Shown: positions 1 to 64,000 of the stretch, one piece after another
How the letters are laid out: every line of letters starts with the position of its first letter
How positions within the stretch are numbered: the first letter of the stretch is position 1
Assembly (NCBI GenBank): GCA_018434685.1
Contig: JAHDOV010000006.1
Location: 124,001-188,000, forward strand
Reading direction: 5' to 3'
Source: Deltaproteobacteria bacterium
GTDB lineage: Bacteria; Desulfobacterota; Desulfomonilia; UBA1062
Length of the DNA stretch: 64,000 nt
Program-made: the position numbers and the translations under genes
The notes under the pieces: model-generated
Database searches by the model: none
What the model was told of the DNA's origin: nothing
What the model saw: the letters and a program-made list of their open reading frames with translations, nothing else

Positions 1-1
1 C

Positions 2-241
2 TACCTGGAAGACGGCATATGCTTCGGCAGCCATGCCTCTGCAGGTCCGAACAAAACGAGCATCCCCGCAGACGGCGTGAGCTTCGTGAATAATCGTGTG
101 AGCTTTTCACTCATGGGGTGCTGCAACGCGGGAACCCTCTATCTCAAATCGAAGGACCGTTCCCTGGCCATCAGGCTGCTGCCCGCTTCGGGGACGGCGA
201 GGATGTGGGAGTATACGGATTCCTGGCAGGTGTTGAAATGA
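2..241 (+). CDS. GspH/FimT-type pseudopilin, C-terminal part (5' truncated by window edge)
   Basis: An open frame runs in from the left edge and stops at TGA 239-241. The visible 79 residues end in a pattern common to the C-terminal beta domain of GspH/FimT-type minor pilins (GTLYLKSKDRSLAIRLLP, then a Trp/Tyr-rich tail). The N-terminal prepilin peptide lies outside the window, so the family call rests on this tail and on the next gene. The stop overlaps the following start as ATGA, so the two are translationally coupled members of one pseudopilin operon. A different class of minor pilin is possible. Confidence 0.6.
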   Translation, partial: YLEDGICFGSHASAGPNKTSIPADGVSFVNNRVSFSLMGCCNAGTLYLKSKDRSLAIRLLPASGTARMWEYTDSWQVLK

Positions 242-654
242 AAGGTTTTTCTCTCATCGAGGTATTGGTGGCCCTTGTTGTGATCATGGTTTTCTTTCTG
301 GGTGTCTCCAAGACTGCCCTGCTCTCCACCCGATCGTGCACGTACTCCCAAGACCTTACCTGTGCCAGCATGCTCGGGCATTCCAAACTCCTTGCCCTGA
401 AAGGACTGCCGTTCGATTCGGCTGACCTGAGCCCTGCCTGGCACCAGGACCCGGACAATCCGATCATCCGGGAGAACAGGGGGTTCTATTGCTTCTGGCA
501 GGTCAGCGATGTGTCATTGGGAAGGAGGGTCGAGCTCTTTGTGGCATGGACAGACAGCCAGAGGGAGGCACCGGTTAATTTTTCATCACTGGCGGACTTG
601 CAGCGATCCGGATGTCCGAGAATAGATTTCGCCGATGTGTTCCAGGCCCCTTAG
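238..654 (+). CDS. PilV/GspI-type prepilin-like protein
   Basis: A 138-residue protein with a classical class III prepilin signal: a very short leader, Lys2-Gly3, then FSLIEVLVALVVIMVFFLGV, with Glu at +5 after the Gly cleavage site and a hydrophobic helix. It would be processed by PilD and inserted in the inner membrane as a minor pilin or pseudopilin. The start at 238 is chosen over an upstream ATG at 118 because it begins exactly at the prepilin motif and overlaps the stop of the preceding pseudopilin gene. The soluble domain holds several Cys. Together they are the tail of a type IV pilus minor-pilin or type II secretion operon. Confidence 0.85.
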   Translation: MKGFSLIEVLVALVVIMVFFLGVSKTALLSTRSCTYSQDLTCASMLGHSKLLALKGLPFDSADLSPAWHQDPDNPIIRENRGFYCFWQVSDVSLGRRVELFVAWTDSQREAPVNFSSLADLQRSGCPRIDFADVFQAP

Positions 655-691
655 TGCGGGGTACGATTCCCGCCGGCAGGGGAAGCGGGTC

Positions 692-1093
692 TTACAGTGC
701 CACCTGTTTGTGCTTTTCGGTTATTTCGCCCGGCTGCCCTGTCTCCTGTTGCGGCATAAGGCAGTTGCCCTCGAAGACCACCCCCTCGTCGACAATGAGG
801 CGTGGGGTGGAGATATCTCCGTAGAGTCTGCCGTTGCCCCTGATCTCGATGGCGCTGGCTGCACACAGGTTGCCGTGCATCTCTCCCCGTATGATGATGG
901 TATCTGCTTCAACCTGGGCACGAACGACTGCCCCGTCACCGATGACGAGCAGGCCCCCGGTGCAGACCTCGCCGGAGAAAAAACCGTCTATTCGCACGGT
1001 ACCTTCGAAGAACATCTTGCCGTCAAACGAGGTTCCCTTTCCCAGGAGCCCCACGATATCTTTTGCCGTTGATTTGCCTTTGCCGGTGAACAT
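692..1093 (-). CDS. Bactofilin family polymer-forming cytoskeletal protein
   Basis: A 133-residue protein with the repetitive, Gly- and Val/Ile-rich beta-helix pattern of bactofilins (DUF583/PF04519), for example GTVRIDGFFSGEV, GLLVIGDGAVVRAQVEA, IRGEMHGNLCAA and IRGNGRLYGDISTPRLIVDEG. Such proteins polymerise without nucleotide and scaffold envelope or polarity functions. The start at 1093 is favoured by an AGGAGG-type Shine-Dalgarno 6-8 bases upstream; the frame stays open further upstream without a comparable site. The gene is convergent with the pseudopilin operon and separated from it by under 40 bases. Confidence 0.9.
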   Translation of the reverse strand: MFTGKGKSTAKDIVGLLGKGTSFDGKMFFEGTVRIDGFFSGEVCTGGLLVIGDGAVVRAQVEADTIIIRGEMHGNLCAASAIEIRGNGRLYGDISTPRLIVDEGVVFEGNCLMPQQETGQPGEITEKHKQVAL

Positions 1094-1445
1094 CCTTATC
1101 CTCCTGCATGAAGCACACGTTCCGTGCGATCGTGGCAGCCCATAGCGCAGTTTCGTTCCTTGATCTGCCAAACATGGGCTCGTTCACACTGGTGCACTTG
1201 TCTGTCCTGCTTTTTCGTTTATTATGCGCGGCGGAAACACAGATAAACGGAGACCGCCACAAAAAAGATGAAAGAGATGAAATGAGGTACATCATTAAAG
1301 ATATATTGAATGTCCTGAACTATCTCCATGCGGTTTTGAAAGCAATATTCAAGCCAGGTATTAACTATAGGATATTATGGGCAAAATAGAATTTAATTGT
1401 TTCAGGAGAACAAAATATTTGTAATCCCGGTTACCTTTTTGTACT

Positions 1446-1479
1446 GCCGGGCCGGCATGGATTGCTGCGCCGGCCCGGG
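1446..1479. other. GC-rich inverted repeat in gene-poor stretch 1094-1540
   Basis: Within the 447 bases between the bactofilin start and the end of the M24 gene, the only clear structure is a perfect 10-bp inverted repeat: CCGGGCCGGC at 1447-1456 pairs with GCCGGCCCGG at 1469-1478. Neither side has an adjacent run of T, so it is not a standard intrinsic terminator, although it lies downstream of the minus-strand M24 gene and could end that transcript less canonically. A plus-strand frame of 93 codons in this stretch has no family resemblance and is not called. Confidence 0.5.
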
Positions 1480-1540
1480 CCTGAGGCAAAAATATTATGT
1501 GGACTTCAAGGCGGTTCAAGGTGTTCGGGCCTGAGAACCG

Positions 1541-2713
1541 TTATCCGTCGAGAACGGTCAATTCCAGGGGGGTGGAGGTCAGCATTTCGCCTCCTGAAGC
1601 CGTTACCCTCACCGGACATTCGAGCCGCATTCCACCGACGCCCGGTACATTCATGACGAGCGCGGCAATCTCGACGACATTTTCTTCCAGGACGACATCG
1701 CGGAACTCATCGTTGTCAAGGATCGGCGGGTACCATTCATGGCCGATGACCCCGATCCCGTGGCCGAAGGCAGGAAGCGTGTACTGGGCGTATCCCGAGG
1801 CGGTTACGACCTCGTTCACGGTTTTCCAGACATCGCCGATCCTGACACCGGCCTTGAGGGAGGAGATCAGCGTCTCGGATGTCTTCAGGTACGCATCCGC
1901 CAGTTTCAACTGCTCGGCAGACGGCTCTCCCAGTATGTAATTGTGTGACAGGTCCGAGTAGTAGTGTTTATAGGTCGGGTGCATATCCACCAGGAGGCTT
2001 TCGCCTCTCTGGACGATCTTGTCTGTGGGAGGGGTGCACCCGCCCAGGCTGTACCAGGAACGATAGCCGGATGCGATCTCGTTGGAACCGGTCACCGGCC
2101 AGTGAAATTCACTGCCGAGCCTGCGCATTTCCATCTCCCCGATACCCGCGATCTCCATCTCGGAGATTCCCACATACAGATCCTCCATGACCCGTTCCTG
2201 GGCTGCATCGGCAATGGCGGCTGCGTGCCTGAGGAGCTTGATCTCCTGGGGCTCTTTTATGTAGGTGACGGTGTCCATGAGGCCCAGGGCATTGACGAAC
2301 GTTGCCTTGGGAAGCGCCTGTTTGAGGAGTTCGTATTCGCTGGCGAAGAGGTAGCCAGCGATCATTCTCGGGGAATGGCCGATTTCGATACCGATGGTGG
2401 CATGCTCATACCCCTTGGCCCTGATCTGGTTTATGGTGATATCCCACAGCTCGAGGCCGGGAAGAGGCGCACACCCGGTGACCCTGTCTCCCAGCCACGA
2501 GTCATCCTTGATCCGCTCTGCATCCATGAGCAGGGTATTCAGGCCCACATCGCCCTCTTTCGTAACCAGGGCGACACTTCTCCAGGGGATGAAGGCACCT
2601 CCTATATACGTCAGGCTCTTGCCTCTGGTCCCGAGAAACAGGTCTATGCCCCGTGAATTCATTTCCTCCTGTATCTTCCTGATACGCGAGGCGTAGTCAA
2701 TGTATGCATCCAT
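1541..2713 (-). CDS. M24-fold peptidase/creatinase-like protein (aminopeptidase P family)
   Basis: A 390-residue protein with an N-terminal creatinase-like domain (about 1-150) and a C-terminal pita-bread domain. Recognisable metal-site elements are the Asp in LLVDMHP, the Asp in YYSDLSH, the His in AFGHGIGVIGHE and the last Glu in GGMRLE. The position that is normally the first Glu ligand (TIEPG in prolidases) reads AALVM, an Ala. The protein may therefore be a divergent dipeptidase with altered metal binding, or a non-peptidase member of the fold such as creatinase or DddP-like lyases. The start at 2713 has an AGGAGG site; an upstream in-frame ATG at 2803 would add 30 unmatched residues. 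Confidence 0.8.
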   Translation of the reverse strand: MDAYIDYASRIRKIQEEMNSRGIDLFLGTRGKSLTYIGGAFIPWRSVALVTKEGDVGLNTLLMDAERIKDDSWLGDRVTGCAPLPGLELWDITINQIRAKGYEHATIGIEIGHSPRMIAGYLFASEYELLKQALPKATFVNALGLMDTVTYIKEPQEIKLLRHAAAIADAAQERVMEDLYVGISEMEIAGIGEMEMRRLGSEFHWPVTGSNEIASGYRSWYSLGGCTPPTDKIVQRGESLLVDMHPTYKHYYSDLSHNYILGEPSAEQLKLADAYLKTSETLISSLKAGVRIGDVWKTVNEVVTASGYAQYTLPAFGHGIGVIGHEWYPPILDNDEFRDVVLEENVVEIAALVMNVPGVGGMRLECPVRVTASGGEMLTSTPLELTVLDG

Positions 2714-2871
2714 GGATTCCCTCCTCCTGCAATAGTATAAAGTATCAATATAGTGTGATGACAAAGCCAATCGTCGAAAAGATACACTGATATAGTAAAG
2801 CATGGCAAGCGGTTATACAATGAGAAATACGAGCCGGTCTGCCCGGGGATTATCCGGGGTGAAGTCCCGGA

Positions 2872-4083
2872 TCACCCGGGGCGGCCTTCATGGGCGCTGC
2901 GGAAGATGTTGATCTGCGAGAGGGCCTGGCGTGCCCGCTCCTGTGTCTCCGCAGAGGGATTGTGGTCGAACACATTGAGGAGATACTGGTATGCCGCGGT
3001 GGGCTGCCCCTGTTTCAGCCGCATGAGGCCGATCGCGAGGTAGACATCGGCCAGGTTGTCTGATTTCTGGTGGTTGGCCAGGCATTTTCTCAGCAGGCTG
3101 GCTGCCGCTATGGGGTGTCCCGACTCATCGAGCCAGCCGGCGAGGATGACGCACTCATCCGGTTTGAGCTCGGCAATCTCGTGCTTGTCCAATTGTGCAA
3201 TGGTCTGAAGTGCCCGGGACCGGGACCCGTCCCGCAGGTCATCGCGAAGCGCCGAGAGACGTGATTCGACCCCCTTTCCACCCGCTGATTCCGGCTGCAC
3301 ACCTCTGCCCCCCAGGTGCCACAGGCTGTCCCTCCACGGCCAGTGCCAGGAGAGTTTTTCCCCTGTCCAGGCAACACCGAGACCGGCCAGGAACCCCCCT
3401 ATATGCGCACCATAGGCTACGCTGGAACCGCTGCTGATAAGAATGGGCAGGAGATTGTCGACAATCACGAAGAAGCCGAGCACCAGGCGCGCCGGCAGCA
3501 GGACCACATTGAAATAGAACGGGATGAGCGCGATGAAGACCTTTACCTTGTTGCGGGGAAACAGGAGGAAGTAGAGGCCGAGCACCCCGGAGATCGCCCC
3601 TGATGCCCCCACGAGAGGAGTCATGGAAGAACCTGAAAGTACGGAGAAGAACAGCGTGGCACAGGTTCCTGTAGCCAGGTATGTGACGAGGTATCCCAGC
3701 CGCCCCAGCCGGTATTCGACATTGTCACCGTATATCCAGAGAAAGAGCATGTTGCCCAGCAGGTGAAGGAGGCCGCCATGCAGAAACATGCTGAAGAACA
3801 GATCACCCAGCCCCGGGGCTCCGGGTTTGTAACCGTGGACAAAGGTAAACAGGTCGTACGCGCTGATATGGGACAATACCTGTTTCAAGGAGACGCCCGA
3901 GGGCAGTGTCTGCGAGAGGTGGTGGAGAAACTCCCGCAGGGCGGGGTCGTTGAGATCTACTGCCTGGGACGAAAGGGGCAGGGTGATGAAGAGATACACC
4001 GCCACGTTCGCGCCGATGAGCAGCCAGTTGACCCACGGGGTAAAGTTGCGGGGGTTCGGTGAATCTCCTATGGGCAGAAACAC
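2872..4083 (-). CDS. Rhomboid family intramembrane serine protease with C-terminal helical tail
   Basis: A 403-residue membrane protein. The rhomboid core covers about residues 15-240, with a long L1 loop, the HxxxxHxxxN element (His102, His107, Asn111), the nucleophile motif GASG (Ser161) and the general base in AYGAHIGG (His227), giving a complete Ser-His dyad. After the membrane domain is a soluble segment of about 150 residues with TPR-like helical pairs, probably a substrate or partner platform. The start is GTG at 4083, preceded by GAGGAG. It overlaps the end of the upstream hydrolase gene by 16 bases, so the two are likely cotranscribed. Confidence 0.9.
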   Translation of the reverse strand: MFLPIGDSPNPRNFTPWVNWLLIGANVAVYLFITLPLSSQAVDLNDPALREFLHHLSQTLPSGVSLKQVLSHISAYDLFTFVHGYKPGAPGLGDLFFSMFLHGGLLHLLGNMLFLWIYGDNVEYRLGRLGYLVTYLATGTCATLFFSVLSGSSMTPLVGASGAISGVLGLYFLLFPRNKVKVFIALIPFYFNVVLLPARLVLGFFVIVDNLLPILISSGSSVAYGAHIGGFLAGLGVAWTGEKLSWHWPWRDSLWHLGGRGVQPESAGGKGVESRLSALRDDLRDGSRSRALQTIAQLDKHEIAELKPDECVILAGWLDESGHPIAAASLLRKCLANHQKSDNLADVYLAIGLMRLKQGQPTAAYQYLLNVFDHNPSAETQERARQALSQINIFRSAHEGRPG

Positions 4084-5018
4084 GTCTGTTCTCTCCTCGT
4101 GAACCTCGTTGTACCCTCAACCCCCCCGGTGTCCTGGTTCAGGAATGCCGTGATCATGCCGTTGACCTGCTTTGGATATTCCTCATGCGCCGAATGCCCG
4201 CAGTTCTCTACCTGAACGAGTTCGATGTTCGGGAAGAGCCCGGTAAAACGCCCGGCAAGCTTCACGTCGAGGTAGCGGTCGTGATCTCCCCAGATGAGCA
4301 ACACCCTCTGGTGGATATGTGGCATGGCTGCCTCGGTCTTTTGCCAGTCCTGGTTGCGTGCAAGAAAGCCCTGTGCCTTCATGTTGGCCGTGAATTTCAG
4401 GGGGGTATAGATTTCACTGACCATGTCCGGCGTGACCAGATCCTTGTGGAAGAACGATCGTTCGAGCCTCTTCTTAAGGGCCTTTTGTGAAAGGCACCGG
4501 ATCAGGAAATCTCCGATAAGGGGGTATTTGAGGAGTTCCCACTCAAGGATATCCCGAGAGTCAAGCCCGCTCGAATCGATGAGGACCAGCTTGTCGACCC
4601 GGTCGGGATGGCTGTGGGTGAAGTGGATGGCCCATCCGCCTCCCCAGGAATGGCCCACGAGCGATGCCTTCTCGATGTCATGGGCATCCATGAACCCGAG
4701 CAGTACATCGGCCATGATGTCGATACCGTACCTGGGTTTGCCGGTGCACGTCTCGGTATAGCCATACCCCGGCATATCAAGGGCATAGACGGAGAACGTC
4801 CTGGAAAGATCCGGAATATTTTTCCGGTAGGTGTAGAGCCACATGCCTCCGCCATGGATGAGAATGAGCGGCTTCCCTTGCCCCTGGTGCAGGTGGTGTA
4901 CCTTGAAGTCGCCAATCCGGACATGCTGAGAGGAAAGCGTTTGCAGGTAGGGTGAAAGAGCTGTGTCGTGCCTGGTGCCGAGGGAGGACAGCATGCCGCC
5001 GGTAACCTTCGCGGTCAT
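4068..5018 (-). CDS. Alpha/beta hydrolase fold protein
   Basis: A 316-residue alpha/beta hydrolase with all canonical elements: oxyanion region LILIHGGGMW, nucleophile elbow GHSWGG (Ser), the acid Asp in IWGDHDRYLD and the His in VENCGHSAHEE. The cap between them is typical of C-C bond hydrolases and esterases such as MhpC-like enzymes, but the substrate is not readable. There is no signal peptide. The ATG at 5018 is preferred; an in-frame ATG at 5081 lacks a ribosome site. It is the first gene of a two-gene unit with the rhomboid protease. Confidence 0.85.
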   Translation of the reverse strand: MTAKVTGGMLSSLGTRHDTALSPYLQTLSSQHVRIGDFKVHHLHQGQGKPLILIHGGGMWLYTYRKNIPDLSRTFSVYALDMPGYGYTETCTGKPRYGIDIMADVLLGFMDAHDIEKASLVGHSWGGGWAIHFTHSHPDRVDKLVLIDSSGLDSRDILEWELLKYPLIGDFLIRCLSQKALKKRLERSFFHKDLVTPDMVSEIYTPLKFTANMKAQGFLARNQDWQKTEAAMPHIHQRVLLIWGDHDRYLDVKLAGRFTGLFPNIELVQVENCGHSAHEEYPKQVNGMITAFLNQDTGGVEGTTRFTRREQTCFCP

Positions 5019-5242
5019 GATTGCCCCTGGTGTACGGAAAGAAAAGGTAAGGGACTGTCCATGTACCGCCCTCCATGTCATACGGTGCCGGGAAATATCT
5101 TCGGAAAAGATTTTAACTATTCTAAACCATATGGCATTTCAGATACAGGAAAAAATACGATCACCATTGACATTGTCTACCTGCCCGGTTACCATCTTTT
5201 TACAGTGGCCGGAACTTTGTCCGGGCTGGAAAGGAGCATCTT

Positions 5243-6292
5243 ATGTCATGGGATCCGAATAATAAAGGTGGTTTTCAGGGAGCAGAGAAGGACATCGGCG
5301 ATATGATCAAACAGGCCAGGTCCGGATTCGACTCTTTTAAGAAGGGAAGCAAGAATATCTGGCCGTTGGTGCTCATAGCATTTCTCATTGCTATTGCCGT
5401 ACTCACATCCGCATATACCGTTCCCGCAGGACACCGGGGGGTAGTTCTCCGGTTCGGCAAATTTACCAACATTGTCATGCCGGGCCTGCATTTCAAGATA
5501 CCCTTCGGGGTTGACAGGGTTTTTAAGGTGTATACCGAGAAGGTGGACACAGAGACCTTTGGATTCAAGAGTACGAAACCAGGGGTGAAGAGCAGATTTG
5601 AAAAGGATAGTGCAAGCCAGCGAGAATCACTGATGCTGACAAGGGACCTGAACGTGATCGACATGGAGTTCATCGTTCAGTTCAAAAGGCAGGACCCGAA
5701 GAAGTATCTCTTCAGCGTTCACGATCCCATACAGACCATCAGGGACATCAGTGAGTCGGTTATCAGGCGCATTGCAGGGGACAGGAGTTTTGACTACATC
5801 CTGCAGAACCGTGAAGAGGTGAACAGACTTTTTCAGGATCAGCTGCAGGGAATCCTGGATGAGTATGAGAGCGGTATAAAGATCTTAAATGTCAGGCTCC
5901 AGAACGTAGTGCCTCCCGATGAAGTCAAAGATGCCTTTAATGAAGTAAATGAGGCGCAGCAGGAAAAGGAGCGGCTTATCAATCAGGCACAGGAAACCTA
6001 TAACCGCGAGATCCCCAAGGCGCGCGGCGAGGCGGAACGGGTCATAAACGGCGCCCGGGGCTATGCGCTCGAGCGCATTAACAATGCAAAAGGTGAAACC
6101 TCACGGTTCGTTGATGTTCTCAAGGAATACCGCAGCGCAAAAGAGGTGACAAAACGAAGGCTCTACCTGGAGGCATATCGGGAGATTATCCCCAATGCCA
6201 AGCAGGTCTATGTCGTGGACAGTGAGCAGAAGTCTATTCTTCCCCTGCTTAACCTGGAAGGTCTCAACCAGAAAGGAGGGGACGTGAAATGA
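5243..6292 (+). CDS. hflK: HflK, FtsH protease-modulating SPFH protein
   Basis: A 349-residue band-7/SPFH protein. The N-terminus is Gly/Asn-rich and cytoplasmic (SWDPNNKGGFQG), followed by one transmembrane helix at about residues 36-55 (WPLVLIAFLIAIAVLTSAYT), then the SPFH domain starting at VPAGHRGVVLRFGKF and a long coiled coil rich in Glu, Arg and Ala (about 225-310). With HflC it forms the periplasm-facing ring that encloses FtsH and modulates its membrane proteolysis. A strong AAGGAG lies at 5231-5236. The last codons overlap the hflC start as ATGA. Confidence 0.95.
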   Translation: MSWDPNNKGGFQGAEKDIGDMIKQARSGFDSFKKGSKNIWPLVLIAFLIAIAVLTSAYTVPAGHRGVVLRFGKFTNIVMPGLHFKIPFGVDRVFKVYTEKVDTETFGFKSTKPGVKSRFEKDSASQRESLMLTRDLNVIDMEFIVQFKRQDPKKYLFSVHDPIQTIRDISESVIRRIAGDRSFDYILQNREEVNRLFQDQLQGILDEYESGIKILNVRLQNVVPPDEVKDAFNEVNEAQQEKERLINQAQETYNREIPKARGEAERVINGARGYALERINNAKGETSRFVDVLKEYRSAKEVTKRRLYLEAYREIIPNAKQVYVVDSEQKSILPLLNLEGLNQKGGDVK

Positions 6293-7236
6293 ATATAATC
6301 AGATCGCTCTTGATCATCATCGGTGTCGTTGTTGTCTTGTCCATAACCGGTTTGTTTTATACCGTGAGCGAGTATGAGCAGGTGGTTATCACCCAGTTCG
6401 GCAGACCGGTGAAGGCGGAAACGGATGCAGGGCTGCATTTCAAGATCCCCATTATCCAGAAGGTGACCAGTTATGAGAGACGGATCCTGAGGTGGGATGG
6501 AGATCCCAAAGAGGTTCCCACAAGAGACAAGCGCTTTATCTGGGTCGATGCCACAGCCAGGTGGAAGATTGTGGATCCGATAAAATTTCTCCAGGTCATC
6601 GGGAGTTATGACCAGGCATATGCAAAGCTCGATGATACCCTCGACTCTGTAGTAAAAGACTATGTTTCTGCAAACCCACTCGTGGAGCTCGTGAGAACAT
6701 CTGACCTGGTGGAAACCGGGATCGAAGAAGAACGGGATGAAGGGTCAACCTTTTCTGACCGGGCGCCGGATGTCAAGATTGTCCTGGGCCGAGAGAAGAT
6801 CACCCGGGCTATTCTCGCTGAGGCATCAAAGGCTATGCCCGATTTCGGTATGGAACTGGTGGATGTGCGGATCAAGCGGCTGAATTACGTGGAAAAGGTC
6901 CGTCTGAAGGTCTATGAGCGGATGATCTCGGAGCGGAAACGCAAGGCAGCCCAGTTCAGATCAGAGGGTGAAGGAAAGAAGGCCGGGATCCTGGGGCAGA
7001 TGGAAAAAGAACTCAAGGGAATCGCTTCCGAGGCCAACAAGACATCCTCGGAAATCAAGGGAAAGGCCGATGCCGAGGCCACCAAGATCTATGGCGACGC
7101 ATACAATCAGGACCCTGAGTTCTACGCATTTTACAAGACGCTTGAGACCTATAAGCAAGCAGCCTTTAATAATGCGACGCTGATTATCGGTACAGATTCC
7201 GACTACTACCGCTTCATGAAGGACATACCGGAATAA
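6289..7236 (+). CDS. hflC: HflC, FtsH protease-modulating SPFH protein
   Basis: A 315-residue partner of HflK. An N-terminal signal-anchor helix (IIRSLLIIIGVVVVLSITGL) is followed by the SPFH domain beginning VSEYEQVVITQFGRPV, and a C-terminal coiled coil containing KAAQFRSEGEGKKAGILG and IKGKADAEATKIYGDAY, both standard for HflC. The gene overlaps hflK by 4 bases and ends just before a strong hairpin terminator, so hflKC is a two-gene operon here, without the hflX-hfq neighbours seen in enterobacteria. Confidence 0.95.
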   Translation: MNIIRSLLIIIGVVVVLSITGLFYTVSEYEQVVITQFGRPVKAETDAGLHFKIPIIQKVTSYERRILRWDGDPKEVPTRDKRFIWVDATARWKIVDPIKFLQVIGSYDQAYAKLDDTLDSVVKDYVSANPLVELVRTSDLVETGIEEERDEGSTFSDRAPDVKIVLGREKITRAILAEASKAMPDFGMELVDVRIKRLNYVEKVRLKVYERMISERKRKAAQFRSEGEGKKAGILGQMEKELKGIASEANKTSSEIKGKADAEATKIYGDAYNQDPEFYAFYKTLETYKQAAFNNATLIIGTDSDYYRFMKDIPE

Positions 7237-7242
7237 GACCGG

Positions 7243-7279
7243 GTCGTGAGGCCGCCATCAATGGCGGCCTCACGACTTT
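7243..7279 (+). terminator. Intrinsic terminator after hflC
   Basis: A near-perfect 16-bp stem (7243-7258 GTCGTGAGGCCGCCAT with 7261-7276) starts seven bases after the hflC stop and is followed by TTTCC. The T-run is short, but stem length and position make termination of hflKC the simplest reading. Confidence 0.8.
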
Positions 7280-7396
7280 CCACTGACCTGCCTGCTCTTC
7301 AGCCGATACTCCCTCTGCTTGGAACTCAGATGATAGTACCCCTTCCTGGCTGACTTCCTGACCATCTGTCGTATCAGCTATATCCCAGACAGCCCC

Positions 7397-7441
7397 TTGA
7401 CAAGCGCACCCTTTTTGTTATTGGTAATACATGGTATTACC
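7397..7441 (+). promoter_or_regulatory. Promoter and palindromic operator upstream of the RHH-znu operon
   Basis: A consensus -35 box TTGACA lies at 7397-7402. A perfect inverted repeat, GGTAATAC at 7423-7430 and GTATTACC at 7434-7441 around a 3-base spacer, lies where the -10/transcription start region would be and 27 bases before the start codon of the RHH regulator. The placement is typical of an autoregulatory repressor site. That the RHH protein binds here is inference from position and symmetry. Confidence 0.7.
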
Positions 7442-7468
7442 TGGAAGCTTTGCAAAGGAGTTGTGTGC

Positions 7469-7723
7469 ATGAAAAAACAGGAGATCGTAACCTTCAAGGT
7501 GGATGAGAATCTCTACCAGATCATCAAGTCAATTCCCAACCGGTCAGAATTCATCCGGTCGGCGATTATTTCAGCCCTGGGCAGTGTGTGTCCACTCTGT
7601 AGCGGGACAGGTATATTGACTCCCGGACAGAAACAGCACTGGGATGATTTTGCTGCCCACCACTCTGTGGAAACCTGCCTGGACTGTCATGAACGATATC
7701 TCGTCTGCTCGATTGCAGATTAG
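7469..7723 (+). CDS. Ribbon-helix-helix regulator with C-terminal Cys-pair (zinc-ribbon-like) domain
   Basis: An 84-residue protein in two parts. Residues 4-38 fit a CopG/Arc ribbon-helix-helix DNA-binding fold: a beta strand EIVTFKVDENLYQIIKSI followed by SEFIRSAIISAL. Residues 41-80 carry paired cysteines, CPLC (41, 44) and CLDC (70, 73), plus His64, His65, His74 and Cys80, suitable for a structural or sensory metal site. The start at 7469 has AAGGAG; the upstream ATG-like start at 7397 falls on the -35 box. It is the first gene before znuA-znuC-znuB, so a metal-responsive repressor of that operon is the most likely role, unlike the usual Fur-family Zur. Confidence 0.75.
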   Translation: MKKQEIVTFKVDENLYQIIKSIPNRSEFIRSAIISALGSVCPLCSGTGILTPGQKQHWDDFAAHHSVETCLDCHERYLVCSIAD

Positions 7724-7781
7724 AGATGAATGGGCTGCGGTAACGGGGTTCTTTTATAAAAGCACTGGAGGGATCGGAACT

Positions 7782-8651
7782 ATGAAGAGAGCGCTACTGG
7801 CCTTGTCTGTCTCCGTAATCATTGCGGCAAGCCTGAGCACCAGCCTCGCAGCGGACATGCCATCCGGCGACATCAAGGTGTTCGTCAGCATCATCCCGCA
7901 GGCCTACTTCGTGCAAAGAATCGGGGGCAGCTGCGTGGATGTCGAGGTGCTCGTTGGGCCCGGCCAGTCTCCCGCAACCTATGAACCGACCTCGAAACAG
8001 ATGTCCAGACTGGGCGAATCCCAGGTATACTTCCGCATCGGGGTGCCGTTCGAAAAGGTGTTGATCCCCAAGATATCCTCGCTGTTCAAGAGCCTCCGCA
8101 TCGTTGATACGAGTGCGGGTGTGACGCTCCGCTATTTCAGCCGGACCGACGGGATGCAGGTCCCTGACCCCCATATCTGGCTCGACCCCAAGCGGGTGAA
8201 GATTCAGGCCCGGGAGATCGAACAGGAGCTCAGCAGGCTTGATCCTGCTCATGCAGAAGAATTCAGCAGGAATCTCAAGGCATTCGAGCAGGATCTCGAC
8301 ACGCTCGACAGGACAATTGCCCGCATCCTTGAACCGTTCAAGGGGGGGAGGGTTTTTGTCTTTCACCCGGCATTCGGGTACTTCACCGAATCGTACGGCC
8401 TCGAGCAGACCGCTGTCGAGGTCGAGGGCAAGGAGCCGAGCCCGCGTCAGCTCTCCGCACTGATCGAGAAGGCCAGGGCAGGGCAGGTGAGGATTATTTT
8501 CGTGCAGCCCCAGTTCTCCAGAAGGAACGCCCAGACCATTGCGCGTGAGATTGGTGGTGCCGTGGTTCCCATAAATCCCCTGCCGGCAGATTATCTCAAG
8601 GAGCTCGAGGTCATGGCAGAAGAGATCAGGGAAGCGTTGTCCCGGGAATGA
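7782..8651 (+). CDS. znuA: Zinc/manganese-type ABC transporter substrate-binding protein (ZnuA/TroA family)
   Basis: A 289-residue cluster A-I binding protein with a Sec signal peptide (KRALLALSVSVIIAASLSTSLAA). The family metal ligands are partly kept: His131 in PDPHIWLDP and His195 in FHPAFGYF. The position of the first His reads Ala65 (QSPATYEP), and the usual final Asp is Asn265 (INPL). No His-rich loop is present. It delivers a divalent metal to the ZnuCB importer. A GGAGGG site precedes the start. The altered ligand set is a recognisable subfamily feature and makes the identity of the metal uncertain. Confidence 0.85.
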   Translation: MKRALLALSVSVIIAASLSTSLAADMPSGDIKVFVSIIPQAYFVQRIGGSCVDVEVLVGPGQSPATYEPTSKQMSRLGESQVYFRIGVPFEKVLIPKISSLFKSLRIVDTSAGVTLRYFSRTDGMQVPDPHIWLDPKRVKIQAREIEQELSRLDPAHAEEFSRNLKAFEQDLDTLDRTIARILEPFKGGRVFVFHPAFGYFTESYGLEQTAVEVEGKEPSPRQLSALIEKARAGQVRIIFVQPQFSRRNAQTIAREIGGAVVPINPLPADYLKELEVMAEEIREALSRE

Positions 8652-8710
8652 CCGGCCCGATCGTGGCGGGGAGTGCCGGATGAGGTTCAGACAAGAGATG
8701 GAGCTTGATC

Positions 8711-9463
8711 GTGAAGGCAGTTATAGAACTCGAAAAGGTATGGTTTTCATATAACGGAGCTTCCGTGCTGGAAGACGTGGATCTCGTGGTGAGCGAACGG
8801 GATTTTCTCACCATCGTGGGCCCGAACGCCGGCGGGAAGACCACGATACTTAAGCTTATTCTCGGCCTGGTCAGGCCCACGAGGGGGGAGGTCCGCGTGT
8901 TCGGCAGCTCGCCCGAAAAGGCCAGGCCGCGTATCGGATACATGCCGCAGCACGCGTCGCTGGACTCACAGTTTCCGGTCTCGGTCATGGACGTTGTACT
9001 GATGGGCCGTCTGGGCGCCGGTATGCGCCTTGGCTTCTATCGGAAGGCGGACCGGGAGGCCGCTGAACAGGTCTTGAAGCGCCTCGAGCTCCATGACGTA
9101 CGCCACCGTCCGTTCTCCGACCTCTCAGGCGGTCAGTCCCAGCGGGTTCTCATCGCGCGGGCCTTAGTCTCTAATCCCGAGCTCCTGCTCCTCGATGAAC
9201 CCACGGCAAATGTGGATATTGCCGTTGAGACACAATTATATGACCTGCTTGATCAGCTCAACCAGACCATGACCATTGTGCTGGTCACCCATGATCTCGG
9301 TTTCGTGTCCAGCTCGGTAAAGAATGTCGCCTGTGTGAACCGGCGGGTCGTTTCCCACCCCACCTGCGACATCAGCGGTGAGATGATAAATGAGATCTAC
9401 GGGCATGATGTTCACCTGGTCAGACATGATACCATCAAACCGAAGGAAAAAGTAGATGACTGA
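8711..9463 (+). CDS. znuC: Zinc/manganese-type ABC transporter ATPase
   Basis: A 250-residue ABC ATPase with Walker A GPNAGGKTT, signature LSGGQSQR, Walker B LLLLDEPTANVD and the switch His in VLVTHDLG. The swapped Ala-Gly order in Walker A is shared with many metal-type ABC ATPases. GTG 8711 is chosen because it stands seven bases after a GGAG site; TTG 8705 would sit directly on that site. It energises the ZnuB permease at the inner membrane. The last eight bases overlap znuB. Confidence 0.92.
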   Translation: MKAVIELEKVWFSYNGASVLEDVDLVVSERDFLTIVGPNAGGKTTILKLILGLVRPTRGEVRVFGSSPEKARPRIGYMPQHASLDSQFPVSVMDVVLMGRLGAGMRLGFYRKADREAAEQVLKRLELHDVRHRPFSDLSGGQSQRVLIARALVSNPELLLLDEPTANVDIAVETQLYDLLDQLNQTMTIVLVTHDLGFVSSSVKNVACVNRRVVSHPTCDISGEMINEIYGHDVHLVRHDTIKPKEKVDD

Positions 9464-10304
9464 GTTCCTCGCCGACATACATCACCAGACATTCCTTCAG
9501 TATGCCCTGCTCACCGGGCTCCTCGCGAGTGTCGCCTGCGGCATTATCGGCAGCTATGTGGTCACCAGGCGGATCACCTACATCGCCGGGGCAATAGCCC
9601 ACAGCGTCCTGGGCGGGATGGGAGCCGCCCGCTACTGCCAGGTCGTCTGCCAGTGGGACTGGTTTCATCCGCTGCTCGGGGCGGTTCTGGCTGCGCTGAT
9701 ATCAGCCCTGATCATCGGGATCGTAAGCATGAAGGCACGCCAGCGCGAGGATACGGTTATCGGTGCGGTATGGGCCATCGGTATGGCAATCGGAATCCTC
9801 TTCATCTTCAAGACCCCCGGATACAACGAAGACCTCATGAGTTACCTCTTCGGGAATGTTCTCATGGTATCATCGAAAGAACTCTGGCTCATGGCAGGGC
9901 TCGATGGGCTGATCGTCGTCATGGGTCTGGCCTTCTACAACCAGTTTCTTGCGGTGTGCTTCGACGAGGAGTTTGCCCGGCTGCGCGGCATCAGCGTGGA
10001 GTTTTATCATCTCGTGCTTTTGTGTCTGACAGCGCTTACCGTGGTGCTCCTGGTCAGTGTGGTGGGGATTGTCATGGTCATCGCCCTGCTCACCCTCCCG
10101 GCTGCTACGGCAGGACACTTTTCCGGCAGGCTCTGGCACATGATGGTGCTGTCCACCGTGTTCACCGTGCTGTTCACCTCCGGCGGCCTCGTCCTGAGCT
10201 ATGGGCCCGATCTGCCCCCCGGTGCTACGACAATTCTGCTGGCCGGTGCCGTCTATCTCCTGGTGGCCACTTTGTCACGGGCCGTCAGGTTCGGCCGGAG
10301 ATGA
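9456..10304 (+). CDS. znuB: Zinc/manganese-type ABC transporter permease
   Basis: A 282-residue ABC-3 family permease with about eight hydrophobic helices, an early GxxxG-rich helix (LLASVACGIIGSYVV) followed by RRITYIAGAIAHSVLGG, the conserved AHS/G element of this family, and RLRGISVEFYHL before the last helices. It forms the membrane channel for the metal brought by ZnuA. It overlaps znuC and closes the four-gene unit RHH-znuA-znuC-znuB. Confidence 0.92.
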   Translation: MTEFLADIHHQTFLQYALLTGLLASVACGIIGSYVVTRRITYIAGAIAHSVLGGMGAARYCQVVCQWDWFHPLLGAVLAALISALIIGIVSMKARQREDTVIGAVWAIGMAIGILFIFKTPGYNEDLMSYLFGNVLMVSSKELWLMAGLDGLIVVMGLAFYNQFLAVCFDEEFARLRGISVEFYHLVLLCLTALTVVLLVSVVGIVMVIALLTLPAATAGHFSGRLWHMMVLSTVFTVLFTSGGLVLSYGPDLPPGATTILLAGAVYLLVATLSRAVRFGRR

Positions 10305-10427
10305 TGCACGGAGCTTTGCCGTGTCACCGATGCCCTCAAAGTACAGGGCCATCTGCCGTGACAACCTTCTCATCCGGTTGGGCGGCATTACTATATCCCT
10401 TGATCACGCTTAAAAAGGACGATGCAT

Positions 10428-11300
10428 ATGAATAAACCAGAGCAGTGCCGTGTTGTCGCAAGAAGGGTATCCCCTGCAAGGTGCCTGTTACTGGTCGCTG
10501 CCGTCGTCGCGATCCTCTGTGGGGTGAATTCGCCGGCAGGAGCCAGCCAGGATACGGTGATACGGCTGGGTGACGATATCGTCATCGAAGATGGGATCAC
10601 CGTGGGTGGGGTAGTCTCGGTCGGCGGCAATATCAAGGTGTATGGCCATGTCCGCAAGAATGTCGTGGCAGCAGGAGGCGCGATCTTTCTCGGGGAGCGT
10701 GCCGTGATCGGGGGTGATGTCATCTCCGTGGGCGGGCCGGTGGTCAAACAGGAGGGGGCCCAGGTCAGCGGCGATATCACCGTGGTGGACACCTCCAGGA
10801 TCACGTCGGTGTTTTCCAGGTTGGCTGCCGTGGATTTCCCGGAGATACCCGGGTTCTTTCCCTTCGTGGGGTTCCTGCTCATAACCGTCTGTATCGTGGC
10901 GCTTATCCCCTCTACCGTGGGATTCATCTCGTTCAATCTCGAACACGATACCCTCAAGGCCTTTGCCTGGGGGGTCCTGGGAACCGTGCTGATCCTTCCC
11001 ACCACGATCATGTTCATCATCTCCATCGTGGGGATCGTGCTGATCCCGGTGCTCATGATCCTCGTGGGCTGCGCCTTCCTGCTGGGATATGTCGCAACCT
11101 CGCAGCTGGTGGGAAAGAAGATCACCATCGCAGTGAAGAAGCCGGGCAGGCCGATATTGCAGGAAACGCTCCTGGGGGTGGTTGTGCTCTGGGGTATGGG
11201 CCTTGTCCCTCTTCTGGGATGGCTTATCCAGATGCTCGCTGCCGTACTGGGATTCGGAGGGGTGATCTGCAGTATCTTCGCACGACGAAAAAGGGCCTGA
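10428..11300 (+). CDS. Exported bactofilin-like beta-helix protein with C-terminal membrane domain
   Basis: A 290-residue protein with a cleavable signal (LLLVAAVVAILCGVNSPAGA). Residues about 35-115 form a short right-handed beta-helix like that of bactofilins (DDIVIEDGITVGGVVSVG, HVRKNVVAAGGAIFLGERA, GGDVISVGGPV). Four or more hydrophobic helices follow at about 135-285. A polymer-forming or surface beta-helix tethered to the inner membrane is plausible; function is unknown. ATG 10428 fits the AAGGA at 10415-10419; ATG 10422 is too close. It follows znuB by 123 bases and need not belong to that operon. Confidence 0.75.
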   Translation: MNKPEQCRVVARRVSPARCLLLVAAVVAILCGVNSPAGASQDTVIRLGDDIVIEDGITVGGVVSVGGNIKVYGHVRKNVVAAGGAIFLGERAVIGGDVISVGGPVVKQEGAQVSGDITVVDTSRITSVFSRLAAVDFPEIPGFFPFVGFLLITVCIVALIPSTVGFISFNLEHDTLKAFAWGVLGTVLILPTTIMFIISIVGIVLIPVLMILVGCAFLLGYVATSQLVGKKITIAVKKPGRPILQETLLGVVVLWGMGLVPLLGWLIQMLAAVLGFGGVICSIFARRKRA

Positions 11301-11323
11301 TGCCCTCAAGAGACATCAGGCCC
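11288..11323 (-). terminator. Minus-strand intrinsic terminator overlapping the end of the convergent gene
   Basis: A 10-bp perfect stem, GGGCCTGATG (11293-11302) with CATCAGGCCC (11314-11323), includes the stop codon region of the plus-strand beta-helix gene. On the minus strand it is followed by TTTTTCG, so it reads as a terminator for the FMN-binding protein gene coming from the right. The plus-strand side has no T-run. Confidence 0.75.
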
Positions 11324-11393
11324 CAGGCACAAGGCCTTAGGTGGAGATAGAGAGTTTTTTATCAATCGGCACCTGTACAAGGAGCCGTTGTTA

Positions 11394-11786
11394 TTATGCC
11401 TGCTTTTCCGATCCTATGAGCGGGAGCACCTTGTCGATATGGAAATACACGAGGTATTTGTTCTCCTTGTAGTACTCGCCGTGGGCGATATAGTGGCGCT
11501 GCCTGCGGAGATCTTCGATGAGATCGCTGTTGGCTTCCTCTCTTGTCTTTTTCAGGTAGAGCCTTTTCCCCACATATCTCTCGCCGTCTTCCATGAATAC
11601 ATAGCACGCAGAGGGGTTCGATTGAAGATTCTCATGGGTGAGCCGTTCGGCCATGATGAAGGCGATGGTTTCCTCATCGATAAAGTGAGGCCGTGCGTAT
11701 ACCGCCGAATCGATCCTGCCCGATGAATCCGCCGTGGAAAGAACCCCCTTTCCCTTTCTGTTCTCGAAATATTCACTGAGCTTCAT
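11394..11786 (-). CDS. Pyridoxamine 5'-phosphate oxidase-fold (FMN-binding) protein
   Basis: A 130-residue single-domain split-barrel protein. It begins MKLSEYFENRKGKGVLSTAD, then SGRIDSAVYARPHFIDEETI, ERLTHENLQSNPSACYVFME and GKRLYLKKTREE, the pattern of small PNPOx-like flavin or F420-binding proteins. It probably acts as a general flavin reductase or oxidoreductase in the cytoplasm. A GAGGAG ribosome site precedes the start. It is a single-gene unit with its own terminator. Confidence 0.85.
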   Translation of the reverse strand: MKLSEYFENRKGKGVLSTADSSGRIDSAVYARPHFIDEETIAFIMAERLTHENLQSNPSACYVFMEDGERYVGKRLYLKKTREEANSDLIEDLRRQRHYIAHGEYYKENKYLVYFHIDKVLPLIGSEKQA

Positions 11787-11925
11787 GCCTTAACTCCTCT
11801 TTTGTCTTCGATACTATTAAAGTAGGGGCTGTTCGTGAAAAGTCAAACATGGAGGCCGGACCAGGTGGCAGTGATCGCGAAGAGGAACGTGGAGCAGGAC
11901 GGTAGTGCGGTCCTGCTCCGGGGTG

Positions 11926-12939
11926 TTAACTGGTGAGCTGCCGGGTCTTCACCGCATGACAGGTATGGGCGAGATCTACGAGCTGGCTGTATTCCCAGGT
12001 CCCCCGGTCGGTCAGGAGGGCTGCAAGATCAGCCGGTATGGCGGTAATCCCGAGATATGCGCCGCTGATGGCCCCTGCCATTGCAGCCGTGGTATCCACA
12101 TCGCCCCCTGCTTCGATGGCGGTGGCAATGGTCTGAAGGTAACTCCCGGGGGTGTGGAGAAAGGCGTAGAGGCTCCAGAGAACGCTGCCGGTGACGAAAG
12201 GGGTCACCCCCTGCCAGTCGGGGGTGTATCCGGGGGCGTATCCAGCCCTGGCAATCTTCTGGATCGTATCCGCGGGGTCGAGTTCTACCCAGTCGATGAG
12301 CGCCCGTATGCCCTGGGATACCGAGGAATCCAGCCGGGCAGACCACCCTGAGAGCTGAGAGAGAAACGGCCGGCTCTGGATGGGCCTGGCAGACAGGGCC
12401 AGGGCTACGGCCCCTGCAATGGCCACTGCACCCGCAGAACATCTGGGGTCTTTGTGGGTAATCCTGCCCTGGTCTTGGGCTGCCCGGATCAGGGCTTCAG
12501 GATCATCGAAAAACATGAGTCCCACGGGTCCGGCACGCATTGCACTCCCGTTTCCTGCAGACGGGCTCGGTGTGCCCGCCTCATCCCACGGTATCCCCTG
12601 CGAGAGTCGTATGGCCGCCTCCCATGTTGCCCTGCCGCCGCCCACGATCCTTCCCTTGGAGAAGCTTTCTGCAATGCGGCCTGCATAGTCGCCCGGGTCG
12701 AAGCCCTGGCACTTCGAGTAGCTGATGAGGAGTTCGCGGGCGAGCTGTGAATCGTCGGAATACTGTCCGAAGGGAAAAGGATGCCTCCCCCTCCTGTTCT
12801 TGCCGCCGGTGCGCACGACAGTGTCCACATAGCTTAGGCAGGGGGCATGGGGAGAACCTTCGACGGGAAAACCCAGGGCATCACCGAGGCACTGTCCGAT
12901 GAGACATCCCGAATACTGCTGTCTGTCCGGTATCTTCAC
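11926..12939 (-). CDS. ADP-ribosylglycohydrolase family protein
   Basis: A 337-residue all-alpha protein of the DraG/ARH family. The two di-metal site motifs are visible: GQYSDDSQLARELL (the S/T-D-D-S/T motif, here SDDS) in the N-terminal third and GGDVDTTAAMAGAISGAYLG near residues 285-305 (G-x-D-x-D-T). It removes ADP-ribose from modified proteins or nucleic acids using Mg or Mn. The start is GTG 12939. It lies seven bases downstream of the hybrid histidine kinase and is probably cotranscribed with it. No DraT partner is in the window. Confidence 0.9.
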   Translation of the reverse strand: MKIPDRQQYSGCLIGQCLGDALGFPVEGSPHAPCLSYVDTVVRTGGKNRRGRHPFPFGQYSDDSQLARELLISYSKCQGFDPGDYAGRIAESFSKGRIVGGGRATWEAAIRLSQGIPWDEAGTPSPSAGNGSAMRAGPVGLMFFDDPEALIRAAQDQGRITHKDPRCSAGAVAIAGAVALALSARPIQSRPFLSQLSGWSARLDSSVSQGIRALIDWVELDPADTIQKIARAGYAPGYTPDWQGVTPFVTGSVLWSLYAFLHTPGSYLQTIATAIEAGGDVDTTAAMAGAISGAYLGITAIPADLAALLTDRGTWEYSQLVDLAHTCHAVKTRQLTS

Positions 12940-12946
12940 GATCCCC

Positions 12947-15832
12947 TCAGTCCCCTGTTATGACGGTCTTCAATACCCTGCTGAGGGTCTGGATCTTATA
13001 GGGCTTTGCAATGAATGCCTTGAACCCGTATTTCTGCGGATCTGTCATGATGGGATCGTTTGAATAGCCGCTGGATACGACAGCCTTTACCCGGGGATCT
13101 ATCTGCCTGAGCTTTTCGATACATTCCTTTCCTCCCATGCCGTTGGGTATGGTGAGATCCAGGATGACCGCATCGAACGGCTTGTCTGTCGTTTGTTCCC
13201 TGGTGTATGCCTGCAGGGCCTCCTGACCGTCTCTGGCCAGGGCAACCTCATAGCCCAGGTGGTTCAGGATGGTCTTTGCAAGGTCCCTGATAAACTCTTC
13301 ATCGTCCATGAAGAGGATCTTGCCCTGACCCATAGACAGCTCTTCGGTCTCAGCGGTTCCGGCATGGTGTTTCTCGGGTGATGCGGGCAGGTACATGATG
13401 ATGGAGGTTCCCTTGCCGGGCTGTGAGACCGCCGTTATATGTCCCCCGTGTTTTTTTATGATGGAATACGACGTGGCGAGTCCGAGACCGTACCCCTGCT
13501 GCTTGGTCGTGTAGAAGGGGTCAAAGATATTGCCGATCTTGTCTTTTTCGATACCCATACCGGTATCTGCGATGGATACCTTCACATATCGCCCTTCCGG
13601 AAGGGGGATAAGCGTCTGTTTGTCCAGGGTGATGTTCTCCGTGCTCAAGGTGACGGTTCCCCCCCTGGGCATGGCGTCTTGAGCATTGGCGATGATGTTG
13701 TTTATGACCTGGATTATCTGAGATTCATCGACCTCCACAGGCCAGAGGTCTTTCTGCAGAAAGAACACGGGCTTTATCTCGGTGTTCTTCAGCGCCGGGA
13801 CGGCGGTATCCTGCAATAATCTCTCCAGGGAGGACATCTTTTTCAGGGGGCTTCCCCCCTTTGAGAAGGTGAGGAGCCTGCCGGTAAGCTCCTTTGCCTT
13901 GAGCGACGCGTTCTCCACGTCGCCCAGTCTCCCGAAGAGCCTGTCGTCCGGCCCCAGGAGCATCTTGGCAAGCGAGATGTTCCCCAGGATTACCGTGAGA
14001 ATATTATTGAAATCATGAGCGATGCCCCCGGCGAGCGTTCCCAGGGATTCGAGTTTTTGCCGTTTCTGCATTTCCTCTTCGAGAAATCTTCTCTCGGTTA
14101 CGTTCCGAGCTATCTCGATGACCCCCCTGACCGTGCCGTGCTCGTTCACGAGAGGATATGCCCGTACCTCCCAGATGAAACCATCGGGTGTTTCGATGAT
14201 TTCTTCGGTATTCTCTCCGGTCGTTATGCTTCGCCAGGCAGGGCATTCTTCACGGGTTAAATGCTTGTTGTGCCACAATTCCTTGCATTGTTTCTGTTTC
14301 AGCTCTTGGGGTGTCTTGCCCAGAGACCGTGCTGCGGCCATATTTGCCCAGACGATCTTCAGGCCCGGATCGCACAGGATGATGAGGTCGGTTATTCCAT
14401 CGAGAACGATCCTGAGCTCTTCAGCCACGCGCCGGTGTTCATCTTCACTGCTCAGGAGGTGATGCTCGGCCTTTTCCCTCTCCCGTATTTCCTGTCTGAG
14501 GTGCCTGTTCGCCTCTCTGAGTTTGCCGGTGCGTTCCTTTACCATCTCCTCGAGCTTGTCGTACGCCAGCTTCAGGTCGTCTTGAGCCTTTTTCCTCCTG
14601 GTAATGTCCGCAATGAGTCCGAAGATCCTCTTTTCCTCTCCTTCCCTGATGATCCTGCTGTAGGTCCTCACCCAGCAGGGCTTGCCATTCTTCCTCACCA
14701 TGCGGTATTCAAAGGGCATGAGCTTGCCGGTCAGCAGTTCCCTGTATCGGCTCACAAGCCTGTCCCGATCCTCGGGGTGCACGATGGTGATGAAATTCTT
14801 CCCCTTGAGTTCATCCGGGGTGTAGCCCAATATCTTCCTGATGACCGGGCTCGCATAGGTGATCGTTCCGTCGACATCCAGTGAAAAGATTGCATCGTTA
14901 ATGTTTTCAACAAGTTCTCGATATTGTTCCTCACTCCTTCTCAGGGCATCCTCGGTTTGTTTCTGTGCAGAGATGTCTCTGACCACTGCGGCGATGATGA
15001 TGGTGCCCTCCAGGTTCAGGGGGCTCAAGATCACATCGGCCGGGAAGAGGGTGCCGTCGGAACGTTTGCATTCCCACTGGAAACGTTCCATGCCCCTTTT
15101 CAGTGCCCTGCGTATGTGGTCCCTGATTATCAGCGCCGAGTCTTTGCCATCCGGCTGACTCTGTGCAGAAAAGTCGGTGTAGTGCTTGTTCATGAGCACT
15201 TCCTTTTCCCTGTAGCGGAAGATCCTCAGCGCAGCGGTATTGCAGTCGATGATGCGGTCCCCCTCCTGGAGCAGGATGGCATCGTTGGAACATTCGAAGA
15301 TCGTGGAATATTTTTCCAGGGCCTCGATGAGGCCTTCCTCGACGTGTTTCAGGTTGGTGATGTCCCTGCCCACCGAAAGATATTCGGTGACCTTGCCATC
15401 CTGGTCGAACAGGGCCCGCAGCGACCATTGCTGCCACCTGAACGTGCCCGTGGACGCCTTGGCGCGATAGTCGATCCTCCGTACCGGGCAATCTGGCGTG
15501 AGGGAATCGAGATACTGCTTGAACAGCTTTCTGTCCTGCCGGGGAAGATAGGAGAAGACGGAGGTGTTGACGATTTTTCCAAAGGGTTTGTCTACGTAGG
15601 TGCAGTAGGCCGAATTAACGTAGGTAATGGTCCCATCCGGATTGAAACGGCAGATGAAATCGGGGAGATCTTCAAGGATGGCCTGGTATGCAATCTTCTT
15701 TTCTTTGAGTTCCCTCTCGCACAGTTCGTAGCGAGATCCCTCGGATTTCAACTCGGAGAGCTCTTTTCTCAGCAGCCGGATCTCCTGTTCGAGATCCTCT
15801 CTGCTCGCGGGTAGACGATTGCTCTTGTCCAT
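12947..15832 (-). CDS. Soluble multi-PAS hybrid sensor histidine kinase
   Basis: A 961-residue protein without transmembrane segments: an N-terminal coiled coil (10-50), PAS domains at about 50-165, 170-295, 300-415 and 480-600 (each ending in a DIT/NVTER-type linker), a coiled coil between the third and fourth, HisKA with GGIAHDFNNILTVILGN (His phospho-acceptor), HATPase with NNIIANAQDAMPRGG, DTGMGIEKDKIGNIFDPF and YGLGLATSYSI, and a C-terminal receiver (FMDDEE, Asp in VILDLTIPNGMGG, Lys in IAKPYK). It senses a cytoplasmic signal and phosphorylates its own receiver; no output regulator is adjacent. An AGGTAA site precedes the ATG. Confidence 0.93.
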   Translation of the reverse strand: MDKSNRLPASREDLEQEIRLLRKELSELKSEGSRYELCERELKEKKIAYQAILEDLPDFICRFNPDGTITYVNSAYCTYVDKPFGKIVNTSVFSYLPRQDRKLFKQYLDSLTPDCPVRRIDYRAKASTGTFRWQQWSLRALFDQDGKVTEYLSVGRDITNLKHVEEGLIEALEKYSTIFECSNDAILLQEGDRIIDCNTAALRIFRYREKEVLMNKHYTDFSAQSQPDGKDSALIIRDHIRRALKRGMERFQWECKRSDGTLFPADVILSPLNLEGTIIIAAVVRDISAQKQTEDALRRSEEQYRELVENINDAIFSLDVDGTITYASPVIRKILGYTPDELKGKNFITIVHPEDRDRLVSRYRELLTGKLMPFEYRMVRKNGKPCWVRTYSRIIREGEEKRIFGLIADITRRKKAQDDLKLAYDKLEEMVKERTGKLREANRHLRQEIREREKAEHHLLSSEDEHRRVAEELRIVLDGITDLIILCDPGLKIVWANMAAARSLGKTPQELKQKQCKELWHNKHLTREECPAWRSITTGENTEEIIETPDGFIWEVRAYPLVNEHGTVRGVIEIARNVTERRFLEEEMQKRQKLESLGTLAGGIAHDFNNILTVILGNISLAKMLLGPDDRLFGRLGDVENASLKAKELTGRLLTFSKGGSPLKKMSSLERLLQDTAVPALKNTEIKPVFFLQKDLWPVEVDESQIIQVINNIIANAQDAMPRGGTVTLSTENITLDKQTLIPLPEGRYVKVSIADTGMGIEKDKIGNIFDPFYTTKQQGYGLGLATSYSIIKKHGGHITAVSQPGKGTSIIMYLPASPEKHHAGTAETEELSMGQGKILFMDDEEFIRDLAKTILNHLGYEVALARDGQEALQAYTREQTTDKPFDAVILDLTIPNGMGGKECIEKLRQIDPRVKAVVSSGYSNDPIMTDPQKYGFKAFIAKPYKIQTLSRVLKTVITGD

Positions 15833-15983
15833 TCGTTACCTGATCCTGTCGTCAACGTGAATCCGGCCTGGTGCACACGGTATGACGTATCTCGATAGAT
15901 ATATAGTTAGTCCGATTGCATCTGAAGTCAAATCATGGAGGTGTGATTCATAGTTTTACAGGAAAACCCGGGTTTTTCAAGAC

Positions 15984-16024
15984 AAAAAAATAGGATGGCG
16001 GTTAGGGCATAGGACGCGCCATCC
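15984..16024 (-). terminator. Intrinsic terminator after the amidohydrolase gene
   Basis: On the minus strand an 8-bp GC-rich stem (15993-16000 with 16017-16024) is followed by TATTTTTTTGTC. It lies about 85 bases past the amidohydrolase stop and ends the three-gene minus-strand unit starting with the enoyl-CoA hydratase. Confidence 0.8.
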
Positions 16025-16109
16025 CTTAAGAGGAGGTTAAAAAAACTTGTTCTATGTAGTTTTTGATGATTCTGAACAGAAAAGGATGCATCATAGAGAT
16101 GAATGATTT

Positions 16110-16940
16110 CTAATGGGCGTGCAACTCGATAAGGCGTCTGCCATTGGCCCGGAAAACCCGCTCGTAGAACTCGTTTGACAGATCCATGCCCAGGAGAGAA
16201 GAGATCTCTTCTTCTCTGGGAAAAATGATATTCGGGAAATCGGACCCGTACAGGAGCCTGTCTTTGTATTGTTCGAGGATATCGCCGCCAAGGTTGTACA
16301 TTTGCGCCGCCCTGGGGAGAAAACAGAATGCCGTATCAAAATAGAGATGTTCATGATCTCTTAGAAGCTCGAAGAATTCACTGAACTCCAGGGCCCCCAT
16401 GTGGGCTATGTTTGCCGGGAGATCAGGGTAGCGCCTGAGAACCTTTCTGAAATTATCTATGCCTACATACTTGTTGCCCACCGGGCCTGTTCCCACGTGA
16501 AGGAGAATCCTCTTGTTCTTTTCCATGACCATCTCGTACAGGGGGAAAAGCCGTTCATCGTGAGGATAGAATCTTTGTACAAGGAGCTGCAGTTTGAATC
16601 CCAGGACCTTCGGATGCGAGATAATATCCCGGGCCACCTCGAGGGCATCTTCATCATCCGGGTGATACGCAGCAAAGCAGTAGACATCCTCGGTCTTGTC
16701 GAGGAGTTCCCTGTTCCAGGTGTTGAGAAGTGGTGCCACACCCTTTTTGTGAGCATAGTTGGAATACACAATCGGGCCCACATGGTGGTTGCGCAAATAG
16801 TCAATGCATTGAAGGGAGTAGAGCCTGTGAATGACATCCATCCCGTAGACCTTTTTGAAGAAGGTCCAGATGGCATCAAAGAGTTTGTCTGGAAAGAGAT
16901 GAACGTGGAAATCGATGATCTCCTCGGGTAGTGGTATCAT
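16110..16940 (-). CDS. Amidohydrolase-related metal-dependent hydrolase (COG2159 type)
   Basis: A 276-residue TIM-barrel protein of the amidohydrolase-2 family (ACMSD/gamma-resorcylate decarboxylase relatives). Metal-site motifs are DFHVHLFP near the N-terminus, ILLHVGTG in the middle, NIAHMGALEF, and LLYGSDFPN near the C-terminus carrying the final Asp. The reaction may be a decarboxylation or hydrolysis of a carboxylic acid or aromatic ring-cleavage product. ATG 16940 has AAGGGGTG upstream; GTG 16946 is a weaker choice. It overlaps the CoA-binding fragment and lies downstream of an enoyl-CoA hydratase. Confidence 0.82.
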   Translation of the reverse strand: MIPLPEEIIDFHVHLFPDKLFDAIWTFFKKVYGMDVIHRLYSLQCIDYLRNHHVGPIVYSNYAHKKGVAPLLNTWNRELLDKTEDVYCFAAYHPDDEDALEVARDIISHPKVLGFKLQLLVQRFYPHDERLFPLYEMVMEKNKRILLHVGTGPVGNKYVGIDNFRKVLRRYPDLPANIAHMGALEFSEFFELLRDHEHLYFDTAFCFLPRAAQMYNLGGDILEQYKDRLLYGSDFPNIIFPREEEISSLLGMDLSNEFYERVFRANGRRLIELHAH

Positions 16941-17200
16941 CGACACCCCTTCAACAGTTTGTCTTTCACCACGATTATGGCAAGGTCCACTGGCGAGGGG
17001 AGTTCATCGAGGCTCTTATAGATCGTGCGGCCGAACCAGTCCCCACCGCCCGGGTTCACCGGGTATATGTTTCCTGCAAACCCTCGCCTTATAATGGTGT
17101 GCAGGACATTGAACCCCCACTTGAAAAGGTTTGTGGACGACCCGATGAAGGCAATGGTCTCGGGTTCAAAGAGATGCCGATAAGCGATGTCGCCCGCCAT
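16937..17200 (-). pseudogene. Truncated CoA-binding domain of an NDP-forming acyl-CoA synthetase
   Basis: An 87-residue frame that starts like the CoA-binding domain of acetate/acyl-CoA ligases of the ADP-forming type: YRHLFEPETIAFIGSSTNLF, then WGFNVLHTIIRRGFAGNIYP and SLDELPSPVDLAIIVVKDKL. Intact family members run 450-700 residues; this one stops after the third strand and no continuation is visible in other frames. ATG 17200 follows the enoyl-CoA hydratase stop with only two bases between (TGATAATG) and its end overlaps the amidohydrolase start. It is a remnant, or a stand-alone Rossmann half-domain still translated by coupling. Confidence 0.7.
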
Positions 17201-17202
17201 TA

Positions 17203-18015
17203 TCAATACGTACCGGGAAAGTTTGGTTTCCTCTTCTCCTTCTGTGCTGTGACACCTTCCCTGGCATCCTCGCTGGAAAAGATCGGCATGCCGATTGCCA
17301 CTTCACGGATAAAGGCCTCCTTGAGCTCCTTCATGCGCAACTCGCGGTTGAGCCGGATGATGCCTTGTGTAGCCAGCGGACCGTTGTTCGCGATTCGTTG
17401 TGCAAGATCGAGCGTGGTCTCCATGAGCTTTTCCCTGGGAACCACCCGGTTGAGGAATCCCCACTCATACATGGTCTGTGCATCGAAGTTGCCGGCAGTC
17501 AGCAGGATTTCGAGTGCCCTGCACGTCCCCACGTGCCTGGGCAGGAAGATGTTCCCTCCTCCGGTGGGCATGATCCCGAGGCTCGCCTCTCTCATCTGAA
17601 AGACAGCATCGGTGGAGGCGACCCTGAGGTCTGCACCCATGACCATCTCGAACCCCCCGGTGAGGCAGTAGCCGTTAATAGCGGCGATTACCGGTTTGTT
17701 CACAAAGCTGATCTTGAGCATGGCCTCCCCGACGCCCGAACCGTCCCAGCCTGAGATGATCCACTCCTCTGCCTCGTTCTCGGGTTTCCTCGCACCGGTG
17801 AGCACGGGGATGGCAGTCTTGAGGTCCATGCCGGCGCAGAAGATGTTCGGCAGAGCGGAATAGAGGACCACGACCCTGATGGAGCTGTCTTCGTTGACGT
17901 CTTTCCACGTGTTGTAGAGCTCGAGGAGAATGCCGGGATCAAGGGCGTTCAGCTGCTTTGGACGGTTGAGCCCCACCTTTGCAATATGACCGTCTTTTTC
18001 GTAGATCAAACTCAT
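17203..18015 (-). CDS. Enoyl-CoA hydratase/isomerase (crotonase) family protein
   Basis: A 270-residue crotonase. The oxyanion-hole segments are NIFCAGMDLKTA and AAINGYCLTGGFEMVMGADL, and REASLGIMPTGGGNIFLPRH covers the region of the second catalytic Glu, where this protein has Gly/Thr-rich sequence instead of the usual GxxP-E. It may be a hydratase, isomerase or decarboxylase acting on an acyl-CoA. ATG 18015 is preceded by GGAGGG; the earlier ATG at 18027 sits before that site. First gene of the unit with the CoA-binding fragment and amidohydrolase. Confidence 0.88.
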   Translation of the reverse strand: MSLIYEKDGHIAKVGLNRPKQLNALDPGILLELYNTWKDVNEDSSIRVVVLYSALPNIFCAGMDLKTAIPVLTGARKPENEAEEWIISGWDGSGVGEAMLKISFVNKPVIAAINGYCLTGGFEMVMGADLRVASTDAVFQMREASLGIMPTGGGNIFLPRHVGTCRALEILLTAGNFDAQTMYEWGFLNRVVPREKLMETTLDLAQRIANNGPLATQGIIRLNRELRMKELKEAFIREVAIGMPIFSSEDAREGVTAQKEKRKPNFPGTY

Positions 18016-18181
18016 AGAACCCTCCATTAGAAAAGAAATAGTTGATGCTTTATACAGGTGTATCCTAACAGGTAAAATGTTGTCAACTGCTGCGGTTCTG
18101 AACTTTCATGTGGACAGTGCTACAAATCATCGGATACGACTGAAACAGTGATATGTACTGTATGGGGGGAAGGGTAGTACG

Positions 18182-19102
18182 ATGTGCGCTCGATGGTCTT
18201 TACTGCTGCGACAACCCGGCATGCTTGTCATCATTCTGGCTGTCCTGTTGGGTGCGTGTGCTTCGACCGGCAGCGGGAAATTCACCTTTTATGTCCCTGA
18301 TTATTCCGGATTGAAAGATGTTCCGCCCCGGTCCATTTCTGCCGCTGACGGAACTTCTCTTGCCTATCGACAGCTTGGCGACATCAGCTCGGACAATGTC
18401 CTGATCATCGTGCCCGGAAGCACCATGTACGGGTATTACTACCTTGGTCTCATGAAAGATATCAGTGATGCGGGTACCTATACCCGGGTGATCGATCTGA
18501 GAGGCCACGGCGACTCCGGCGGTCCCAGGGGCGATGTGCCCTGCGAGGATTCACTGGTCGATGACCTCTGTGCCCATATAGACCACATCCGATCATCGAA
18601 CCCCCATGCAAGGGTCTATATTGCAGGCCATTCCATGGGTGCAGGGATCTGCGGGCGGTATTTGGAGAAATACGGGTATGACAGCGTGGCTGGCGCCATC
18701 TACATTGCACCGTTCTTTCACTACCGGCAGCCGGGCATGAAAGATGCCGGCTACGTTGATGTGGATATCGTAAAGACCATTTTCGGCACCGACCACGTCT
18801 TCACCCAGGTGTATCATCCCACCGGGAACGACCCGAAGCTTGTCAGGAATTATACGAAGATCATGAGCAGGGCATCCATGCTGAGCAGCTACAGTTCGTT
18901 CAGGCGCGATCATACAACACGTGCACTGTATCTCATCGGCACGCGAGACGAGCTCTTTGACTGGCAGGCCTCTCCGAAGATCTTCAGCGGGTGCGGCTCG
19001 GTGGAGATTGTCACCATAGATGGTGCGACCCACCTGGGCATTCTGGAGAAATCAGCCGGAGCCATACGTGTATGGATGGATGGTGCATCCACCGGGGAGT
19101 AG
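18182..19102 (+). CDS. Lipoprotein alpha/beta hydrolase (serine aminopeptidase S33 / monoacylglycerol lipase type)
   Basis: A 306-residue protein with a lipoprotein signal (ILAVLLGACASTG, lipobox LGAC). The hydrolase domain has VIDLRGHGDSGGPRG, nucleophile elbow YIAGHSMGAG (Ser), the acid in LIGTRDELFDW and His in IDGATHLGILE. This resembles Hydrolase_4/S33 lysophospholipase-type enzymes, here anchored to the envelope. A GGAAGGG site precedes the ATG. The gene is monocistronic and convergent with the activase at 19131. Confidence 0.88.
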   Translation: MCARWSLLLRQPGMLVIILAVLLGACASTGSGKFTFYVPDYSGLKDVPPRSISAADGTSLAYRQLGDISSDNVLIIVPGSTMYGYYYLGLMKDISDAGTYTRVIDLRGHGDSGGPRGDVPCEDSLVDDLCAHIDHIRSSNPHARVYIAGHSMGAGICGRYLEKYGYDSVAGAIYIAPFFHYRQPGMKDAGYVDVDIVKTIFGTDHVFTQVYHPTGNDPKLVRNYTKIMSRASMLSSYSSFRRDHTTRALYLIGTRDELFDWQASPKIFSGCGSVEIVTIDGATHLGILEKSAGAIRVWMDGASTGE

Positions 19103-19130
19103 AAAGATCGCTCCGGCCATGTTGCCCTGA

Positions 19131-19925
19131 TTATTCACAGGCCTTGCGGGCGAATATCGCCGCCCCGAGGGCGCCGATGATCTGGGGGTCCACCGGCAGC
19201 GTGGTCACGTCCATGTTGATGATCCTGGTCAGTGCCCTGATAAGGCCCATATTCTTGGCACAGCCTCCGGTGACCGTCACCTGCGGCCTCATGCCGATGC
19301 GCTTGAGTAGGGAGAAGCACCTCTTGGACACTGCCGTCTGGATGCCCGCAGCGATCTCCTCGGGAGGGTTCTTCCTGGCAAGGAGGCTGATCACCTCGCT
19401 CTCTGCGAAGACGCTGCACTGTGCGGTGACCGGGATGATCTTCTTTGCCTTGAGCGACAGATCTGAAAACTGGTTCAAGTCCATGCGGAATATGCGGCTC
19501 ATGGCCTCGAAGAAGCGACCGGTGCCGGCAGCGCACTTGTCGTTCATGGCGAACTCGAGGACCGAGCCGTTGCCGTCAAGCGCTATGGACTTCACATCCT
19601 GACCGCCGATGTCCACAATGGTCTTGATCTGAGGGTTGCAGAAAAAAACCCCCATCGCGTGGCAGCTGATCTCCGAGATGTTCTTGTCGGCAAACGCCAC
19701 CTCGTTTCTCCCGTAGCCCGTACCCACCAGGTAGGCGATGTCACGGTAGCTGCCCATGCCCGGAACCTGGCCGCAGGCCTTCTCCAGGGCAAGAATCGAT
19801 GTCTGCTCCGGATCGATCTCGCTCGGGATAATGGTGGTGGCAATGATGGCGCCGGTTTCATCAAGGATAACGGCCTTTCCTGTTGTCGATCCTACATCAC
19901 ATCCACCGAAATACTTAGTCGCCAT
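19131..19925 (-). CDS. ATP-dependent acyl-CoA dehydratase/reductase activase (HgdC/BcrD family), copy 3
   Basis: A 264-residue BadF/BadG/BcrA/BcrD ATPase of the ASKHA fold: phosphate-1 loop GGCDVGSTTGKAVI, VGTGYGR, phosphate-2 IVDIGGQDVKSI, adenosine loop VTGGCAKNMG. The two Cys that bridge a [4Fe-4S] cluster between subunits are in DKCAAGTGRF and TAQCSVFAESE. Such proteins use ATP to fire one electron into the dehydratase or reductase subunits. A single activase beside the 377/509/518-residue subunits suggests a homodimer serving that module. It is the last gene of the minus-strand run, 38 bases after the ferredoxin gene. Confidence 0.93.
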   Translation of the reverse strand: MATKYFGGCDVGSTTGKAVILDETGAIIATTIIPSEIDPEQTSILALEKACGQVPGMGSYRDIAYLVGTGYGRNEVAFADKNISEISCHAMGVFFCNPQIKTIVDIGGQDVKSIALDGNGSVLEFAMNDKCAAGTGRFFEAMSRIFRMDLNQFSDLSLKAKKIIPVTAQCSVFAESEVISLLARKNPPEEIAAGIQTAVSKRCFSLLKRIGMRPQVTVTGGCAKNMGLIRALTRIINMDVTTLPVDPQIIGALGAAIFARKACE

Positions 19926-19963
19926 ATCTCTCTCCCCCTTGTTGTCGTTTTATTGGTTTAATC

Positions 19964-21268
19964 CTAGATATCAAGCATCCATCCCTTGCCCTGTACTTTC
20001 GCAACGACCTTTGCCGTAGCCAGGAAGGTGGACCTGAACATATCGCTCATGAGTGTTCTCTTGACCTGCGGCAGTCTCAGGAAAGCCCCGATAAACGACC
20101 GCATGAACTCCTGGGTCACGCTTCCAGGGTTGTCGAACAGCTGATTCTGGAGGGTGCCACGCTCGAGCGATGACAGCATGGTGATCTCGAAGAGCGATTC
20201 CGGATGGAGGACCCTGCTTTCGCGGGATATCATCTCAAGGGCACCCGTGGGGCACTGGGCGATGCATACTCCACACCCAACGCATAGATCGGTATTCAAC
20301 TGACCCTTTTTCTTCTTCTTTCCATCATGCGCAGATACCAGACTCAAGGCATTCACCGGACATACGGCCACGCATTTCCCGCATCCGCTGCACCTGCCGG
20401 TATCGATCTTTGAAATGAAGCTGGAGGTGACGACGCAATTCAAGTATCCGAACTTGTTCAATCCTCCCAGGAAATTACAGCAGCATTTGCAGCAATGACA
20501 AATGGCCATGGGGTTTCTCCTTGTGTTGACAGAGCAGAACACAAGGTTATATTCCTTTGACCGGGTAAAATTATCCATCATCTCGGATCTCGAGACCTCT
20601 CGGCCGAAATTGTTCCTGATGGCATACTCTGCCCCGATCCCTAAGAAACTGCAGCTCTCAAGAGGCGCATCGCACTGATTCTTCCCGGTATGCAGTTTTT
20701 CATTCCGGCAGGAACACACGCCGATGGCGAGTTTGGCAGAGCTCTCGATGAGCGATGTGGCCTTTTCGTAATCAAAGAATTCCGTGTGGCTGCCTTCCTT
20801 GATGGACTCTTCTACGGGGATGACCCGTAGTGCGGAGGTCTGTTCATTGTTCGAAAAATTTGCTGCATAGACAGAGCCGAAGTATTCATGAAACAGCTCG
20901 GCCCATCTCTTGGTATTGAGATTGTCACCGGATCTCATCATGGTGAATTCGAATATCCCTATGGCTATGGGCCAGGACATATAATAGTACTGGCCATGGT
21001 CTTCGTTCCACAGATCCATGACAAGCCCTTTGGTGCATAACCGTTCCAGGATTCCCTGCAGGCGCTTCTTCCCGACTCCGGTTACGAGGGAGATTCTCTC
21101 GAGGGAGGAGAGGGTATAGGGCATTTTTACGACGACGTCTGCCTCTTCGGGGGTGTAGAGTTCGTTGAGGATGCTGTGCCATGTCTCATTCCAGGGGGCC
21201 CTCACATACAGGTTGTCAAGCTTGTTGCCCAGCTGATGGTATGCGTGGCCGTCATCGACCATAGTCAT
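19964..21268 (-). CDS. Cys-rich 2x[4Fe-4S] protein with N-terminal winged-helix-like region
   Basis: A 434-residue protein. Residues about 45-110 look like a winged helix (SLERISLVTGVGKKRLQGIL). The middle contains CSCRNE with further Cys (IGVCSCRNEKLHTGKNQCD), then a dense cluster CHCCKCCC near residue 265. Two bacterial ferredoxin motifs follow, CSGCGKCVAVCP and CVGCGVCIAQCP, split by a Lys-rich loop. It is probably the electron donor for activase 3 or its dehydratase module, 29 bases downstream of it on the transcript. A GGAG site precedes the start. Confidence 0.85.
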   Translation of the reverse strand: MTMVDDGHAYHQLGNKLDNLYVRAPWNETWHSILNELYTPEEADVVVKMPYTLSSLERISLVTGVGKKRLQGILERLCTKGLVMDLWNEDHGQYYYMSWPIAIGIFEFTMMRSGDNLNTKRWAELFHEYFGSVYAANFSNNEQTSALRVIPVEESIKEGSHTEFFDYEKATSLIESSAKLAIGVCSCRNEKLHTGKNQCDAPLESCSFLGIGAEYAIRNNFGREVSRSEMMDNFTRSKEYNLVFCSVNTRRNPMAICHCCKCCCNFLGGLNKFGYLNCVVTSSFISKIDTGRCSGCGKCVAVCPVNALSLVSAHDGKKKKKGQLNTDLCVGCGVCIAQCPTGALEMISRESRVLHPESLFEITMLSSLERGTLQNQLFDNPGSVTQEFMRSFIGAFLRLPQVKRTLMSDMFRSTFLATAKVVAKVQGKGWMLDI

Positions 21269-21297
21269 GCTTTAACTCCTTAATCTATAACAATAAA

Positions 21298-22854
21298 TTA
21301 TTGTACCTCTAGATCGAGGCGCGGCGCCTTCATCACGTTCTCCATGAAGAACTCCACCTGGTTCATCATGCCGTCTGTGGACACGATGCGGGGATCGAGC
21401 AGGTCATAGTCGATCACGAGCAGCGGTATCTTCCTCTCACGGCATTTCTCCCGCAGGATGCCGTTCATAGCCTGTCCGCTCTTGCAGCCTACATGGTTGG
21501 CCACCCACACCATGTCGAGGTCGAACTGCTTCACCATGCGGAAGATGTCGTCCAGGTAGTTCTCCGCCGGCCCCCGGGTGTGACGGACCATGGGTCCCTG
21601 CATGATGGTCCTGCCGAGCCCCCTGAGCATGGATTCGGGGGTCGAGGTGTCGATGGGGACATGGCGGTGGAAGGTCATGCTGTCATTGATGACGGTGACG
21701 CCATAGGTGCGTTCGGCATGGTTGACGATATCGATGAAATGGGGGAAGGGCGGGTTCCAGATCACAGCCCGGAATCTCTCGTTCTCAGTTGCGGGAATCC
21801 CTGCCGCGAGATTTTTCCGTGCCATCTCCACCAGCCGTTCGTAATGGTGTATGGCTGTCGGGTGTCCCGGAAAGAGATTGACGTGCCACATGTGGCTCAG
21901 GAACACGGCCTCAGCGGCAAGGGGGGCAGGCCTTGCCCGGATCATGTCCCAGAGCTCCAGCTCCAGCTCCAGAACCCGGTTGCGGCCTTCACAGCTCTTC
22001 CGGAGGCGGTCCCAGTTCATGCGGCCGGGGGTGTGTTCCTCGAGGAAGGAGATCATCCCCTTGAGGTCATCGACGAAGAACCGCTCCGCCCGTTCATTGT
22101 AGAAATTATACGGGATATCGATTCGGTAGATGGGGATCCCCAACTCCCGCTCCATGAGGGAGTAGGACGCCATACCCGCATCGCAGGGCATATTGGAGCT
22201 GAGCATGGCAAGGCCTCTGGGCATCTGGCCCTTGAGCACCATGCCCATGGTGGCCTTGGGCAGGCTGCAGGCATCGGGGTTTACCCCGGCGTTTTCCGCT
22301 TCGTCAATGTATTTCAGGTCGCTCATCCCGGACAGAAAGGGCAGGAGCAGACCCATGGACTCCAGCACCCATACCTTCAGGCCCATGGAGCGTGCCATGT
22401 CCGGGGGAACCATTTCCTCGCTGATGATCATACGGTCGGGATGGTAAAACAGCTCTTCCAGGTTCTCTGCAAGGGTAAGGGAGACCGTGTAGACGGTCAG
22501 GCAAATGGATTCCAGATAGCATCCGCTCCGCCCTCGGCAGAGCCGCCGCATCAGGCCGGTCACTTTGAGCAGATAAAGCATCCAGGGATAGCGGACAAGC
22601 TCCCGGACGAAACCCGGCCCCCGTCTTGCGACGAGCTTCGCAATGCACAGCCAGATCAGGACCCAGTATTTGGCATAGACCAGGAAGTCCTTTGCCGATA
22701 GGTTGCCCATGTCGCACGCGATCTCCCGTATGGACTGCCCAAAGGACCTGAGCAGGCCCGGAAGCGCTTGCAGAGGTGAGTGCAGTCTGTTCATTATATC
22801 ATGCAGCTTCCGTAATGTACCCGATTCTGTATCGGGCAAGGCTTTCATCTTCAT
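21298..22854 (-). CDS. 2-hydroxyacyl-CoA dehydratase / benzoyl-CoA reductase superfamily subunit, long copy A
   Basis: A 518-residue member of the HgdB/BcrB/BcrC superfamily. Putative cluster-ligand Cys occur in NPDACSLPKATMG, SSNMPCDAGMAS and NHVGCKSGQAMNG. The C-terminal half carries the usual Rossmann-like repeat ending in IPLLVIDYDLLDPRIV. About 90 extra N-terminal residues, partly hydrophobic (YWVLIWLCIAKLV), distinguish it from classical subunits of about 430. It is closely similar along its whole length to the neighbour at 22851, so the pair arose by tandem duplication. It overlaps that gene by 4 bases. It probably pairs with the 377-residue subunit at 24404. Confidence 0.88.
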   Translation of the reverse strand: MKMKALPDTESGTLRKLHDIMNRLHSPLQALPGLLRSFGQSIREIACDMGNLSAKDFLVYAKYWVLIWLCIAKLVARRGPGFVRELVRYPWMLYLLKVTGLMRRLCRGRSGCYLESICLTVYTVSLTLAENLEELFYHPDRMIISEEMVPPDMARSMGLKVWVLESMGLLLPFLSGMSDLKYIDEAENAGVNPDACSLPKATMGMVLKGQMPRGLAMLSSNMPCDAGMASYSLMERELGIPIYRIDIPYNFYNERAERFFVDDLKGMISFLEEHTPGRMNWDRLRKSCEGRNRVLELELELWDMIRARPAPLAAEAVFLSHMWHVNLFPGHPTAIHHYERLVEMARKNLAAGIPATENERFRAVIWNPPFPHFIDIVNHAERTYGVTVINDSMTFHRHVPIDTSTPESMLRGLGRTIMQGPMVRHTRGPAENYLDDIFRMVKQFDLDMVWVANHVGCKSGQAMNGILREKCRERKIPLLVIDYDLLDPRIVSTDGMMNQVEFFMENVMKAPRLDLEVQ

Positions 22855-24380
22855 GCTGAAGCTCCCTGTCCATCAAGGCGTGGTGCTTTCATGACGTTGT
22901 CCATGAAATGTTCCACCTGCCGCTTCATGTTGTCATGGGACACGATGCGGGGGTCGCTCAGGTCGTAGTCGAGGATGAGCAGGGGTATCCCCTTTTCCCG
23001 GCACTTCTCACGAAGAATGCCGTTCATGGCCTGTCCCCCCTTGCACCCCACGTGGTTTGCCACCCAGATCATGTCGAGGTCGAACTGCTTCTGCGCGCGG
23101 AAGATGTCGTCCAGGTAGTTCTCGGCCGGACCCCGGGTGTGGCGGACCATGGGGCCCTGCATGATGGTCCTGCTCCAGCCGCGCAGCATGGATTCGGGCG
23201 TGGAGGTGTCAATGGGCCGGTGATGGTGGTAGGTCATGCTGTCGTTGATGAGCGTCAGGCCGTAGGTGCGCTCAGCCCAGTTGAAGATGTCTGAGAAATG
23301 GAGGAACGGCGGATTCCATACGATGGTCCGGTACCGTTCGTTGACCGTGGCCGGGGTATTGTTTCTAAGGTTCCTTCGTGCCATATCCACAAGCTTTTCG
23401 AAGTGCCTGACCGAAAACTCGTAATCCGGGGTGACATTCACATTCCAGAGGTGGCTCAGCCATACCGCCTCGGATGCCAGGGGGGCGGGCCGGGCGCGGA
23501 GCATGTCCCACAGCTCCAGCTCGAGTTCCAGGATGCGGTTGCGGTTCAGACAGATCCGCCTGAACCGGTCCCAGTCCATGCGGCCCGGCGTGTGCTTTTC
23601 CAGCCAGGCGATCATGGCCTTCACATCTTCGATGAAGAGGTCCTCGGCACGCTCATTGAAGAAATGGTATGGCACATCGAGGCGGTAGGTGGGGATGTCG
23701 AACATGCGCTGGATGAAGGCGTACGAGGCGGCCCCGGCATCGCAGGGCATATTGGAGCTCACCATGGCAACACCTTTTGGCGTGTGGCCCTTGATGACCA
23801 TGCCCACCGTGGTCTTGGGCAGGCTGCAGGCATCCGCATTCATGCCCTCGTTTTCAGCCTCGTCTATGTATTTCAGGCACGATTCCGAATCCAAGATGGG
23901 CAGTATGATGCCCAAGGCCTCGAGGAGATAGGCGTCAAGGCCCATGGAATGGACAATATCAAGGGGAACCAGGTCCTCGTTTACTACCATTCGCTCGGGG
24001 TGGAAGAACATCTGCCGGAGCATGTCGATGGTCCCGGCGACAACGGTCTGCAGGGCCATGCACACCGATTCGAGGTACAGCCCTGTCCTGCCGCGTCCAT
24101 ACCGCCGCATCAGCCCGTTGATCTTGAGCAGGGTCAGTATCCAGGGGTTCCTGATGAGAGTCCGGATGGATCTCGCCGGACCGAGCTCGACGACAAACTC
24201 GAGGCCGAACTTCAGGATACAGTAGTAATTGATGGCCCAGTATTTCATATAGATGAGAGCTGCCCCGGGGTCCGGCGAGCTGATGAGATATTCGGGCAGA
24301 GAGTTCTGCCATACCCTCCTGCCTGTCTTCGCGAGCGTCAAGCCCAGGGACGTGAGATAGGTACGCACGTTTTTCAACAT
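22851..24380 (-). CDS. 2-hydroxyacyl-CoA dehydratase / benzoyl-CoA reductase superfamily subunit, long copy B
   Basis: A 509-residue paralog of the next gene. It shares blocks such as NADACSLPKTTVGMVIKG, SSNMPCDAGAASYAF, HTPGRMDWDRFR, IDTSTPESMLRG, RTIMQGPMVRHTRGPAENYL and NHVGCKGGQAMNG. Both copies retain all candidate cluster Cys. ATG 24380 is preferred for its GGGAGG ribosome site; an ATG at 24404 that overlaps the previous stop is the alternative and would give 517 residues. It lies between the 377-residue subunit and copy A in one transcription unit. Confidence 0.88.
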   Translation of the reverse strand: MLKNVRTYLTSLGLTLAKTGRRVWQNSLPEYLISSPDPGAALIYMKYWAINYYCILKFGLEFVVELGPARSIRTLIRNPWILTLLKINGLMRRYGRGRTGLYLESVCMALQTVVAGTIDMLRQMFFHPERMVVNEDLVPLDIVHSMGLDAYLLEALGIILPILDSESCLKYIDEAENEGMNADACSLPKTTVGMVIKGHTPKGVAMVSSNMPCDAGAASYAFIQRMFDIPTYRLDVPYHFFNERAEDLFIEDVKAMIAWLEKHTPGRMDWDRFRRICLNRNRILELELELWDMLRARPAPLASEAVWLSHLWNVNVTPDYEFSVRHFEKLVDMARRNLRNNTPATVNERYRTIVWNPPFLHFSDIFNWAERTYGLTLINDSMTYHHHRPIDTSTPESMLRGWSRTIMQGPMVRHTRGPAENYLDDIFRAQKQFDLDMIWVANHVGCKGGQAMNGILREKCREKGIPLLILDYDLSDPRIVSHDNMKRQVEHFMDNVMKAPRLDGQGASA

Positions 24381-24403
24381 GAGGGTCCTCCCTTCCCGGA
24401 TCA

Positions 24404-25537
24404 TTATCTGCCCATGCTCTCGATGAACGCCTGGACGCGGGTGCGGAGCTGTCCTTCCCCACCGAGGCGGTATTCCCTCTCCAGTTTGAGCACCGGGATC
24501 CCTTTTTTCCTGAGCGCCGTGACCAGCGGCATGGAGTCGACCCCCCAGAGATCGCAGAACTTGATAATCTCGATGACGACCCCGTCCACCTTGTATTCCT
24601 TCACTGTTTCAATGATGGTTTGAAGTCTCCGGTCGAAGTCCTCCATCATGCGCGGGCACAGCGTCTTCTTGAAGGAATGTTCGGCAAGGGTCCTGAAGGG
24701 GTCTCCATTCGGCTCGATGGACATGAGCCCGGGCATGGAACCGGTACAGAACCGGTCTGCCACCACGAGCCCTCCCTGAGACTCGATGATGCGGATATAG
24801 TCCGGATCATGCAGATGCCCGCCCACCAGCATGAGACGGGCCCGGTAGTTCTGTATGCCATCGCGGTTCTCGAGCTCTTTTTTGTAATCGAGAATATTCG
24901 GGAGGATCAGGTCCTTGGGCGATACAAGGGAGGCCATGAGCATGGCGTGGAACTCGGTGCCGCTCAAAGGCGGGTTTGGTTTCTTCCTCAGCTCGCCGAT
25001 TGCCCCTATGACGTGTGCGAATTCATTCCACTCAGCTATGGCTTTCCTGAGGGATGTGTCGCTCATATCGACGCCGAAATTCGCTGAGAGTCTGTCTGCG
25101 AGCATCCTGAGTTCTTCGGCCAGCCAGGTGGTGGTGACCTCGTTAACCTTGCGGGGAACATCGAGAACATGAGAGAATGCCGGCTTTTTCAGATACTCCA
25201 GGTTGTCATAGAGCCGCTGCATGTGTGCGCACGAGGGCACGAAGACCCAGCCCTGAATCAGGTCGTACCGGTCGTCAAGGGCGAACTCCAGGATGCTGCG
25301 CGCATAGGAGCAGATGAAATTCGACAGGTAGTTGTCGGCAATCTCGGTGCCCGCGATCCCCGGTGCCTGAAGGCGCACCGGGAAGAGCCTGTCCGCCATG
25401 AGCAGGGCTTCGGGCACGAACGAGCAGGAATACCCGATGGGTATGCGCCCATTGTTTCTTGCCTGTTCGACCAGGCTGTTCTGCGGGCTCTCGAGAAGTG
25501 CCTCGAATTCGCGCGATGCTCTTCCAGCGGTCATCAT
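24404..25537 (-). CDS. 2-hydroxyacyl-CoA dehydratase subunit D (HgdB/BcrC-like), module 2
   Basis: A 377-residue superfamily member of the short class. Candidate [4Fe-4S] ligands are the Cys in IGYSCSFVPEALLMAD, FICSYARSILEFAL, FVPSCAHMQRLYD and IIKFCDLWGVDS. VLKLEREYRLGGEGQLRTRV near the end is the standard C-terminal signature of HgdB-type subunits. It likely forms the catalytic heterodimer with one or both long subunits encoded directly downstream. The end touches the next start (TAATG). First gene of module 2; 78 bases separate it from the EFR1 gene upstream. Confidence 0.9.
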   Translation of the reverse strand: MMTAGRASREFEALLESPQNSLVEQARNNGRIPIGYSCSFVPEALLMADRLFPVRLQAPGIAGTEIADNYLSNFICSYARSILEFALDDRYDLIQGWVFVPSCAHMQRLYDNLEYLKKPAFSHVLDVPRKVNEVTTTWLAEELRMLADRLSANFGVDMSDTSLRKAIAEWNEFAHVIGAIGELRKKPNPPLSGTEFHAMLMASLVSPKDLILPNILDYKKELENRDGIQNYRARLMLVGGHLHDPDYIRIIESQGGLVVADRFCTGSMPGLMSIEPNGDPFRTLAEHSFKKTLCPRMMEDFDRRLQTIIETVKEYKVDGVVIEIIKFCDLWGVDSMPLVTALRKKGIPVLKLEREYRLGGEGQLRTRVQAFIESMGR

Positions 25538-25615
25538 AGCACTACCCCTGATACCATCGGGTATCCACGGAATTGATGAAAGAATAGCATCATAACCATT
25601 TTCTCCTCATACAGG

Positions 25616-26449
25616 TCAGTAGATGCGCTCTCCCGGCTCCACATCGCCGAAGAGCCGGGCAAAGAGCGTGTTGTACAGGGTAAAGATCACGATGTTGCCG
25701 AACAGCCAGGAAGAGGTTACGGCTTTCTGCGGGCAGATGTTCTGGCAATGGTAGCAACGGATGCACTGGTCATCGAGGATCGGATATGGATCAAGTGAAA
25801 TGCTCTTCATGGGGCATTCCCGGGCGCATATGGTGCACTGTTTGCATAGAGACTGATCAATCCTCGGCCTGGGCAGCAGGATGCGAAGCAGAAAGGGCTG
25901 TGCTATGAGCGACACCAGGTCATAGAATCCCCACGTGCGCCTCAGTGCATACCTGCTTGTTTCAGGCACAGGCCCTGACCGGCCGCTCTGAAGATGATCG
26001 TCAAGCGACTCGGCAAACACGCGGGCGTGTGTCAGGTCTTTCTGGTCGGGGCGTTCCGGCATACGGCCCATGAGGCATGGGGCAGGGTGATGAACGGTTC
26101 CTCTCGCCTTGAACCCTGCCATGACTGAAGCGCCTTTGCTCTGCAGGAGGCGTGCGAGGTCATGGAGCACCCGCCCGGGAGAGCCTCCGGAGGTGGCAAA
26201 GACAAAGGCTCGCTTACCCTGCATATACGGGAGCGTTGAGAGGTAGTCCTTGACAGGAGTGGGGGCCTGGCTTTCAAAACAGGGGGTTCCTATGCCCAGC
26301 ACGTCGCAACCTGTAATATCTGCAAGCGGGGTTTCCATCATGGGCAGAACCCTGACGGTGTGCCCTTTCATGCCGAACTCATCCGCCATGGTCTGGGCAA
26401 CCTTGCGGGTATTTCCGGTCTGGGAAAAGTACACCAGCAGCATGTTCAT
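25616..26449 (-). CDS. EFR1-family flavodoxin/ferredoxin fusion
   Basis: A 277-residue protein. The N-terminal flavodoxin-like domain begins MNMLLVYFSQTGNTRKVAQT, with the FMN phosphate loop SQTGNT and the second loop FATSGGSPGRV. A C-terminal pair of [4Fe-4S] motifs follows: CKQCTICARECP and CIRCYHCQNICP. This is the EFR1 architecture. A hydrophobic tail (SSWLFGNIVIFTLYN) might contact the membrane. It is well suited to feed low-potential electrons to the activases on both sides. It follows the CooC-type ATPase by one base. Confidence 0.9.
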   Translation of the reverse strand: MNMLLVYFSQTGNTRKVAQTMADEFGMKGHTVRVLPMMETPLADITGCDVLGIGTPCFESQAPTPVKDYLSTLPYMQGKRAFVFATSGGSPGRVLHDLARLLQSKGASVMAGFKARGTVHHPAPCLMGRMPERPDQKDLTHARVFAESLDDHLQSGRSGPVPETSRYALRRTWGFYDLVSLIAQPFLLRILLPRPRIDQSLCKQCTICARECPMKSISLDPYPILDDQCIRCYHCQNICPQKAVTSSWLFGNIVIFTLYNTLFARLFGDVEPGERIY

Positions 26450-26450
26450 C

Positions 26451-27269
26451 TCAGGTATCCTCCCTGCCTGCGTGACAGGCGGGCGTGCACGGTGAATTCA
26501 TGCCGGCACCGAAGATTCTATCGACGATTCCTGCGACGGCTGCAAGGGAAGGGGATGTCTGAGGCATACCGGTGAGCGGCTCGCCTCTGAAGTCCAAGGA
26601 TCTGATCAGGTCATCGTCAGTGAGCCAGCCATATACCTCAAGGCGCGTCCTGGCCTTTATGTCGTTCACCTCGGAGAGGTCTCTTACCCTGTTGAGCACG
26701 AGCCCCATACTCGTAAAGTCAACCGCCTTCTTTTCGTTCACGACATCTGCTATGGTGTTGGCAACGCCGATGCCTTTTGCCGATGTGTCCGAGACCAGGA
26801 CCAGGTGATCGACCGTTTTCATCACCCGCCTGTTGATCTGCTCGATACCGGCCTCACCGTCGATGAGCACGATATCGAAGTTGCCGGACAGGTCGCCGAT
26901 AATGTCCTTGAGGAGCGAGTTCACCTTGCAGAAGCACCCCTCGTCCTCGGGCCTGCCGATCGCCAGGAGCGCAAACCCCTCACGCTCCTCCAGGGCCTCG
27001 AACACCTCATAGTCCAGGAGCTTACTCGTCTCCTGACCTCCCGGGGATTCACCCTTCTGTATCCTGGCAATGAGACCCTTCCTGATGTCGTCAACGGTCT
27101 TCCTCACCGGTATGCCCAGTGCCGTTGCCAGGCCGACAGCCGGATCGGCATCAATGGCAAGGATCTTCCTGCCATTGCCTTTTGCGAGCAGTTTCACCAT
27201 GAGGGCACAGACCGAGGTCTTGCCGACCCCTCCCTTGCCGCACATTGCCAGTATTTTCGTATCAGCCAT
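26451..27269 (-). CDS. CooC/MinD-type P-loop ATPase
   Basis: A 272-residue SIMIBI ATPase. Deviant Walker A is MCGKGGVGKTS, switch I includes ILAIDADPAVGLATALG, and Walker B/switch II IVLIDGEAGIEQINRR. The CooC hallmark is present: GRPEDEGCFCKVNSLLKDII, where the CxC at the dimer interface binds Ni or Zn in CO dehydrogenase maturation ATPases. No CO dehydrogenase catalytic subunit is in the window. The gene overlaps the ACS-like gene upstream by 8 bases, so the pair is coupled and probably works together on a metal site or an electron-transfer complex of this locus. Confidence 0.88.
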   Translation of the reverse strand: MADTKILAMCGKGGVGKTSVCALMVKLLAKGNGRKILAIDADPAVGLATALGIPVRKTVDDIRKGLIARIQKGESPGGQETSKLLDYEVFEALEEREGFALLAIGRPEDEGCFCKVNSLLKDIIGDLSGNFDIVLIDGEAGIEQINRRVMKTVDHLVLVSDTSAKGIGVANTIADVVNEKKAVDFTSMGLVLNRVRDLSEVNDIKARTRLEVYGWLTDDDLIRSLDFRGEPLTGMPQTSPSLAAVAGIVDRIFGAGMNSPCTPACHAGREDT

Positions 27270-28011
27270 GCAGTGCCTCTCTTGACTTTTCCATGAGTTT
27301 GTCCCTCATGCGTTTCAGGCCTTCCGCCTCATCACAGACGTCCTGGTAGTCACAGCTTCCACACTCGAAATCCATCTCGGATGCCATCTTGTTCATGGCG
27401 GCGATGATTTGTTCAGCCGGTGCTGTGATCTCCCTGAGTCTGCTCACGTCACTCGTGCTGGAGGTGAAGAAGATCACCTCGACGGCCTTCACATAGGGCC
27501 TATCCTTGAAGAGGGCCATAAGCGCCGAGCCCAGAACCGTGGCGGAAAAGCCCTGCAAGAGCGCTTCCCTGCTGATCCTGCACCACTCTCTCATGTACTG
27601 GGACACCGCCCTCATCATGAACCCCTTGAGGTCGAGGTCGTAGCGCAGGAAATCGAGCTCCTTGTGCCTGTCATAGGCATTGTCCTCGGTAAAGCCTTCA
27701 ACCCCCACCAGGACCACCTTTCCCAAGGGAAGGCTCTTGCCCTCACTCTCCGGGAAATCAGGGCCGATAAGGGTTATCCTGCCATCTGCAATGCCCGGGA
27801 GATTCTCTGTCCACAGCAGGCAGGATACCGACTCTTTCTCCGGGCTGCCCAGTTCGAGGGCCATATCCTCTTTCAGGACTATGTTCCTGCCTCCTCCAGT
27901 CGGCCAGTGGCCAGAAGGGTTCTCGCTCCAGGCCCTTTTCTGAGGTGCAGTATCAACAAAGTCCCTGAGAGACTCAATGGTGCCCGTAAAGAGTTCCATG
28001 CGGTTCTTCAC
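27262..28011 (-). CDS. Stand-alone acetyl-CoA synthase (CODH/ACS beta) middle-domain-like protein
   Basis: A 249-residue protein. The segment KSLPLGKVVLVGVEGFTEDN, the run to LKGFMMRAVSQYMREWCRIS and the following VEVIFFTSSTSDVSRLRE resemble the middle domain of acetyl-CoA synthase, where a similar PLG-x-I/V-V start, long helix and VTLYT-type strand occur. The C-terminus has DFECGSCDYQDVCDE, three Cys in a C-x2-C-x5-C arrangement. The A-cluster Cys of true ACS are absent. The resemblance is from memory of the family and needs a profile search. GTG 28011 overlaps the activase 2 stop. Confidence 0.65.
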   Translation of the reverse strand: MKNRMELFTGTIESLRDFVDTAPQKRAWSENPSGHWPTGGGRNIVLKEDMALELGSPEKESVSCLLWTENLPGIADGRITLIGPDFPESEGKSLPLGKVVLVGVEGFTEDNAYDRHKELDFLRYDLDLKGFMMRAVSQYMREWCRISREALLQGFSATVLGSALMALFKDRPYVKAVEVIFFTSSTSDVSRLREITAPAEQIIAAMNKMASEMDFECGSCDYQDVCDEAEGLKRMRDKLMEKSREALHG

Positions 28012-28793
28012 CCGTCCTTTTCTGCTGCCCGCCGGGCTATGAGGGCCGCACCCAGGGCTCCTATGATCTGCGGGTCGGTCTCCATCTTGGAGAGTTTTAC
28101 CCCGAGCGCCTCCTCGAGGGCGGCGAACATGCCGGCATTCTTCGCCACCCCGCCGGTCATGGTGATCTCGTGATCCAGTTCTATGCCCCTGGCCAGTGCT
28201 GCAACCCGGTGTGCCAGAGACTTGTGCAGACCGCCCACGATGTCAGCCAGGTTTTTGCCCGCATTGATCAGCGAGATGATTTCGGTTTCTGCAAAGACAA
28301 CGCACTGGTTAGAGATGGAAAGGGGGTTGGTGGCACTCAGGGAGATATCCCCCATATCTTCAAGCCTGATGTCCATGGCTCCGGCCATGACCTCCAGGAA
28401 CCTGCCCGTACCGGATGCGCAGCGGTCGTTGTAGGCAAAGCGGATGACAGTGCCCGTATCGTCCAGCCGGATGGCCTTTGCGTCCTGGCCGCCGATATCG
28501 ATCACCATGTGCACCTCGGGCATGAGCCACTGGGCGGCCTTGCCATGGCATACGATCTCGGACTCCACGGCATCGGCAAAACCGATGGAGTCCCTGCCAT
28601 AACCAGTGCCCACACAGTATGCGATATCTTTCATGGTGAGCCCGGCCTTTTCGAGGGCCTTCCCCATCACCTCGCGAGCCGACTCCTCGGGCTCGGGCTT
28701 TGCGAATATCACGTGTGAGGCCAGCACATCGCCATCTTTCATGATGACGGCCTTGGCGCTCAAGGAACCGACGTCACAGCCTGCTACGTACAT
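28008..28793 (-). CDS. ATP-dependent acyl-CoA dehydratase/reductase activase, copy 2
   Basis: A 261-residue ASKHA ATPase of the HgdC/BcrD type: VAGCDVGSLSAKAVIM, VGTGYGR, VIDIGGQDAKAIR, cluster-ligand Cys in DRCASGTGRF and SNQCVVFAETE, and MTGGVAKNAGM. ATG 28793 has a GGAGGG site; the frame extends upstream only as a shadow of activase 1. It overlaps activase 1 by 20 bases and the ACS-like gene by 4. Two adjacent, different activases are the arrangement of class I benzoyl-CoA reductases, where BcrA and BcrD form a heterodimer. Confidence 0.93.
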   Translation of the reverse strand: MYVAGCDVGSLSAKAVIMKDGDVLASHVIFAKPEPEESAREVMGKALEKAGLTMKDIAYCVGTGYGRDSIGFADAVESEIVCHGKAAQWLMPEVHMVIDIGGQDAKAIRLDDTGTVIRFAYNDRCASGTGRFLEVMAGAMDIRLEDMGDISLSATNPLSISNQCVVFAETEIISLINAGKNLADIVGGLHKSLAHRVAALARGIELDHEITMTGGVAKNAGMFAALEEALGVKLSKMETDPQIIGALGAALIARRAAEKDG

Positions 28794-29577
28794 GTGATGC
28801 TCCCTCCATTTTTTCCTTTGCCAGCACCGCGGCCCCCAGGGCACCCATGACCTGAGGGTCAACCCTGAGCCGGCGCATGGGTACGCCCAGATGTTTCTCC
28901 ATGGCGTCGAGCACCCCGGCGTTCTTTGCCACACCGCCTGTCATGCACACATCCTTCTCGACCCCCACGGACTTGGCCAGGATCGCCACCCTGGCAGCCA
29001 TGGCCTGGTTGATTCCTGCAGCCAGGTCTGCCTTTGGCGTATTCGAGTTCAGGTGAACGATAACCTCTGCCTGCGCCCAGGCCGTACAGGTGGCAGCCAG
29101 GGTGATGGGGTTTCTGGACTGGCCAGAGAGTGTCCCGAGTTCCTCAAGCTCCAGCCCGAGCAGCTTTGCCATGACCTCGAGAAACCTGCCCGTGCCTGAG
29201 GCGCACTTGTCGTTTGTGATGAACCTGACAATGTTCCCCTTTTCATCGATGCGAATGGCCTTGCAGTCCTGACCGCCGATGTCGATGATGGTCCGGATAG
29301 AGGGCAGCAGCCAGTGAGCGCCCTTGGCATGGCAGGCGATTTCGGAGACGGCCTTGCCGACAAAGGGGATCTTCTCCCTGCCGTAGCCTGTCCCGACACA
29401 GAACCCGATGTCCTTCATGGTGAGCCCGGCAGCGTTCAATGCCAGAGCCATAACCTCTGCTGCAGATTTTTCAGGGTTGAACGATGAAGGGATCAGTGCA
29501 TGGCTCATCACCCTGGTGTTGTTGAGGATCACTGCCTTGGTGGTGAGTGACCCGACGTCACAACCTGCTGACATCAT
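28774..29577 (-). CDS. ATP-dependent acyl-CoA dehydratase/reductase activase, copy 1
   Basis: A 267-residue activase: SAGCDVGSLTTKAVILN, VGTGYGREK, IIDIGGQDCKAIR, bridging-cluster Cys in DKCASGTGRF and AATCTAWAQAE, and MTGGVAKNAGV. An extra Cys lies in GGQDCKAI. It is preceded by AGGGGG and overlaps the 468-residue subunit gene by 4 bases. Together with activase 2 it probably forms the heterodimeric ATPase of module 1, transferring electrons from a ferredoxin to the 377/468-residue subunits. Confidence 0.93.
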   Translation of the reverse strand: MMSAGCDVGSLTTKAVILNNTRVMSHALIPSSFNPEKSAAEVMALALNAAGLTMKDIGFCVGTGYGREKIPFVGKAVSEIACHAKGAHWLLPSIRTIIDIGGQDCKAIRIDEKGNIVRFITNDKCASGTGRFLEVMAKLLGLELEELGTLSGQSRNPITLAATCTAWAQAEVIVHLNSNTPKADLAAGINQAMAARVAILAKSVGVEKDVCMTGGVAKNAGVLDAMEKHLGVPMRRLRVDPQVMGALGAAVLAKEKMEGASHVRSRL

Positions 29578-30980
29578 GATGAAATCCCCCTTACGTGCAT
29601 GAATTCGCTGATCTTGTCCACGCAGTGCTCCCACGAAGAGACCCTGTCGTCGAAGGCATCGGCAAAGAGCAGCATGGTGGGGATGCCTTCCCGCTCGCAA
29701 TCGCGCTGCAGCAGCTTGTTCGCGCCCCAGCTGTTGCGGCACCCCATGCTCCCGACATAGACCAGGAAGTCGGGCTTCATGATCTTCGACATGCACAGGA
29801 GATCGTCACGCCACATCCCTGGTGCGTCATACGGTCCCCTGAGCTGCTTGACCATGGGCATGCGGGAGTTGATATCCGCCAGCGAGTCGATCATGGTCTC
29901 CAGCGTGGAGGTGTCTATATGGTAGGCCTCATCAGCCCTTCCTTGGGCATAGTTGATCCCTTCGTTGAAGAAGGTGAAGATGAGCGTCGGCATGAGGCTG
30001 ATGTCCTGGGCGTCGATCCATTCCCAGAACCGCGCATCCGTGGTGTAGTGGTCGATGTAGCACATCAGGAGTCGTGCCCGCTCCTTTTTCGAGGTCGTGC
30101 CGGCATACCCCTTGGCTGCATTGTCACGAACGACCTTGAGCATGGATTCGAGCACGGCGGTGTACGATTTTCTGCCCGGCATGGAGAGCCTTCCCGAATA
30201 GATGAACAGGGTGAAGATCGGCGGAACCGGGCATGGTTTGAGCCGGATGAGGTCGTAGAGTTCAATGGTAAGCTCGTCCTGGCGCTTCTGTTCTTCGAGG
30301 AGACTCCTGAGCTTATCCTCGTTCAGGAGTGAGCCCGACTGTTCCTCGATGAATGCTATCATGGCCTTGTAGTCTTTCCGGTGATAGTCGTCGATGCGTT
30401 TCCCCGTGAGCTTTGAGGGGAAATTGAGCTGAAACATGGGCAAGTCGAGGTAGGAGGAGAGGAACTGGACCGCATTGCCATTCGTGTCGCAGATGCCGGG
30501 CGATCCGCAGATGAGAAAATCCGGCTTCTCGGTAAGGCCTGCCAGGTAGGCCCCGAACGAGCCCCGCTGTGCCGAGCACGACGTCTCGGTGAACCCCACC
30601 TCGCAGCAGTAGTCCATGTACTCTGCCGTACCTTTCTTCAGGGCAAGGGTGCCGAATACGGTCATGATCTCTGCCCAGACAGGCACCACGTTGTCAAAGG
30701 CGAAGAACAGGTGCTTTGCCGAGACAAAGGTGCCGATACAGATCTTCTTGCCCAGGTCGTGTGCCGTCATGATGTCGGTGAGGTATTCGGCGGCCATCTT
30801 CATGAAGAGCACGCCCGGCTCTCCATGCCGCAACATGGCATCCAGCACGTTTTTGAAGTTCGGTATGACCCGTTTCAGGCTTTCATACTCCTTCTGAGTT
30901 CCATCAAGGGAATTTGCCGCTGCACTGATTATTGTCCAGAGCATCCAGTCGTAGTTATACTCGCGCGTCTCCTTCTTCAT
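29574..30980 (-). CDS. BcrB/BadE-like subunit of the benzoyl-CoA reductase/dehydratase superfamily, module 1
   Basis: A 468-residue protein with candidate cluster Cys in ETSCSAQRGSFGAYLAG, CGSPGICDTNGNAVQF and GSMGCRNSWGANKLLQRDC. C-terminal elements IPTMLLFADAFDDRVSSWEH and FMHVRG are typical of the larger reductase subunit. With the 377-residue partner at 31248 and the two activases downstream this gives an A2B2-type four-gene set. The substrate may be an aromatic or unsaturated acyl-CoA, or a 2-hydroxyacyl-CoA; sequence does not decide. GGAGGG precedes the ATG. Confidence 0.87.
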   Translation of the reverse strand: MKKETREYNYDWMLWTIISAAANSLDGTQKEYESLKRVIPNFKNVLDAMLRHGEPGVLFMKMAAEYLTDIMTAHDLGKKICIGTFVSAKHLFFAFDNVVPVWAEIMTVFGTLALKKGTAEYMDYCCEVGFTETSCSAQRGSFGAYLAGLTEKPDFLICGSPGICDTNGNAVQFLSSYLDLPMFQLNFPSKLTGKRIDDYHRKDYKAMIAFIEEQSGSLLNEDKLRSLLEEQKRQDELTIELYDLIRLKPCPVPPIFTLFIYSGRLSMPGRKSYTAVLESMLKVVRDNAAKGYAGTTSKKERARLLMCYIDHYTTDARFWEWIDAQDISLMPTLIFTFFNEGINYAQGRADEAYHIDTSTLETMIDSLADINSRMPMVKQLRGPYDAPGMWRDDLLCMSKIMKPDFLVYVGSMGCRNSWGANKLLQRDCEREGIPTMLLFADAFDDRVSSWEHCVDKISEFMHVRGISS

Positions 30981-30992
30981 GCATATCCCTCC

Positions 30993-31235
30993 TCAGACTC
31001 CTGACATACTCAGATGTGCCCCGGATTTTATCCGCTGTATGTAGAGCCGGGAGCGCTCCTTGAGAACCTCCAGGTCGGTCTTGCGGGCTATGTACTCCAG
31101 GGTCGCAACCGCTGATGCAGGGAACAGGGTGAGCGCATCGATGGCCCTCTGCCTTTCGGCGAGCATCCTCCTGTCATCAAGCGCGATGTCGCGCAACACC
31201 TCTATTGCAATGGTATCTCTGTCAATCTGGCACAT
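30993..31235 (-). CDS. Small helical protein between dehydratase subunits
   Basis: An 80-residue protein, not recognised. It is Arg/Leu/Ala-rich and predicted helical (LRDIALDDRRMLAERQRAID, YIARKTDLEVLKERSRLYIQ), with one Cys. It has a very good ribosome site (AAGGAGG, seven bases before ATG) and lies 12 bases from each neighbour, so it is almost certainly translated. A small accessory or assembly subunit of module 1 is a reasonable guess from position only. Confidence 0.7.
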   Translation of the reverse strand: MCQIDRDTIAIEVLRDIALDDRRMLAERQRAIDALTLFPASAVATLEYIARKTDLEVLKERSRLYIQRIKSGAHLSMSGV

Positions 31236-31247
31236 GAAAAACCTCCT

Positions 31248-32381
31248 TTAAGAAATCCTTTCCACGAAGGCATCGAGCCGCATCCTGATCCTGCCCGTCT
31301 CCACCAGGGGGCCGTACTCCCTCTCGAGCCGCATGCAGGGGATACCCGCTGCCTCGAGGTCGCGCTCGAGCACGCCGTTTTCCGAGCCGTGAAGGTCGCA
31401 GAACCGCACGTTCTGCAGGATGACGCCGTCCACTGCTGTTTTGTTGACGAGGTCCATGATGTAGGAACGCCGGTCCTTGTAGCAGCCGAGCATGCGGGGA
31501 CAGATGCTGTTGCTCAGGTAGTGGGATGCAAGGGTGGGGATGGGATCGGCCTTTTCATCCACCAGGTTCGCATACGTGCGCGATCCGAAGCACACGGTGT
31601 CTGCAACGACAATGGCGCTGCTATCCTCGATCAGGTTGATGAAATCCACATCGTCGTTGGCGCTCCCGATGAGCATGAGGCGCTTTTTGTGATCCGATAC
31701 GGGTGGTGTATTCTCCAGGTCGGCAAGGATGTCTTTGAGCATGGCTCCCCACTCTTCACGAGGCATGGCATGACCCGCAATGAGGATGGCCATGGCATCC
31801 GCGCCCGTGATGGGCACCTCGCCACGATACCTGAGTTCGTCGAGTTTCCGGAGGAGAAGTCTTCCCTGGTTGTAGACCCTGATGGATTTCTTCAGGGCTT
31901 TGGCTGTGATTGTGACCTTGAAGTGTTTTTCCAGGGTGGAGATCATCTCGGTGAGCTCCTGTGCATAAAAATCGATGCTGTAATCCACGGCCTTATGGGG
32001 TACGGAGAAGTACTCGTAGTATCCCGGCAGCGTTCCCGGATAATCCTCGCTCGCCTTTCTCCAGCACTCTTCGAGCCTGCGCATGGAGTCGCAGCCGTTG
32101 CTGAGGATGGCACCGTCCAGGAAAGCGTACGCCCCCTGTCCTGCGAGTTGCAGCATGCACTTGGGCAGGCTGCAGTTTACCGGACCGAAGTAGGAATCAC
32201 CGATGGAGACCGACGTGGTGCCGACGCCCCGTAATCTGAACGGCAGCAGCCCTGCGGCGTGGAGGATCTCCTCGGGTATGAAGGTGCAGGCGTAGCCCAC
32301 GACCTTGCCGCCTTGTTTCTTCCACTTCTGTACGAATTCGTTGTGCAGGTTCAATGCAGTCTTTCTCAGTTTTTCCATCAT
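31248..32381 (-). CDS. BcrC/HgdB-like subunit of the benzoyl-CoA reductase/dehydratase superfamily, module 1
   Basis: A 377-residue short-class subunit. Candidate ligands: Cys in VVGYACTFIPEEILHAAG, VNCSLPKCMLQLAGQG, LSNGCDSMRRLEE and NVRFCDLHGSEN. The C-terminus MRLEREYGPLVETGRIRMRL is diagnostic of the family. It is of equal length to the module 2 subunit at 24404 but clearly diverged from it, so the modules are not a recent duplication. It partners the 468-residue subunit, with the 80-residue protein between them. Confidence 0.9.
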   Translation of the reverse strand: MMEKLRKTALNLHNEFVQKWKKQGGKVVGYACTFIPEEILHAAGLLPFRLRGVGTTSVSIGDSYFGPVNCSLPKCMLQLAGQGAYAFLDGAILSNGCDSMRRLEECWRKASEDYPGTLPGYYEYFSVPHKAVDYSIDFYAQELTEMISTLEKHFKVTITAKALKKSIRVYNQGRLLLRKLDELRYRGEVPITGADAMAILIAGHAMPREEWGAMLKDILADLENTPPVSDHKKRLMLIGSANDDVDFINLIEDSSAIVVADTVCFGSRTYANLVDEKADPIPTLASHYLSNSICPRMLGCYKDRRSYIMDLVNKTAVDGVILQNVRFCDLHGSENGVLERDLEAAGIPCMRLEREYGPLVETGRIRMRLDAFVERIS

Positions 32382-32384
32382 TTC

Positions 32385-33668
32385 TCACCCCCTGCCGTCA
32401 GCGGCCAGTACAGCCCTGAAGGCCTCCAGGGCCTCCCTGTGTTCAGGACTTGCATAACCGCCATCAGGGTTGATGAGCTCGCTCAAGGCCCTGATGATCA
32501 GCGGCATCACAACAGCTGCCAGCGGCTTGAGGGCCTCCACCACATCGGGGATCAGCCACTGGAATGTCTTTCTGACCTCATCAGCATTCACGGAGTCGAC
32601 GACCCCGCTCAAGGCGTTGCTCACGATGTCCGGCTTGGCATCATGGATTTTGTTGGCGACCCTGCATGCGGTGTTGATGAGCCCGGCAAACTCGTAGGTG
32701 TCAAGATCCGACATGCCCTCGGTTATGGCAGACTTCAGGCCATCGGGATCGATCTCCTCCATGACGCCCAGTTTGCGGGCCCTTGCCTTGATTGCAGATG
32801 TTTTCACCGACCCGAAAGATGCAAGGGATGACAGCGTTATCCCGGGATTGTCTCTCAGAGCGGAGGCCAGGGCGTTGGCAATTGACTCCCTGTCTTCGGC
32901 AAAGATGATGCGGATCTTTTTCACCAGCTCCGGGTCCATTTCGGAAAAGCAGTCATGGAGAAGGTCAGTGAGGTAGATTTCGAACAGCGGCTTGCCGCCC
33001 TTTCCGAGCAGCAGGCTGCCGGTATGGATCCTCCGGATGAACTCTCTGACGGTATTGATGAGCTGTGCAGTGTCTGCGCCGTTGATGCCCTTGACCAGGG
33101 AGAGGATGATGTCTGCAAGCAGGTCGGGCCCTATTGCCCTTTCGATGGGGAGCAGGATCTCCCGCGAGGCCTTTGTGAAGATGTTCATGAGCGGGATGAC
33201 GGTTGCCACCAGGGTTCCCACCTTTGCCGGGTATTTCCAGAGATTTTCGTTGAAGGCCTCAATGGTCTTCAGGACGCATGGTTCAGAGGTTTCCACCATC
33301 TCCCTGATCTCCCCGAAATCGGTATTCTTCAGGAAGTCGTGGATGGCAGCTCCTCGCGTAGCGGCGTGGCAGGCCTCCTTCCCGGCGTGGTCTGCATTGA
33401 CTTTTCGTGCCCATGCGGTCAGGAACTGACCCACATCGGCCGATATGCCCCTGCCGGTGCCGTTCTTGCCCGGCTGCAGCACCTTTGAGACGATCCAGTT
33501 CACCGGGGGCGCGATCCTGGCCCTGATCCTTCCCTTGTTGGCCCAGGTGCTGATGAGGTCTTTTGCCACCTCGGCGAGCAGGGTCCTCGTGCCCCTGGCC
33601 CGCACGGTCTCGCCGATGATTCTGGCCGAGATCCGGGTCAGCTGGGCCTGATTGTCAGTAATAGTCAT
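32385..33668 (-). CDS. Large helical protein of an unknown family (paralog 1 of 3)
   Basis: A 427-residue, almost entirely helical protein that I do not recognise. No signal peptide and few Cys. A region at about residues 155-215 (TVIPLMNIFTKASREILLPI, then GPDLLADIILSLVKGINGAD) resembles the core of the two smaller proteins at 34439 and 35088, and a second weaker copy lies near the C-terminus (PDVVEALKPLAAVVMPLIIR). The stop is 4 bases before the 377-residue subunit start. It may be a scaffold or regulatory partner of the reductase complex; this is inference from position. Confidence 0.75.
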   Translation of the reverse strand: MTITDNQAQLTRISARIIGETVRARGTRTLLAEVAKDLISTWANKGRIRARIAPPVNWIVSKVLQPGKNGTGRGISADVGQFLTAWARKVNADHAGKEACHAATRGAAIHDFLKNTDFGEIREMVETSEPCVLKTIEAFNENLWKYPAKVGTLVATVIPLMNIFTKASREILLPIERAIGPDLLADIILSLVKGINGADTAQLINTVREFIRRIHTGSLLLGKGGKPLFEIYLTDLLHDCFSEMDPELVKKIRIIFAEDRESIANALASALRDNPGITLSSLASFGSVKTSAIKARARKLGVMEEIDPDGLKSAITEGMSDLDTYEFAGLINTACRVANKIHDAKPDIVSNALSGVVDSVNADEVRKTFQWLIPDVVEALKPLAAVVMPLIIRALSELINPDGGYASPEHREALEAFRAVLAADGRG

Positions 33669-33689
33669 CCTTCATACCCTCCGCTTCAT

Positions 33690-34337
33690 CTATTTCTTTG
33701 CCTGCAGGGCTGTTCTGCCTGCCTCTGTCAGGTACGATTCAAACATGAGGTTGCTCATGGATGTCAGCGTCATGATGGCCTCTTCCCTGGTGAATTTCTC
33801 TTCCATGAGGTAGCTGTGCCCGAGGTGCATGGCCATGCCCACTACGGCATAGGCCAGCGCAGGTGTATTCACCCCTTCAATGACGCCCATATTGAGCCAG
33901 TTCTGGATGTCGTCGGCGAGGTCCTGGGCGATGTCGCTGTAGTATCTCCAGACGTTTCCATCCAGTTCCTCGTCCACGCCGAAGCTGCCCCGCAGCAGGA
34001 TGATGAACTGCTGGCGGTGGTTGTCGATGTAGTCGAAGTAGGCCGAGAAGGTATCGTTGAGCTTTGCTTCCCGGTCGGTGCGGTCCCAGATGTTTACCGG
34101 CTCCCTGAGTTTCTTGATGCGGTCGCGGAAATCCTTGAAATTCTGCCGGGTGATCTGCTCGAACAGGTCCCTCTTGTCCTTGAAATAGTTGTAGAACGTG
34201 CCGGCGGACATGCCGACGGCCTTGACGATGTCCATGACCTGGGTATTGTGGTAGCCCCTCTGGCTGAAGAGCTCTTCTGCCGCCTCGACGATGACCTCTC
34301 TGGTGAACAGCCTCTTTTTGTCAGCAAGTTTATCCAT
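33690..34337 (-). CDS. TetR/AcrR family transcriptional regulator, copy 2
   Basis: A 215-residue TetR protein. The HTH (about residues 15-55) reads EELFSQRGYHNTQVMDIVKA then VGMSAGTFYNYFKDKRDLFE. The ligand domain of about 150 residues is all-helical. Its HTH is nearly identical to that of the TetR at 38373, so both probably recognise the same operator. ATG 34337 is chosen; an in-frame GTG at 34343 is possible. A gap of about 100 bases separates it from the upstream gene, room for an internal promoter, and the gene sits 21 bases before the long helical protein. Confidence 0.92.
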   Translation of the reverse strand: MDKLADKKRLFTREVIVEAAEELFSQRGYHNTQVMDIVKAVGMSAGTFYNYFKDKRDLFEQITRQNFKDFRDRIKKLREPVNIWDRTDREAKLNDTFSAYFDYIDNHRQQFIILLRGSFGVDEELDGNVWRYYSDIAQDLADDIQNWLNMGVIEGVNTPALAYAVVGMAMHLGHSYLMEEKFTREEAIMTLTSMSNLMFESYLTEAGRTALQAKK

Positions 34338-34438
34338 AATCACTTCTCTCGTGGTCTTAAGGCTCAGGCTCTCGGTGCCGGGATATGGAAGATTACTCCT
34401 TCACCACGTGCCTGAAGCCTGATGTCTAAAGCCTTTGT

Positions 34439-35086
34439 TTATATGCCGAACCGCCTCCCGATCCTGTTCCGGGCAAGCCGGAGCACCCAGGAGGCGAGGT
34501 GCCACTTCTGGTCGAGGAATGCCTCGGCCAGACCCAGGGTGGCCTGCCTGATCTCATCTTTATCCGTGTGGGTGAAGACATCCGAAACAAAGGTGCTCAA
34601 CACCTTCGGGTTGTCGCGCAGGAGCGTGTTGATGGTGCGTGCAGCCGCGTTTATTGCCCCGGCCACGGCCCCGGGGCCGGAGGAGATGACCGCGTTTCTC
34701 ACCTTGAGCCGCACCTCGGGTGATTTCTCCCACAGGGTTGACACGAGGCTCGCCCAGGCCCCCGAGCAGGTGCCGACTGCCTTGGTGTCGATGTCACCTG
34801 CCAGGCTCTCCATGAAGGACTTGAGGGTCTCGGGTGGATACGTGTCTTTGAGCTGGATTGCCAGTTCGGAACAGGCACTGGTGAGGGCGTTTATCACTAT
34901 CGGCAGCGAGCTTGCAAGGCCCAGGAAAACTTCGGGATCTTCGGTGGCCAGGGTCTTTACCAGCTGACTCCCTGTCTCCGGCCTCATCGAGTTCAGGTTC
35001 ATCCTGAGGATGTCCTTGTACACGGGCGTTTTCAGGAACTGTTTCAGGATACCGCCGCGGCTTCTTCTCGTCGTCTCGGAGAACAT
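34439..35086 (-). CDS. Helical protein of the same unknown family (paralog 2 of 3)
   Basis: A 215-residue helical protein, not recognised. Its first half aligns by eye with the 142-residue neighbour: GGILKQFLKTPVYKDILRMN, SQLVKTLATEDPEVFLGLAS and ELAIQLKDTYPPETLKSFME match RILEEVLDKPAFKEGLRLVL, PRLVRTILGTDVEVPLAIVG and ELIIQVREKFPPVLLADIVE. The C-terminal half is Arg-rich. ATG 35086 has a perfect AAGGAGG site, and the gene starts one base after the neighbour's stop. Soluble; no signal. Confidence 0.75.
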   Translation of the reverse strand: MFSETTRRSRGGILKQFLKTPVYKDILRMNLNSMRPETGSQLVKTLATEDPEVFLGLASSLPIVINALTSACSELAIQLKDTYPPETLKSFMESLAGDIDTKAVGTCSGAWASLVSTLWEKSPEVRLKVRNAVISSGPGAVAGAINAAARTINTLLRDNPKVLSTFVSDVFTHTDKDEIRQATLGLAEAFLDQKWHLASWVLRLARNRIGRRFGI

Positions 35087-35087
35087 A

Positions 35088-35516
35088 TTATTTTTCCTCC
35101 TTGTGCTGTTGCTGTTGTTGGGCGGCTGTCCAGGCAGCCCTGAAGACAGGGGAGAGGAGCTCGCTGAGGTCTTTTGCACCAGCCATGACCCGCGCGAGGC
35201 TCTCTGGGTCGATCTCGTTCAGCAGCGATTCCACAATGTCGGCCAGCAGTACGGGGGGAAATTTCTCCCTCACCTGAATGATAAGCTCATCCAGAGCCAG
35301 GATAACGGCGTTGGCCAGTGCAGGAAGAGCACCCACAATGGCAAGCGGCACCTCGACATCCGTACCGAGGATCGTGCGTACCAGCCTGGGGCTGTTCTGC
35401 GGGTCGATGTTCATGAGTACGAGACGCAGGCCTTCCTTGAAGGCGGGCTTGTCGAGGACTTCCTCGAGGATACGGTTATTGGAATCGATGATTCCTCTGC
35501 CTGTCTGTTCAGCCAT
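35088..35516 (-). CDS. Helical protein of the same unknown family (paralog 3 of 3)
   Basis: A 142-residue helical protein, the smallest of the three. It holds the shared repeat core (PALANAVILALDELIIQVRE, FPPVLLADIVESLLNEIDPE) and ends in a Gln-rich charged tail (AAQQQQQHKEEK). ATG 35516 has GAGGAG upstream; GTG 35531 is less likely. It is flanked by acyl-CoA dehydrogenase 2, which overlaps the longer frame, and by paralog 2. The equal domain in all three proteins suggests a heteromeric assembly. Confidence 0.75.
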   Translation of the reverse strand: MAEQTGRGIIDSNNRILEEVLDKPAFKEGLRLVLMNIDPQNSPRLVRTILGTDVEVPLAIVGALPALANAVILALDELIIQVREKFPPVLLADIVESLLNEIDPESLARVMAGAKDLSELLSPVFRAAWTAAQQQQQHKEEK

Positions 35517-35527
35517 GGCCTTTCTCC

Positions 35528-36802
35528 TCACAGGGTCTCGCAGTTGAAGAAATACCGGGCAGCCTCCATCTGACAGAGCTGCTTGCCGCCCATCCAGAGC
35601 TGGATGATCTTTATGTCGCGCCAGTGCTTCTCGATGTCCCAGTCCCGGTCCGCTCCGTAAGCGCCAAGTACATCCATGGCCTTGCCGAAGTTTTCTACTG
35701 CACGATCAGAGACAAAATCTTTGATGTTGCGGATCCTGCCCACAACGTCCTCCGAGACCAGAGGCTTGCCATAGGGTTTGTTGCGGCGGTCTCCTATCAT
35801 GGCTGCTTCGTGCCCGAGGATGCGGCAGATGTCTATATCGCCTGCAATCCTGCCGATGATGCCGGCTATGGCATCATTCTCCTTGAGGGGACGGTTGTTG
35901 TAGGTTCTGGTGGATACAAACTCATAGAGCCGCTCGTAGAGGTTCATCATGGCGCCGGTGAGGAACGCGCAGCTTGCCATCTGGCCGAAGGAGATAAGCT
36001 GATAAAAGGCCTTTGCGTCGTCTCCCGGGCCGTGGGCACGGTACCAGCTCGGCACGCGAACGTCCTCGAACCAGATATCGCCATTCTTGTCCGCTGCCAT
36101 ACCTGCCTTTTCATAGGCCCCGCCCTGGGTGACGCCGGGAAGGTCGGCAGGCACGAAGATAAAGGCAAAATCATCAGGATCGTTCGATCCTGGCTTCGTG
36201 GTGCACGGCACGCCGAAGAGTTTTGCTACCCCGCCTGAATTTGTCGGCCAGAGCTTGTGGCCGTTGATCACCCACTCGTCACCATCGAGCCGTGCAGTGG
36301 TGCGGATGGTCTTTCCGCCTAAAAGCCCGAGGTTTTCAATGTCTGAGCCGCCCTGGGGCTCTGTCATGGCATTGGCGGCAAAGACAGCCTTCTTGGTGTT
36401 GCAGAACATGGGGGCAAACTCCTTGATGAGCCTCTCATTCACAAAGGGGTCGATCATGATTACGAGCAGGGGCCAGAAGGTTACACACAGGGCTACTGCC
36501 ATGCCTGTATCCGCTCTGCCAAGCTCTTCACTGAGCATGTAGCCCATGCGGAATATATAATCGGACTGCGCCAGACCCCACCCGCCGTACTCCTGGGGGA
36601 AGAGGGATTTCTGGAGACCGAGCTCGCCCATGAGCTTGTCAAAGGCGGGTTCGATCAGATGGTGGTCCTTCCAGTCTTCGTCGTATTGACGGCGAAAAGG
36701 CATGACAGTCTCTTCCAGGTGCTTTCTGATCACGTTTCTGAAATGACGGTCGAATGGAGATATGTACTCCTCGGGCCGAGAAAAATCATTGAAATGTTTC
36801 AT
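35528..36802 (-). CDS. Acyl-CoA dehydrogenase-fold flavoprotein 2 (canonical catalytic Glu absent)
   Basis: A 424-residue ACAD. FAD/substrate segments are visible: FAANAMTEPQGGSDIENLG, INGHKLWPTNSGG, GQMASCAFLTGAMM and FGKAMDVLGAYGADRDWDIE. The C-terminal motif HWRDIKIIQLWMGG aligns with RDxKIxQIYEGT of standard enzymes, placing Met where the catalytic Glu should be. It ends ARYFFNCETL, very like its neighbour (ARFFYNCTEI). The two may form a heteromer. Dehydrogenation by another base, or an altered function, is possible. It starts 15 bases after ACAD 1. Confidence 0.9.
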   Translation of the reverse strand: MKHFNDFSRPEEYISPFDRHFRNVIRKHLEETVMPFRRQYDEDWKDHHLIEPAFDKLMGELGLQKSLFPQEYGGWGLAQSDYIFRMGYMLSEELGRADTGMAVALCVTFWPLLVIMIDPFVNERLIKEFAPMFCNTKKAVFAANAMTEPQGGSDIENLGLLGGKTIRTTARLDGDEWVINGHKLWPTNSGGVAKLFGVPCTTKPGSNDPDDFAFIFVPADLPGVTQGGAYEKAGMAADKNGDIWFEDVRVPSWYRAHGPGDDAKAFYQLISFGQMASCAFLTGAMMNLYERLYEFVSTRTYNNRPLKENDAIAGIIGRIAGDIDICRILGHEAAMIGDRRNKPYGKPLVSEDVVGRIRNIKDFVSDRAVENFGKAMDVLGAYGADRDWDIEKHWRDIKIIQLWMGGKQLCQMEAARYFFNCETL

Positions 36803-36817
36803 GATATCATCCTCTTC

Positions 36818-38056
36818 TCATATCTCAGTGCAGTTGTAGAAGAAACGGGCCGTGTCCATCTTCACCGGCGCCTCGGCGCCAACGCCGCACAGGAGAGACT
36901 GGATGGTCTTGATGTCCCGCCAGTGCTTTTCTGCGTGCCATTCCTTGGCATAGCCGGCTGAACCCATGAGCTCCAGGCCGCGATTGATCGCCCTCATGAC
37001 TGCCTGTTGGACCCGGCTTCCGATCATTTCCGAGAACGTGAAGGCCCTCCTGCCATTACTATCCCAGTGATCGGGCCTCGACAGGAGGTGTGCGAGGTCG
37101 AACAGGAGGATCTTTGCCAGTGCTGTTTCCTCTGCCACATCTGCCAGGACCGATGCACACAGCGGGTTTTCCTTGAGCGTGATGCCGCCTTTGATCACAC
37201 GGGTCTCGCTCCAGTCGGCCAGGATCTCGAAGAAGTTTGCACCGGCACCGATGCTCACTGCGCCGAGCAGCAGGTTGAGCCAGGTATAGAGTTCCTCCAC
37301 CACGCCGTCGCGGTCGATCACGTTCTCCTTCGGGATGGCAACAGCATCGAAGGTTATTTCAGCGTTCTCGCAGGCATTCAGTCCGGTGGTTTTGATCGAA
37401 GGCCCCCTCCTTATACCCTGGGCATCGCCAGGGACCATGGCGAGACACGGCGTGCCCTTCTTCCCTGCGCATACCACACAGAACAGGTCTGCCATGCTGC
37501 CGCCGGACAGCGGCCTCAGATCCGTGCCGGAGATGGTGTATCCCCCCTTTGTGGCCTTGGCCTCTGCACCGATTGAACGGCCGAGAAACAGGGGCGTTTC
37601 CTGCCCGGCCCTGCCGGGACCCGGCAGGATCAGGACGGGATTCTTTATTTCATCGGATACATACAGGGGCGAGAGCGTACCACAGAGTTTCTTGTTCAGG
37701 TTGTGTGTCATGGCGATCGTTGCAAAGAGTGCATACTTCATTGCGAGCAAAACGCCGATAGCAGCATCAGCCCTGCCGATCTCGGACAGGACACCGGTGA
37801 TGCCCGGTGCATTGGTGTGGGTGTCCCATCCGAATCCGCCGTATTCTTCCGGCAGAGTGAGCCACTGCAGGCCGATTGTCAGGTGGAGCTTTTTTCTTGC
37901 CTCGACAAAGAGGGTTGAATAGTTCTCCCGGTATTCCATCCTCTTCGAAAGGATCTCTTTTTCGGCCCACTGCCGCACGAGCACGACCACACTCTTGGTT
38001 TCTTCATCAACCAACTGCCGTGGAAGAATGAAGAGTTCCTCCAGGTTCTTACCCAT
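36818..38056 (-). CDS. Acyl-CoA dehydrogenase-fold flavoprotein 1 (canonical catalytic Glu absent)
   Basis: A 412-residue divergent ACAD. N-terminal helical domain with LTLPEEYGGFGWD, a middle beta domain with ISGTDLRPLSGGSMADLFCV, and a C-terminal domain with LGAVSIGAGANFFEIL and GLELMGSAGYAKEWHAEKHW. RDIKTIQSLLCGVG replaces RDxKIxQIYEGT, so the Glu position is Leu. The typical MTEPxAGSD segment is also lost (PGPGRAGQETP). ATG 38056 has GGGAGGAG. It is the first gene of the long minus-strand run, directly behind the candidate TetR operator. Confidence 0.88.
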   Translation of the reverse strand: MGKNLEELFILPRQLVDEETKSVVVLVRQWAEKEILSKRMEYRENYSTLFVEARKKLHLTIGLQWLTLPEEYGGFGWDTHTNAPGITGVLSEIGRADAAIGVLLAMKYALFATIAMTHNLNKKLCGTLSPLYVSDEIKNPVLILPGPGRAGQETPLFLGRSIGAEAKATKGGYTISGTDLRPLSGGSMADLFCVVCAGKKGTPCLAMVPGDAQGIRRGPSIKTTGLNACENAEITFDAVAIPKENVIDRDGVVEELYTWLNLLLGAVSIGAGANFFEILADWSETRVIKGGITLKENPLCASVLADVAEETALAKILLFDLAHLLSRPDHWDSNGRRAFTFSEMIGSRVQQAVMRAINRGLELMGSAGYAKEWHAEKHWRDIKTIQSLLCGVGAEAPVKMDTARFFYNCTEI

Positions 38057-38249
38057 AGCTCCTCCCAATAGTCAGGCACACAACCCAGGTAGCGGGTCCG
38101 CCCTTAGTTCATGTCCGCAGCTCAGATACTTTCTGCAAAGGGAAGGAGAGGATGATACTGTCTTCAGTGATGATACCGGTCATCAGCTGTCGTGTCGAAC
38201 AAGGCACTCCCCCCATAACCCCCCGCAAGGTAAATAACATCAATTATCA

Positions 38250-38273
38250 TAATGAAAGTTCATTACCATTCAT
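38250..38273 (-). promoter_or_regulatory. Candidate TetR operator upstream of the acyl-CoA locus
   Basis: In the AT-rich gap between ACAD 1 (start 38056) and the TetR gene that follows it on the map (38373), a perfect 7+2+7 palindrome, TAATGAAAGTTCATTA, lies at 38250-38265. It is followed at 38268-38273 by another ATTCAT half-site. Symmetry, size and position fit a TetR-dimer site, possibly for two overlapping dimers. Repression by the TetR proteins at 38373 and 33690 is inferred. Confidence 0.6.
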
Positions 38274-38372
38274 AAAATATAATTACTGTCTGTCGGTTGT
38301 CAAGATGAAATTGTAAAAATATGAACAGTCATACGCATCGGGAACAGCGCTGCCTGAGCGGAAGAGGGACTT

Positions 38373-39035
38373 CTACTCGGCGGATTGTGCCTCAACGGCT
38401 TCAAGGGCCTTCCTGCCTTCCTCGGTGAGGTAGGCCTCGAACATGGCAAGGATCATCTTTATCAGGTTGGCAATGATCTCTTCACGCGGGTACTTCTTCT
38501 CCATCAGGTACATGTGGATGAGCTGGAGAGACATGCCGATGGCAGCAGTGCCGAACAGCATGGGGTCGATCCCCTCGATGACCCCGTCGTTGATCCAGCG
38601 CTCGAGGTCCTCGCCGGCATCCTGGGCAAAGCCCTGGAAATACCTCCACACGCTCACGTCCATGTCCATGTCCACCCCGAAGCTCCCCCTCAGGATCATG
38701 AGGAGCTGCTGGGGATTGTCGTCCACGTAGTCGAAGACGGCGTTGAACGTGTCCATGAGGGTCCTGGTCCTGGCCTCGTGGCTCCAGATATCGATAGGCT
38801 CGCGCATGAGTTTGACGGTTACCCGGAGACTCTCGAGGCTGTCCAGGGTGATCTGCTCAAAGAGGTCTCTCTTGTCCTTGAAGTGATTATAGAACGTGCC
38901 GGCAGACATGCCGACAGACTTGACGATGTCCATGACCTGCGTGTTGTGATAGCCAAACTTGCTGAAGAGTTCACAGGCAGCAGTGACGATCTTTGTGCGA
39001 GTCTCTTCTTTTCTCTTTTCCGACCCCTTGGACAT
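38373..39035 (-). CDS. TetR/AcrR family transcriptional regulator, copy 1
   Basis: A 220-residue TetR protein with HTH CELFSKFGYHNTQVMDIVKS then VGMSAGTFYNHFKDKRDLFE, and an all-helical ligand domain (LRGSFGVDMDMDVSVWRYFQ). It is similar end to end to the regulator at 33690, including the SFGVD and VWRY blocks, so they are paralogs. The gene reads toward the acyl-CoA operon and is separated from it by about 300 bases containing a palindrome. It probably senses an acyl-CoA or related acid. Confidence 0.93.
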   Translation of the reverse strand: MSKGSEKRKEETRTKIVTAACELFSKFGYHNTQVMDIVKSVGMSAGTFYNHFKDKRDLFEQITLDSLESLRVTVKLMREPIDIWSHEARTRTLMDTFNAVFDYVDDNPQQLLMILRGSFGVDMDMDVSVWRYFQGFAQDAGEDLERWINDGVIEGIDPMLFGTAAIGMSLQLIHMYLMEKKYPREEIIANLIKMILAMFEAYLTEEGRKALEAVEAQSAE

Positions 39036-39461
39036 TCAGCGTTCCCTTGTTTTACTGCCAGGATATGTTCCTTATTTATTATGTCGCACAAGCCCATATG
39101 TCAAGAAAATACTGGCTTTCTGAGGTGTTGCAGCCGTGTGTGGGCGCATTTTCCGATGTGTCGGGCAATGATTGCGGCCATGCGGGAGTATACGTATTAA
39201 AGAAAGACCTTGTCATGAAGGGACCATATAGAGAGACGTATCTGTGTTTCCAGGAGAGAATGCCGCTTTGGATTTATGAAAGTCCCGCTTCATCCTGGAT
39301 GGTTCTCTTTGGGGGCTGACCAGGGTACCAGACAGGATGGGGCCTCGGTTTTCGTTGCGTGGAAAGATTTTAACCTATGGACTGTACAGTGAATTTGTGT
39401 TACTCGTTTTTTGAACACACCGGATTTAAAACGCTACTTATCACATAAGGGGAGGAAATCT
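39036..39461. other. Intergenic region between divergent TetR and amino acid transporter genes
   Basis: A stretch of 426 bases with no convincing gene. It must hold the promoters for the TetR gene (minus) and the amino acid ABC operon (plus). A frame of 108 codons at 38993-39319 overlaps the TetR start and has no family features. I do not see a clear promoter pair or palindrome. Confidence 0.6.
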
Positions 39462-40223
39462 ATGAGGAAAGTGTTTCTGGTAACGTTGTTTCTGTTGATC
39501 GGTCTGACCTTGACCGGAATCGTGCCGTCACAGGTCCTTGCCGCTGATGACATGAAGACCATAGTCGTGGCAACGGATGCCACCTGGCCGCCCATGGAAA
39601 TGGTCGACAAAGACAAGAACATCATCGGCTATGATATTGACTTCATGAATGCAGTGGCAAAAGAGGCAGGGTTCAAGGTTGAGTTCAAGAACACCGCCTG
39701 GGACGGAATTTTCGGCGGTCTGGATCTCGGCAAGTACGATGCAGTGATCTCTTCGGTCACCATCACCGAAGAGCGGATGAAGACCTTTGATTTTTCCTTG
39801 CCATACATCAATGCCGGCCAGGTTCTCACCGTACCGAAGGACCTGGAAGGGGTAAAATCTCTGGCAGACATGAAGGGTAAGAAGGTCGGCGCCCAGATCG
39901 GCACCACGGGTGCCATGGAAGTGAAAAAGGTCGAAGGCGTGGAGCCCAAGAACTATGACGAGATCGGCCTTGCATTCGAGGATATGGCTTCCGGCAGAAT
40001 CCAGGGCGTTGTCTGTGATACCCCGGTTGCTGCAGACTATGCGCTTCAGCGTGCAGAGTACAAGGCAAAGTTCCAGATCGTGGGCGATCCTTTCACCGAA
40101 GAGAGTTATGGCGTCGTGGTGAAGAAGGGCAACGCCGAACTGGTGGAGCTCATCAACAAGGGAATCAAGGCTGTACAGGCAAAAGGAATCGATAAAGAGC
40201 TCGAAAACAAGTGGCTGAGATAA
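39462..40223 (+). CDS. Polar amino acid ABC transporter substrate-binding protein
   Basis: A 253-residue SBP_bac_3 protein with a signal peptide (VFLVTLFLLIGLTLTGIVPS, cleavage near QVLAAD). Typical motifs: VVATDATWPPMEMVD, IIGYDIDFMNAVAKEAGFKV, AWDGIFGGLDLGKYDAVISS, TITEERMKTFDFSLPY and VGAQIGTTGAME. It binds a polar amino acid, such as glutamine or arginine, in the periplasm. ATG 39462 has GGGGAGG; ATG-like 39411 is upstream without a site. First gene of a three-gene operon; its end overlaps the permease by 13 bases. Confidence 0.95.
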   Translation: MRKVFLVTLFLLIGLTLTGIVPSQVLAADDMKTIVVATDATWPPMEMVDKDKNIIGYDIDFMNAVAKEAGFKVEFKNTAWDGIFGGLDLGKYDAVISSVTITEERMKTFDFSLPYINAGQVLTVPKDLEGVKSLADMKGKKVGAQIGTTGAMEVKKVEGVEPKNYDEIGLAFEDMASGRIQGVVCDTPVAADYALQRAEYKAKFQIVGDPFTEESYGVVVKKGNAELVELINKGIKAVQAKGIDKELENKWLR

Positions 40224-41020
40224 CAAAGACACCAAAAGATAAAGAAAAGAAGAAAGTATCTATCGAGGTCGGGGATGGCGCTGCCATCCCCTCAAAAGAG
40301 GACAGAGGCCTCTTTACTGCCTGGAGGGTGGCCTTCTTCGGCGCCATCGGCATCGTGATATACCTCGCCGTCTTCAAGCCGGACCCCTACCTGGATATCA
40401 TGAAGTTCGTGCCGGACGGGATACTGGTCACCTTTGAAGTAACCGTTCTGTCCATACTGCTGGCCCTGGTGATAGGATTGTTCACCGGCCTTGGCCGGAT
40501 CTCGAAAAACCCCATCATCAACGGCATTGCCTCACTCTATGTCGAGGTGATCAGGGGGATACCCCTTCTGGTTCAGCTGTTTTACATCTACTTCGCCCTG
40601 GGCCGTATTATCCAGATGCCGCCCCTGCCGAGCGCGATCATGGCCATGGGTATCTGCTACGGTGCATACATGGGTGAGATATTCAGGGCGGGAATCCAGT
40701 CCATCCCCAAGGGACAGGCAGAGGCTGCCCGCTCTCTGGGTATGTCGTCAGGCCAGTCCATGTACCACGTCATCCTGCCCCAGGCATTCAAGACCATTCT
40801 GCCGCCGGTGGGGAACGAGTTTGTTGCACTGCTCAAGGATTCTTCCCTGGTCTCGATCCTTGCGGTTGCCGATCTGCTGCGCAGGGGAAGAGAGTTTGCC
40901 GCCGAGAGCTTCACCTATTTTGAAACCTACACGGTTGTGGCCCTGGTCTACCTCATCATCACCCTGTTCCTGTCAAAGCTCATAAGCATCATGGAGGAGA
41001 AGATCGGTGCAGAATCATAA
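40211..41020 (+). CDS. Polar amino acid ABC transporter permease
   Basis: A 269-residue HisMQ-type permease. The cytoplasmic N-terminus is Lys-rich ([20 protein letters not shown]), followed by five or six helices. The EAA loop is [19 protein letters not shown], then [40 protein letters not shown] is the family hallmark. The start is GTG 40211 inside the end of the binding protein gene, indicating coupled translation. It overlaps the ATPase gene by 14 bases. Confidence 0.94.
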
Positions 41021-41753
41021 CCGCCGTAAAATGGTTGAGATACAAGGGGTGGTGAAGTTTTTCGGCACCCTAAAGGCCCTGGATAACGTTTCCCTCGATG
41101 TCTATGACGGTGAAAAGGTGGTCATTATCGGCCCCTCGGGCTCAGGCAAGAGCACGCTTCTGCGCTCCATCAACAAGCTCGAGGAGGTCAATGCCGGCAG
41201 CATCGTGGTAGACGGTTTCGAGATCCACGACCCCAAGGTCAACATCAACAAGGTGCGCGAAGAGGTGGGCATGGTCTTTCAGCAGTTCAACGTATTCCCG
41301 CACAAGACCGTGCTCCAGAATCTAACGCTGGCCCAGGTTGTCGTGAGAAAGCGTTCCAAGGAAGAATCGGAAAAGATCGCACAGGGACTCCTGAAAAAGG
41401 TGGGCATCCTGGAAAAGGCACATGAATATCCCACCAAGCTCTCCGGCGGTCAACAGCAGCGGGTGGCAATTGCCAGGGCACTTGCCATGCAGCCCAAGCT
41501 CATGCTCTTTGACGAGCCGACCTCTGCGCTCGATCCGGAGATGATCGGCGAGGTGCTCGACGTTATGGTGAACCTCGCCAAAGAGGGCATGACCATGATC
41601 GTTGTCACCCACGAGATGGGCTTTGCCCGCGAGGTGGCAGACCGTGTCATCTTCATGGACGAAGGACGGATCCTGGAAGAGGGCTCACCCGAGCATTTCT
41701 TCAAAAACCCCACCCACGAACGCACCCAGCAGTTCATGAGACAGATTCTTTAA
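41007..41753 (+). CDS. Polar amino acid ABC transporter ATPase (GlnQ type)
   Basis: A 248-residue ABC ATPase with Walker [15 protein letters not shown]-loop [17 protein letters not shown], signature [15 protein letters not shown], Walker [15 protein letters not shown] and switch His [12 protein letters not shown]. This set is characteristic of GlnQ/HisP ATPases. GTG 41007 has GGAGGAG seven bases upstream; the ATG at 41031 has none. It powers uptake through the adjacent permease. Confidence 0.95.
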
Positions 41754-41761
41754 AGGCTCAA

Positions 41762-41779
41762 CTGGGTTCGAGAACCCAG
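41762..41779. other. Short palindrome after the amino acid transporter operon
   Basis: CTGGGTTC (41762-41769) and GAACCCAG (41772-41779) form a perfect inverted repeat nine bases after the ATPase stop. No T-run follows, so it may slow or process the transcript rather than terminate it. Confidence 0.45.
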
Positions 41780-41897
41780 GCAGGACGAGCACGTGGGTTC
41801 GGGATTTAAGGCAGAAGGAAGTTCGAGCAGGTTAGCCCCGGATCCCAGGCAGAAAGTTTCTTTTTGACAAGACTGCTCGAGATGTAAGCCGGTTCAG

Positions 41898-42020
41898 GGT
41901 ATAAGGTACAAGGTTTATGGTTTTTCCTTCCTTATACCCTATACCTCGGACCATATACCTGATATCAAGTAGTTAAGACCTTATACCTTGCACCTTGTAC
42001 CTTATACCTGTTTTTTAATC
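41898..42020 (+). repeat. Inverted/direct repeat tract ending in a T-run
   Basis: A 17-bp perfect inverted repeat, GGTATAAGGTACAAGGT at 41898-41914 with its complement at 41992-42008, encloses further copies of the same words: CCTTATACCC 41930-41939 can pair with GGGTATAAGG 41897-41906, and ACCATATACC and ACCTTATACC occur between. The right arm is followed by TGTTTTTTAATC. It may act as the terminator of the transporter operon, and it looks like an intergenic repeat family. The tract fills most of the 314 bases between the operon and tRNA-Thr. Confidence 0.65.
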
Positions 42021-42028
42021 ATAATCCA

Positions 42029-42058
42029 TTGACAATACGCTGTATCTGTGGCTAATAA
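42029..42058 (+). promoter_or_regulatory. Promoter of tRNA-Thr
   Basis: -35 TTGACA at 42029-42034 and -10 TAATAA at 42053-42058 with an 18-base spacer, ending ten bases before the mature tRNA 5' end. The short distance fits a tRNA promoter. Confidence 0.65.
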
Positions 42059-42067
42059 ATCACCTGT

Positions 42068-42139
42068 GCCAGCGTAGCTCAGTGGTAGAGCAGCTGATTC
42101 GTAATCAGCAGGTCAAGGGTTCAACCCCCTTCGCTGGCT
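42068..42139 (+). tRNA. tRNA-Thr (anticodon CGT)
   Basis: A 72-nt cloverleaf with acceptor stem GCCAGCG/CGCTGGC, D-loop AGCTCAGTGGTAGAGC, anticodon stem GCTGA/TCAGC enclosing TTCGTAA (anticodon CGT at 42100-42102, reading ACG), and T-arm GGGTTCAACCCC. The discriminator base is T and CCA is not encoded. All arms pair fully. Confidence 0.96.
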
Positions 42140-42259
42140 CTTTTCCTGTTCTTCGATTGCCCGGGAATATTCATGAGGGACGACGGGAGAAGAGCAGAGA
42201 GACAACCCCTTCCCCTCGTAAACACCTCTGGGGTACAAAACATCTGATTGGAGAAAGAT

Positions 42260-42625
42260 ATGAAGATCGCACTGCCTACGAGCGGAAACATGGTTGATGG
42301 GCATTTCGGGCACTGTGAACATTTTACCGTGATCACGGTGGACGACCAGAAAAAGATCGTGAACCAGGAGATTGTCCAGCCTCCGGCGGGCTGCGGCTGT
42401 AAGACCAACATCGTGGGTACACTGGCTGGAATGGGAGTAACCGTGATGCTTGCCGGCAACATGGGCGGCGGAGCGGTCAATGTGCTGACCTCCTACGGGA
42501 TCAAGGTGGTCCGCGGCTGCAGCGGCGATGTGCGCACCGTGGTCGAGGCATGGCTCGCAGGTTCGCTGAGCGACTCCGGATCGTCATGCGCCGCCCACGA
42601 CGGGTGCGGTGAACATCACCACTAG
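42260..42625 (+). CDS. NifX/NafY-type dinitrogenase iron-molybdenum cofactor-binding family protein
   Basis: A 121-residue protein of the Nitro_FeMo-Co fold: KIALPTSGNMVDGHFGHCEH, then FTVITVDDQKKIV, PPAGCGCKTNIVGTLAGMGV, LAGNMGGGAVNVL and IKVVRGCSGDVRTVVEAWLAG. The tail is Cys/His-rich (CAAHDGCGEHHH) and could bind metal. No nitrogenase gene is nearby; many such proteins in anaerobes are metal-cluster carriers of unknown target. ATG 42260 has GGAG 7-10 bases upstream. Confidence 0.88.
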   Translation: MKIALPTSGNMVDGHFGHCEHFTVITVDDQKKIVNQEIVQPPAGCGCKTNIVGTLAGMGVTVMLAGNMGGGAVNVLTSYGIKVVRGCSGDVRTVVEAWLAGSLSDSGSSCAAHDGCGEHHH

Positions 42626-42739
42626 AATCTCCCTCAAATAATCGGGCACGGGGTTTGTAGCTGCCGGTTCAGGGGCCTGTGAGTTATGCTGCAACCTCCG
42701 AACCCGATTGACCGTACAAGCCAGGATTATTAGCCGGCC

Positions 42740-42901
42740 TCAGAACCTGTGGGAATACCCGAAGAATACCCTGTTGCGACCGATACCCACCATGGGCACG
42801 CCCTTCTTGTCCGGAGCCAGGCCCAGGAAGAAACTGTGGGCGAAGGAGCACCTGACGTAATCCTCAGAGATGCCGGCGATCACCTCTATGACGCCGGCTC
42901 G
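42740..42901 (-). pseudogene. Possible gene remnant in frame behind the GIY-YIG stop
   Basis: On the minus strand, the frame directly after the GIY-YIG stop codon stays open for about 53 codons to TGA at 42740-42742. It reads like real protein (GVIEVIAGISEDYVRCSFAH, then GLAPDKKGVPMVGIGRNRVF) but has no usable start. It is either the 3' end of a decayed gene or a chance open frame. I do not recognise the family. Confidence 0.3.
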
Positions 42902-43216
42902 TCACGGGGAGAGGGTGTCTTCCTGATCGAGCCTGAGGAATGCCATGAGCTCATCCCTGCTGAAACAACCTGCAACGATGAGCTCTTTCTTCTGCCTCGA
43001 GAGCTTCTTGATCTGATACTCGATCCGAGCGGCCATGCCTCTGCTGCCGATGCTGACCTCGTAGACCTTCTCAATGCAGGAGAACGATCTGGTATACTTC
43101 GCCGCCCTGTTGTTTCGTGCAGCATGTTCGCCCACCCTCCGATGCACATCGGTGCTGATGCCCGTGTAGAGAAACCGGTCATCGCAGCGCAGGATATAAA
43201 CAGACCACTCACTCAT
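42902..43216 (-). CDS. GIY-YIG nuclease family protein (UPF0213/YhbQ-like)
   Basis: A 104-residue single-domain GIY-YIG protein: WSVYILRCDDRFLYTGIST (the GIY and YIG equivalents VYI and YTG), then DVHRRVGEHAARNNRAAKYT with the catalytic Arg, and an IEYQIKKLSRQKKELI helix with the metal Glu. Such proteins act as small DNA nucleases with poorly known roles. ATG 43216 fits the family start; GTG 43231 is the alternative. Ribosome sites are weak for both. Confidence 0.88.
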   Translation of the reverse strand: MSEWSVYILRCDDRFLYTGISTDVHRRVGEHAARNNRAAKYTRSFSCIEKVYEVSIGSRGMAARIEYQIKKLSRQKKELIVAGCFSRDELMAFLRLDQEDTLSP

Positions 43217-43390
43217 GGGGTTCGGGCACACATGCCTGCGTGGTGAGAACCGGTTAACTTATGCCTCATCGTTTCTCCACATGAACAGGGCTGACGGTCA
43301 ACTATCCTCTTTCTCCTGCCTGTAGAATCGTGGCCCGGGGTCTTCTCCCGGCCACGGTATCTTCTGCTGCCGTGCTGCCGGCGGTACTGC

Positions 43391-45169
43391 CTATACGAGC
43401 ACATCCACAAATTTGAAGTTGAGGGTGTCCACCAGACCGCGGTTGCTGATGCGCAGCTCCGGCAGCACGGGCAGTCCGAGCAGGGCCATGGTCATGAAGG
43501 GCGAGACGAGATTGCAGCCGAGCTGTTTCCATGCCTCATCGAGCTTCTCAACCTGCGCCTGCACCTCTTTCACGGGCCGGTCGGTGAGCAGCCCGGCTAC
43601 GGGAAGCTCCAGCAAAGCCAGGATCTTTCCATCCCGTACTGCGATCATGCCGCCGCCTGCCTTTACCAGTTCATTGCCGGCAAAGGCCATGTCCGCTTCA
43701 TTCACGCCGACGATGAGCAGGTTGTGCGAGTCGTGGGCCACGGTGGAGGCCACGGCCCCGGCCTTGAGGCCGAAACCCCTGGTAAAGCCGAGCCCTCTTG
43801 TGCCGGTGGCATTGTGGCGCTCGAACAGGGCCACCTTGGCGACATCCTGGGCTGTGTCAGCAGGGACATTGCCTTCCACCACGGGCAGGTCTGCGGTGAT
43901 GTGGCGGGTGCCGACCTTTGCCTCCTCGATCTCCATGACCCGCACGGTTGCGGTCTCGCCGTCTGCGGCCAGGAGGAAATCCTCTAAGGTCAGCGTCTTG
44001 CCGAGGTTGACGGTATGCTTCGACCAGTCCGGGTAGGTGAGGGGTGCTTCGGTCCTGATCATCCGGCCGTCTTCAGCAACCAGAGATCCGCCGATGATGA
44101 CCTTGTCAACCGTGACACGACTCAGGTCGCTGATTAACAGGATGTCCGCCACCTTGGACGGGGAAATGCTGCCGAAATCCTTGCTCATCATGAAGCATTC
44201 GGCGGTATTGAGCGTCACCATCTCGATGGCGGTTATTGGATTGACGCCCTCTTCGATGGCCCGCCGCACGATATGGTCAAGATGTCCCAGTTTGACCAGT
44301 GTGTCCGGGTGGGTATCGTCGCTGACGAGAACGGCAAACCGGCTGGAGAGCTGATATTCGGTGATGGCGCGGATCACTTCTTTCAGGTCATGCCAGGCAG
44401 AGCCTTCCCTGATCTTGGCGTACAGGCCCAGCCGCATCTTGGCCACGGCATCTTCGGCCCTGACCGATTCGTGGCAGGAGCGAACGCCTGAGGCCACATA
44501 GGCATTGAGCATGGACCCGGTATCGGGGATGGAGAAATGCCCGGTCACCGGCTTGCCTGCTGCCAGTGTTACGGCGATCTCCCGGTGCGTCTCAGGGTCG
44601 CTGAAGACCACGCCGGGGAAGTTCATCAACTCGCCGAGCCCGGCCATGTTTTCCCACTGCAGGGCCTGGGCTATCTCGTCGGCCCCGATCACTGCCCCGG
44701 CATCTTCAAACCCCGGGGCCGCAGGAACACACGACGGCACTGTGGCATAGACCCGCAGCTGCACCTGCCGTGCCTCGTCCATCATGAGCCTGACGCCCCT
44801 GAGCCCGAGCACATTGGCGATCTCATGGGGGTCCATGAAGATGGCGGTGGTGCCGTGGGGAACCACGGTGTTGCTGTACTGGGACACGGTCATCATGCTG
44901 CTCTCCACGTGGATGTGGCCGTCCATGAAGCCCGGCGCGAGGTAATACCCGCTCGCATCGATCACCTCGGTACCCTCGCCGATACAGCCGGAGGCATCTC
45001 CCACCAGGGCAATACGCCCCTTGTACACGGCCACGTCGATGCCCGAGAGAATCTCGTGGGTGTTCACGTTCACGAGCCGGCCGTTTTTAATCACCAGCTC
45101 TGCCGGGCGTCTGCCCATGGCTACATCGCTCAGTTCGGCTGTTATCTTCTCCAGAGGAATTATTGCCAT
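43391..45169 (-). CDS. ade: Adenine deaminase
   Basis: A 592-residue adenine deaminase of the amidohydrolase superfamily, which converts adenine to hypoxanthine. Signatures: VIDASGYYLAPGFMDGHIHV (metal HxH), ESSMMTVSQYSNTVVPHGTT, FMDPHEIANVLG, VTGHFSIPD, ARRAI-type HDLK region with DDTHPDTLVKLGHLDHIVRR, and the C-terminal domain with FTRGFGLKAGAVASTVAHDS. Length matches the family. AAGGAGATGGT precedes the ATG. It is followed, on the same strand, by no close partner; the pyrophosphatase gene ends about 230 bases upstream. Confidence 0.95.
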   Translation of the reverse strand: MAIIPLEKITAELSDVAMGRRPAELVIKNGRLVNVNTHEILSGIDVAVYKGRIALVGDASGCIGEGTEVIDASGYYLAPGFMDGHIHVESSMMTVSQYSNTVVPHGTTAIFMDPHEIANVLGLRGVRLMMDEARQVQLRVYATVPSCVPAAPGFEDAGAVIGADEIAQALQWENMAGLGELMNFPGVVFSDPETHREIAVTLAAGKPVTGHFSIPDTGSMLNAYVASGVRSCHESVRAEDAVAKMRLGLYAKIREGSAWHDLKEVIRAITEYQLSSRFAVLVSDDTHPDTLVKLGHLDHIVRRAIEEGVNPITAIEMVTLNTAECFMMSKDFGSISPSKVADILLISDLSRVTVDKVIIGGSLVAEDGRMIRTEAPLTYPDWSKHTVNLGKTLTLEDFLLAADGETATVRVMEIEEAKVGTRHITADLPVVEGNVPADTAQDVAKVALFERHNATGTRGLGFTRGFGLKAGAVASTVAHDSHNLLIVGVNEADMAFAGNELVKAGGGMIAVRDGKILALLELPVAGLLTDRPVKEVQAQVEKLDEAWKQLGCNLVSPFMTMALLGLPVLPELRISNRGLVDTLNFKFVDVLV

Positions 45170-45395
45170 ACCATCTCCTTCCAGCTGCCAAAAGCATGGT
45201 CAGCGGCAGTCTCTGTTTCTGGTGTATAGTCAGGGCTGAAACACAACCTTATTTTCTGTAGTATGGACAGACCCGTCCGTCAAGGCAAAGCATGCTCCGC
45301 ACAAGGGATTTTTCGGGGTTTTATTCCACGGGGTGCGCACCGTAGGCCACCCGGATTCCGGCAGCGGGCGACCGTGTCGACTCTTATCCGGCGGA

Positions 45396-47066
45396 TCAGA
45401 TCCTCTCAAAGGCCTTGAGCAGGGCCGGCAGAAGCTGCTTCTTGCGGCTCACGATGCCCCGCAGGTCGTAGAGGTTTGCCTCTCGAGGCTGAAAGGGCAG
45501 GGCGTGGAGGAGCTTCGGACTGCCCGCCACGGCGAGCAGCGAATTCTCCCGCACCACATCGGTAATGAACAGGGCGGCAAAGGCTGTGCCGGTCTGTTCC
45601 ACATACTCGCCCAGGGCCTTCATGATGGCATCCTGGCTGTTGAGGAAGTTCTCGAAGCCTGCCTCCTCCACCTGTGAAACCGCGAACGTGGTGTTGCCGG
45701 CATGGTAGATCTTGCGGTCAGCTGCCAGCAGATCCGCTGTGGGCAGCGTTGCGATCATGGAGCCCACGTTGTAGTAGTCCTTCAGGAGCTTCTCCGGGTC
45801 TGCCCCGGAACGCGCCTTCAGGTATTCGAGCGCCTGCCTGTCTCTCTGGGTGGTGGTCGGGGAGCGCAGCAGCAGGGTGTCGGTAATGAGGCCGCCCATG
45901 AGAATCCCGGCGATCTCGGGAGCAGGCTCGAGCCCTGCCATGCGGTAGCGCTCTGTTACCAGGGTGCTCGTGCTGCCCACGATGTCGTTTATGACCACGA
46001 TAGGCTGCTGGGTGGGGGCCATGCCGATGCGGTGGTGGTCGAGGATCTCCACGATGGGTACTTCCGATGCCCCCTTCACCGCCTGGTTCAGCTCGTTGTG
46101 GTCCACCAGGATCAGCTGTACCGACGAGACCTCGTCGAGCGTAAAACGGCTGAGCGTTCCCAGGAGCGTATTGTCATCGTCGAGAACAGGAAAGTTGTCT
46201 TCCCGCTTGCTCTTGACCTGGTGGGCGATGTCACTGATCTTGTCCTGGCTCGCGAACCTGGTGGTATAGGGCTGAAGCGAGGCGTCAACCGGGCTGGAGA
46301 ACTTGAGGCGGCGCACCGCGGTGGCCGAATCAAAGGGTGTCTGCAGCACCGTGGTGCCATTGCTGCGTGCCAGTTTCAGCAGGTCGAGATCCACCGGTGC
46401 ATTGCCGGTAACGATCATCAGCGCGACCCCGTTCTCGATGAGGAGCCGGTGGATGTCACTGCGATCACCGACAACGATGGTCATCTGCTCCCTGTTTTCA
46501 CGCAGGATATCCCCGTGGAGCTTTTCCATGCTCATGGCTCCCACATACACGTTGAACCGCCGCATGCTGTCGGCATCTCCCGCCAGGCTGGCGAGGCGGG
46601 CATTCAGGGAGTGAGCCGCCAGGTTTATGGTTGTTTCAATACTCTTGCCCACGACGCCTTCTCCGGTTCCCTCGAAGTCGGTGTTGCGGGCCTTCTGGAA
46701 CATCCTGTCGGCAAGATCGAAGAGGCTGATCATGCCGACGAATTTGCCGTCCTGGCTGGTGACCGGCACCCGGGACATCTGACTGCACCTCAGAAAATCC
46801 ATGGCCTCCAGCAGTGTCTGTCCGGTATAGACAACGTGGGGAGAGGTGTCCATCAGGTCGCAGACGCGGGGTGATACATCCTCGATGATCTCCGGCAGCG
46901 GGACATCGAACGTCCGGTAGAGATACTCTGTCCGTGCGCCTGGCCTGCCTGCACAGGCACACACTACATTGTCATACCCCATCATGGTCTTCAGGGCAGC
47001 ATAGCCGGTGGCTGCGGCGCAGCTGTCGGTATCGGGATTGCGGTGGCCGATAACAATTGTTTTCAT
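45396..47066 (-). CDS. ppaC: Family II (manganese-type) inorganic pyrophosphatase with CBS-DRTGG regulatory insert
   Basis: A 556-residue protein that hydrolyses pyrophosphate. The DHH phosphoesterase core has IGHRNPDTDSCAAATGYA at the N-terminus and VEILDHHRIGMAP (DHH) past the insert. The insert of about 240 residues holds a CBS pair (VYTGQTLLEAMDFLRCSQMS, VPVTSQDGKFVGMISLFDLA and EDNFPVLDDDNTLLGTLSRF) split by a DRTGG domain. CBS-PPases of this type are controlled by adenine nucleotides. ATG 47066 follows GGAG; the frame remains open upstream without homology. The DRTGG version is typical of anaerobes. Confidence 0.94.
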   Translation of the reverse strand: MKTIVIGHRNPDTDSCAAATGYAALKTMMGYDNVVCACAGRPGARTEYLYRTFDVPLPEIIEDVSPRVCDLMDTSPHVVYTGQTLLEAMDFLRCSQMSRVPVTSQDGKFVGMISLFDLADRMFQKARNTDFEGTGEGVVGKSIETTINLAAHSLNARLASLAGDADSMRRFNVYVGAMSMEKLHGDILRENREQMTIVVGDRSDIHRLLIENGVALMIVTGNAPVDLDLLKLARSNGTTVLQTPFDSATAVRRLKFSSPVDASLQPYTTRFASQDKISDIAHQVKSKREDNFPVLDDDNTLLGTLSRFTLDEVSSVQLILVDHNELNQAVKGASEVPIVEILDHHRIGMAPTQQPIVVINDIVGSTSTLVTERYRMAGLEPAPEIAGILMGGLITDTLLLRSPTTTQRDRQALEYLKARSGADPEKLLKDYYNVGSMIATLPTADLLAADRKIYHAGNTTFAVSQVEEAGFENFLNSQDAIMKALGEYVEQTGTAFAALFITDVVRENSLLAVAGSPKLLHALPFQPREANLYDLRGIVSRKKQLLPALLKAFERI

Positions 47067-47170
47067 GTGAACTCCAAAAAAAGATTTGCCCGGAAAAACA
47101 CTAGACACAGGGACCAATAAATCTATTGGGTGACTCGTGTCAATGCTTTTGCAGAAAAGACAGGGCAGGG

Positions 47171-48310
47171 TTACTGGTGCGAGGCGCTTTCCGATACAGT
47201 GTTCTGCTGTTCCTGGACGTGAAGGGTCACGCGGAGAATCTCGCCTGGATGCCACAGGCGCATGCGTGGTCCCCACGTGCCCGTGCCGCGGCACACGATG
47301 GCTGTCATCCCGGCCACCTCGTAGCGGCCTTCCAGCAGAGGGTAGGTGAGCCGGACCACATAGCCGAAGGGCCAGATCTGCCCGCCGTGGGTGTGACCGC
47401 TGAGCATGAGCCCCACACCTTCAGCTGCTGCCCTCTCTGCCTGCCAGGGGGTATGAGAGAGGAGGATCGTTGCGCCCGGAGGCCGGCCTGCAAGCGCGCG
47501 GGAAAGGGGATCGCCGTTCCTGCCCGAGCGGTGCATGGCCGTAAGATCCTCGATGCCAGCAAGGATTAGGCCGGGACTGAGTTCTGCCCAGCGGTTGAGC
47601 AGCACCTTGAAACCTGCCGCCTCGACCAGGGTGAGGCTGGTGTCGTTGCCGGGATGGAACTCGTGGTTGCCGGGCACTGCCCAGACGCCCAGGGGAGCAG
47701 AGAGGCGGCGCAGGACCGGGAGCATCTCCTCCTGGGCCACGCCGTGCCCTTCGAAGAGATCGCCGAGCAGGACGACAAGGTCTGGCCGCTGCTCGCCGAC
47801 CTGCTCAACCCGTTGTTCCAGCCACTGCCTGCCGAGCTGTGAGCCGATGTGCAGGTCGGACATGGCGACGAGCACGGTGCCGTCGAGTTCGCGGGGGAGA
47901 CCGGAGAGGTGCACGTCGTAGTCCTGTATCACCGGGGCCCGCATCCCCTGGACGAGCGCTATGGCGGAGAGCACCATGCCGGCCAGCAGCGCCGCACCCC
48001 TCAGTCTGGGTGCCAGACGGGGCAGGAGCTGGCCGAATCCGCTCATGAGTTCCACGCCGAGGAGAGAGACCGTGACGAGGAACAGCACAGACATCCAGGT
48101 CATGCCCGCCAGCTCCAGCCACTGTGCCGTCACGCCTGTGCCCCCGTGGCCGATAATGCGTCCGAAGAAAAAGACCGCCCACAGGACGATGCCTGTTCCC
48201 ACGAGAGCCCTGCGGGAGACATGGCGTTTCAGGACCGGAACCGAGGAGGCGCGCCAGAAGACATACAGGTGCATGAGGGTGACAACGAGGGTCAGGAAGC
48301 TTCCGAACAT
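47171..48310 (-). CDS. Membrane-anchored metallophosphoesterase (YaeI-like)
   Basis: A 379-residue protein: four N-terminal membrane helices (residues about 1-25, 35-52, 65-90, 105-120), then a calcineurin-like phosphoesterase domain with VAMSDLHIGSQLG (DxH), VVLLGDLFEGHG (GD), AVPGNHEFHPG (GNHE), ILLSHTPWQAE and LMLSGHTHGGQIWPF (GHxH). This is the di-metal set of the YaeI/YkuE family, which cleave phosphodiesters or lipid headgroups at the membrane surface. Divergent from the leu leader. Confidence 0.93.
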   Translation of the reverse strand: MFGSFLTLVVTLMHLYVFWRASSVPVLKRHVSRRALVGTGIVLWAVFFFGRIIGHGGTGVTAQWLELAGMTWMSVLFLVTVSLLGVELMSGFGQLLPRLAPRLRGAALLAGMVLSAIALVQGMRAPVIQDYDVHLSGLPRELDGTVLVAMSDLHIGSQLGRQWLEQRVEQVGEQRPDLVVLLGDLFEGHGVAQEEMLPVLRRLSAPLGVWAVPGNHEFHPGNDTSLTLVEAAGFKVLLNRWAELSPGLILAGIEDLTAMHRSGRNGDPLSRALAGRPPGATILLSHTPWQAERAAAEGVGLMLSGHTHGGQIWPFGYVVRLTYPLLEGRYEVAGMTAIVCRGTGTWGPRMRLWHPGEILRVTLHVQEQQNTVSESASHQ

Positions 48311-48416
48311 GACTGGGGAGTGTATGTCACGGGCTTCTCACAAGTCAAGAGAACTCGCTCGCCCCCTGTTTATCAGCCCTGCTTTGTCCCGGAAACAAGG
48401 AAAAGCGATATGGGGC

Positions 48417-48447
48417 TTGACAAGTGAGCCGTTGTGCTTCACATAAC
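48417..48447 (+). promoter_or_regulatory. Candidate promoter of the leu leader transcript
   Basis: A perfect -35 TTGACA at 48417-48422, with CATAAC at 48442-48447 as a weak -10 (spacer 19). Start of transcription would be near 48455, just before the leader peptide ribosome site GAGGA at 48462-48466. Confidence 0.5.
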
Positions 48448-48476
48448 AACAGTAGAAAGTTGAGGATAGCGGTACA

Positions 48477-48596
48477 ATGATGGGCGCACGGACAGGTAAC
48501 CTGGAGAAGGGATTCGACCTGCTGAACGAAGCAGGACTGCTGCTCCTTTGCCTGTTGCTTGATAACACACGCCCATTGGCTTGCGGTTATCCTTAA
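48477..48596 (+). CDS. leuL: Leucine leader peptide (attenuator control)
   Basis: A short frame of 39 codons from ATG 48477 (or ATG 48480) to TAA 48594-48596. Codons 21-28 from the first ATG are CTG CTG CTC CTT TGC CTG TTG CTT, giving LLLLCLLL, with two further adjacent Leu codons earlier. Such a run acts as a sensor of charged tRNA-Leu: stalling here when leucine is scarce frees downstream RNA to form an antiterminator. The frame ends before the terminator hairpin and 84 bases before leuA. Confidence 0.85.
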   Translation: MMGARTGNLEKGFDLLNEAGLLLLCLLLDNTRPLACGYP

Positions 48597-48656
48597 CCAA
48601 CAGACAAAAAAGGAAACCAAAAGGCCATGGGCGGAAACGCTCATGGCCTTTTTTAT
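48570..48656 (+). promoter_or_regulatory. leu attenuator: antiterminator and intrinsic terminator
   Basis: The terminator is a 14-15-bp stem, AAAAGGCCATG (48619-48629) with CATGGCCTTTT (48642-48652), extended by GCG/CGC around a GAAA tetraloop and running into TTTTTTATTTTA. CGCCCAT at 48570-48576, inside the leader reading frame just after the Leu codons, is the exact complement of ATGGGCG at 48627-48633 in the ascending arm. Pairing of these two would prevent the terminator. This is the classic ribosome-mediated attenuation layout. Confidence 0.85.
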
Positions 48657-48679
48657 TTTATGAGAAAGGAGCACTACGT

Positions 48680-50203
48680 ATGGAAGCACATGATAATCGG
48701 ATCTTCATCTTCGACACCACCCTCAGAGACGGCGAGCAGTCCCCCGGGGCCAGCATGAACATTCATGAGAAGCTTGGATTTGCCCGGCAGCTCGAGCGGC
48801 TGGGAGTGGACATCATCGAGGCGGGTTTTCCCGTCGCTTCCGAAGGCGATTTTGCCGCGGTGCAGCAGATCGCCCGGGAGATCCGGGGGGTCCAGGTGGC
48901 TGGCCTTGCCCGTGCCAACACAGCCGATATCGACCGGGCATGGCAGGCCGTTGCGGATGCGGCCCGTCCACGTATCCACACGTTCATCTCATCGTCCGAC
49001 ATCCACCTCAAGCATCAGCTGCACAAGACCCGGGCCCAGGTGCTCAGGGAGGCCTGTGCTGCAGTCAGGCATGCCTGTAGCTATACCCCCAACGTGGAGT
49101 TCTCGCCCATGGATGCCACTCGTACCGATCGGGGATATCTGTGCGAACTGGTGGAGGCGGTCATCGCCGAAGGCGCCACCACGGTCAATATCCCCGATAC
49201 AGTAGGATACGCCATCCCGGAGGAATTCGGAGACCTGATCGCCGAACTCTTTGCCAGGGTGAAGAACATCCGCCAGGCCATCATATCCGTGCACTGCCAC
49301 AACGACCTCGGTCTGGCGGTGGCGTGCTCGCTTGCAGCGCTGCGCAACGGTGCCCGGCAGGTGGAATGCACCATCAACGGCATCGGCGAGCGTGCCGGCA
49401 ATGCCGCCATGGAAGAGGTGGTCATGGCCATTGCCACACGCAGCGACCTCTTCGGGTTACACTCAGGTATCCATACCGAGAACTTCTTTCAGAGTTCGAA
49501 ACTGCTGACCCAGATTACCGGCATACGGGTTCAGCCCAACAAGGCCATCGTCGGGGCAAACGCCTTTGCCCACGAGTCGGGAATACACCAGGACGGACTC
49601 ATCAAAGACAAGACCACCTACGAGATCATGACCCCGCAGTCGGTGGGCATGACCGAGAGCAATATTGTTCTCGGCAAGCACTCCGGCAGACACGCCATCG
49701 GTGATCACCTCCGCCAGATGGGCTACACCCTGAGCGATGACGAGCTCAACCGGGTCTTCCTGCGCTTCAAGGAACTGGCCGATCTCAAGAAGGAGATCTT
49801 CGACGAGGATCTCGAGGCCATTCTCTTTGAAGAGGTGTTCCGCATCGAAGAGCGCTACAACCTGGTGTATCTCAATGTGGTAAGCGGCAACGTGGCTATC
49901 CCCACTGCGACCATGCAGATGGAGGTCGACAAACAGCTGGTGCAGGAGGCCGGCTTTGGCGTGGGCCCGGTGGATGCAACCTTCGACGCGATCCGCAAGA
50001 TCACCAAGACCAATTACCCGCTCCTGAAATATCTGGTCAGCGCAGTGACGGGTGGAACCGATGCCCAGGGAGAGGCCACGGTGCAGCTCAAGTACAACGG
50101 CCGGTCCGTGATGGGGCATGGGGCGCACCCCGATGTGCTCGTTGCCTCGGCCAAGGCCTATATCAATGCCCTGAACCGACTGGAGTGGCTCAGGAAGGAA
50201 TAA
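48680..50203 (+). CDS. leuA: 2-isopropylmalate synthase
   Basis: A 507-residue LeuA that condenses acetyl-CoA with 2-oxoisovalerate, the first committed step of leucine synthesis. The HMGL-like barrel has FDTTLRDGEQSPGASMNIHE, EFSPMDATRTDRGYLCELVE, TVNIPDTVGYAIPEEFGDLI, SVHCHNDLGLAVACSLAAL and CTINGIGERAGNAAMEEVVM. SGIHQDGLIKDKTTYEIM follows, then the C-terminal LeuA allosteric domain (about 390-507) for leucine feedback. ATG 48680 has AAAGGAG. The gene is monocistronic here and ends at a hairpin. Citramalate synthase is less likely given the leucine leader. Confidence 0.94.
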   Translation: MEAHDNRIFIFDTTLRDGEQSPGASMNIHEKLGFARQLERLGVDIIEAGFPVASEGDFAAVQQIAREIRGVQVAGLARANTADIDRAWQAVADAARPRIHTFISSSDIHLKHQLHKTRAQVLREACAAVRHACSYTPNVEFSPMDATRTDRGYLCELVEAVIAEGATTVNIPDTVGYAIPEEFGDLIAELFARVKNIRQAIISVHCHNDLGLAVACSLAALRNGARQVECTINGIGERAGNAAMEEVVMAIATRSDLFGLHSGIHTENFFQSSKLLTQITGIRVQPNKAIVGANAFAHESGIHQDGLIKDKTTYEIMTPQSVGMTESNIVLGKHSGRHAIGDHLRQMGYTLSDDELNRVFLRFKELADLKKEIFDEDLEAILFEEVFRIEERYNLVYLNVVSGNVAIPTATMQMEVDKQLVQEAGFGVGPVDATFDAIRKITKTNYPLLKYLVSAVTGGTDAQGEATVQLKYNGRSVMGHGAHPDVLVASAKAYINALNRLEWLRKE

Positions 50204-50217
50204 GGAGGGCGTTTCAG

Positions 50218-50255
50218 CGGGCTGTTGCCTGAATAGTGATTCGAGCAACAGCCCG
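50218..50255 (+). terminator. Hairpin terminator after leuA
   Basis: A perfect 11-bp stem CGGGCTGTTGC (50218-50228) and GCAACAGCCCG (50245-50255) starts 15 bases after the leuA stop. The following bases (TATTGATCTT) are only moderately T-rich. Confidence 0.7.
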
Positions 50256-50475
50256 TATTGATCTTCCCTGATACACGATTATCTTATAGCTGATATTTCT
50301 TTCATAATGGTACTGTCCCTGCAGTTATATATTCAGCGTATTTCATCGCTGGATTGATGCCCTGTATTATAATCCGACCACACTGAGCTGCCTGTTCCTG
50401 TTCACCACCCGGCACCGGCTGGCATTCAGCTTCAACCTGAACTCCTCAGGGAGCAGTAGAAAGGAGGATTCAGAT

Positions 50476-53205
50476 ATGAGAACTATAACAGAATATTCGA
50501 CAACCCCCCTATTGACTGTGCTCTTCGTAAGGGTACTGGCGGGAATTACTCTGCTCGTAGCCGTGGCGTGCAGTGGAGGCGGCGGAGGAGGCGGCGACAA
50601 TGGAGGTAGCAGCGGCGCTGAAGAAGCCCCTGCACTGGTCTCCACCGAGCGACTAGGGATACCTCTCGTTGCGAAAATATATGATCAGAATCTCCACCCC
50701 GATGATCAGTTTTCCTACCAGTGCGAACTCCTCAATGGTGACCTCCCCGTAAGCTGGGCTGTCGACGATACCATGGACAACCTCGGTATGACCATTTCCT
50801 CCACCGGGCTGATTTCCTGGACAGTTCCACCGGCGGGTGGCGGCGGCCCAGATTCCTACACGGTGAAGGTGTCGGCCACGAACAGTGCAGGTACTGACGA
50901 GAAATCGTTCACCCTGAATGTCTATCCGGGAGACAATTCGCCGCCAATGATTCAAGAACTGACGGCAATCGGCGACCTGAGTGTAGATGAAGTGGGTTAT
51001 CTCTGTCTCAGCGCTACGATCAGCGATGCCGAGGACAACATCAGCAGCGTGGAGGCCAGTGTCTGGGGAGACAGGCCCGACCCATGGCAGGAACTTGCTA
51101 TCGAGTATGTCGGGGAATCTGCTACGGAGTACCAGTGGCTCGGCGAGGTTAACCCGCTTTCCAGCGGCGAGATTCATATTACCTTCAGGGTGACGGACAC
51201 TCAGGGGGCAACTACAGAGGGTACTGCCACTACTCTTGTCAAGGCAGTCAACTCGGAACCCACCGGGGACACCATCATCCTCTCGGCAGAGGAGATTGCC
51301 GGACAGGATGGCCTGCTTGTCTATAACGGCTATGCAACCCACGGCCAGGTGCCGGTGAGAGGCAATGTGCTGGTAGGTGCCGTGAAAGACGGCAAGGCGT
51401 ACCTCTACCATCCGGACCTCGAAGGCGAGGGCCTTTCGGACTACAATTCACGCAGGGCGCTCGGGCATTTTATCCAGCAGCTCTCCGAGAGCCCCGCTTC
51501 CAAGGGCCATAATGCACTCACCAAGACGGACGTGCTTGTGCCGACTTCTCAACAGCTTTTCAAGAATCCCGACACCGGCTGCAGCACGTATCCCCTGGGG
51601 GCACAGGTCAAGCTGCCTTCCGGCATGCATGTCGAGGCCGATGCAGCAGATCACTGCACCATCGACAATACCACCAAACGCTGGGCCGCGATCAAGAGCA
51701 TGACCGGTGACGGACCCTACTTCCTGGCACCCGAGACCGGGTTTCGGATGAATACTTTCTGGCCCGGTCTTTCCGGGGCACTCAATACTTTATTGAAAGT
51801 CACCTCAGGTGCCGGCGTCATTGAAGACAGTGTACAGGATATCGATGGCACTCCGGTCAAGGCGTACTGTTCGGTTGCACGTCTTTTCCCTTTCATATAC
51901 TACCTCCCCAGCGTCTATAAGGAAGACCTCATTGCACAGTTGCCCGACGAACGCCTGCGCTTCGTCGTTGACTACTTTATTTCCGATCACCCGGTGGCGG
52001 AGGCTATCAAAGAACGCCTGCCCGGGCTGAAGACCCGTGTCCGCCTGGCCCTTGAGGACGATCCAAAACTCTTTGTCCGGGTCAATGGCCTGGATGCAGG
52101 ATGCATGTGCGTTGAAGGACTCAAGAATCTCGCCGGTGTCATCCCTTCCGAGATAATCGAAGCGCCCTTCAGGGCTTTTCTCCTGAATATTGTGGAGATC
52201 AGCATGGTTGACTTCTTCACGGAATGGACAGCTGAAGAGGGAGAGGGTACTCATAAACAGACTGCAAATTTTATTTTCACCTCGGTAGTTGAACTGCTGA
52301 GCTCTTTTTATCAGTGTGTCGGAGAGGGAATTGCTCCTCCTGTCTTCCTGGTTATCAACAACATGCTGGATGCCATCAGTGCCGGTGCCTGGGTCTATGA
52401 CGAACTGGCCGGCATACAGGACACTCTGGAATATGCGGCCTTTGACTGCCTTGAATTCGGCGATCAGGTCACGATTCCCGATGCTTATCTGGCCGAGGTC
52501 CTCAATAAGGCTCTCGGGCGCTCCCCTACAGCCGGCAACACCTTCTATGTCAGTGAGCTCGAGTCGCTCGAGGGGTTTGGCGATTACTGGGGTACCCCGA
52601 GCGGTCATGCCATAAGCGACTTCACCGGTGTCCAGTTCTGCAAGAACGTCACGGTCATCAGTTTCACGAACGTGGATCTCTCCGAAGCCGACCTGGGCCC
52701 CATCGGTCAGCTGCCGCTGCTCGAGGAACTGGTGCTGGTCTGGGCCGGCCTGTCCGACCTCACCGGACTGGGCACGCTCCCCGGCATCAAAACCCTGCAC
52801 CTCTATCGCAACGATATCTATGATATCTCGGAACTTGCATCGCTTTCCAGTCTGACGGAGATCGCCCTTGGCTACAACAACATCAGTTCCATTGAACCAT
52901 TGAGCAGCTTGACCAGTCTTGAGGGCATCTATATGGAATATAATCTGGTCGAGGATCTTGCACCCCTTGCGGGCCTGATAAATCTGCACGAGGTTACCTT
53001 CTCCCACAATCCGGTTGCGGACATCTCGGGCCTGGTGAACAATCCGGGCATAGGCCCGGGGGATATTATCCATATGGGGGATAATTCCCTCTACTGCGAG
53101 TGCACCGATGGCTTCGACACGCAGGACTGTATCGATTCCAAGGCCTTGCGAGCCAAAGGTACTGAGGTATACGGGTGTTGTGATATCCTGGAGTGCTGTT
53201 ACTAG
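50476..53205 (+). CDS. Large lipoprotein with Ig-like and leucine-rich-repeat domains
   Basis: A 909-residue secreted protein. Signal with lipobox LLVAVACSGG, then a Gly-rich linker. Residues about 55-155 look like a putative-Ig/cadherin-like domain (LGMTISSTGLISWTVP), about 160-265 a second beta domain, about 270-700 an unrecognised region with several Cys and hydrophobic helices, and about 755-880 internalin-type LRRs (LPLLEELVLVWAGLSDLTGL, SLTEIALGYNNISSIEPL). The C-terminus is Cys-rich (YCECTDGF, CCDILECCY). It is a surface lipoprotein, perhaps in adhesion; the middle part is new to me. AAGGAGG precedes the ATG. Confidence 0.85.
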   Translation: MRTITEYSTTPLLTVLFVRVLAGITLLVAVACSGGGGGGGDNGGSSGAEEAPALVSTERLGIPLVAKIYDQNLHPDDQFSYQCELLNGDLPVSWAVDDTMDNLGMTISSTGLISWTVPPAGGGGPDSYTVKVSATNSAGTDEKSFTLNVYPGDNSPPMIQELTAIGDLSVDEVGYLCLSATISDAEDNISSVEASVWGDRPDPWQELAIEYVGESATEYQWLGEVNPLSSGEIHITFRVTDTQGATTEGTATTLVKAVNSEPTGDTIILSAEEIAGQDGLLVYNGYATHGQVPVRGNVLVGAVKDGKAYLYHPDLEGEGLSDYNSRRALGHFIQQLSESPASKGHNALTKTDVLVPTSQQLFKNPDTGCSTYPLGAQVKLPSGMHVEADAADHCTIDNTTKRWAAIKSMTGDGPYFLAPETGFRMNTFWPGLSGALNTLLKVTSGAGVIEDSVQDIDGTPVKAYCSVARLFPFIYYLPSVYKEDLIAQLPDERLRFVVDYFISDHPVAEAIKERLPGLKTRVRLALEDDPKLFVRVNGLDAGCMCVEGLKNLAGVIPSEIIEAPFRAFLLNIVEISMVDFFTEWTAEEGEGTHKQTANFIFTSVVELLSSFYQCVGEGIAPPVFLVINNMLDAISAGAWVYDELAGIQDTLEYAAFDCLEFGDQVTIPDAYLAEVLNKALGRSPTAGNTFYVSELESLEGFGDYWGTPSGHAISDFTGVQFCKNVTVISFTNVDLSEADLGPIGQLPLLEELVLVWAGLSDLTGLGTLPGIKTLHLYRNDIYDISELASLSSLTEIALGYNNISSIEPLSSLTSLEGIYMEYNLVEDLAPLAGLINLHEVTFSHNPVADISGLVNNPGIGPGDIIHMGDNSLYCECTDGFDTQDCIDSKALRAKGTEVYGCCDILECCY

Positions 53206-53218
53206 ACAAGACTTCTGA

Positions 53219-53731
53219 AAGGGAGAACCCCGGGTCGATCGAACAGGTGCGTCCATCCAGGTAAACGGGGCACGGGGGACCATCGACTATAGGCACGACT
53301 TCCTGGGGCTGATCCACCAGGCCCTGCAGTCTTCCCGGTCAACCTATGCCTACTGCGTGGAATTCGGTCCATACGGACCGGTGCGCATCGAGAGCATGTT
53401 CCCGCTGGAAGAGTCAGGAACGATCCTCCCGGGTCCGGGAGGACTGCCGGTGTTCGACATCCATTTCTTCAGCATGACACCGGTCTTTGACCCGTTCCTG
53501 CCGAGGGATTTCCCGGTTTTTGAACAGGGAAGAGAATCAGGTAAAACACTACTCAGCCCCACCCGACATCAGGGTGGGGCTTGCCTCATTCACGGGCAGT
53601 TCATCTTCGTGGAAACGGTCTCGCAAAGGGTGTCATCCTTCTCTATTCTCTGCGATTGTGGAATGCAGCGGCTGAAAGCTTTAGCGCATGATCCCGGATA
53701 TCGACAGGCCATGAAGCGACCAGTTCATTGA
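53219..53731 (+). pseudogene. Start-less open frame, possible gene remnant
   Basis: The frame is open from just after TGA 53216-53218 to 53731 and codes a protein-like sequence in its first 110 codons (VNGARGTIDYRHDFLGLIHQ, YAYCVEFGPYGPVRIESMFP, VFDIHFFSMTPVFDPFLPRD) without an ATG or ribosome site at its beginning; the only starts are internal. A hairpin (53555-53581) lies within its later part, which looks non-coding and overlaps the DUF2239 gene end. It may be the 3' piece of a decayed gene. No family recognised. Confidence 0.35.
53555..53581. other. GC-rich hairpin between remnant frame and DUF2239 gene
   Basis: AGCCCCACCC (53555-53564) pairs with GGGTGGGGCT (53572-53581) around a 7-base loop. 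It lies about 60 bases beyond the DUF2239 stop on the minus strand and could end that transcript, although a T-run is lacking on both sides. Confidence 0.5.
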
Positions 53732-54263
53732 AACGTTCATGATTTCCTGCGAACAGCGCCCTCGTGGCCTCCTCGAACCCTGGCAGATTGCCGGCCATGG
53801 CAGACATGAACCGGTATGCCACCTCTTGCGAATGACGCACCTTATCACGGTCGCTGTGAACACGCCGCGCTTCCTCGACAAGCTTTCGAAGAGCTACAGA
53901 GGCACCTCCTGGTTGAATATTAAGCCAGTCCCAATGCCGCGGCAGCAAGGTCACTTCCCGGGATACAACGCCCAGCCTGGGGCGGCCTGGACCGCGGGGA
54001 GAGCCTTGGTCTGTATCCATCGACTCGGTGGCCGGCTCGACCCTTGCCGGGTGTTTCTCCAGCCTTTTGAGGACATCTTCCATGGTGCCGCGAAAATCCA
54101 CCTCGGTAAGCCTGCTGGTGTGATCGTCAAAGATCAGGATCGATGCCTGTTCCCCTCCATCGATCAGTTCTTTGACCTTCCTGGCGACCTGCATCAGGTC
54201 TCCTGAGGCAACGCAGCAATTGCCGGCGAAGGCGGAGCATTGTTGCATATCTCGTTCGTCCAT
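53643..54263 (-). CDS. DUF2239 family protein, possible ribbon-helix-helix repressor
   Basis: A 206-residue protein of the DUF2239 type. The N-terminal domain (about 8-72) contains ILIFDDHTSRLTEVDFRGT. After a Pro/Arg-rich hinge (RGPGRPRLG), residues 101-135 read SREVTLLPRHWDWLNIQPGG then ASVALRKLVEEARR, which matches the strand-helix-helix pattern of RHH DNA-binding domains. The C-terminal region is helical. A GGAGGG site precedes the start. Its promoter is flanked by two near-identical palindromic sites, which fits autoregulation; DNA binding is inferred. Confidence 0.8.
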   Translation of the reverse strand: MDERDMQQCSAFAGNCCVASGDLMQVARKVKELIDGGEQASILIFDDHTSRLTEVDFRGTMEDVLKRLEKHPARVEPATESMDTDQGSPRGPGRPRLGVVSREVTLLPRHWDWLNIQPGGASVALRKLVEEARRVHSDRDKVRHSQEVAYRFMSAMAGNLPGFEEATRALFAGNHERFNELVASWPVDIRDHALKLSAAAFHNRRE

Positions 54264-54296
54264 CTCTCGGACCCTCCTTCTGTATCGTGGGAGGAG

Positions 54297-54341
54297 TATA
54301 TACCCGGGTAAAACCAGATTGTCAATATTACCCGGATAAAA
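54297..54341 (-). promoter_or_regulatory. Promoter of the DUF2239 gene with two operator-like boxes
   Basis: On the minus strand, -35 TTGACA (54325-54320) and -10 TATATA (54302-54297) are separated by exactly 17 bases. The box TACCCGGGTA (54301-54310, a perfect palindrome) overlaps the -10 edge and spacer, and a second copy TACCCGGATA (54329-54338) lies just upstream of the -35. Both are followed by AAA. The spacing is 28 bases from start to start. Confidence 0.75.
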
Positions 54342-54496
54342 AAACTTCTTTAAAGGCTGCTGCGTTCATCTGGGAACTGATCTCTGTATTTGATCCGGCA
54401 CGAAGATAGTGCGAGCGAATATATCTTATCAGATGGGGAAGAAGGGGGCTTTTCATCTTCATGCTTCGGCTCATCATGAACAGGCCGCGCTTTATG

Positions 54497-55096
54497 CTAT
54501 TGCAGCCCAAGCAGATGCTTCTTGAGATGTTCATCGAGAGGATTCTCGCCGAGCCAGATGGACAGCACGGCATTGGCAAAGGCCACACCATCGAATCTGC
54601 ACAGGGTTTCCCCGTTGAGCACCAGTTCAACTCCCAATCCCGGGATATAGATGAAGGAGTAGCGGTCTCTCTTTTTGATGTCTTTGTAGCAGGCATACAG
54701 CCGATCGATCTGCGGCCTGAGGCTTTCGATCTCGCCGGTGCTCAGATTTGCCTCGAGCCCGTGCTGTGTGGCCTTGATGAACCCCTGCGCAGGGATGTTG
54801 TGGAAGTAGTCGATCTGCAGGCATTTGGGGATATCGTCGAAGAGTTCTTTTCCGGAATGTCCTGCTCCCAGATACAGGGCTGCCACATACCCTTTCATGA
54901 CAACCAGGTACCGAAGGAGACCTGCCCCGACCAGTTCGAGCCGTTCAGGACCGACCTCGATGACGTTGTCGAAAGCCACCCCGGATACCGTGGTCCTGTT
55001 CTCGTGGTCGTCGGCACCGAGTGTGACAGACGCGAGGGACAGAAGAACAGCCATGATCAAACTGGTTCGTTTCACGGTTCCCATCCCTGTTCTCAT
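54497..55096 (-). CDS. Exported chalcone isomerase-fold protein
   Basis: A 199-residue protein with a signal peptide (TSLIMAVLLSLASVTLGADD). The mature part matches the bacterial chalcone-isomerase-like family (PF16036 type): VSGVAFDNVIEVGPERLELV, LLRYLVVMKGYVAALYLG, CLQIDYFHNIPAQGFIKATQ and YSFIYIPGLGVELVLNGETL. Such proteins are periplasmic and mostly of unknown ligand; plant-type catalytic residues are not conserved. The start at 55096 is chosen after GGAAGGCAGG; ATG 55084 is also possible. Confidence 0.85.
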   Translation of the reverse strand: MRTGMGTVKRTSLIMAVLLSLASVTLGADDHENRTTVSGVAFDNVIEVGPERLELVGAGLLRYLVVMKGYVAALYLGAGHSGKELFDDIPKCLQIDYFHNIPAQGFIKATQHGLEANLSTGEIESLRPQIDRLYACYKDIKKRDRYSFIYIPGLGVELVLNGETLCRFDGVAFANAVLSIWLGENPLDEHLKKHLLGLQ

Positions 55097-55147
55097 AGTG
55101 CGCCTGCCTTCCGCCAGCTTATTAATATAGCACGATAACCTGGTCAT

Positions 55148-55645
55148 ACAAAACCCTGACTTGAGGCATGTAGTCCGGTTGTGGCATTCTGTACCGGGGC
55201 AGTCGGCGTGCCGGAGCGGCGGAACCAGGTGATATCAGAACAAGAGGATATTTTATCCTTGACAATCAACTGGATAGCGCGTAGGCCTAGTGGCACTCTG
55301 AAATGCGAGTCGGTCTTACCTGAATCTTCCCTTCATGAAGACATGCGGCAGCCTTTAAAGGTCCTCAGTCGATTCTTCTTGTCTTTCAGAAAAATAAGAA
55401 AAGACAACTCCCTTTTCGGGAGCGGATCTGAAAGCGCAGGATACAGGTATGGCCAACACGATAGATAAGCGATTCAACGGAAGAATACACTAAGGCCATC
55501 AAGAGATTCATTCACTATTCCGAAAGGGATAAAAATCTGTCAGAAGTCTAAAAGAATCCCAGCTGAACCGATTTCCAAAAAGATTGGGCTGGCCCCAGAT
55601 GACGGGGAAACCCTTGCCGGACATACGACAAACAAAGGAGCATTC
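55148..55645 (+). other. Long untranslated or gene-free region before the DEAD-box helicase
   Basis: These 498 bases contain no supported gene. TTGACA occurs at about 55260 without a good -10. A small CTCCC/GGGAG hairpin lies at 55408-55422. A long leader would be in keeping with DEAD-box helicases that are induced by cold, but no cold-shock element can be identified by eye. Confidence 0.5.
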
Positions 55646-56899
55646 ATGACATTCGAACCATTCAATCTTCACCAGGACATCTCTGCCGCCATTGCCGAGC
55701 AGGGATATACCACCCCGACCCCCATCCAGGAAGAAACCATTCCCCACATCTTGAACAGGCGTGATGTGCTTGGCCTGGCCCAGACCGGTACCGGCAAGAC
55801 AGCGGCGTTTGTGCTGCCGCTTCTCCAGCTGCTCATGGACGGACAGCGCCGCAAGGTGCGGGCATTGATCCTCGCCCCCACGCGCGAGCTGGCTTCTCAG
55901 ATACAAGAAGCGATCAACTCCCTTGGACGGCACACCGGGCTTCGCAGCGCAGCCATCTTCGGCGGCGTGAGCATGGAACCCCAGATCAAGGCCCTCAGGC
56001 GCGGTGTCGATATTATCGTGGCCTGCCCGGGCCGGCTTCTGGACCATATGTCCCGCGGGAACATTGATCTGTCCGCGCTTGAAGTGCTCGTCATCGACGA
56101 GGCAGACCACATGTTCGACATGGGTTTCCTGCCCGACATCCGCCGCATAGTAAAACAGCTTCCTGTCAAAAGGCAGAGCCTTCTCTTTTCCGCCACCATG
56201 CCCGATGACATCCGCCGCCTGTCTGCAGAGATGCTGCATGACCCTGTTACGGTCCAGATCGATCATACAAAACCGGTGGCCAGTATATCGCACGTGCTTT
56301 ACCCGGTGGAACAGCACCTGAAGACCGGACTGCTCAAGGAGCTGCTCAGGCGCACCGAAACAGAGTCGGTTCTCATCTTCACCCGCACAAAGCACCGCGC
56401 TGAAAAGCTGGCAGAGCAGCTGGGTTATGCCGGGTTCAAGGCCACTTCACTGCAGGGCAACCTGTCGCAGAATCAGCGCCAGCATGCTATAGAAGGCTTC
56501 CGCAAAGGGTCATACAAGATCCTCGTGGCCACCGATATCGCTGCGCGCGGCATCGACGTATCGGCAATAACCCATGTCATCAATTATGATATGCCCGACA
56601 CCGCCGAGGCCTATACCCACCGCATCGGACGGACAGGACGCGTCTCCAGGACCGGTGAGGCCTTCACCTTTGTCACGAACGAAGACACCTCCATGGCATA
56701 CACCATTGAATGTATCATTGGTGCGGCAGTGGAGCAGAAGACCCTGCCGGGGTTCGACTACAACAGGCCCAGGATCGGCGGTTCATTCCAGGCGGTCAGG
56801 CCGAGGCAGTACAGGCAGCGCGGCGCACGTCCCGCAGCACACACTCCCGGCGATAGAAAACGCGGTTCCGGGGACAGCTACCGCATGCACAGGGTATAA
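55646..56899 (+). CDS. rhlE: DEAD-box RNA helicase (RhlE type)
   Basis: A 417-residue helicase with all motifs: Q-motif FEPFNLHQDISAAIAEQGY, motif I AQTGTGKTAAF, Ia APTRELASQ, II VLVIDEADHMFDMGF, III LLFSATM, IV VLIFTRTKHRAE, V ATDIAARGIDVSAITHVINY and VI HRIGRTGRVSRTG. A short basic, Arg-rich tail (RQYRQRGARPAAHTPGDRKR) binds RNA non-specifically. It unwinds RNA in ribosome assembly or mRNA decay. AAAGGAG precedes the ATG. It is monocistronic with a terminator downstream. Confidence 0.95.
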   Translation: MTFEPFNLHQDISAAIAEQGYTTPTPIQEETIPHILNRRDVLGLAQTGTGKTAAFVLPLLQLLMDGQRRKVRALILAPTRELASQIQEAINSLGRHTGLRSAAIFGGVSMEPQIKALRRGVDIIVACPGRLLDHMSRGNIDLSALEVLVIDEADHMFDMGFLPDIRRIVKQLPVKRQSLLFSATMPDDIRRLSAEMLHDPVTVQIDHTKPVASISHVLYPVEQHLKTGLLKELLRRTETESVLIFTRTKHRAEKLAEQLGYAGFKATSLQGNLSQNQRQHAIEGFRKGSYKILVATDIAARGIDVSAITHVINYDMPDTAEAYTHRIGRTGRVSRTGEAFTFVTNEDTSMAYTIECIIGAAVEQKTLPGFDYNRPRIGGSFQAVRPRQYRQRGARPAAHTPGDRKRGSGDSYRMHRV

Positions 56900-56916
56900 A
56901 CAGGTCACAGGATGAC

Positions 56917-56958
56917 TCGGGCCTTCGGCTTAAATGTCGAGGCCCGATCTCTCTTTTA
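56917..56958 (+). terminator. Intrinsic terminator after the DEAD-box helicase
   Basis: TCGGGCCT (56917-56924) pairs with AGGCCCGA (56940-56947), followed by TCTCTCTTTT, about 18 bases after the stop codon. Confidence 0.75.
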
Positions 56959-57035
56959 TCACCGAGCGCATTGATAACACTCCATTAATACAATCTGAAG
57001 GCGGATCTAACCCCGGAAAATGGGCAAAAAAAATC

Positions 57036-57095
57036 GCCAGAAGAAAGATTTGGGGTTTGGCATAGAATTTGGGTGACTATGCCCCTTCTTCTGGC
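57036..57095. repeat. Imperfect long hairpin in the gene-free stretch 56960-57428
   Basis: GCCAGAAGAA (57036-57045) pairs with TTCTTCTGGC (57086-57095), and the inner GGCATAG (57059-57065) with CTATGCC (57077-57083); a 13-base bulge lies on the left. Poly-A stretches flank both ends. It may be a small non-coding RNA, a terminator pair or a miniature mobile repeat. The rest of the 500-base gap has no supported gene; a 90-codon plus frame overlapping it looks spurious. Confidence 0.5.
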
Positions 57096-57428
57096 AAAAA
57101 GGAGGGCTCTCTTTAGAAGAGAACTTGTCCTCTATAAACCACACAGCTATTCTTGTGGGAATCAGCCGTATGCTGAAAATAATGTAATCCATGCGGCGTG
57201 CAGTGTGGTTTATTATCTTACCTGTCTTTTCCCGGATATCGTAAGCAGGTACAATCTACAGTTAGCTGTACAGGTATATTGTAGTGAATCCGGTATGTGC
57301 AGGGCTTGTAGAGAAGCCCAGGGATTGGCAATTCTCACCAATTGACCCCCATTGTTTTCACAGACGAGCAACATTGCATCAAGAAGGCAAAAGCAGGAAC
57401 AGACCCTGCTCATCGCTTGCATCTGAAA

Positions 57429-57460
57429 GGCTGAGGCGAGTAAAGCAGCTCACCTCAGCC
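57429..57460 (-). terminator. Terminator after the secreted phosphodiesterase-like gene
   Basis: GGCTGAGG (57429-57436) pairs with CCTCAGCC (57453-57460), about 22 bases past the stop of the minus-strand gene. The following bases on the minus strand are TTTCAG, a short T-run. Confidence 0.6.
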
Positions 57461-57481
57461 TGACTGTTTATCGGGATTTGC

Positions 57482-58702
57482 CTAGGGTAGAAATCTGATC
57501 TCTGAGACCACGCCCGCATGATCGGACGGCCAGAGTACAAGATTTTCCGGATCCAAGGGATTGGCTACCATATCATCCGGGTGATCTCCGACAACATCGG
57601 ATAAGACGTTGTCTAACTTTTGGAAATTGGGATACAGGAAGATGTGGTCGATACGGGATTCGAGTGTGTCTTCCGGATCATCGATTGTTTCTTCAAACCC
57701 GCTGGTGTAGCCTTCGTCATAGTCATCCTGCAGGAGCCAGGTATCCAGGTAGCCCGCACAAACAGCTTGTTTGTAAGGCGGCACATATGGCAGCCACATG
57801 TCATATTCGGGATGGTATCCGAAGCCGGCAACATCTTCCGGCGAACTGTTGAGATCACCCATGACTATCGTGGTTTTCGGATTGAGGAACGAAAGGAATT
57901 TCAATGCGGTCAGAAGTTCCGTCATCTGTGCCGATTGGACAATCCGGAATACACTGTCAGGGCTGCTGCTCACTTCCAGGTGCGTACTCGCGAAGCGGTA
58001 GAATTTTCCTTTCACATATGCGCCTACGACAAGATAGCCGCGGGTGAACTCGACATAGTTGCCCGACAGGTCCAGGCCAAGGTTGAGCGCATAGTTGCGG
58101 GCGAGCACAACCCAGGAAAGATATCCTCTGTCTTGCTTAACCAGGATGTAATCATGATCTACCATACGAACATCGGACAGGTAAGTTGGTGAAGTAGGAT
58201 TTACCATCGGCAGCTCCACATCCGCATTGGTCACCTGATAGGCCTTGTAGTCCAGGCCGCGTGTCTGCAGTGCGTTGTTCAGCACCTCATAGAAGTCAAT
58301 GACGACGTCTGAAGCCTGAATCTGGTTGCCATCCAGGAAATCGCCGGGAGTCTGGGTGTAGAACGTAGAAACCTCCTGCAATCCTATAACATCCGGTTGA
58401 GAAGAAGCGATCTCGTCGGCAATGGCTTCTGCACGCGCCCAGAAGTTGGTGTAAAGCACAGTCTGAAACACATCTGCAACCACATATGGGATCCTCTCGG
58501 GATTATCGGCTGCTTCCACCACCTTGAAGATATCCGCGCCGAGATACAGGTTCTGCGTCATGACGTTAATCTTTGTGTCAGCCCTTGCAAACACCGGTGA
58601 AATTGGTGCAGCAAGGATGAACATGCCCACGGCGATGCAGAGGGAGTGTATAACCAATACCTTGCTGAATATGAAAAACATCTTTCCGGGTTTTGTTTTC
58701 AT
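57482..58702 (-). CDS. Secreted endonuclease/exonuclease/phosphatase (EEP) family protein
   Basis: A 406-residue protein with a signal peptide (LVIHSLCIAVGMFILAAPIS, ending near VFARAD). EEP motifs: INVMTQNLYLGAD (Asn), PDVIGLQEVSTFY (metal Glu), FASTHLEVSSS (His), TTIVMGDLNSSPED (D-x-N), SRIDHIFLYP (D-H) and WPSDHAGVVSEI (catalytic His). This is a complete catalytic set, so an extracellular nuclease, phosphodiesterase or sphingomyelinase-like activity is likely. ATG 58702 has AAGGAGG; ATG 58735 is upstream of it. Monocistronic. Confidence 0.9.
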   Translation of the reverse strand: MKTKPGKMFFIFSKVLVIHSLCIAVGMFILAAPISPVFARADTKINVMTQNLYLGADIFKVVEAADNPERIPYVVADVFQTVLYTNFWARAEAIADEIASSQPDVIGLQEVSTFYTQTPGDFLDGNQIQASDVVIDFYEVLNNALQTRGLDYKAYQVTNADVELPMVNPTSPTYLSDVRMVDHDYILVKQDRGYLSWVVLARNYALNLGLDLSGNYVEFTRGYLVVGAYVKGKFYRFASTHLEVSSSPDSVFRIVQSAQMTELLTALKFLSFLNPKTTIVMGDLNSSPEDVAGFGYHPEYDMWLPYVPPYKQAVCAGYLDTWLLQDDYDEGYTSGFEETIDDPEDTLESRIDHIFLYPNFQKLDNVLSDVVGDHPDDMVANPLDPENLVLWPSDHAGVVSEIRFLP

Positions 58703-59041
58703 GATCAATCCTCCTTGTAATGGTATGGTAAGCAAATCAATCGAACCGAATCGATTGTTCTTCCCTAATATTGACGCTGACAGCCTTTAACCTAGAGAGT
58801 TCTTGCCCGGGGCATCTTTATAGCTGTAATCATTAAAGGCACACAGCAGGATAACAAGCGAAACAACAGTCACCATGATATTTGATATTACTTTAATAAC
58901 CATGAATTTTATGAAATCAACATCTGTAGCAAAAAGCTCTTGAATCTGTGAGGATCATGATTACTGTATCTGAACAATAGCAGATTGCAGTTACTAGTCT
59001 TGTGGTTAATGGAATTTTAAGGTATCAGACAGACAACTCAC
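58703..59041. other. AT-rich intergenic region
   Basis: These 339 bases between the EEP gene and the small gene at 59042 are visibly AT-richer than the surroundings and hold no supported gene. They must contain the EEP promoter on the minus strand. I see no clear promoter pair or repeat. Confidence 0.5.
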
Positions 59042-59347
59042 ATGAAGATTTCACAATGGCTGGATGAGAAAGAGGCAGAGGGATTGGATGTATCTCAGAT
59101 CCAATTGCCCGAATACCTCTCTTATGACGAACTCCCGGATGAGACTGTTTTCTACCAGGAGATACGGCCTTGTGGGATCCTCTGTACAGGCAATCACCCG
59201 TTTTCCACTGTCGAGCGTTTCGGGCACTGGTATCATTCCAGAGGCCAGGACAAGAAAGCCGGTATTCACTCATCAGAAATGAAGTGGCAGTTGTTCACAA
59301 GGGATCTGGATCTCGCTATCAGAACAGCCAAATCACACATAGAATGA
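59042..59347 (+). CDS. Small hypothetical protein
   Basis: A 101-residue protein, not recognised. It is acidic in the first half (WLDEKEAEGLDVSQIQLPEY, SYDELPDETVFYQEIRP), has two Cys (CGILCTG) and a His-rich middle (FGHWYHSRGQ). The balanced composition looks like a real protein, but no good ribosome site precedes ATG 59042 and the AT-rich region around it weakens the case. No signal or membrane segment. Confidence 0.5.
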   Translation: MKISQWLDEKEAEGLDVSQIQLPEYLSYDELPDETVFYQEIRPCGILCTGNHPFSTVERFGHWYHSRGQDKKAGIHSSEMKWQLFTRDLDLAIRTAKSHIE

Positions 59348-59484
59348 CATGAGCCGGCCACTGTCAGCTGTGGTTGTCCCGGGAAACCCGAGAACCAAAA
59401 ACGTCACCTGTGTTTTCTTTGTGCAGGGGGTAAAAGATCTTCTCCCCCTGGCATGTCCTTGATCCCGAAATTATACTGTACTCC

Positions 59485-60369
59485 ATGGCACGCAGATATT
59501 CCCGGACATTCCCGGTGGATACCGGGGAATACCCGTTTAAGGACCACTGGTTCGAGCGGGAGGGATCTGCCCTGCACTATGTCGATGAAGGGCAGGGCAC
59601 GCCCGTGCTGATGCTCCATGGCAACCCCACCTGGTCGTTCCTGTACCGCAACGTCATCAAGGCAGTGGCAGGCAGGTGCCGCTGTATCGCGCCGGACTAT
59701 CCGGGGTTCGGCTATTCGGAGCACCCACCAGAATACTCCTATACCCCGGAAGCACATGCACAATGGATACGGGCCCTGGTCGACACCCTCGGACTCGAGC
59801 GCTGCATACTGGTGGTCCAGGACTGGGGCGGCCCCATCGGGTTTTCCCTCGCCGTGGAGCAGCCGGAGCGCTTCGCCGGGATCGTGCTGTGCAATTCGTG
59901 GTGCTGGCCGCCCACGCCCGGTGCCCGCGTCTTCTCCTGGATCATGGGCGGACCGCTGGGCAAGTATCTGCACCTGCGGCACAACTTCTTCGCCAGGGTC
60001 CTTGTCCCCTACGGCATCTATCACAAGGAAGCCAGGACGCCGGGTGTCCTGGAGGCGTACACCGATCCGTTTCCCACCCCTGAATCACGCATGGGGACGT
60101 GGGTCTTCCCCCGCAGCATCCGCACCTCGTCGCCATGGCTCAAGGAGATCGAGGGAAGGCTGCCCGTCCTCGGCAGCCTTCCGGTGCGCATGGTCTGGGC
60201 CATGAAGGACCCTGCCTTCGGGAAGAGTTCCTATATCAGGAGATGGCAGGGCTTCTTCCCGGACGCGCCTGTCGAGAGGGTGACCGATGCCTCCCACTAC
60301 CTTCAGGAAGACTGCCCGCAGCGAATAGCCAGGGCCATCGAGAACATCCTGAACCGGATCGAGAAATGA
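59485..60369 (+). CDS. Haloalkane dehalogenase-like alpha/beta hydrolase
   Basis: A 294-residue hydrolase with dehalogenase hallmarks: HGNPTWSFLYR (Asn47 as halide-stabilising residue), nucleophile Asp113 in VQDWGGPIG with Trp114 next to it, an acid Asp in VWAMKDPAFG, and His271 in DASHYLQED. The Asp nucleophile followed by Trp separates it from esterases. It may also act as a fluoroacetate-type or epoxide hydrolase relative. No signal peptide and a weak ribosome site before ATG 59485. Confidence 0.85.
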   Translation: MARRYSRTFPVDTGEYPFKDHWFEREGSALHYVDEGQGTPVLMLHGNPTWSFLYRNVIKAVAGRCRCIAPDYPGFGYSEHPPEYSYTPEAHAQWIRALVDTLGLERCILVVQDWGGPIGFSLAVEQPERFAGIVLCNSWCWPPTPGARVFSWIMGGPLGKYLHLRHNFFARVLVPYGIYHKEARTPGVLEAYTDPFPTPESRMGTWVFPRSIRTSSPWLKEIEGRLPVLGSLPVRMVWAMKDPAFGKSSYIRRWQGFFPDAPVERVTDASHYLQEDCPQRIARAIENILNRIEK

Positions 60370-60453
60370 ACGAACGTTCCCCTTGACCCCAAAAAGTCAA
60401 AGGGCTCTTCCTCCGCTGATTCACTGTATCCTGATCCGCATGGAGAGATGATC

Positions 60454-61863
60454 TTACTGAGCTCCACCGCCCAATACCGCATACAGCTGCACCTGGTTGG
60501 CGAGCTTCGCCAGCCGGAGCGCCACAAGACCCTGCTGGGCCACAAAGAGGGATCGATGGGCAACGAGGACACCCAGGTAGCTGTCTATCCCCTTTGTATA
60601 CCTTTCGTTGGAGAGGCGGTAGGTTTCAGACAGGGCATGGACGAGGGATTGCTGCGCCGAGAGCCGCTCTTCCATCGTGCCCATCACGGCCAATGCATCG
60701 GCTGTTTCCCTGAAGGCGGTCTGGATTGTCTTCTCGTATTGGGTCAGGACGATCTCCCTGTCCACTTTGCTCACCTTGAGTGCTGGCCAGATCCGGGCAT
60801 CGAAGATCGGAATGGTGGCCTGCGGTGCGAAGCTCCAGGTGCGCGAGCCTGATTCGAACAGCCCTGACAGCTCGCTGCTGGCGGTTCCGATGGTGGTCGT
60901 CAGGGAGATGCGTGGGAAAAAAGCCGCCCGGGCGGCCCCGATATTGGCATAGGCAGCCTTGAGCCGGTGTTCTGCCTGAAGGATGTCAGGGCGGCTCAGG
61001 AGCACCTCGGAGCCCATGCCGGGAGAAATCTCTCCTGGAAGGACCACGCTGCTCAGATCGGCCGGCAGGAGTGCAGCCGGTGCCGGTGAGCCGAGCAGAA
61101 GGTTCAAGGCGTTTTCATCCGTCGCCACCTGCTGGATGTAGCGGGCGATGTCTCTGCGGGCTGTATCCACTTGCGTCTGGGCCTGGTACAATTCCAGCTG
61201 GGTTGCGACCCCGACATCGTAGCTCTTCTTGATGAGATCGTAGGACTCCTGCTGGGCGGCAAGTGTGGAGCGCGACAGATCGAGGGCTTCCTGGTCTGCT
61301 GCCAGGGAGAGGTACGCCAGTGCCACCGCGGAGACAAGCGAGATCTGTGAGCTGCGCCGTGCCTCCTGTGTGGCCAGAAATTCCTCCAGTGCCTGGTCTT
61401 TGAGGCTGCGGATGCGGCCGAAGAAGTCGATCTCCCAGGAACTGATGCCGAAATTGACATCGTATCGTTCAGCGGTCATCGCACTCCCCGTACTCGAAAG
61501 ATCGGCCGGCACACGCTCTTTGCCCCCGCTTCCGGCTGCATAGACCGGCGGCAGAAGCTCGGCTCTCTGAATGCCGTACAAGCCCCGGGCCCTCTCGACG
61601 TTCAAGGCGGCGAGCCTGAGGTCGCGGTTGTTGTTCAGGGCCGTCTCGATGAGCTTCTGAAGCCGTTCGTCGGCAAAAAACTCCCGCCATTTGAGCTCAG
61701 ATACTGCCGGGAGGTTTGTGGCTGTCTTTGTTCCAGTGTAGGCGGCTCCTTCCGGCCAATCGGCAGGAACGGGGGATTCAGGTCTCGTATATTTCGGGGC
61801 CATGGTGCAGCCGCCGGCAAAGGTAATTGCCACGCAGAGGAGAATAAACAGGTTTCTCTTCAT
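60454..61863 (-). CDS. RND efflux outer membrane factor lipoprotein (NodT/OprM type)
   Basis: A 469-residue TolC-like protein with a lipoprotein signal (LFILLCVAITFAGGCTMAP, lipobox AGGC). The two OEP repeats each contain long helices (LAALNVERARGLYGIQRAEL; LRLAKLANQVQLYAVLGGG at the end) and the family element YDVNFGISSWEIDFFGRIRS. RPDILQAEHRLKAAYANIGA is the second-repeat signature. It forms the outer membrane exit duct for the RND pump directly upstream; the pump stop is one base before this start's ribosome region, and AGGGGGGG precedes the ATG. Confidence 0.94.
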   Translation of the reverse strand: MKRNLFILLCVAITFAGGCTMAPKYTRPESPVPADWPEGAAYTGTKTATNLPAVSELKWREFFADERLQKLIETALNNNRDLRLAALNVERARGLYGIQRAELLPPVYAAGSGGKERVPADLSSTGSAMTAERYDVNFGISSWEIDFFGRIRSLKDQALEEFLATQEARRSSQISLVSAVALAYLSLAADQEALDLSRSTLAAQQESYDLIKKSYDVGVATQLELYQAQTQVDTARRDIARYIQQVATDENALNLLLGSPAPAALLPADLSSVVLPGEISPGMGSEVLLSRPDILQAEHRLKAAYANIGAARAAFFPRISLTTTIGTASSELSGLFESGSRTWSFAPQATIPIFDARIWPALKVSKVDREIVLTQYEKTIQTAFRETADALAVMGTMEERLSAQQSLVHALSETYRLSNERYTKGIDSYLGVLVAHRSLFVAQQGLVALRLAKLANQVQLYAVLGGGAQ

Positions 61864-61864
61864 A

Positions 61865-64000
61865 TCATTGATCCCCCCCTGATGGATTTGAAACAGCTGT
61901 TTCGATTGATTCGAGCCTCTTTTTTCTGCCGAAGATCTTTTCGATAAGCACAAAGAAAAGGGGTGCAAAGATGACAACCAGGACGGTGGCGGACACCATT
62001 CCCCCCAGCACGCCCGTGCCGATGGCATTCTGGGCACCTGCGCCCGCGCCGGTGGTCAGGGCAAGGGGCAGGACCCCGAAGCCAAAGGCGAGCGAGGTCA
62101 TGATGATCGGACGGAACCGCAGCTTCGCACCCTCAATCGTGGCGTCGATGAGCCCCATGCCCTTTTCCATGCCGCCCTTGGCGAACTGGACGATGAGGAT
62201 GGCGTTCTTGGTGGCCAGTCCCAGGGTAGTGAGAAGTCCGATCTGGAAGTACACGTCATTGGAAAGCCCCCGCATGCTCGAGGCGATGATGCCGCCGATG
62301 ACCCCCAGCGGCAGCACCAGTAGGACCGAGATGGGGATGGTCCAGCTCTCGTAGAGCGCGGCCAGGCACAAAAAGATCACGAAGATGGAAAATGCGTACA
62401 ACAGCGGTGCCTGGGAGCTCGACATCCGTTCCTGGTAGGACAGGCCGGTCCAGTCGAAGCCGACGCCCTTGGGCAGCTTCTCCACCGCCTCTTCCATGGC
62501 CTGCATGGCCTCGCCCGAGCTCTTCCCCCCAGCCGGCTCACCCCAGATGTTCATGGCAGGGAATCCGTTGAAACGCTCGAGCCGAGGCGATCCGAACGTC
62601 CAGCGGCCCGTGGCGAAGGAGGAATAGGGCACCATCTGGCCTGATGCATTGCGGACATAGAGTTTTTCCAGGTCCTTGGGCTGCATGCGGTAGGGCGCGT
62701 CCGCCTGGATGTACACCCGCTTGACATCGCCGCCTTTCACGAAGTCGTTGACATAGGCGCTGCCGAATGAAGCCGCGAGTGTCCGATGGATGGAGGTAAT
62801 GGGCAACCCCATCGCTCCTGCCTTTTCCCAGTCCACGTCGATCCGGTATTCGGGCACGTCCTCCATGCCGTTGGGTCGGACCGAGGTCAATCGCGGGTCC
62901 TGTGCCGTTATCCCCAGGAGCTGATTGCGGGCATCCATCAGGCCTGCGTGTCCGAGGCCGCCCCGGTCCAACAGCTCGAATTCGAATCCCTTGGCAGCCC
63001 CGAGTTCGACGACTGCCGGCGGCGGAAACACGAACACCATGGCGCTCCTGATGCTCGAAAGAGCCCTCGTGGACCTTTCCGCAATGGCTTTGGCCTTGAG
63101 CTCAGGCCTGTCACGCAAATCCCAGTCTTTGAGCTTGACGAAGACCATGCCGTTGTTCTGCGCCCTGCCGGAGAAGCCGATGCCGGTAACGACCGTGCAG
63201 GATTCCACGGCATCCTGTTCGTTCTCCTGGAAGTAGCGCTCGATCTTCTTCCCGACCTCGAGGGTCTGCTCCATGGTGGCGCCCTTGGGCATCATCACCT
63301 GGGAGAGCAGAATGCCCTGGTCTTCATCCGGGAGGTAGGCAGTAGGCATGCGGAGGTACAAAAATCCCATGATCCCTACGATCACCACGAAAACGGCCAG
63401 GTAGCGCTTTTTCCGGGACAGTGAATGGCCGACCAGCCACGTGTACCGGTCTCTGAGGCCAAAGAACACCTTGTCGAACCAGAGGAAAAACGGGCGCAGG
63501 AAGAATACCGCATGTTCCGCCGGCTCATGCCCTGCCTTCACGGGTCTCAGGAGCGATGCGCACAGCACCGGCGTCAGGATCAGGGCTACCAATACCGAAA
63601 GCAGCATGGACGCGATGATGGTCACGGAGAACTGGCGGTAGATGACGCCGGTGGACCCGGGGAAGAACGCCATAGGCCCGAACACGGCCGAGAGCACGAG
63701 CCCGATGCCGATGAGCGCGCTGGTGATCTGCTCCATGGACTTGGCCGTGGCCTCCTTGGGCGGGAGGCCTTCCTCGCTCATGATCCGCTCCACGTTCTCC
63801 ACCACCACGATGGCGTCGTCCACCAGCAGGCCGATGGCGAGCACCATGGCGAACATGGTGAGCATGTTGATCGAAAATCCGAAGAACCCCAGCATGGCGA
63901 AGGTTCCCAGGAGAACCACAGGCACTGCGATGGTGGGGATCAGGGTGGCCCGCATGTTGCCCAGGAAGAGCCACATGACCAGGAAGACAAGGATAATGGC
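61865..64000 (-). CDS. RND efflux permease, HAE1/AcrB type (5' truncated by window edge)
   Basis: The C-terminal 711 residues of an AcrB/MexB-type proton-driven pump; about 330 N-terminal residues lie beyond the edge. Visible: [19 protein letters not shown] with the Asp-Asp proton relay of TM4, TM helices 3-6, the second periplasmic porter/docking half ([60 protein letters not shown]), and TM 7-12 including [20 protein letters not shown] and [20 protein letters not shown]. It exports hydrophobic compounds with the OMF downstream; the periplasmic adaptor gene is expected outside the window. Confidence 0.95.

Follow-up and report, generated by a model that had tools for sequence, protein, structure and literature searches.

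The locus at 19131-39035 of the window (the whole 64,000-nt stretch of DNA analysed, from an uncultured deltaproteobacterial anaerobe; GCA_018434685.1, JAHDOV010000006.1) is, judging from its gene content and layout, probably one regulated operon for two ATP-driven iron-sulfur enzymes. The reading that we favour, with moderate confidence, is a TetR-controlled catabolic operon for two ATP-driven double-cubane reductases of the class I benzoyl-CoA reductase (BCR)/HAD superfamily, which would act on an acyl-CoA, probably one that is difficult to reduce, and share a helper pair formed by a standalone acetyl-CoA synthase (ACS) middle-domain protein, ACSl, and a CooC-like ATPase. Pfam and NCBIfam profile searches placed all genes of the locus on the minus strand and, together with HHalign, confirmed the inventory of the preliminary description: five HGD/Bcr-superfamily subunits, three activases, the flavodoxin-ferredoxin EFR1, a Cys-rich ferredoxin, the CooC-like ATPase, ACSl, two ACAD-fold proteins, three paralogous helical proteins and two TetRs. 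One gene, coding for an 80-aa protein, had been overlooked, and the starts of activases 2 and 3 had been set too early. Neighbouring genes overlap and the strand is nearly gap-free, as had been described, the single sizeable gap (304 nt, 38069-38372) containing the promoter.

The five HGD-D (PF06050) matches and the 80-aa gene are arranged as follows:

31248-32381, minus strand: HGD_B2, module 1 double-cubane-type subunit with six Cys
30993-31235, minus strand: conserved 80-aa protein gene between B2 and A3, 53-75% identity in syntenic loci
29574-30980, minus strand: HGD_A3, module 1 subunit with three-Cys [4Fe-4S] site
24404-25537, minus strand: HGD_B1, module 2 double-cubane-type subunit with six Cys
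22851-24404, minus strand: HGD_A2, module 2 three-Cys subunit with N-terminal extension
21298-22854, minus strand: HGD_A1, module 2, A2 paralogue

A1 and A2 are duplicates (65% identity), and several relatives keep just one copy. In BzdN the [8Fe-9S] cluster is bound by Cys36/73/100/263/293/327 (PMC11971306). When aligned to BzdN, B1 and B2 have Cys at all six positions (CCCCCC), and these are invariant across the B subunits of the clade (48/48). Furthermore, A1, A2 and A3 align with Cys95/128/380 of BzdO, its three [4Fe-4S] ligands; among the A subunits of the clade two of these Cys never vary and the third hardly does, some members having two Cys plus His. In these alignments the Cys pattern favours double-cubane reductases, which narrows the choice between reductase and dehydratase that had previously been left undecided. 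A similar six-Cys B subunit and ATP-dependent activase are found in DCCP (PDB 6ENO, 7YYL), but DCCP is homodimeric, whereas each window B subunit has a separate A subunit encoded next to it, and B1 and B2 score only 160 and 173 bits with the DCCP model NF040772 (cut-off 350).

Alternatively, the modules could be radical 2-hydroxyacyl-CoA dehydratases of the HgdABC/HadBC type with the ACADs as downstream enoyl-CoA reductases, which we consider unlikely. HgdABC, HadABC and FldABC share with the window the superfamily fold and an A/B heterodimer plus activase, the HadB and HadC models match, and among solved structures only one is closer to the B profile than HadC. However, in the alignment two of the six double-cubane Cys positions are P and A in HadC, whereas the window subunits keep all six, the HadB and HadC scores (36.4 and 158.6 bits) are far under their cut-offs (750 and 700), and the window has extra parts. 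In this regard, six Cys by themselves may not be proof of a reductase, as the paralogue L137 has six but groups, with low support, with HadC.

A benzoyl-CoA-type reductase working in benzoyl-CoA degradation is less probable still. The class I benzoyl-CoA reductases (BzdNOPQ, BcrABCD, MbdNO; PDB 8S02, 9G87) resemble the window in their BzdN-like six-Cys and BzdO-like three-Cys subunits, no solved structure matches B2 better than BzdN (143 bits), and module 1 has two activases, as in BcrA/BcrD. Nevertheless, every curated Bcr/Bzd NCBIfam equivalog model scored the window subunits far under its cut-off (153.2 bits for the BzdN model with B2, cut-off 453.8), and the acid/base His131 of BzdO is not kept (N in A3, G in A1/A2), although this residue is not universal in the family, being also absent from MbdO (3-methylbenzoyl-CoA reductase). 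Additionally, no Oah passed the TIGR03200 cut-off in this genome or in any of the 19 genomes of its family, f1, compared with 11 of 12 in the sister family, which argues against benzoyl-CoA as the substrate. The window also differs from these enzymes by its ACSl, CooC, helical and pseudo-ACAD genes and by having two modules per operon.

The genes for activation and electron supply are:

28774-29577, minus strand: ACT3 activase, TIGR00241, start MMSAG
28008-28793, minus strand: ACT2 activase, TIGR00241, start MYVAG, 50% identity to ACT3
19131-19925, minus strand: ACT1 activase of module 2, TIGR00241, 235.7 bits
25616-26449, minus strand: EFR1 flavodoxin-ferredoxin, NF038196, 110.3 bits (cut-off 75)
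19964-21268, minus strand: FdxC, Cys-rich 2x[4Fe-4S] ferredoxin-type protein, 2x Fer4, syntenic in L041, L044, L059 and L093

The three activases pass TIGR00241 (233-241 bits, cut-off 125.4) and keep both cluster Cys, in NDKCAAGTG and CSVFAESE motifs read from the translations; ACT2 and ACT3 begin later than the longest ORFs (28008-28934 and 28774-29796). EFR1 is a probable electron carrier from its family match, and the dedicated electron supply proposed earlier is supported. In the favoured reductase reading, low-potential electrons would come from reduced EFR1 and/or FdxC, activase dimers (ACT2/ACT3 in module 1, ACT1 in module 2) would hydrolyse ATP and drive them into the B-subunit [8Fe-9S] cluster, where they would be stored, and the A-subunit three-Cys [4Fe-4S]-OH2 site would then use radical chemistry to reduce the CoA-bound substrate. 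We infer these clusters, the electron path and the reductase direction, as well as the roles given below to ACSl, CooC, the ACADs and the helical proteins. ATP-driven double-cubane enzymes work where biological reducing power reaches its limit; the physiological substrate is known for few of them, and the making of their clusters is little understood.

The helper pair is encoded between the two modules:

27262-28011, minus strand: ACSl, standalone ACS middle-domain protein, CdhC/ACS PF03598 (E 9e-14), C-x2-C-x5-C tail
26451-27269, minus strand: CooC-like ATPase, CooC/MinD-type, deviant Walker A GKGGVGKT plus CxC

ACSl (249 aa) shares with acetyl-CoA synthase (AcsB/CdhC) just the middle domain, aligning to residues 333-484 of the M. 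thermoacetica enzyme (PDB 1OAO), but lacks the A-cluster and CODH-binding domains and has its own C-x2-C-x5-C tail, found in 45/45 ACSl. An HGD or activase gene lies near ACSl in 40 of the 45 loci, and ACSl is close to such genes in several further families, which bears out the earlier proposal of a metal/redox helper pair tied to the enzymes. The same genome has three other HGD loci without ACSl, and some ACSl loci have no CooC alongside. The deviant Walker A and CxC of CooC are invariant in 23 sequences and align with those of the CooC/AcsF nickel-maturation ATPases (PDB 3KJE), but here the gene is within a reductase operon and the genome has no CODH/ACS client. No CODH scored over the cut-off in G000 or the f1 genomes, nor a full ACS in the f1 genomes, G010 excepted in both cases; CODH/ACS was rejected as the CooC client because both are absent from the genome. 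A piece of acetyl-CoA synthase is thus used where CODH and ACS are absent. A literature search returned nothing relevant linking BCR/HAD enzymes to ACS-like or CooC proteins, and ACSl is apparently a recurring, so far undescribed partner of this enzyme class. AlphaFold models of ACSl and HEL427 from thin alignments were too poor to use, with pLDDT of 36 and 34.

ACSl and CooC probably serve these HGD enzymes, and from their sequences a maturation role is plausible: they could be a pair for assembly, loading or repair, in which ACSl with its Cys tail carries metal or serves as a scaffold and CooC is the ATPase. The cofactor assembly suggested in the preliminary description holds to this extent, but BzdNO, including its double cubane, has been produced in E. 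coli (PMC11971306), so the double cubane does not, as a rule, require a dedicated factor. That the pair is a dedicated system loading a modified, perhaps nickel-containing cluster into the A-subunit active site seems improbable to us; if true, it would be a new reductase cofactor from re-used acetyl-CoA synthase machinery. A different role, doubtful but somewhat more credible, is catalysis or electron delivery, with ACSl presenting CoA esters or carrying an Fe-S cluster in the Cys tail and CooC acting as a NifH-type ATP-gated electron donor; this concerns the helper pair alone and is compatible with the reductase reading. In ACS the middle domain probably contacts CoA, the Cys motif of ACSl is invariant, and CooC is a P-loop protein of the MinD/NifH class with CxC kept; however, ACS Trp418, a residue linked to CoA binding, is not kept in ACSl in the alignment, the activases already provide ATP-gated electron transfer, and a number of ACSl genes have no adjoining CooC.

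Upstream lie the ACAD-fold and helical proteins:

36818-38068, minus strand: ACAD2, ACAD-fold protein without catalytic Glu or TEP FAD motif
35528-36802, minus strand: ACAD1, ACAD-fold protein with high conservation and Met in place of the catalytic Glu
35088-35516, minus strand: HEL140, helical protein, HHalign 99.9% to HEL246
34439-35086, minus strand: HEL246, helical protein, from HHalign, no Pfam family
32385-33668, minus strand: HEL427, helical protein, immediately 5' of HGD_B2 in the intact type-1 modules examined

The catalytic-Glu position is Met in 10 of 11 syntenic copies of ACAD1, including that of the window (L129 keeps Glu), and Leu/Cys in ACAD2. The ACAD fold reported earlier is correct, but because this Glu is lost the two are not ordinary dehydrogenases, which argues against the dehydratase reading, as enoyl-CoA reductases of this fold use the Glu. 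The best family match of ACAD1, NF043006 (cyclohexane-1-carbonyl-CoA dehydrogenase), fits benzoyl-CoA degradation, though it is far under cut-off. As a pair of flavoproteins, ACAD1 and ACAD2 could bind the substrate or product, or process it, even without the base that normally takes the alpha proton. The three helical paralogues form one family, as had been proposed (HHalign 99.9%, 97.6%, 97.3%), a Pfam search gave no credible family for them, and they may be structural or adaptor subunits.

The regulatory elements are:

38373-39035, minus strand: TetR2, PF00440, 55% identity to TetR1
33690-34343, minus strand: TetR1, PF00440, syntenic in relatives
38276-38303, minus strand: putative sigma-70-like promoter TTGACA-16-TATATT, 11/12 consensus match
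38250-38265, no strand assigned: candidate palindromic operator TAATGAAAGTTCATTA, just 3' of the -10

A similar -35/-10 lies 5' of ACAD2 in L047 and L127, and TAATGA-N4-TCATTA occurs at the same place in L039, L047 and L127 and beside TetR in L128; with up to 2 mismatches allowed, 0.09 chance occurrences of the operator are expected in the window. A TetR presumably binds there.

As the preliminary description required of the locus, the parts co-occur in other genomes: gene order is kept in about 20 related contigs of f1 and in a second family, f32, so the arrangement is not due to chance. A loose set of unrelated genes held together by inheritance is thus largely refuted and hardly credible. 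The modules are indeed separable, as such a set would allow, and some genomes lack module 2, but the order is conserved while ACSl identity within f1 is 42-71%, genes overlap, the promoter-operator region is conserved, and ACSl recurs near HGD/activase genes in further families. The two modules recognised earlier correspond to operon types found apart elsewhere, HEL427-B2-A3-ACT3-ACT2 and B1-A1-ACT1, which this locus merges. Because each occurs without the other, the single composite enzyme envisaged before is not supported; the operon looks like two enzymes using one common ACSl-CooC pair. With this locus a clade is delimited in which additional partners (ACSl, CooC and HEL427) recur, which offers a handle for finding and testing them; direct tests of a new enzyme function, and of a new route of maturation or partnership, also come within reach. 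This genome has 12 HGD-D genes at four loci, compared with any at all in 2 of 14 control genomes. Lastly, a catabolic role on acyl-CoA agrees with the neighbour genes in relatives, which include those for CoA ligases, AOR, ECH, SDR, thiolase and ADP-forming acyl-CoA synthetase.

All parts of the gene set that the preliminary description had placed at 19131-39035 were borne out, in a host genome of 4.29 Mb (58 contigs). HGD_A and HGD_B denote the HGD/Bcr-superfamily subunits, ACT the activases, HEL the paralogous helical proteins, FdxC a Cys-rich ferredoxin-type protein, EFR1 a flavodoxin-ferredoxin, and ACSl a standalone protein resembling the middle domain of acetyl-CoA synthase (ACS):

39035 down to 19131, minus strand, first half: TetR2, ACAD2, ACAD1, HEL140, HEL246, TetR1, HEL427, HGD_B2, an 80-aa protein, HGD_A3
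39035 down to 19131, minus strand, second half: ACT3, ACT2, ACSl, CooC-like protein, EFR1, HGD_B1, HGD_A2, HGD_A1, FdxC, ACT1

The genes overlap or abut, except for gaps of 304 nt below TetR2, 97 nt below HEL246 and 78 nt before EFR1, and the locus is likely a single regulated unit. ACAD2 is preceded by a promoter (TTGACA-16-TATATT) and the palindrome TAATGAAAGTTCATTA; this palindrome, with a chance expectation of 0.09 in the window, occupies the same position at three other loci (L039, L047, L127), stands beside a TetR gene in L128 and is presumably bound by TetR. The conserved 80-aa protein (30993-31235), which has no known family, lies between HGD_B2 and HGD_A3 and likewise adjoins an HGD_A3 copy in relatives. 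About 9 kb off the operon, a ZnuA-type metal-binding protein, an ABC ATPase and an ABC-3 permease are encoded at 7644-10304 (plus strand).

Sequence comparison identified deltaproteobacterial MAGs as close relatives. At E <= 0.001, ACSl had matches in 43 of 60 relatives; the close standalone matches (42-71%) belong to the same family, and those in the sister family are full-length ACS. Flanks of the standalone matches revealed about 20 contigs with identical gene order, and L093, from a different family of the phylum (f32), also has the complete set. HEL427 directly precedes B2-A3-ACT3-ACT2 even at loci without adjacent ACSl. This type 1 module, in most cases accompanied by ACSl-CooC, has no type 2 module beside it in four genomes (G005, G012, G019, G141). 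Type 2 (B1-A1-ACT1, accompanied by ACSl and in most cases by CooC) has no neighbouring type 1 in families f33 and f37, the latter having both types on separate contigs and ACSl-CooC with type 2. The window locus looks like a fusion of both types around a single ACSl-CooC pair. A1 and A2 share 65% identity, and some relatives retain just one of them; in parallel, HGD_A3 is often present in two copies where module 2 is not alongside (L094, L048, L049, L051, L052, L057). Immediately upstream of a type-1-like module, L095 carries POR gamma, TPP/POR fusion and FrhB-like genes (14312-17972), possibly for dedicated ferredoxin reduction.

In the structure of BzdNO, a class I benzoyl-CoA reductase (BCR), six Cys bind the [8Fe-9S] cluster and three a [4Fe-4S]-OH2 cluster, and the double cubane is lost in 2-hydroxyacyl-CoA dehydratases (HADs) (PMC11971306). 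The six Cys are invariant in B1, B2 and all 48 B subunits of these loci, and two of them are missing from HadC, a HAD subunit. Because of this retention, we infer that the window modules are probably reductases, with the caution that two further paralogues from this genome, of no assigned function, also keep all six. The B subunits formed a supported clade (100/98) separate from BzdN, the double-cubane cluster protein, HadC and three other same-genome B paralogues, a result limited by long branches and conditional on the choice of tree rows from these loci. Among 18 A subunits, two of the three cluster Cys are invariant; the third is replaced in only two sequences (L056 8414-9730, GHMGHKD; L096 3908-5206, GHKGHKD), by a His that suggests a site of two Cys and one His. 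Three more HGD loci of the window genome (L131, L132 and L137, on contigs C38, C37 and C32) lack ACSl; L132, whose B subunit has none of the six double-cubane Cys, is ordered HGD_A-HGD_B-HGD_A and has an activase gene upstream.

ACSl aligns solely to the ACS middle domain (residues 333-484 of 1OAO) and, unlike ACS, has no A-cluster domain; a C-x2-C-x5-C terminus is present in 45/45 ORFs. Of these 45 loci, which include some contigs counted twice (e.g. L040/L061, L045/L063), 40 have an HGD or activase gene no more than a few kb from ACSl, almost always on its strand. Among the other five, L054 and L108 are at contig edges, and L110-L112 of family f13 are the only other setting without a reductase; there ACSl adjoins an ACAD gene alone (in L111 followed by a DctP-type solute-binding protein). 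Full-length ACS genes had such neighbours in 0/16 cases (short flanks examined). The CooC-like protein retains a deviant Walker A and CxC. Given the HGD/activase neighbours and the lack of CODH and full ACS in family genomes, barring one MAG with 7% contamination, the ACSl-CooC pair most likely serves the reductases, for which our first choice would be assembly, loading or repair and our second electron or CoA delivery. The locus is real, conserved and unusual, a variant within the class I BCR/HAD superfamily whose partners are apparently undescribed; the literature searched, which covers few subscription papers, gave no link of ACS-like or CooC proteins to BCR/HAD enzymes, making novelty provisional.

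ACAD1 has Met at the catalytic Glu position in 10 of 11 syntenic copies, including the window's, and Glu is kept in L129 and most remoter homologues; ACAD2 lacks the Glu and the TEP motif in 7/7 sequences. Judging by these residues, neither is an ordinary dehydrogenase. A Pfam search placed the HEL proteins in no known family.

The setting is acyl-CoA catabolic, as indicated by an ECH gene at 17203-18027 and by reductase-locus neighbours in relatives (CoA ligase with AOR, ADP-forming acyl-CoA synthetase, ECH, SDR, thiolase). Oah, the hydrolase downstream in the benzoyl-CoA pathway, is present in 11 of 12 sister-family genomes and in 0/19 family genomes tested, which argues against benzoyl-CoA as the substrate. 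At four separate loci (L097 2235-3590, L125 8739-10070, L130 14028-15359, L109 18509-19879), the HGD module adjoins a gene for a GMC-type flavoprotein (about 450 aa), possibly a further pathway enzyme.
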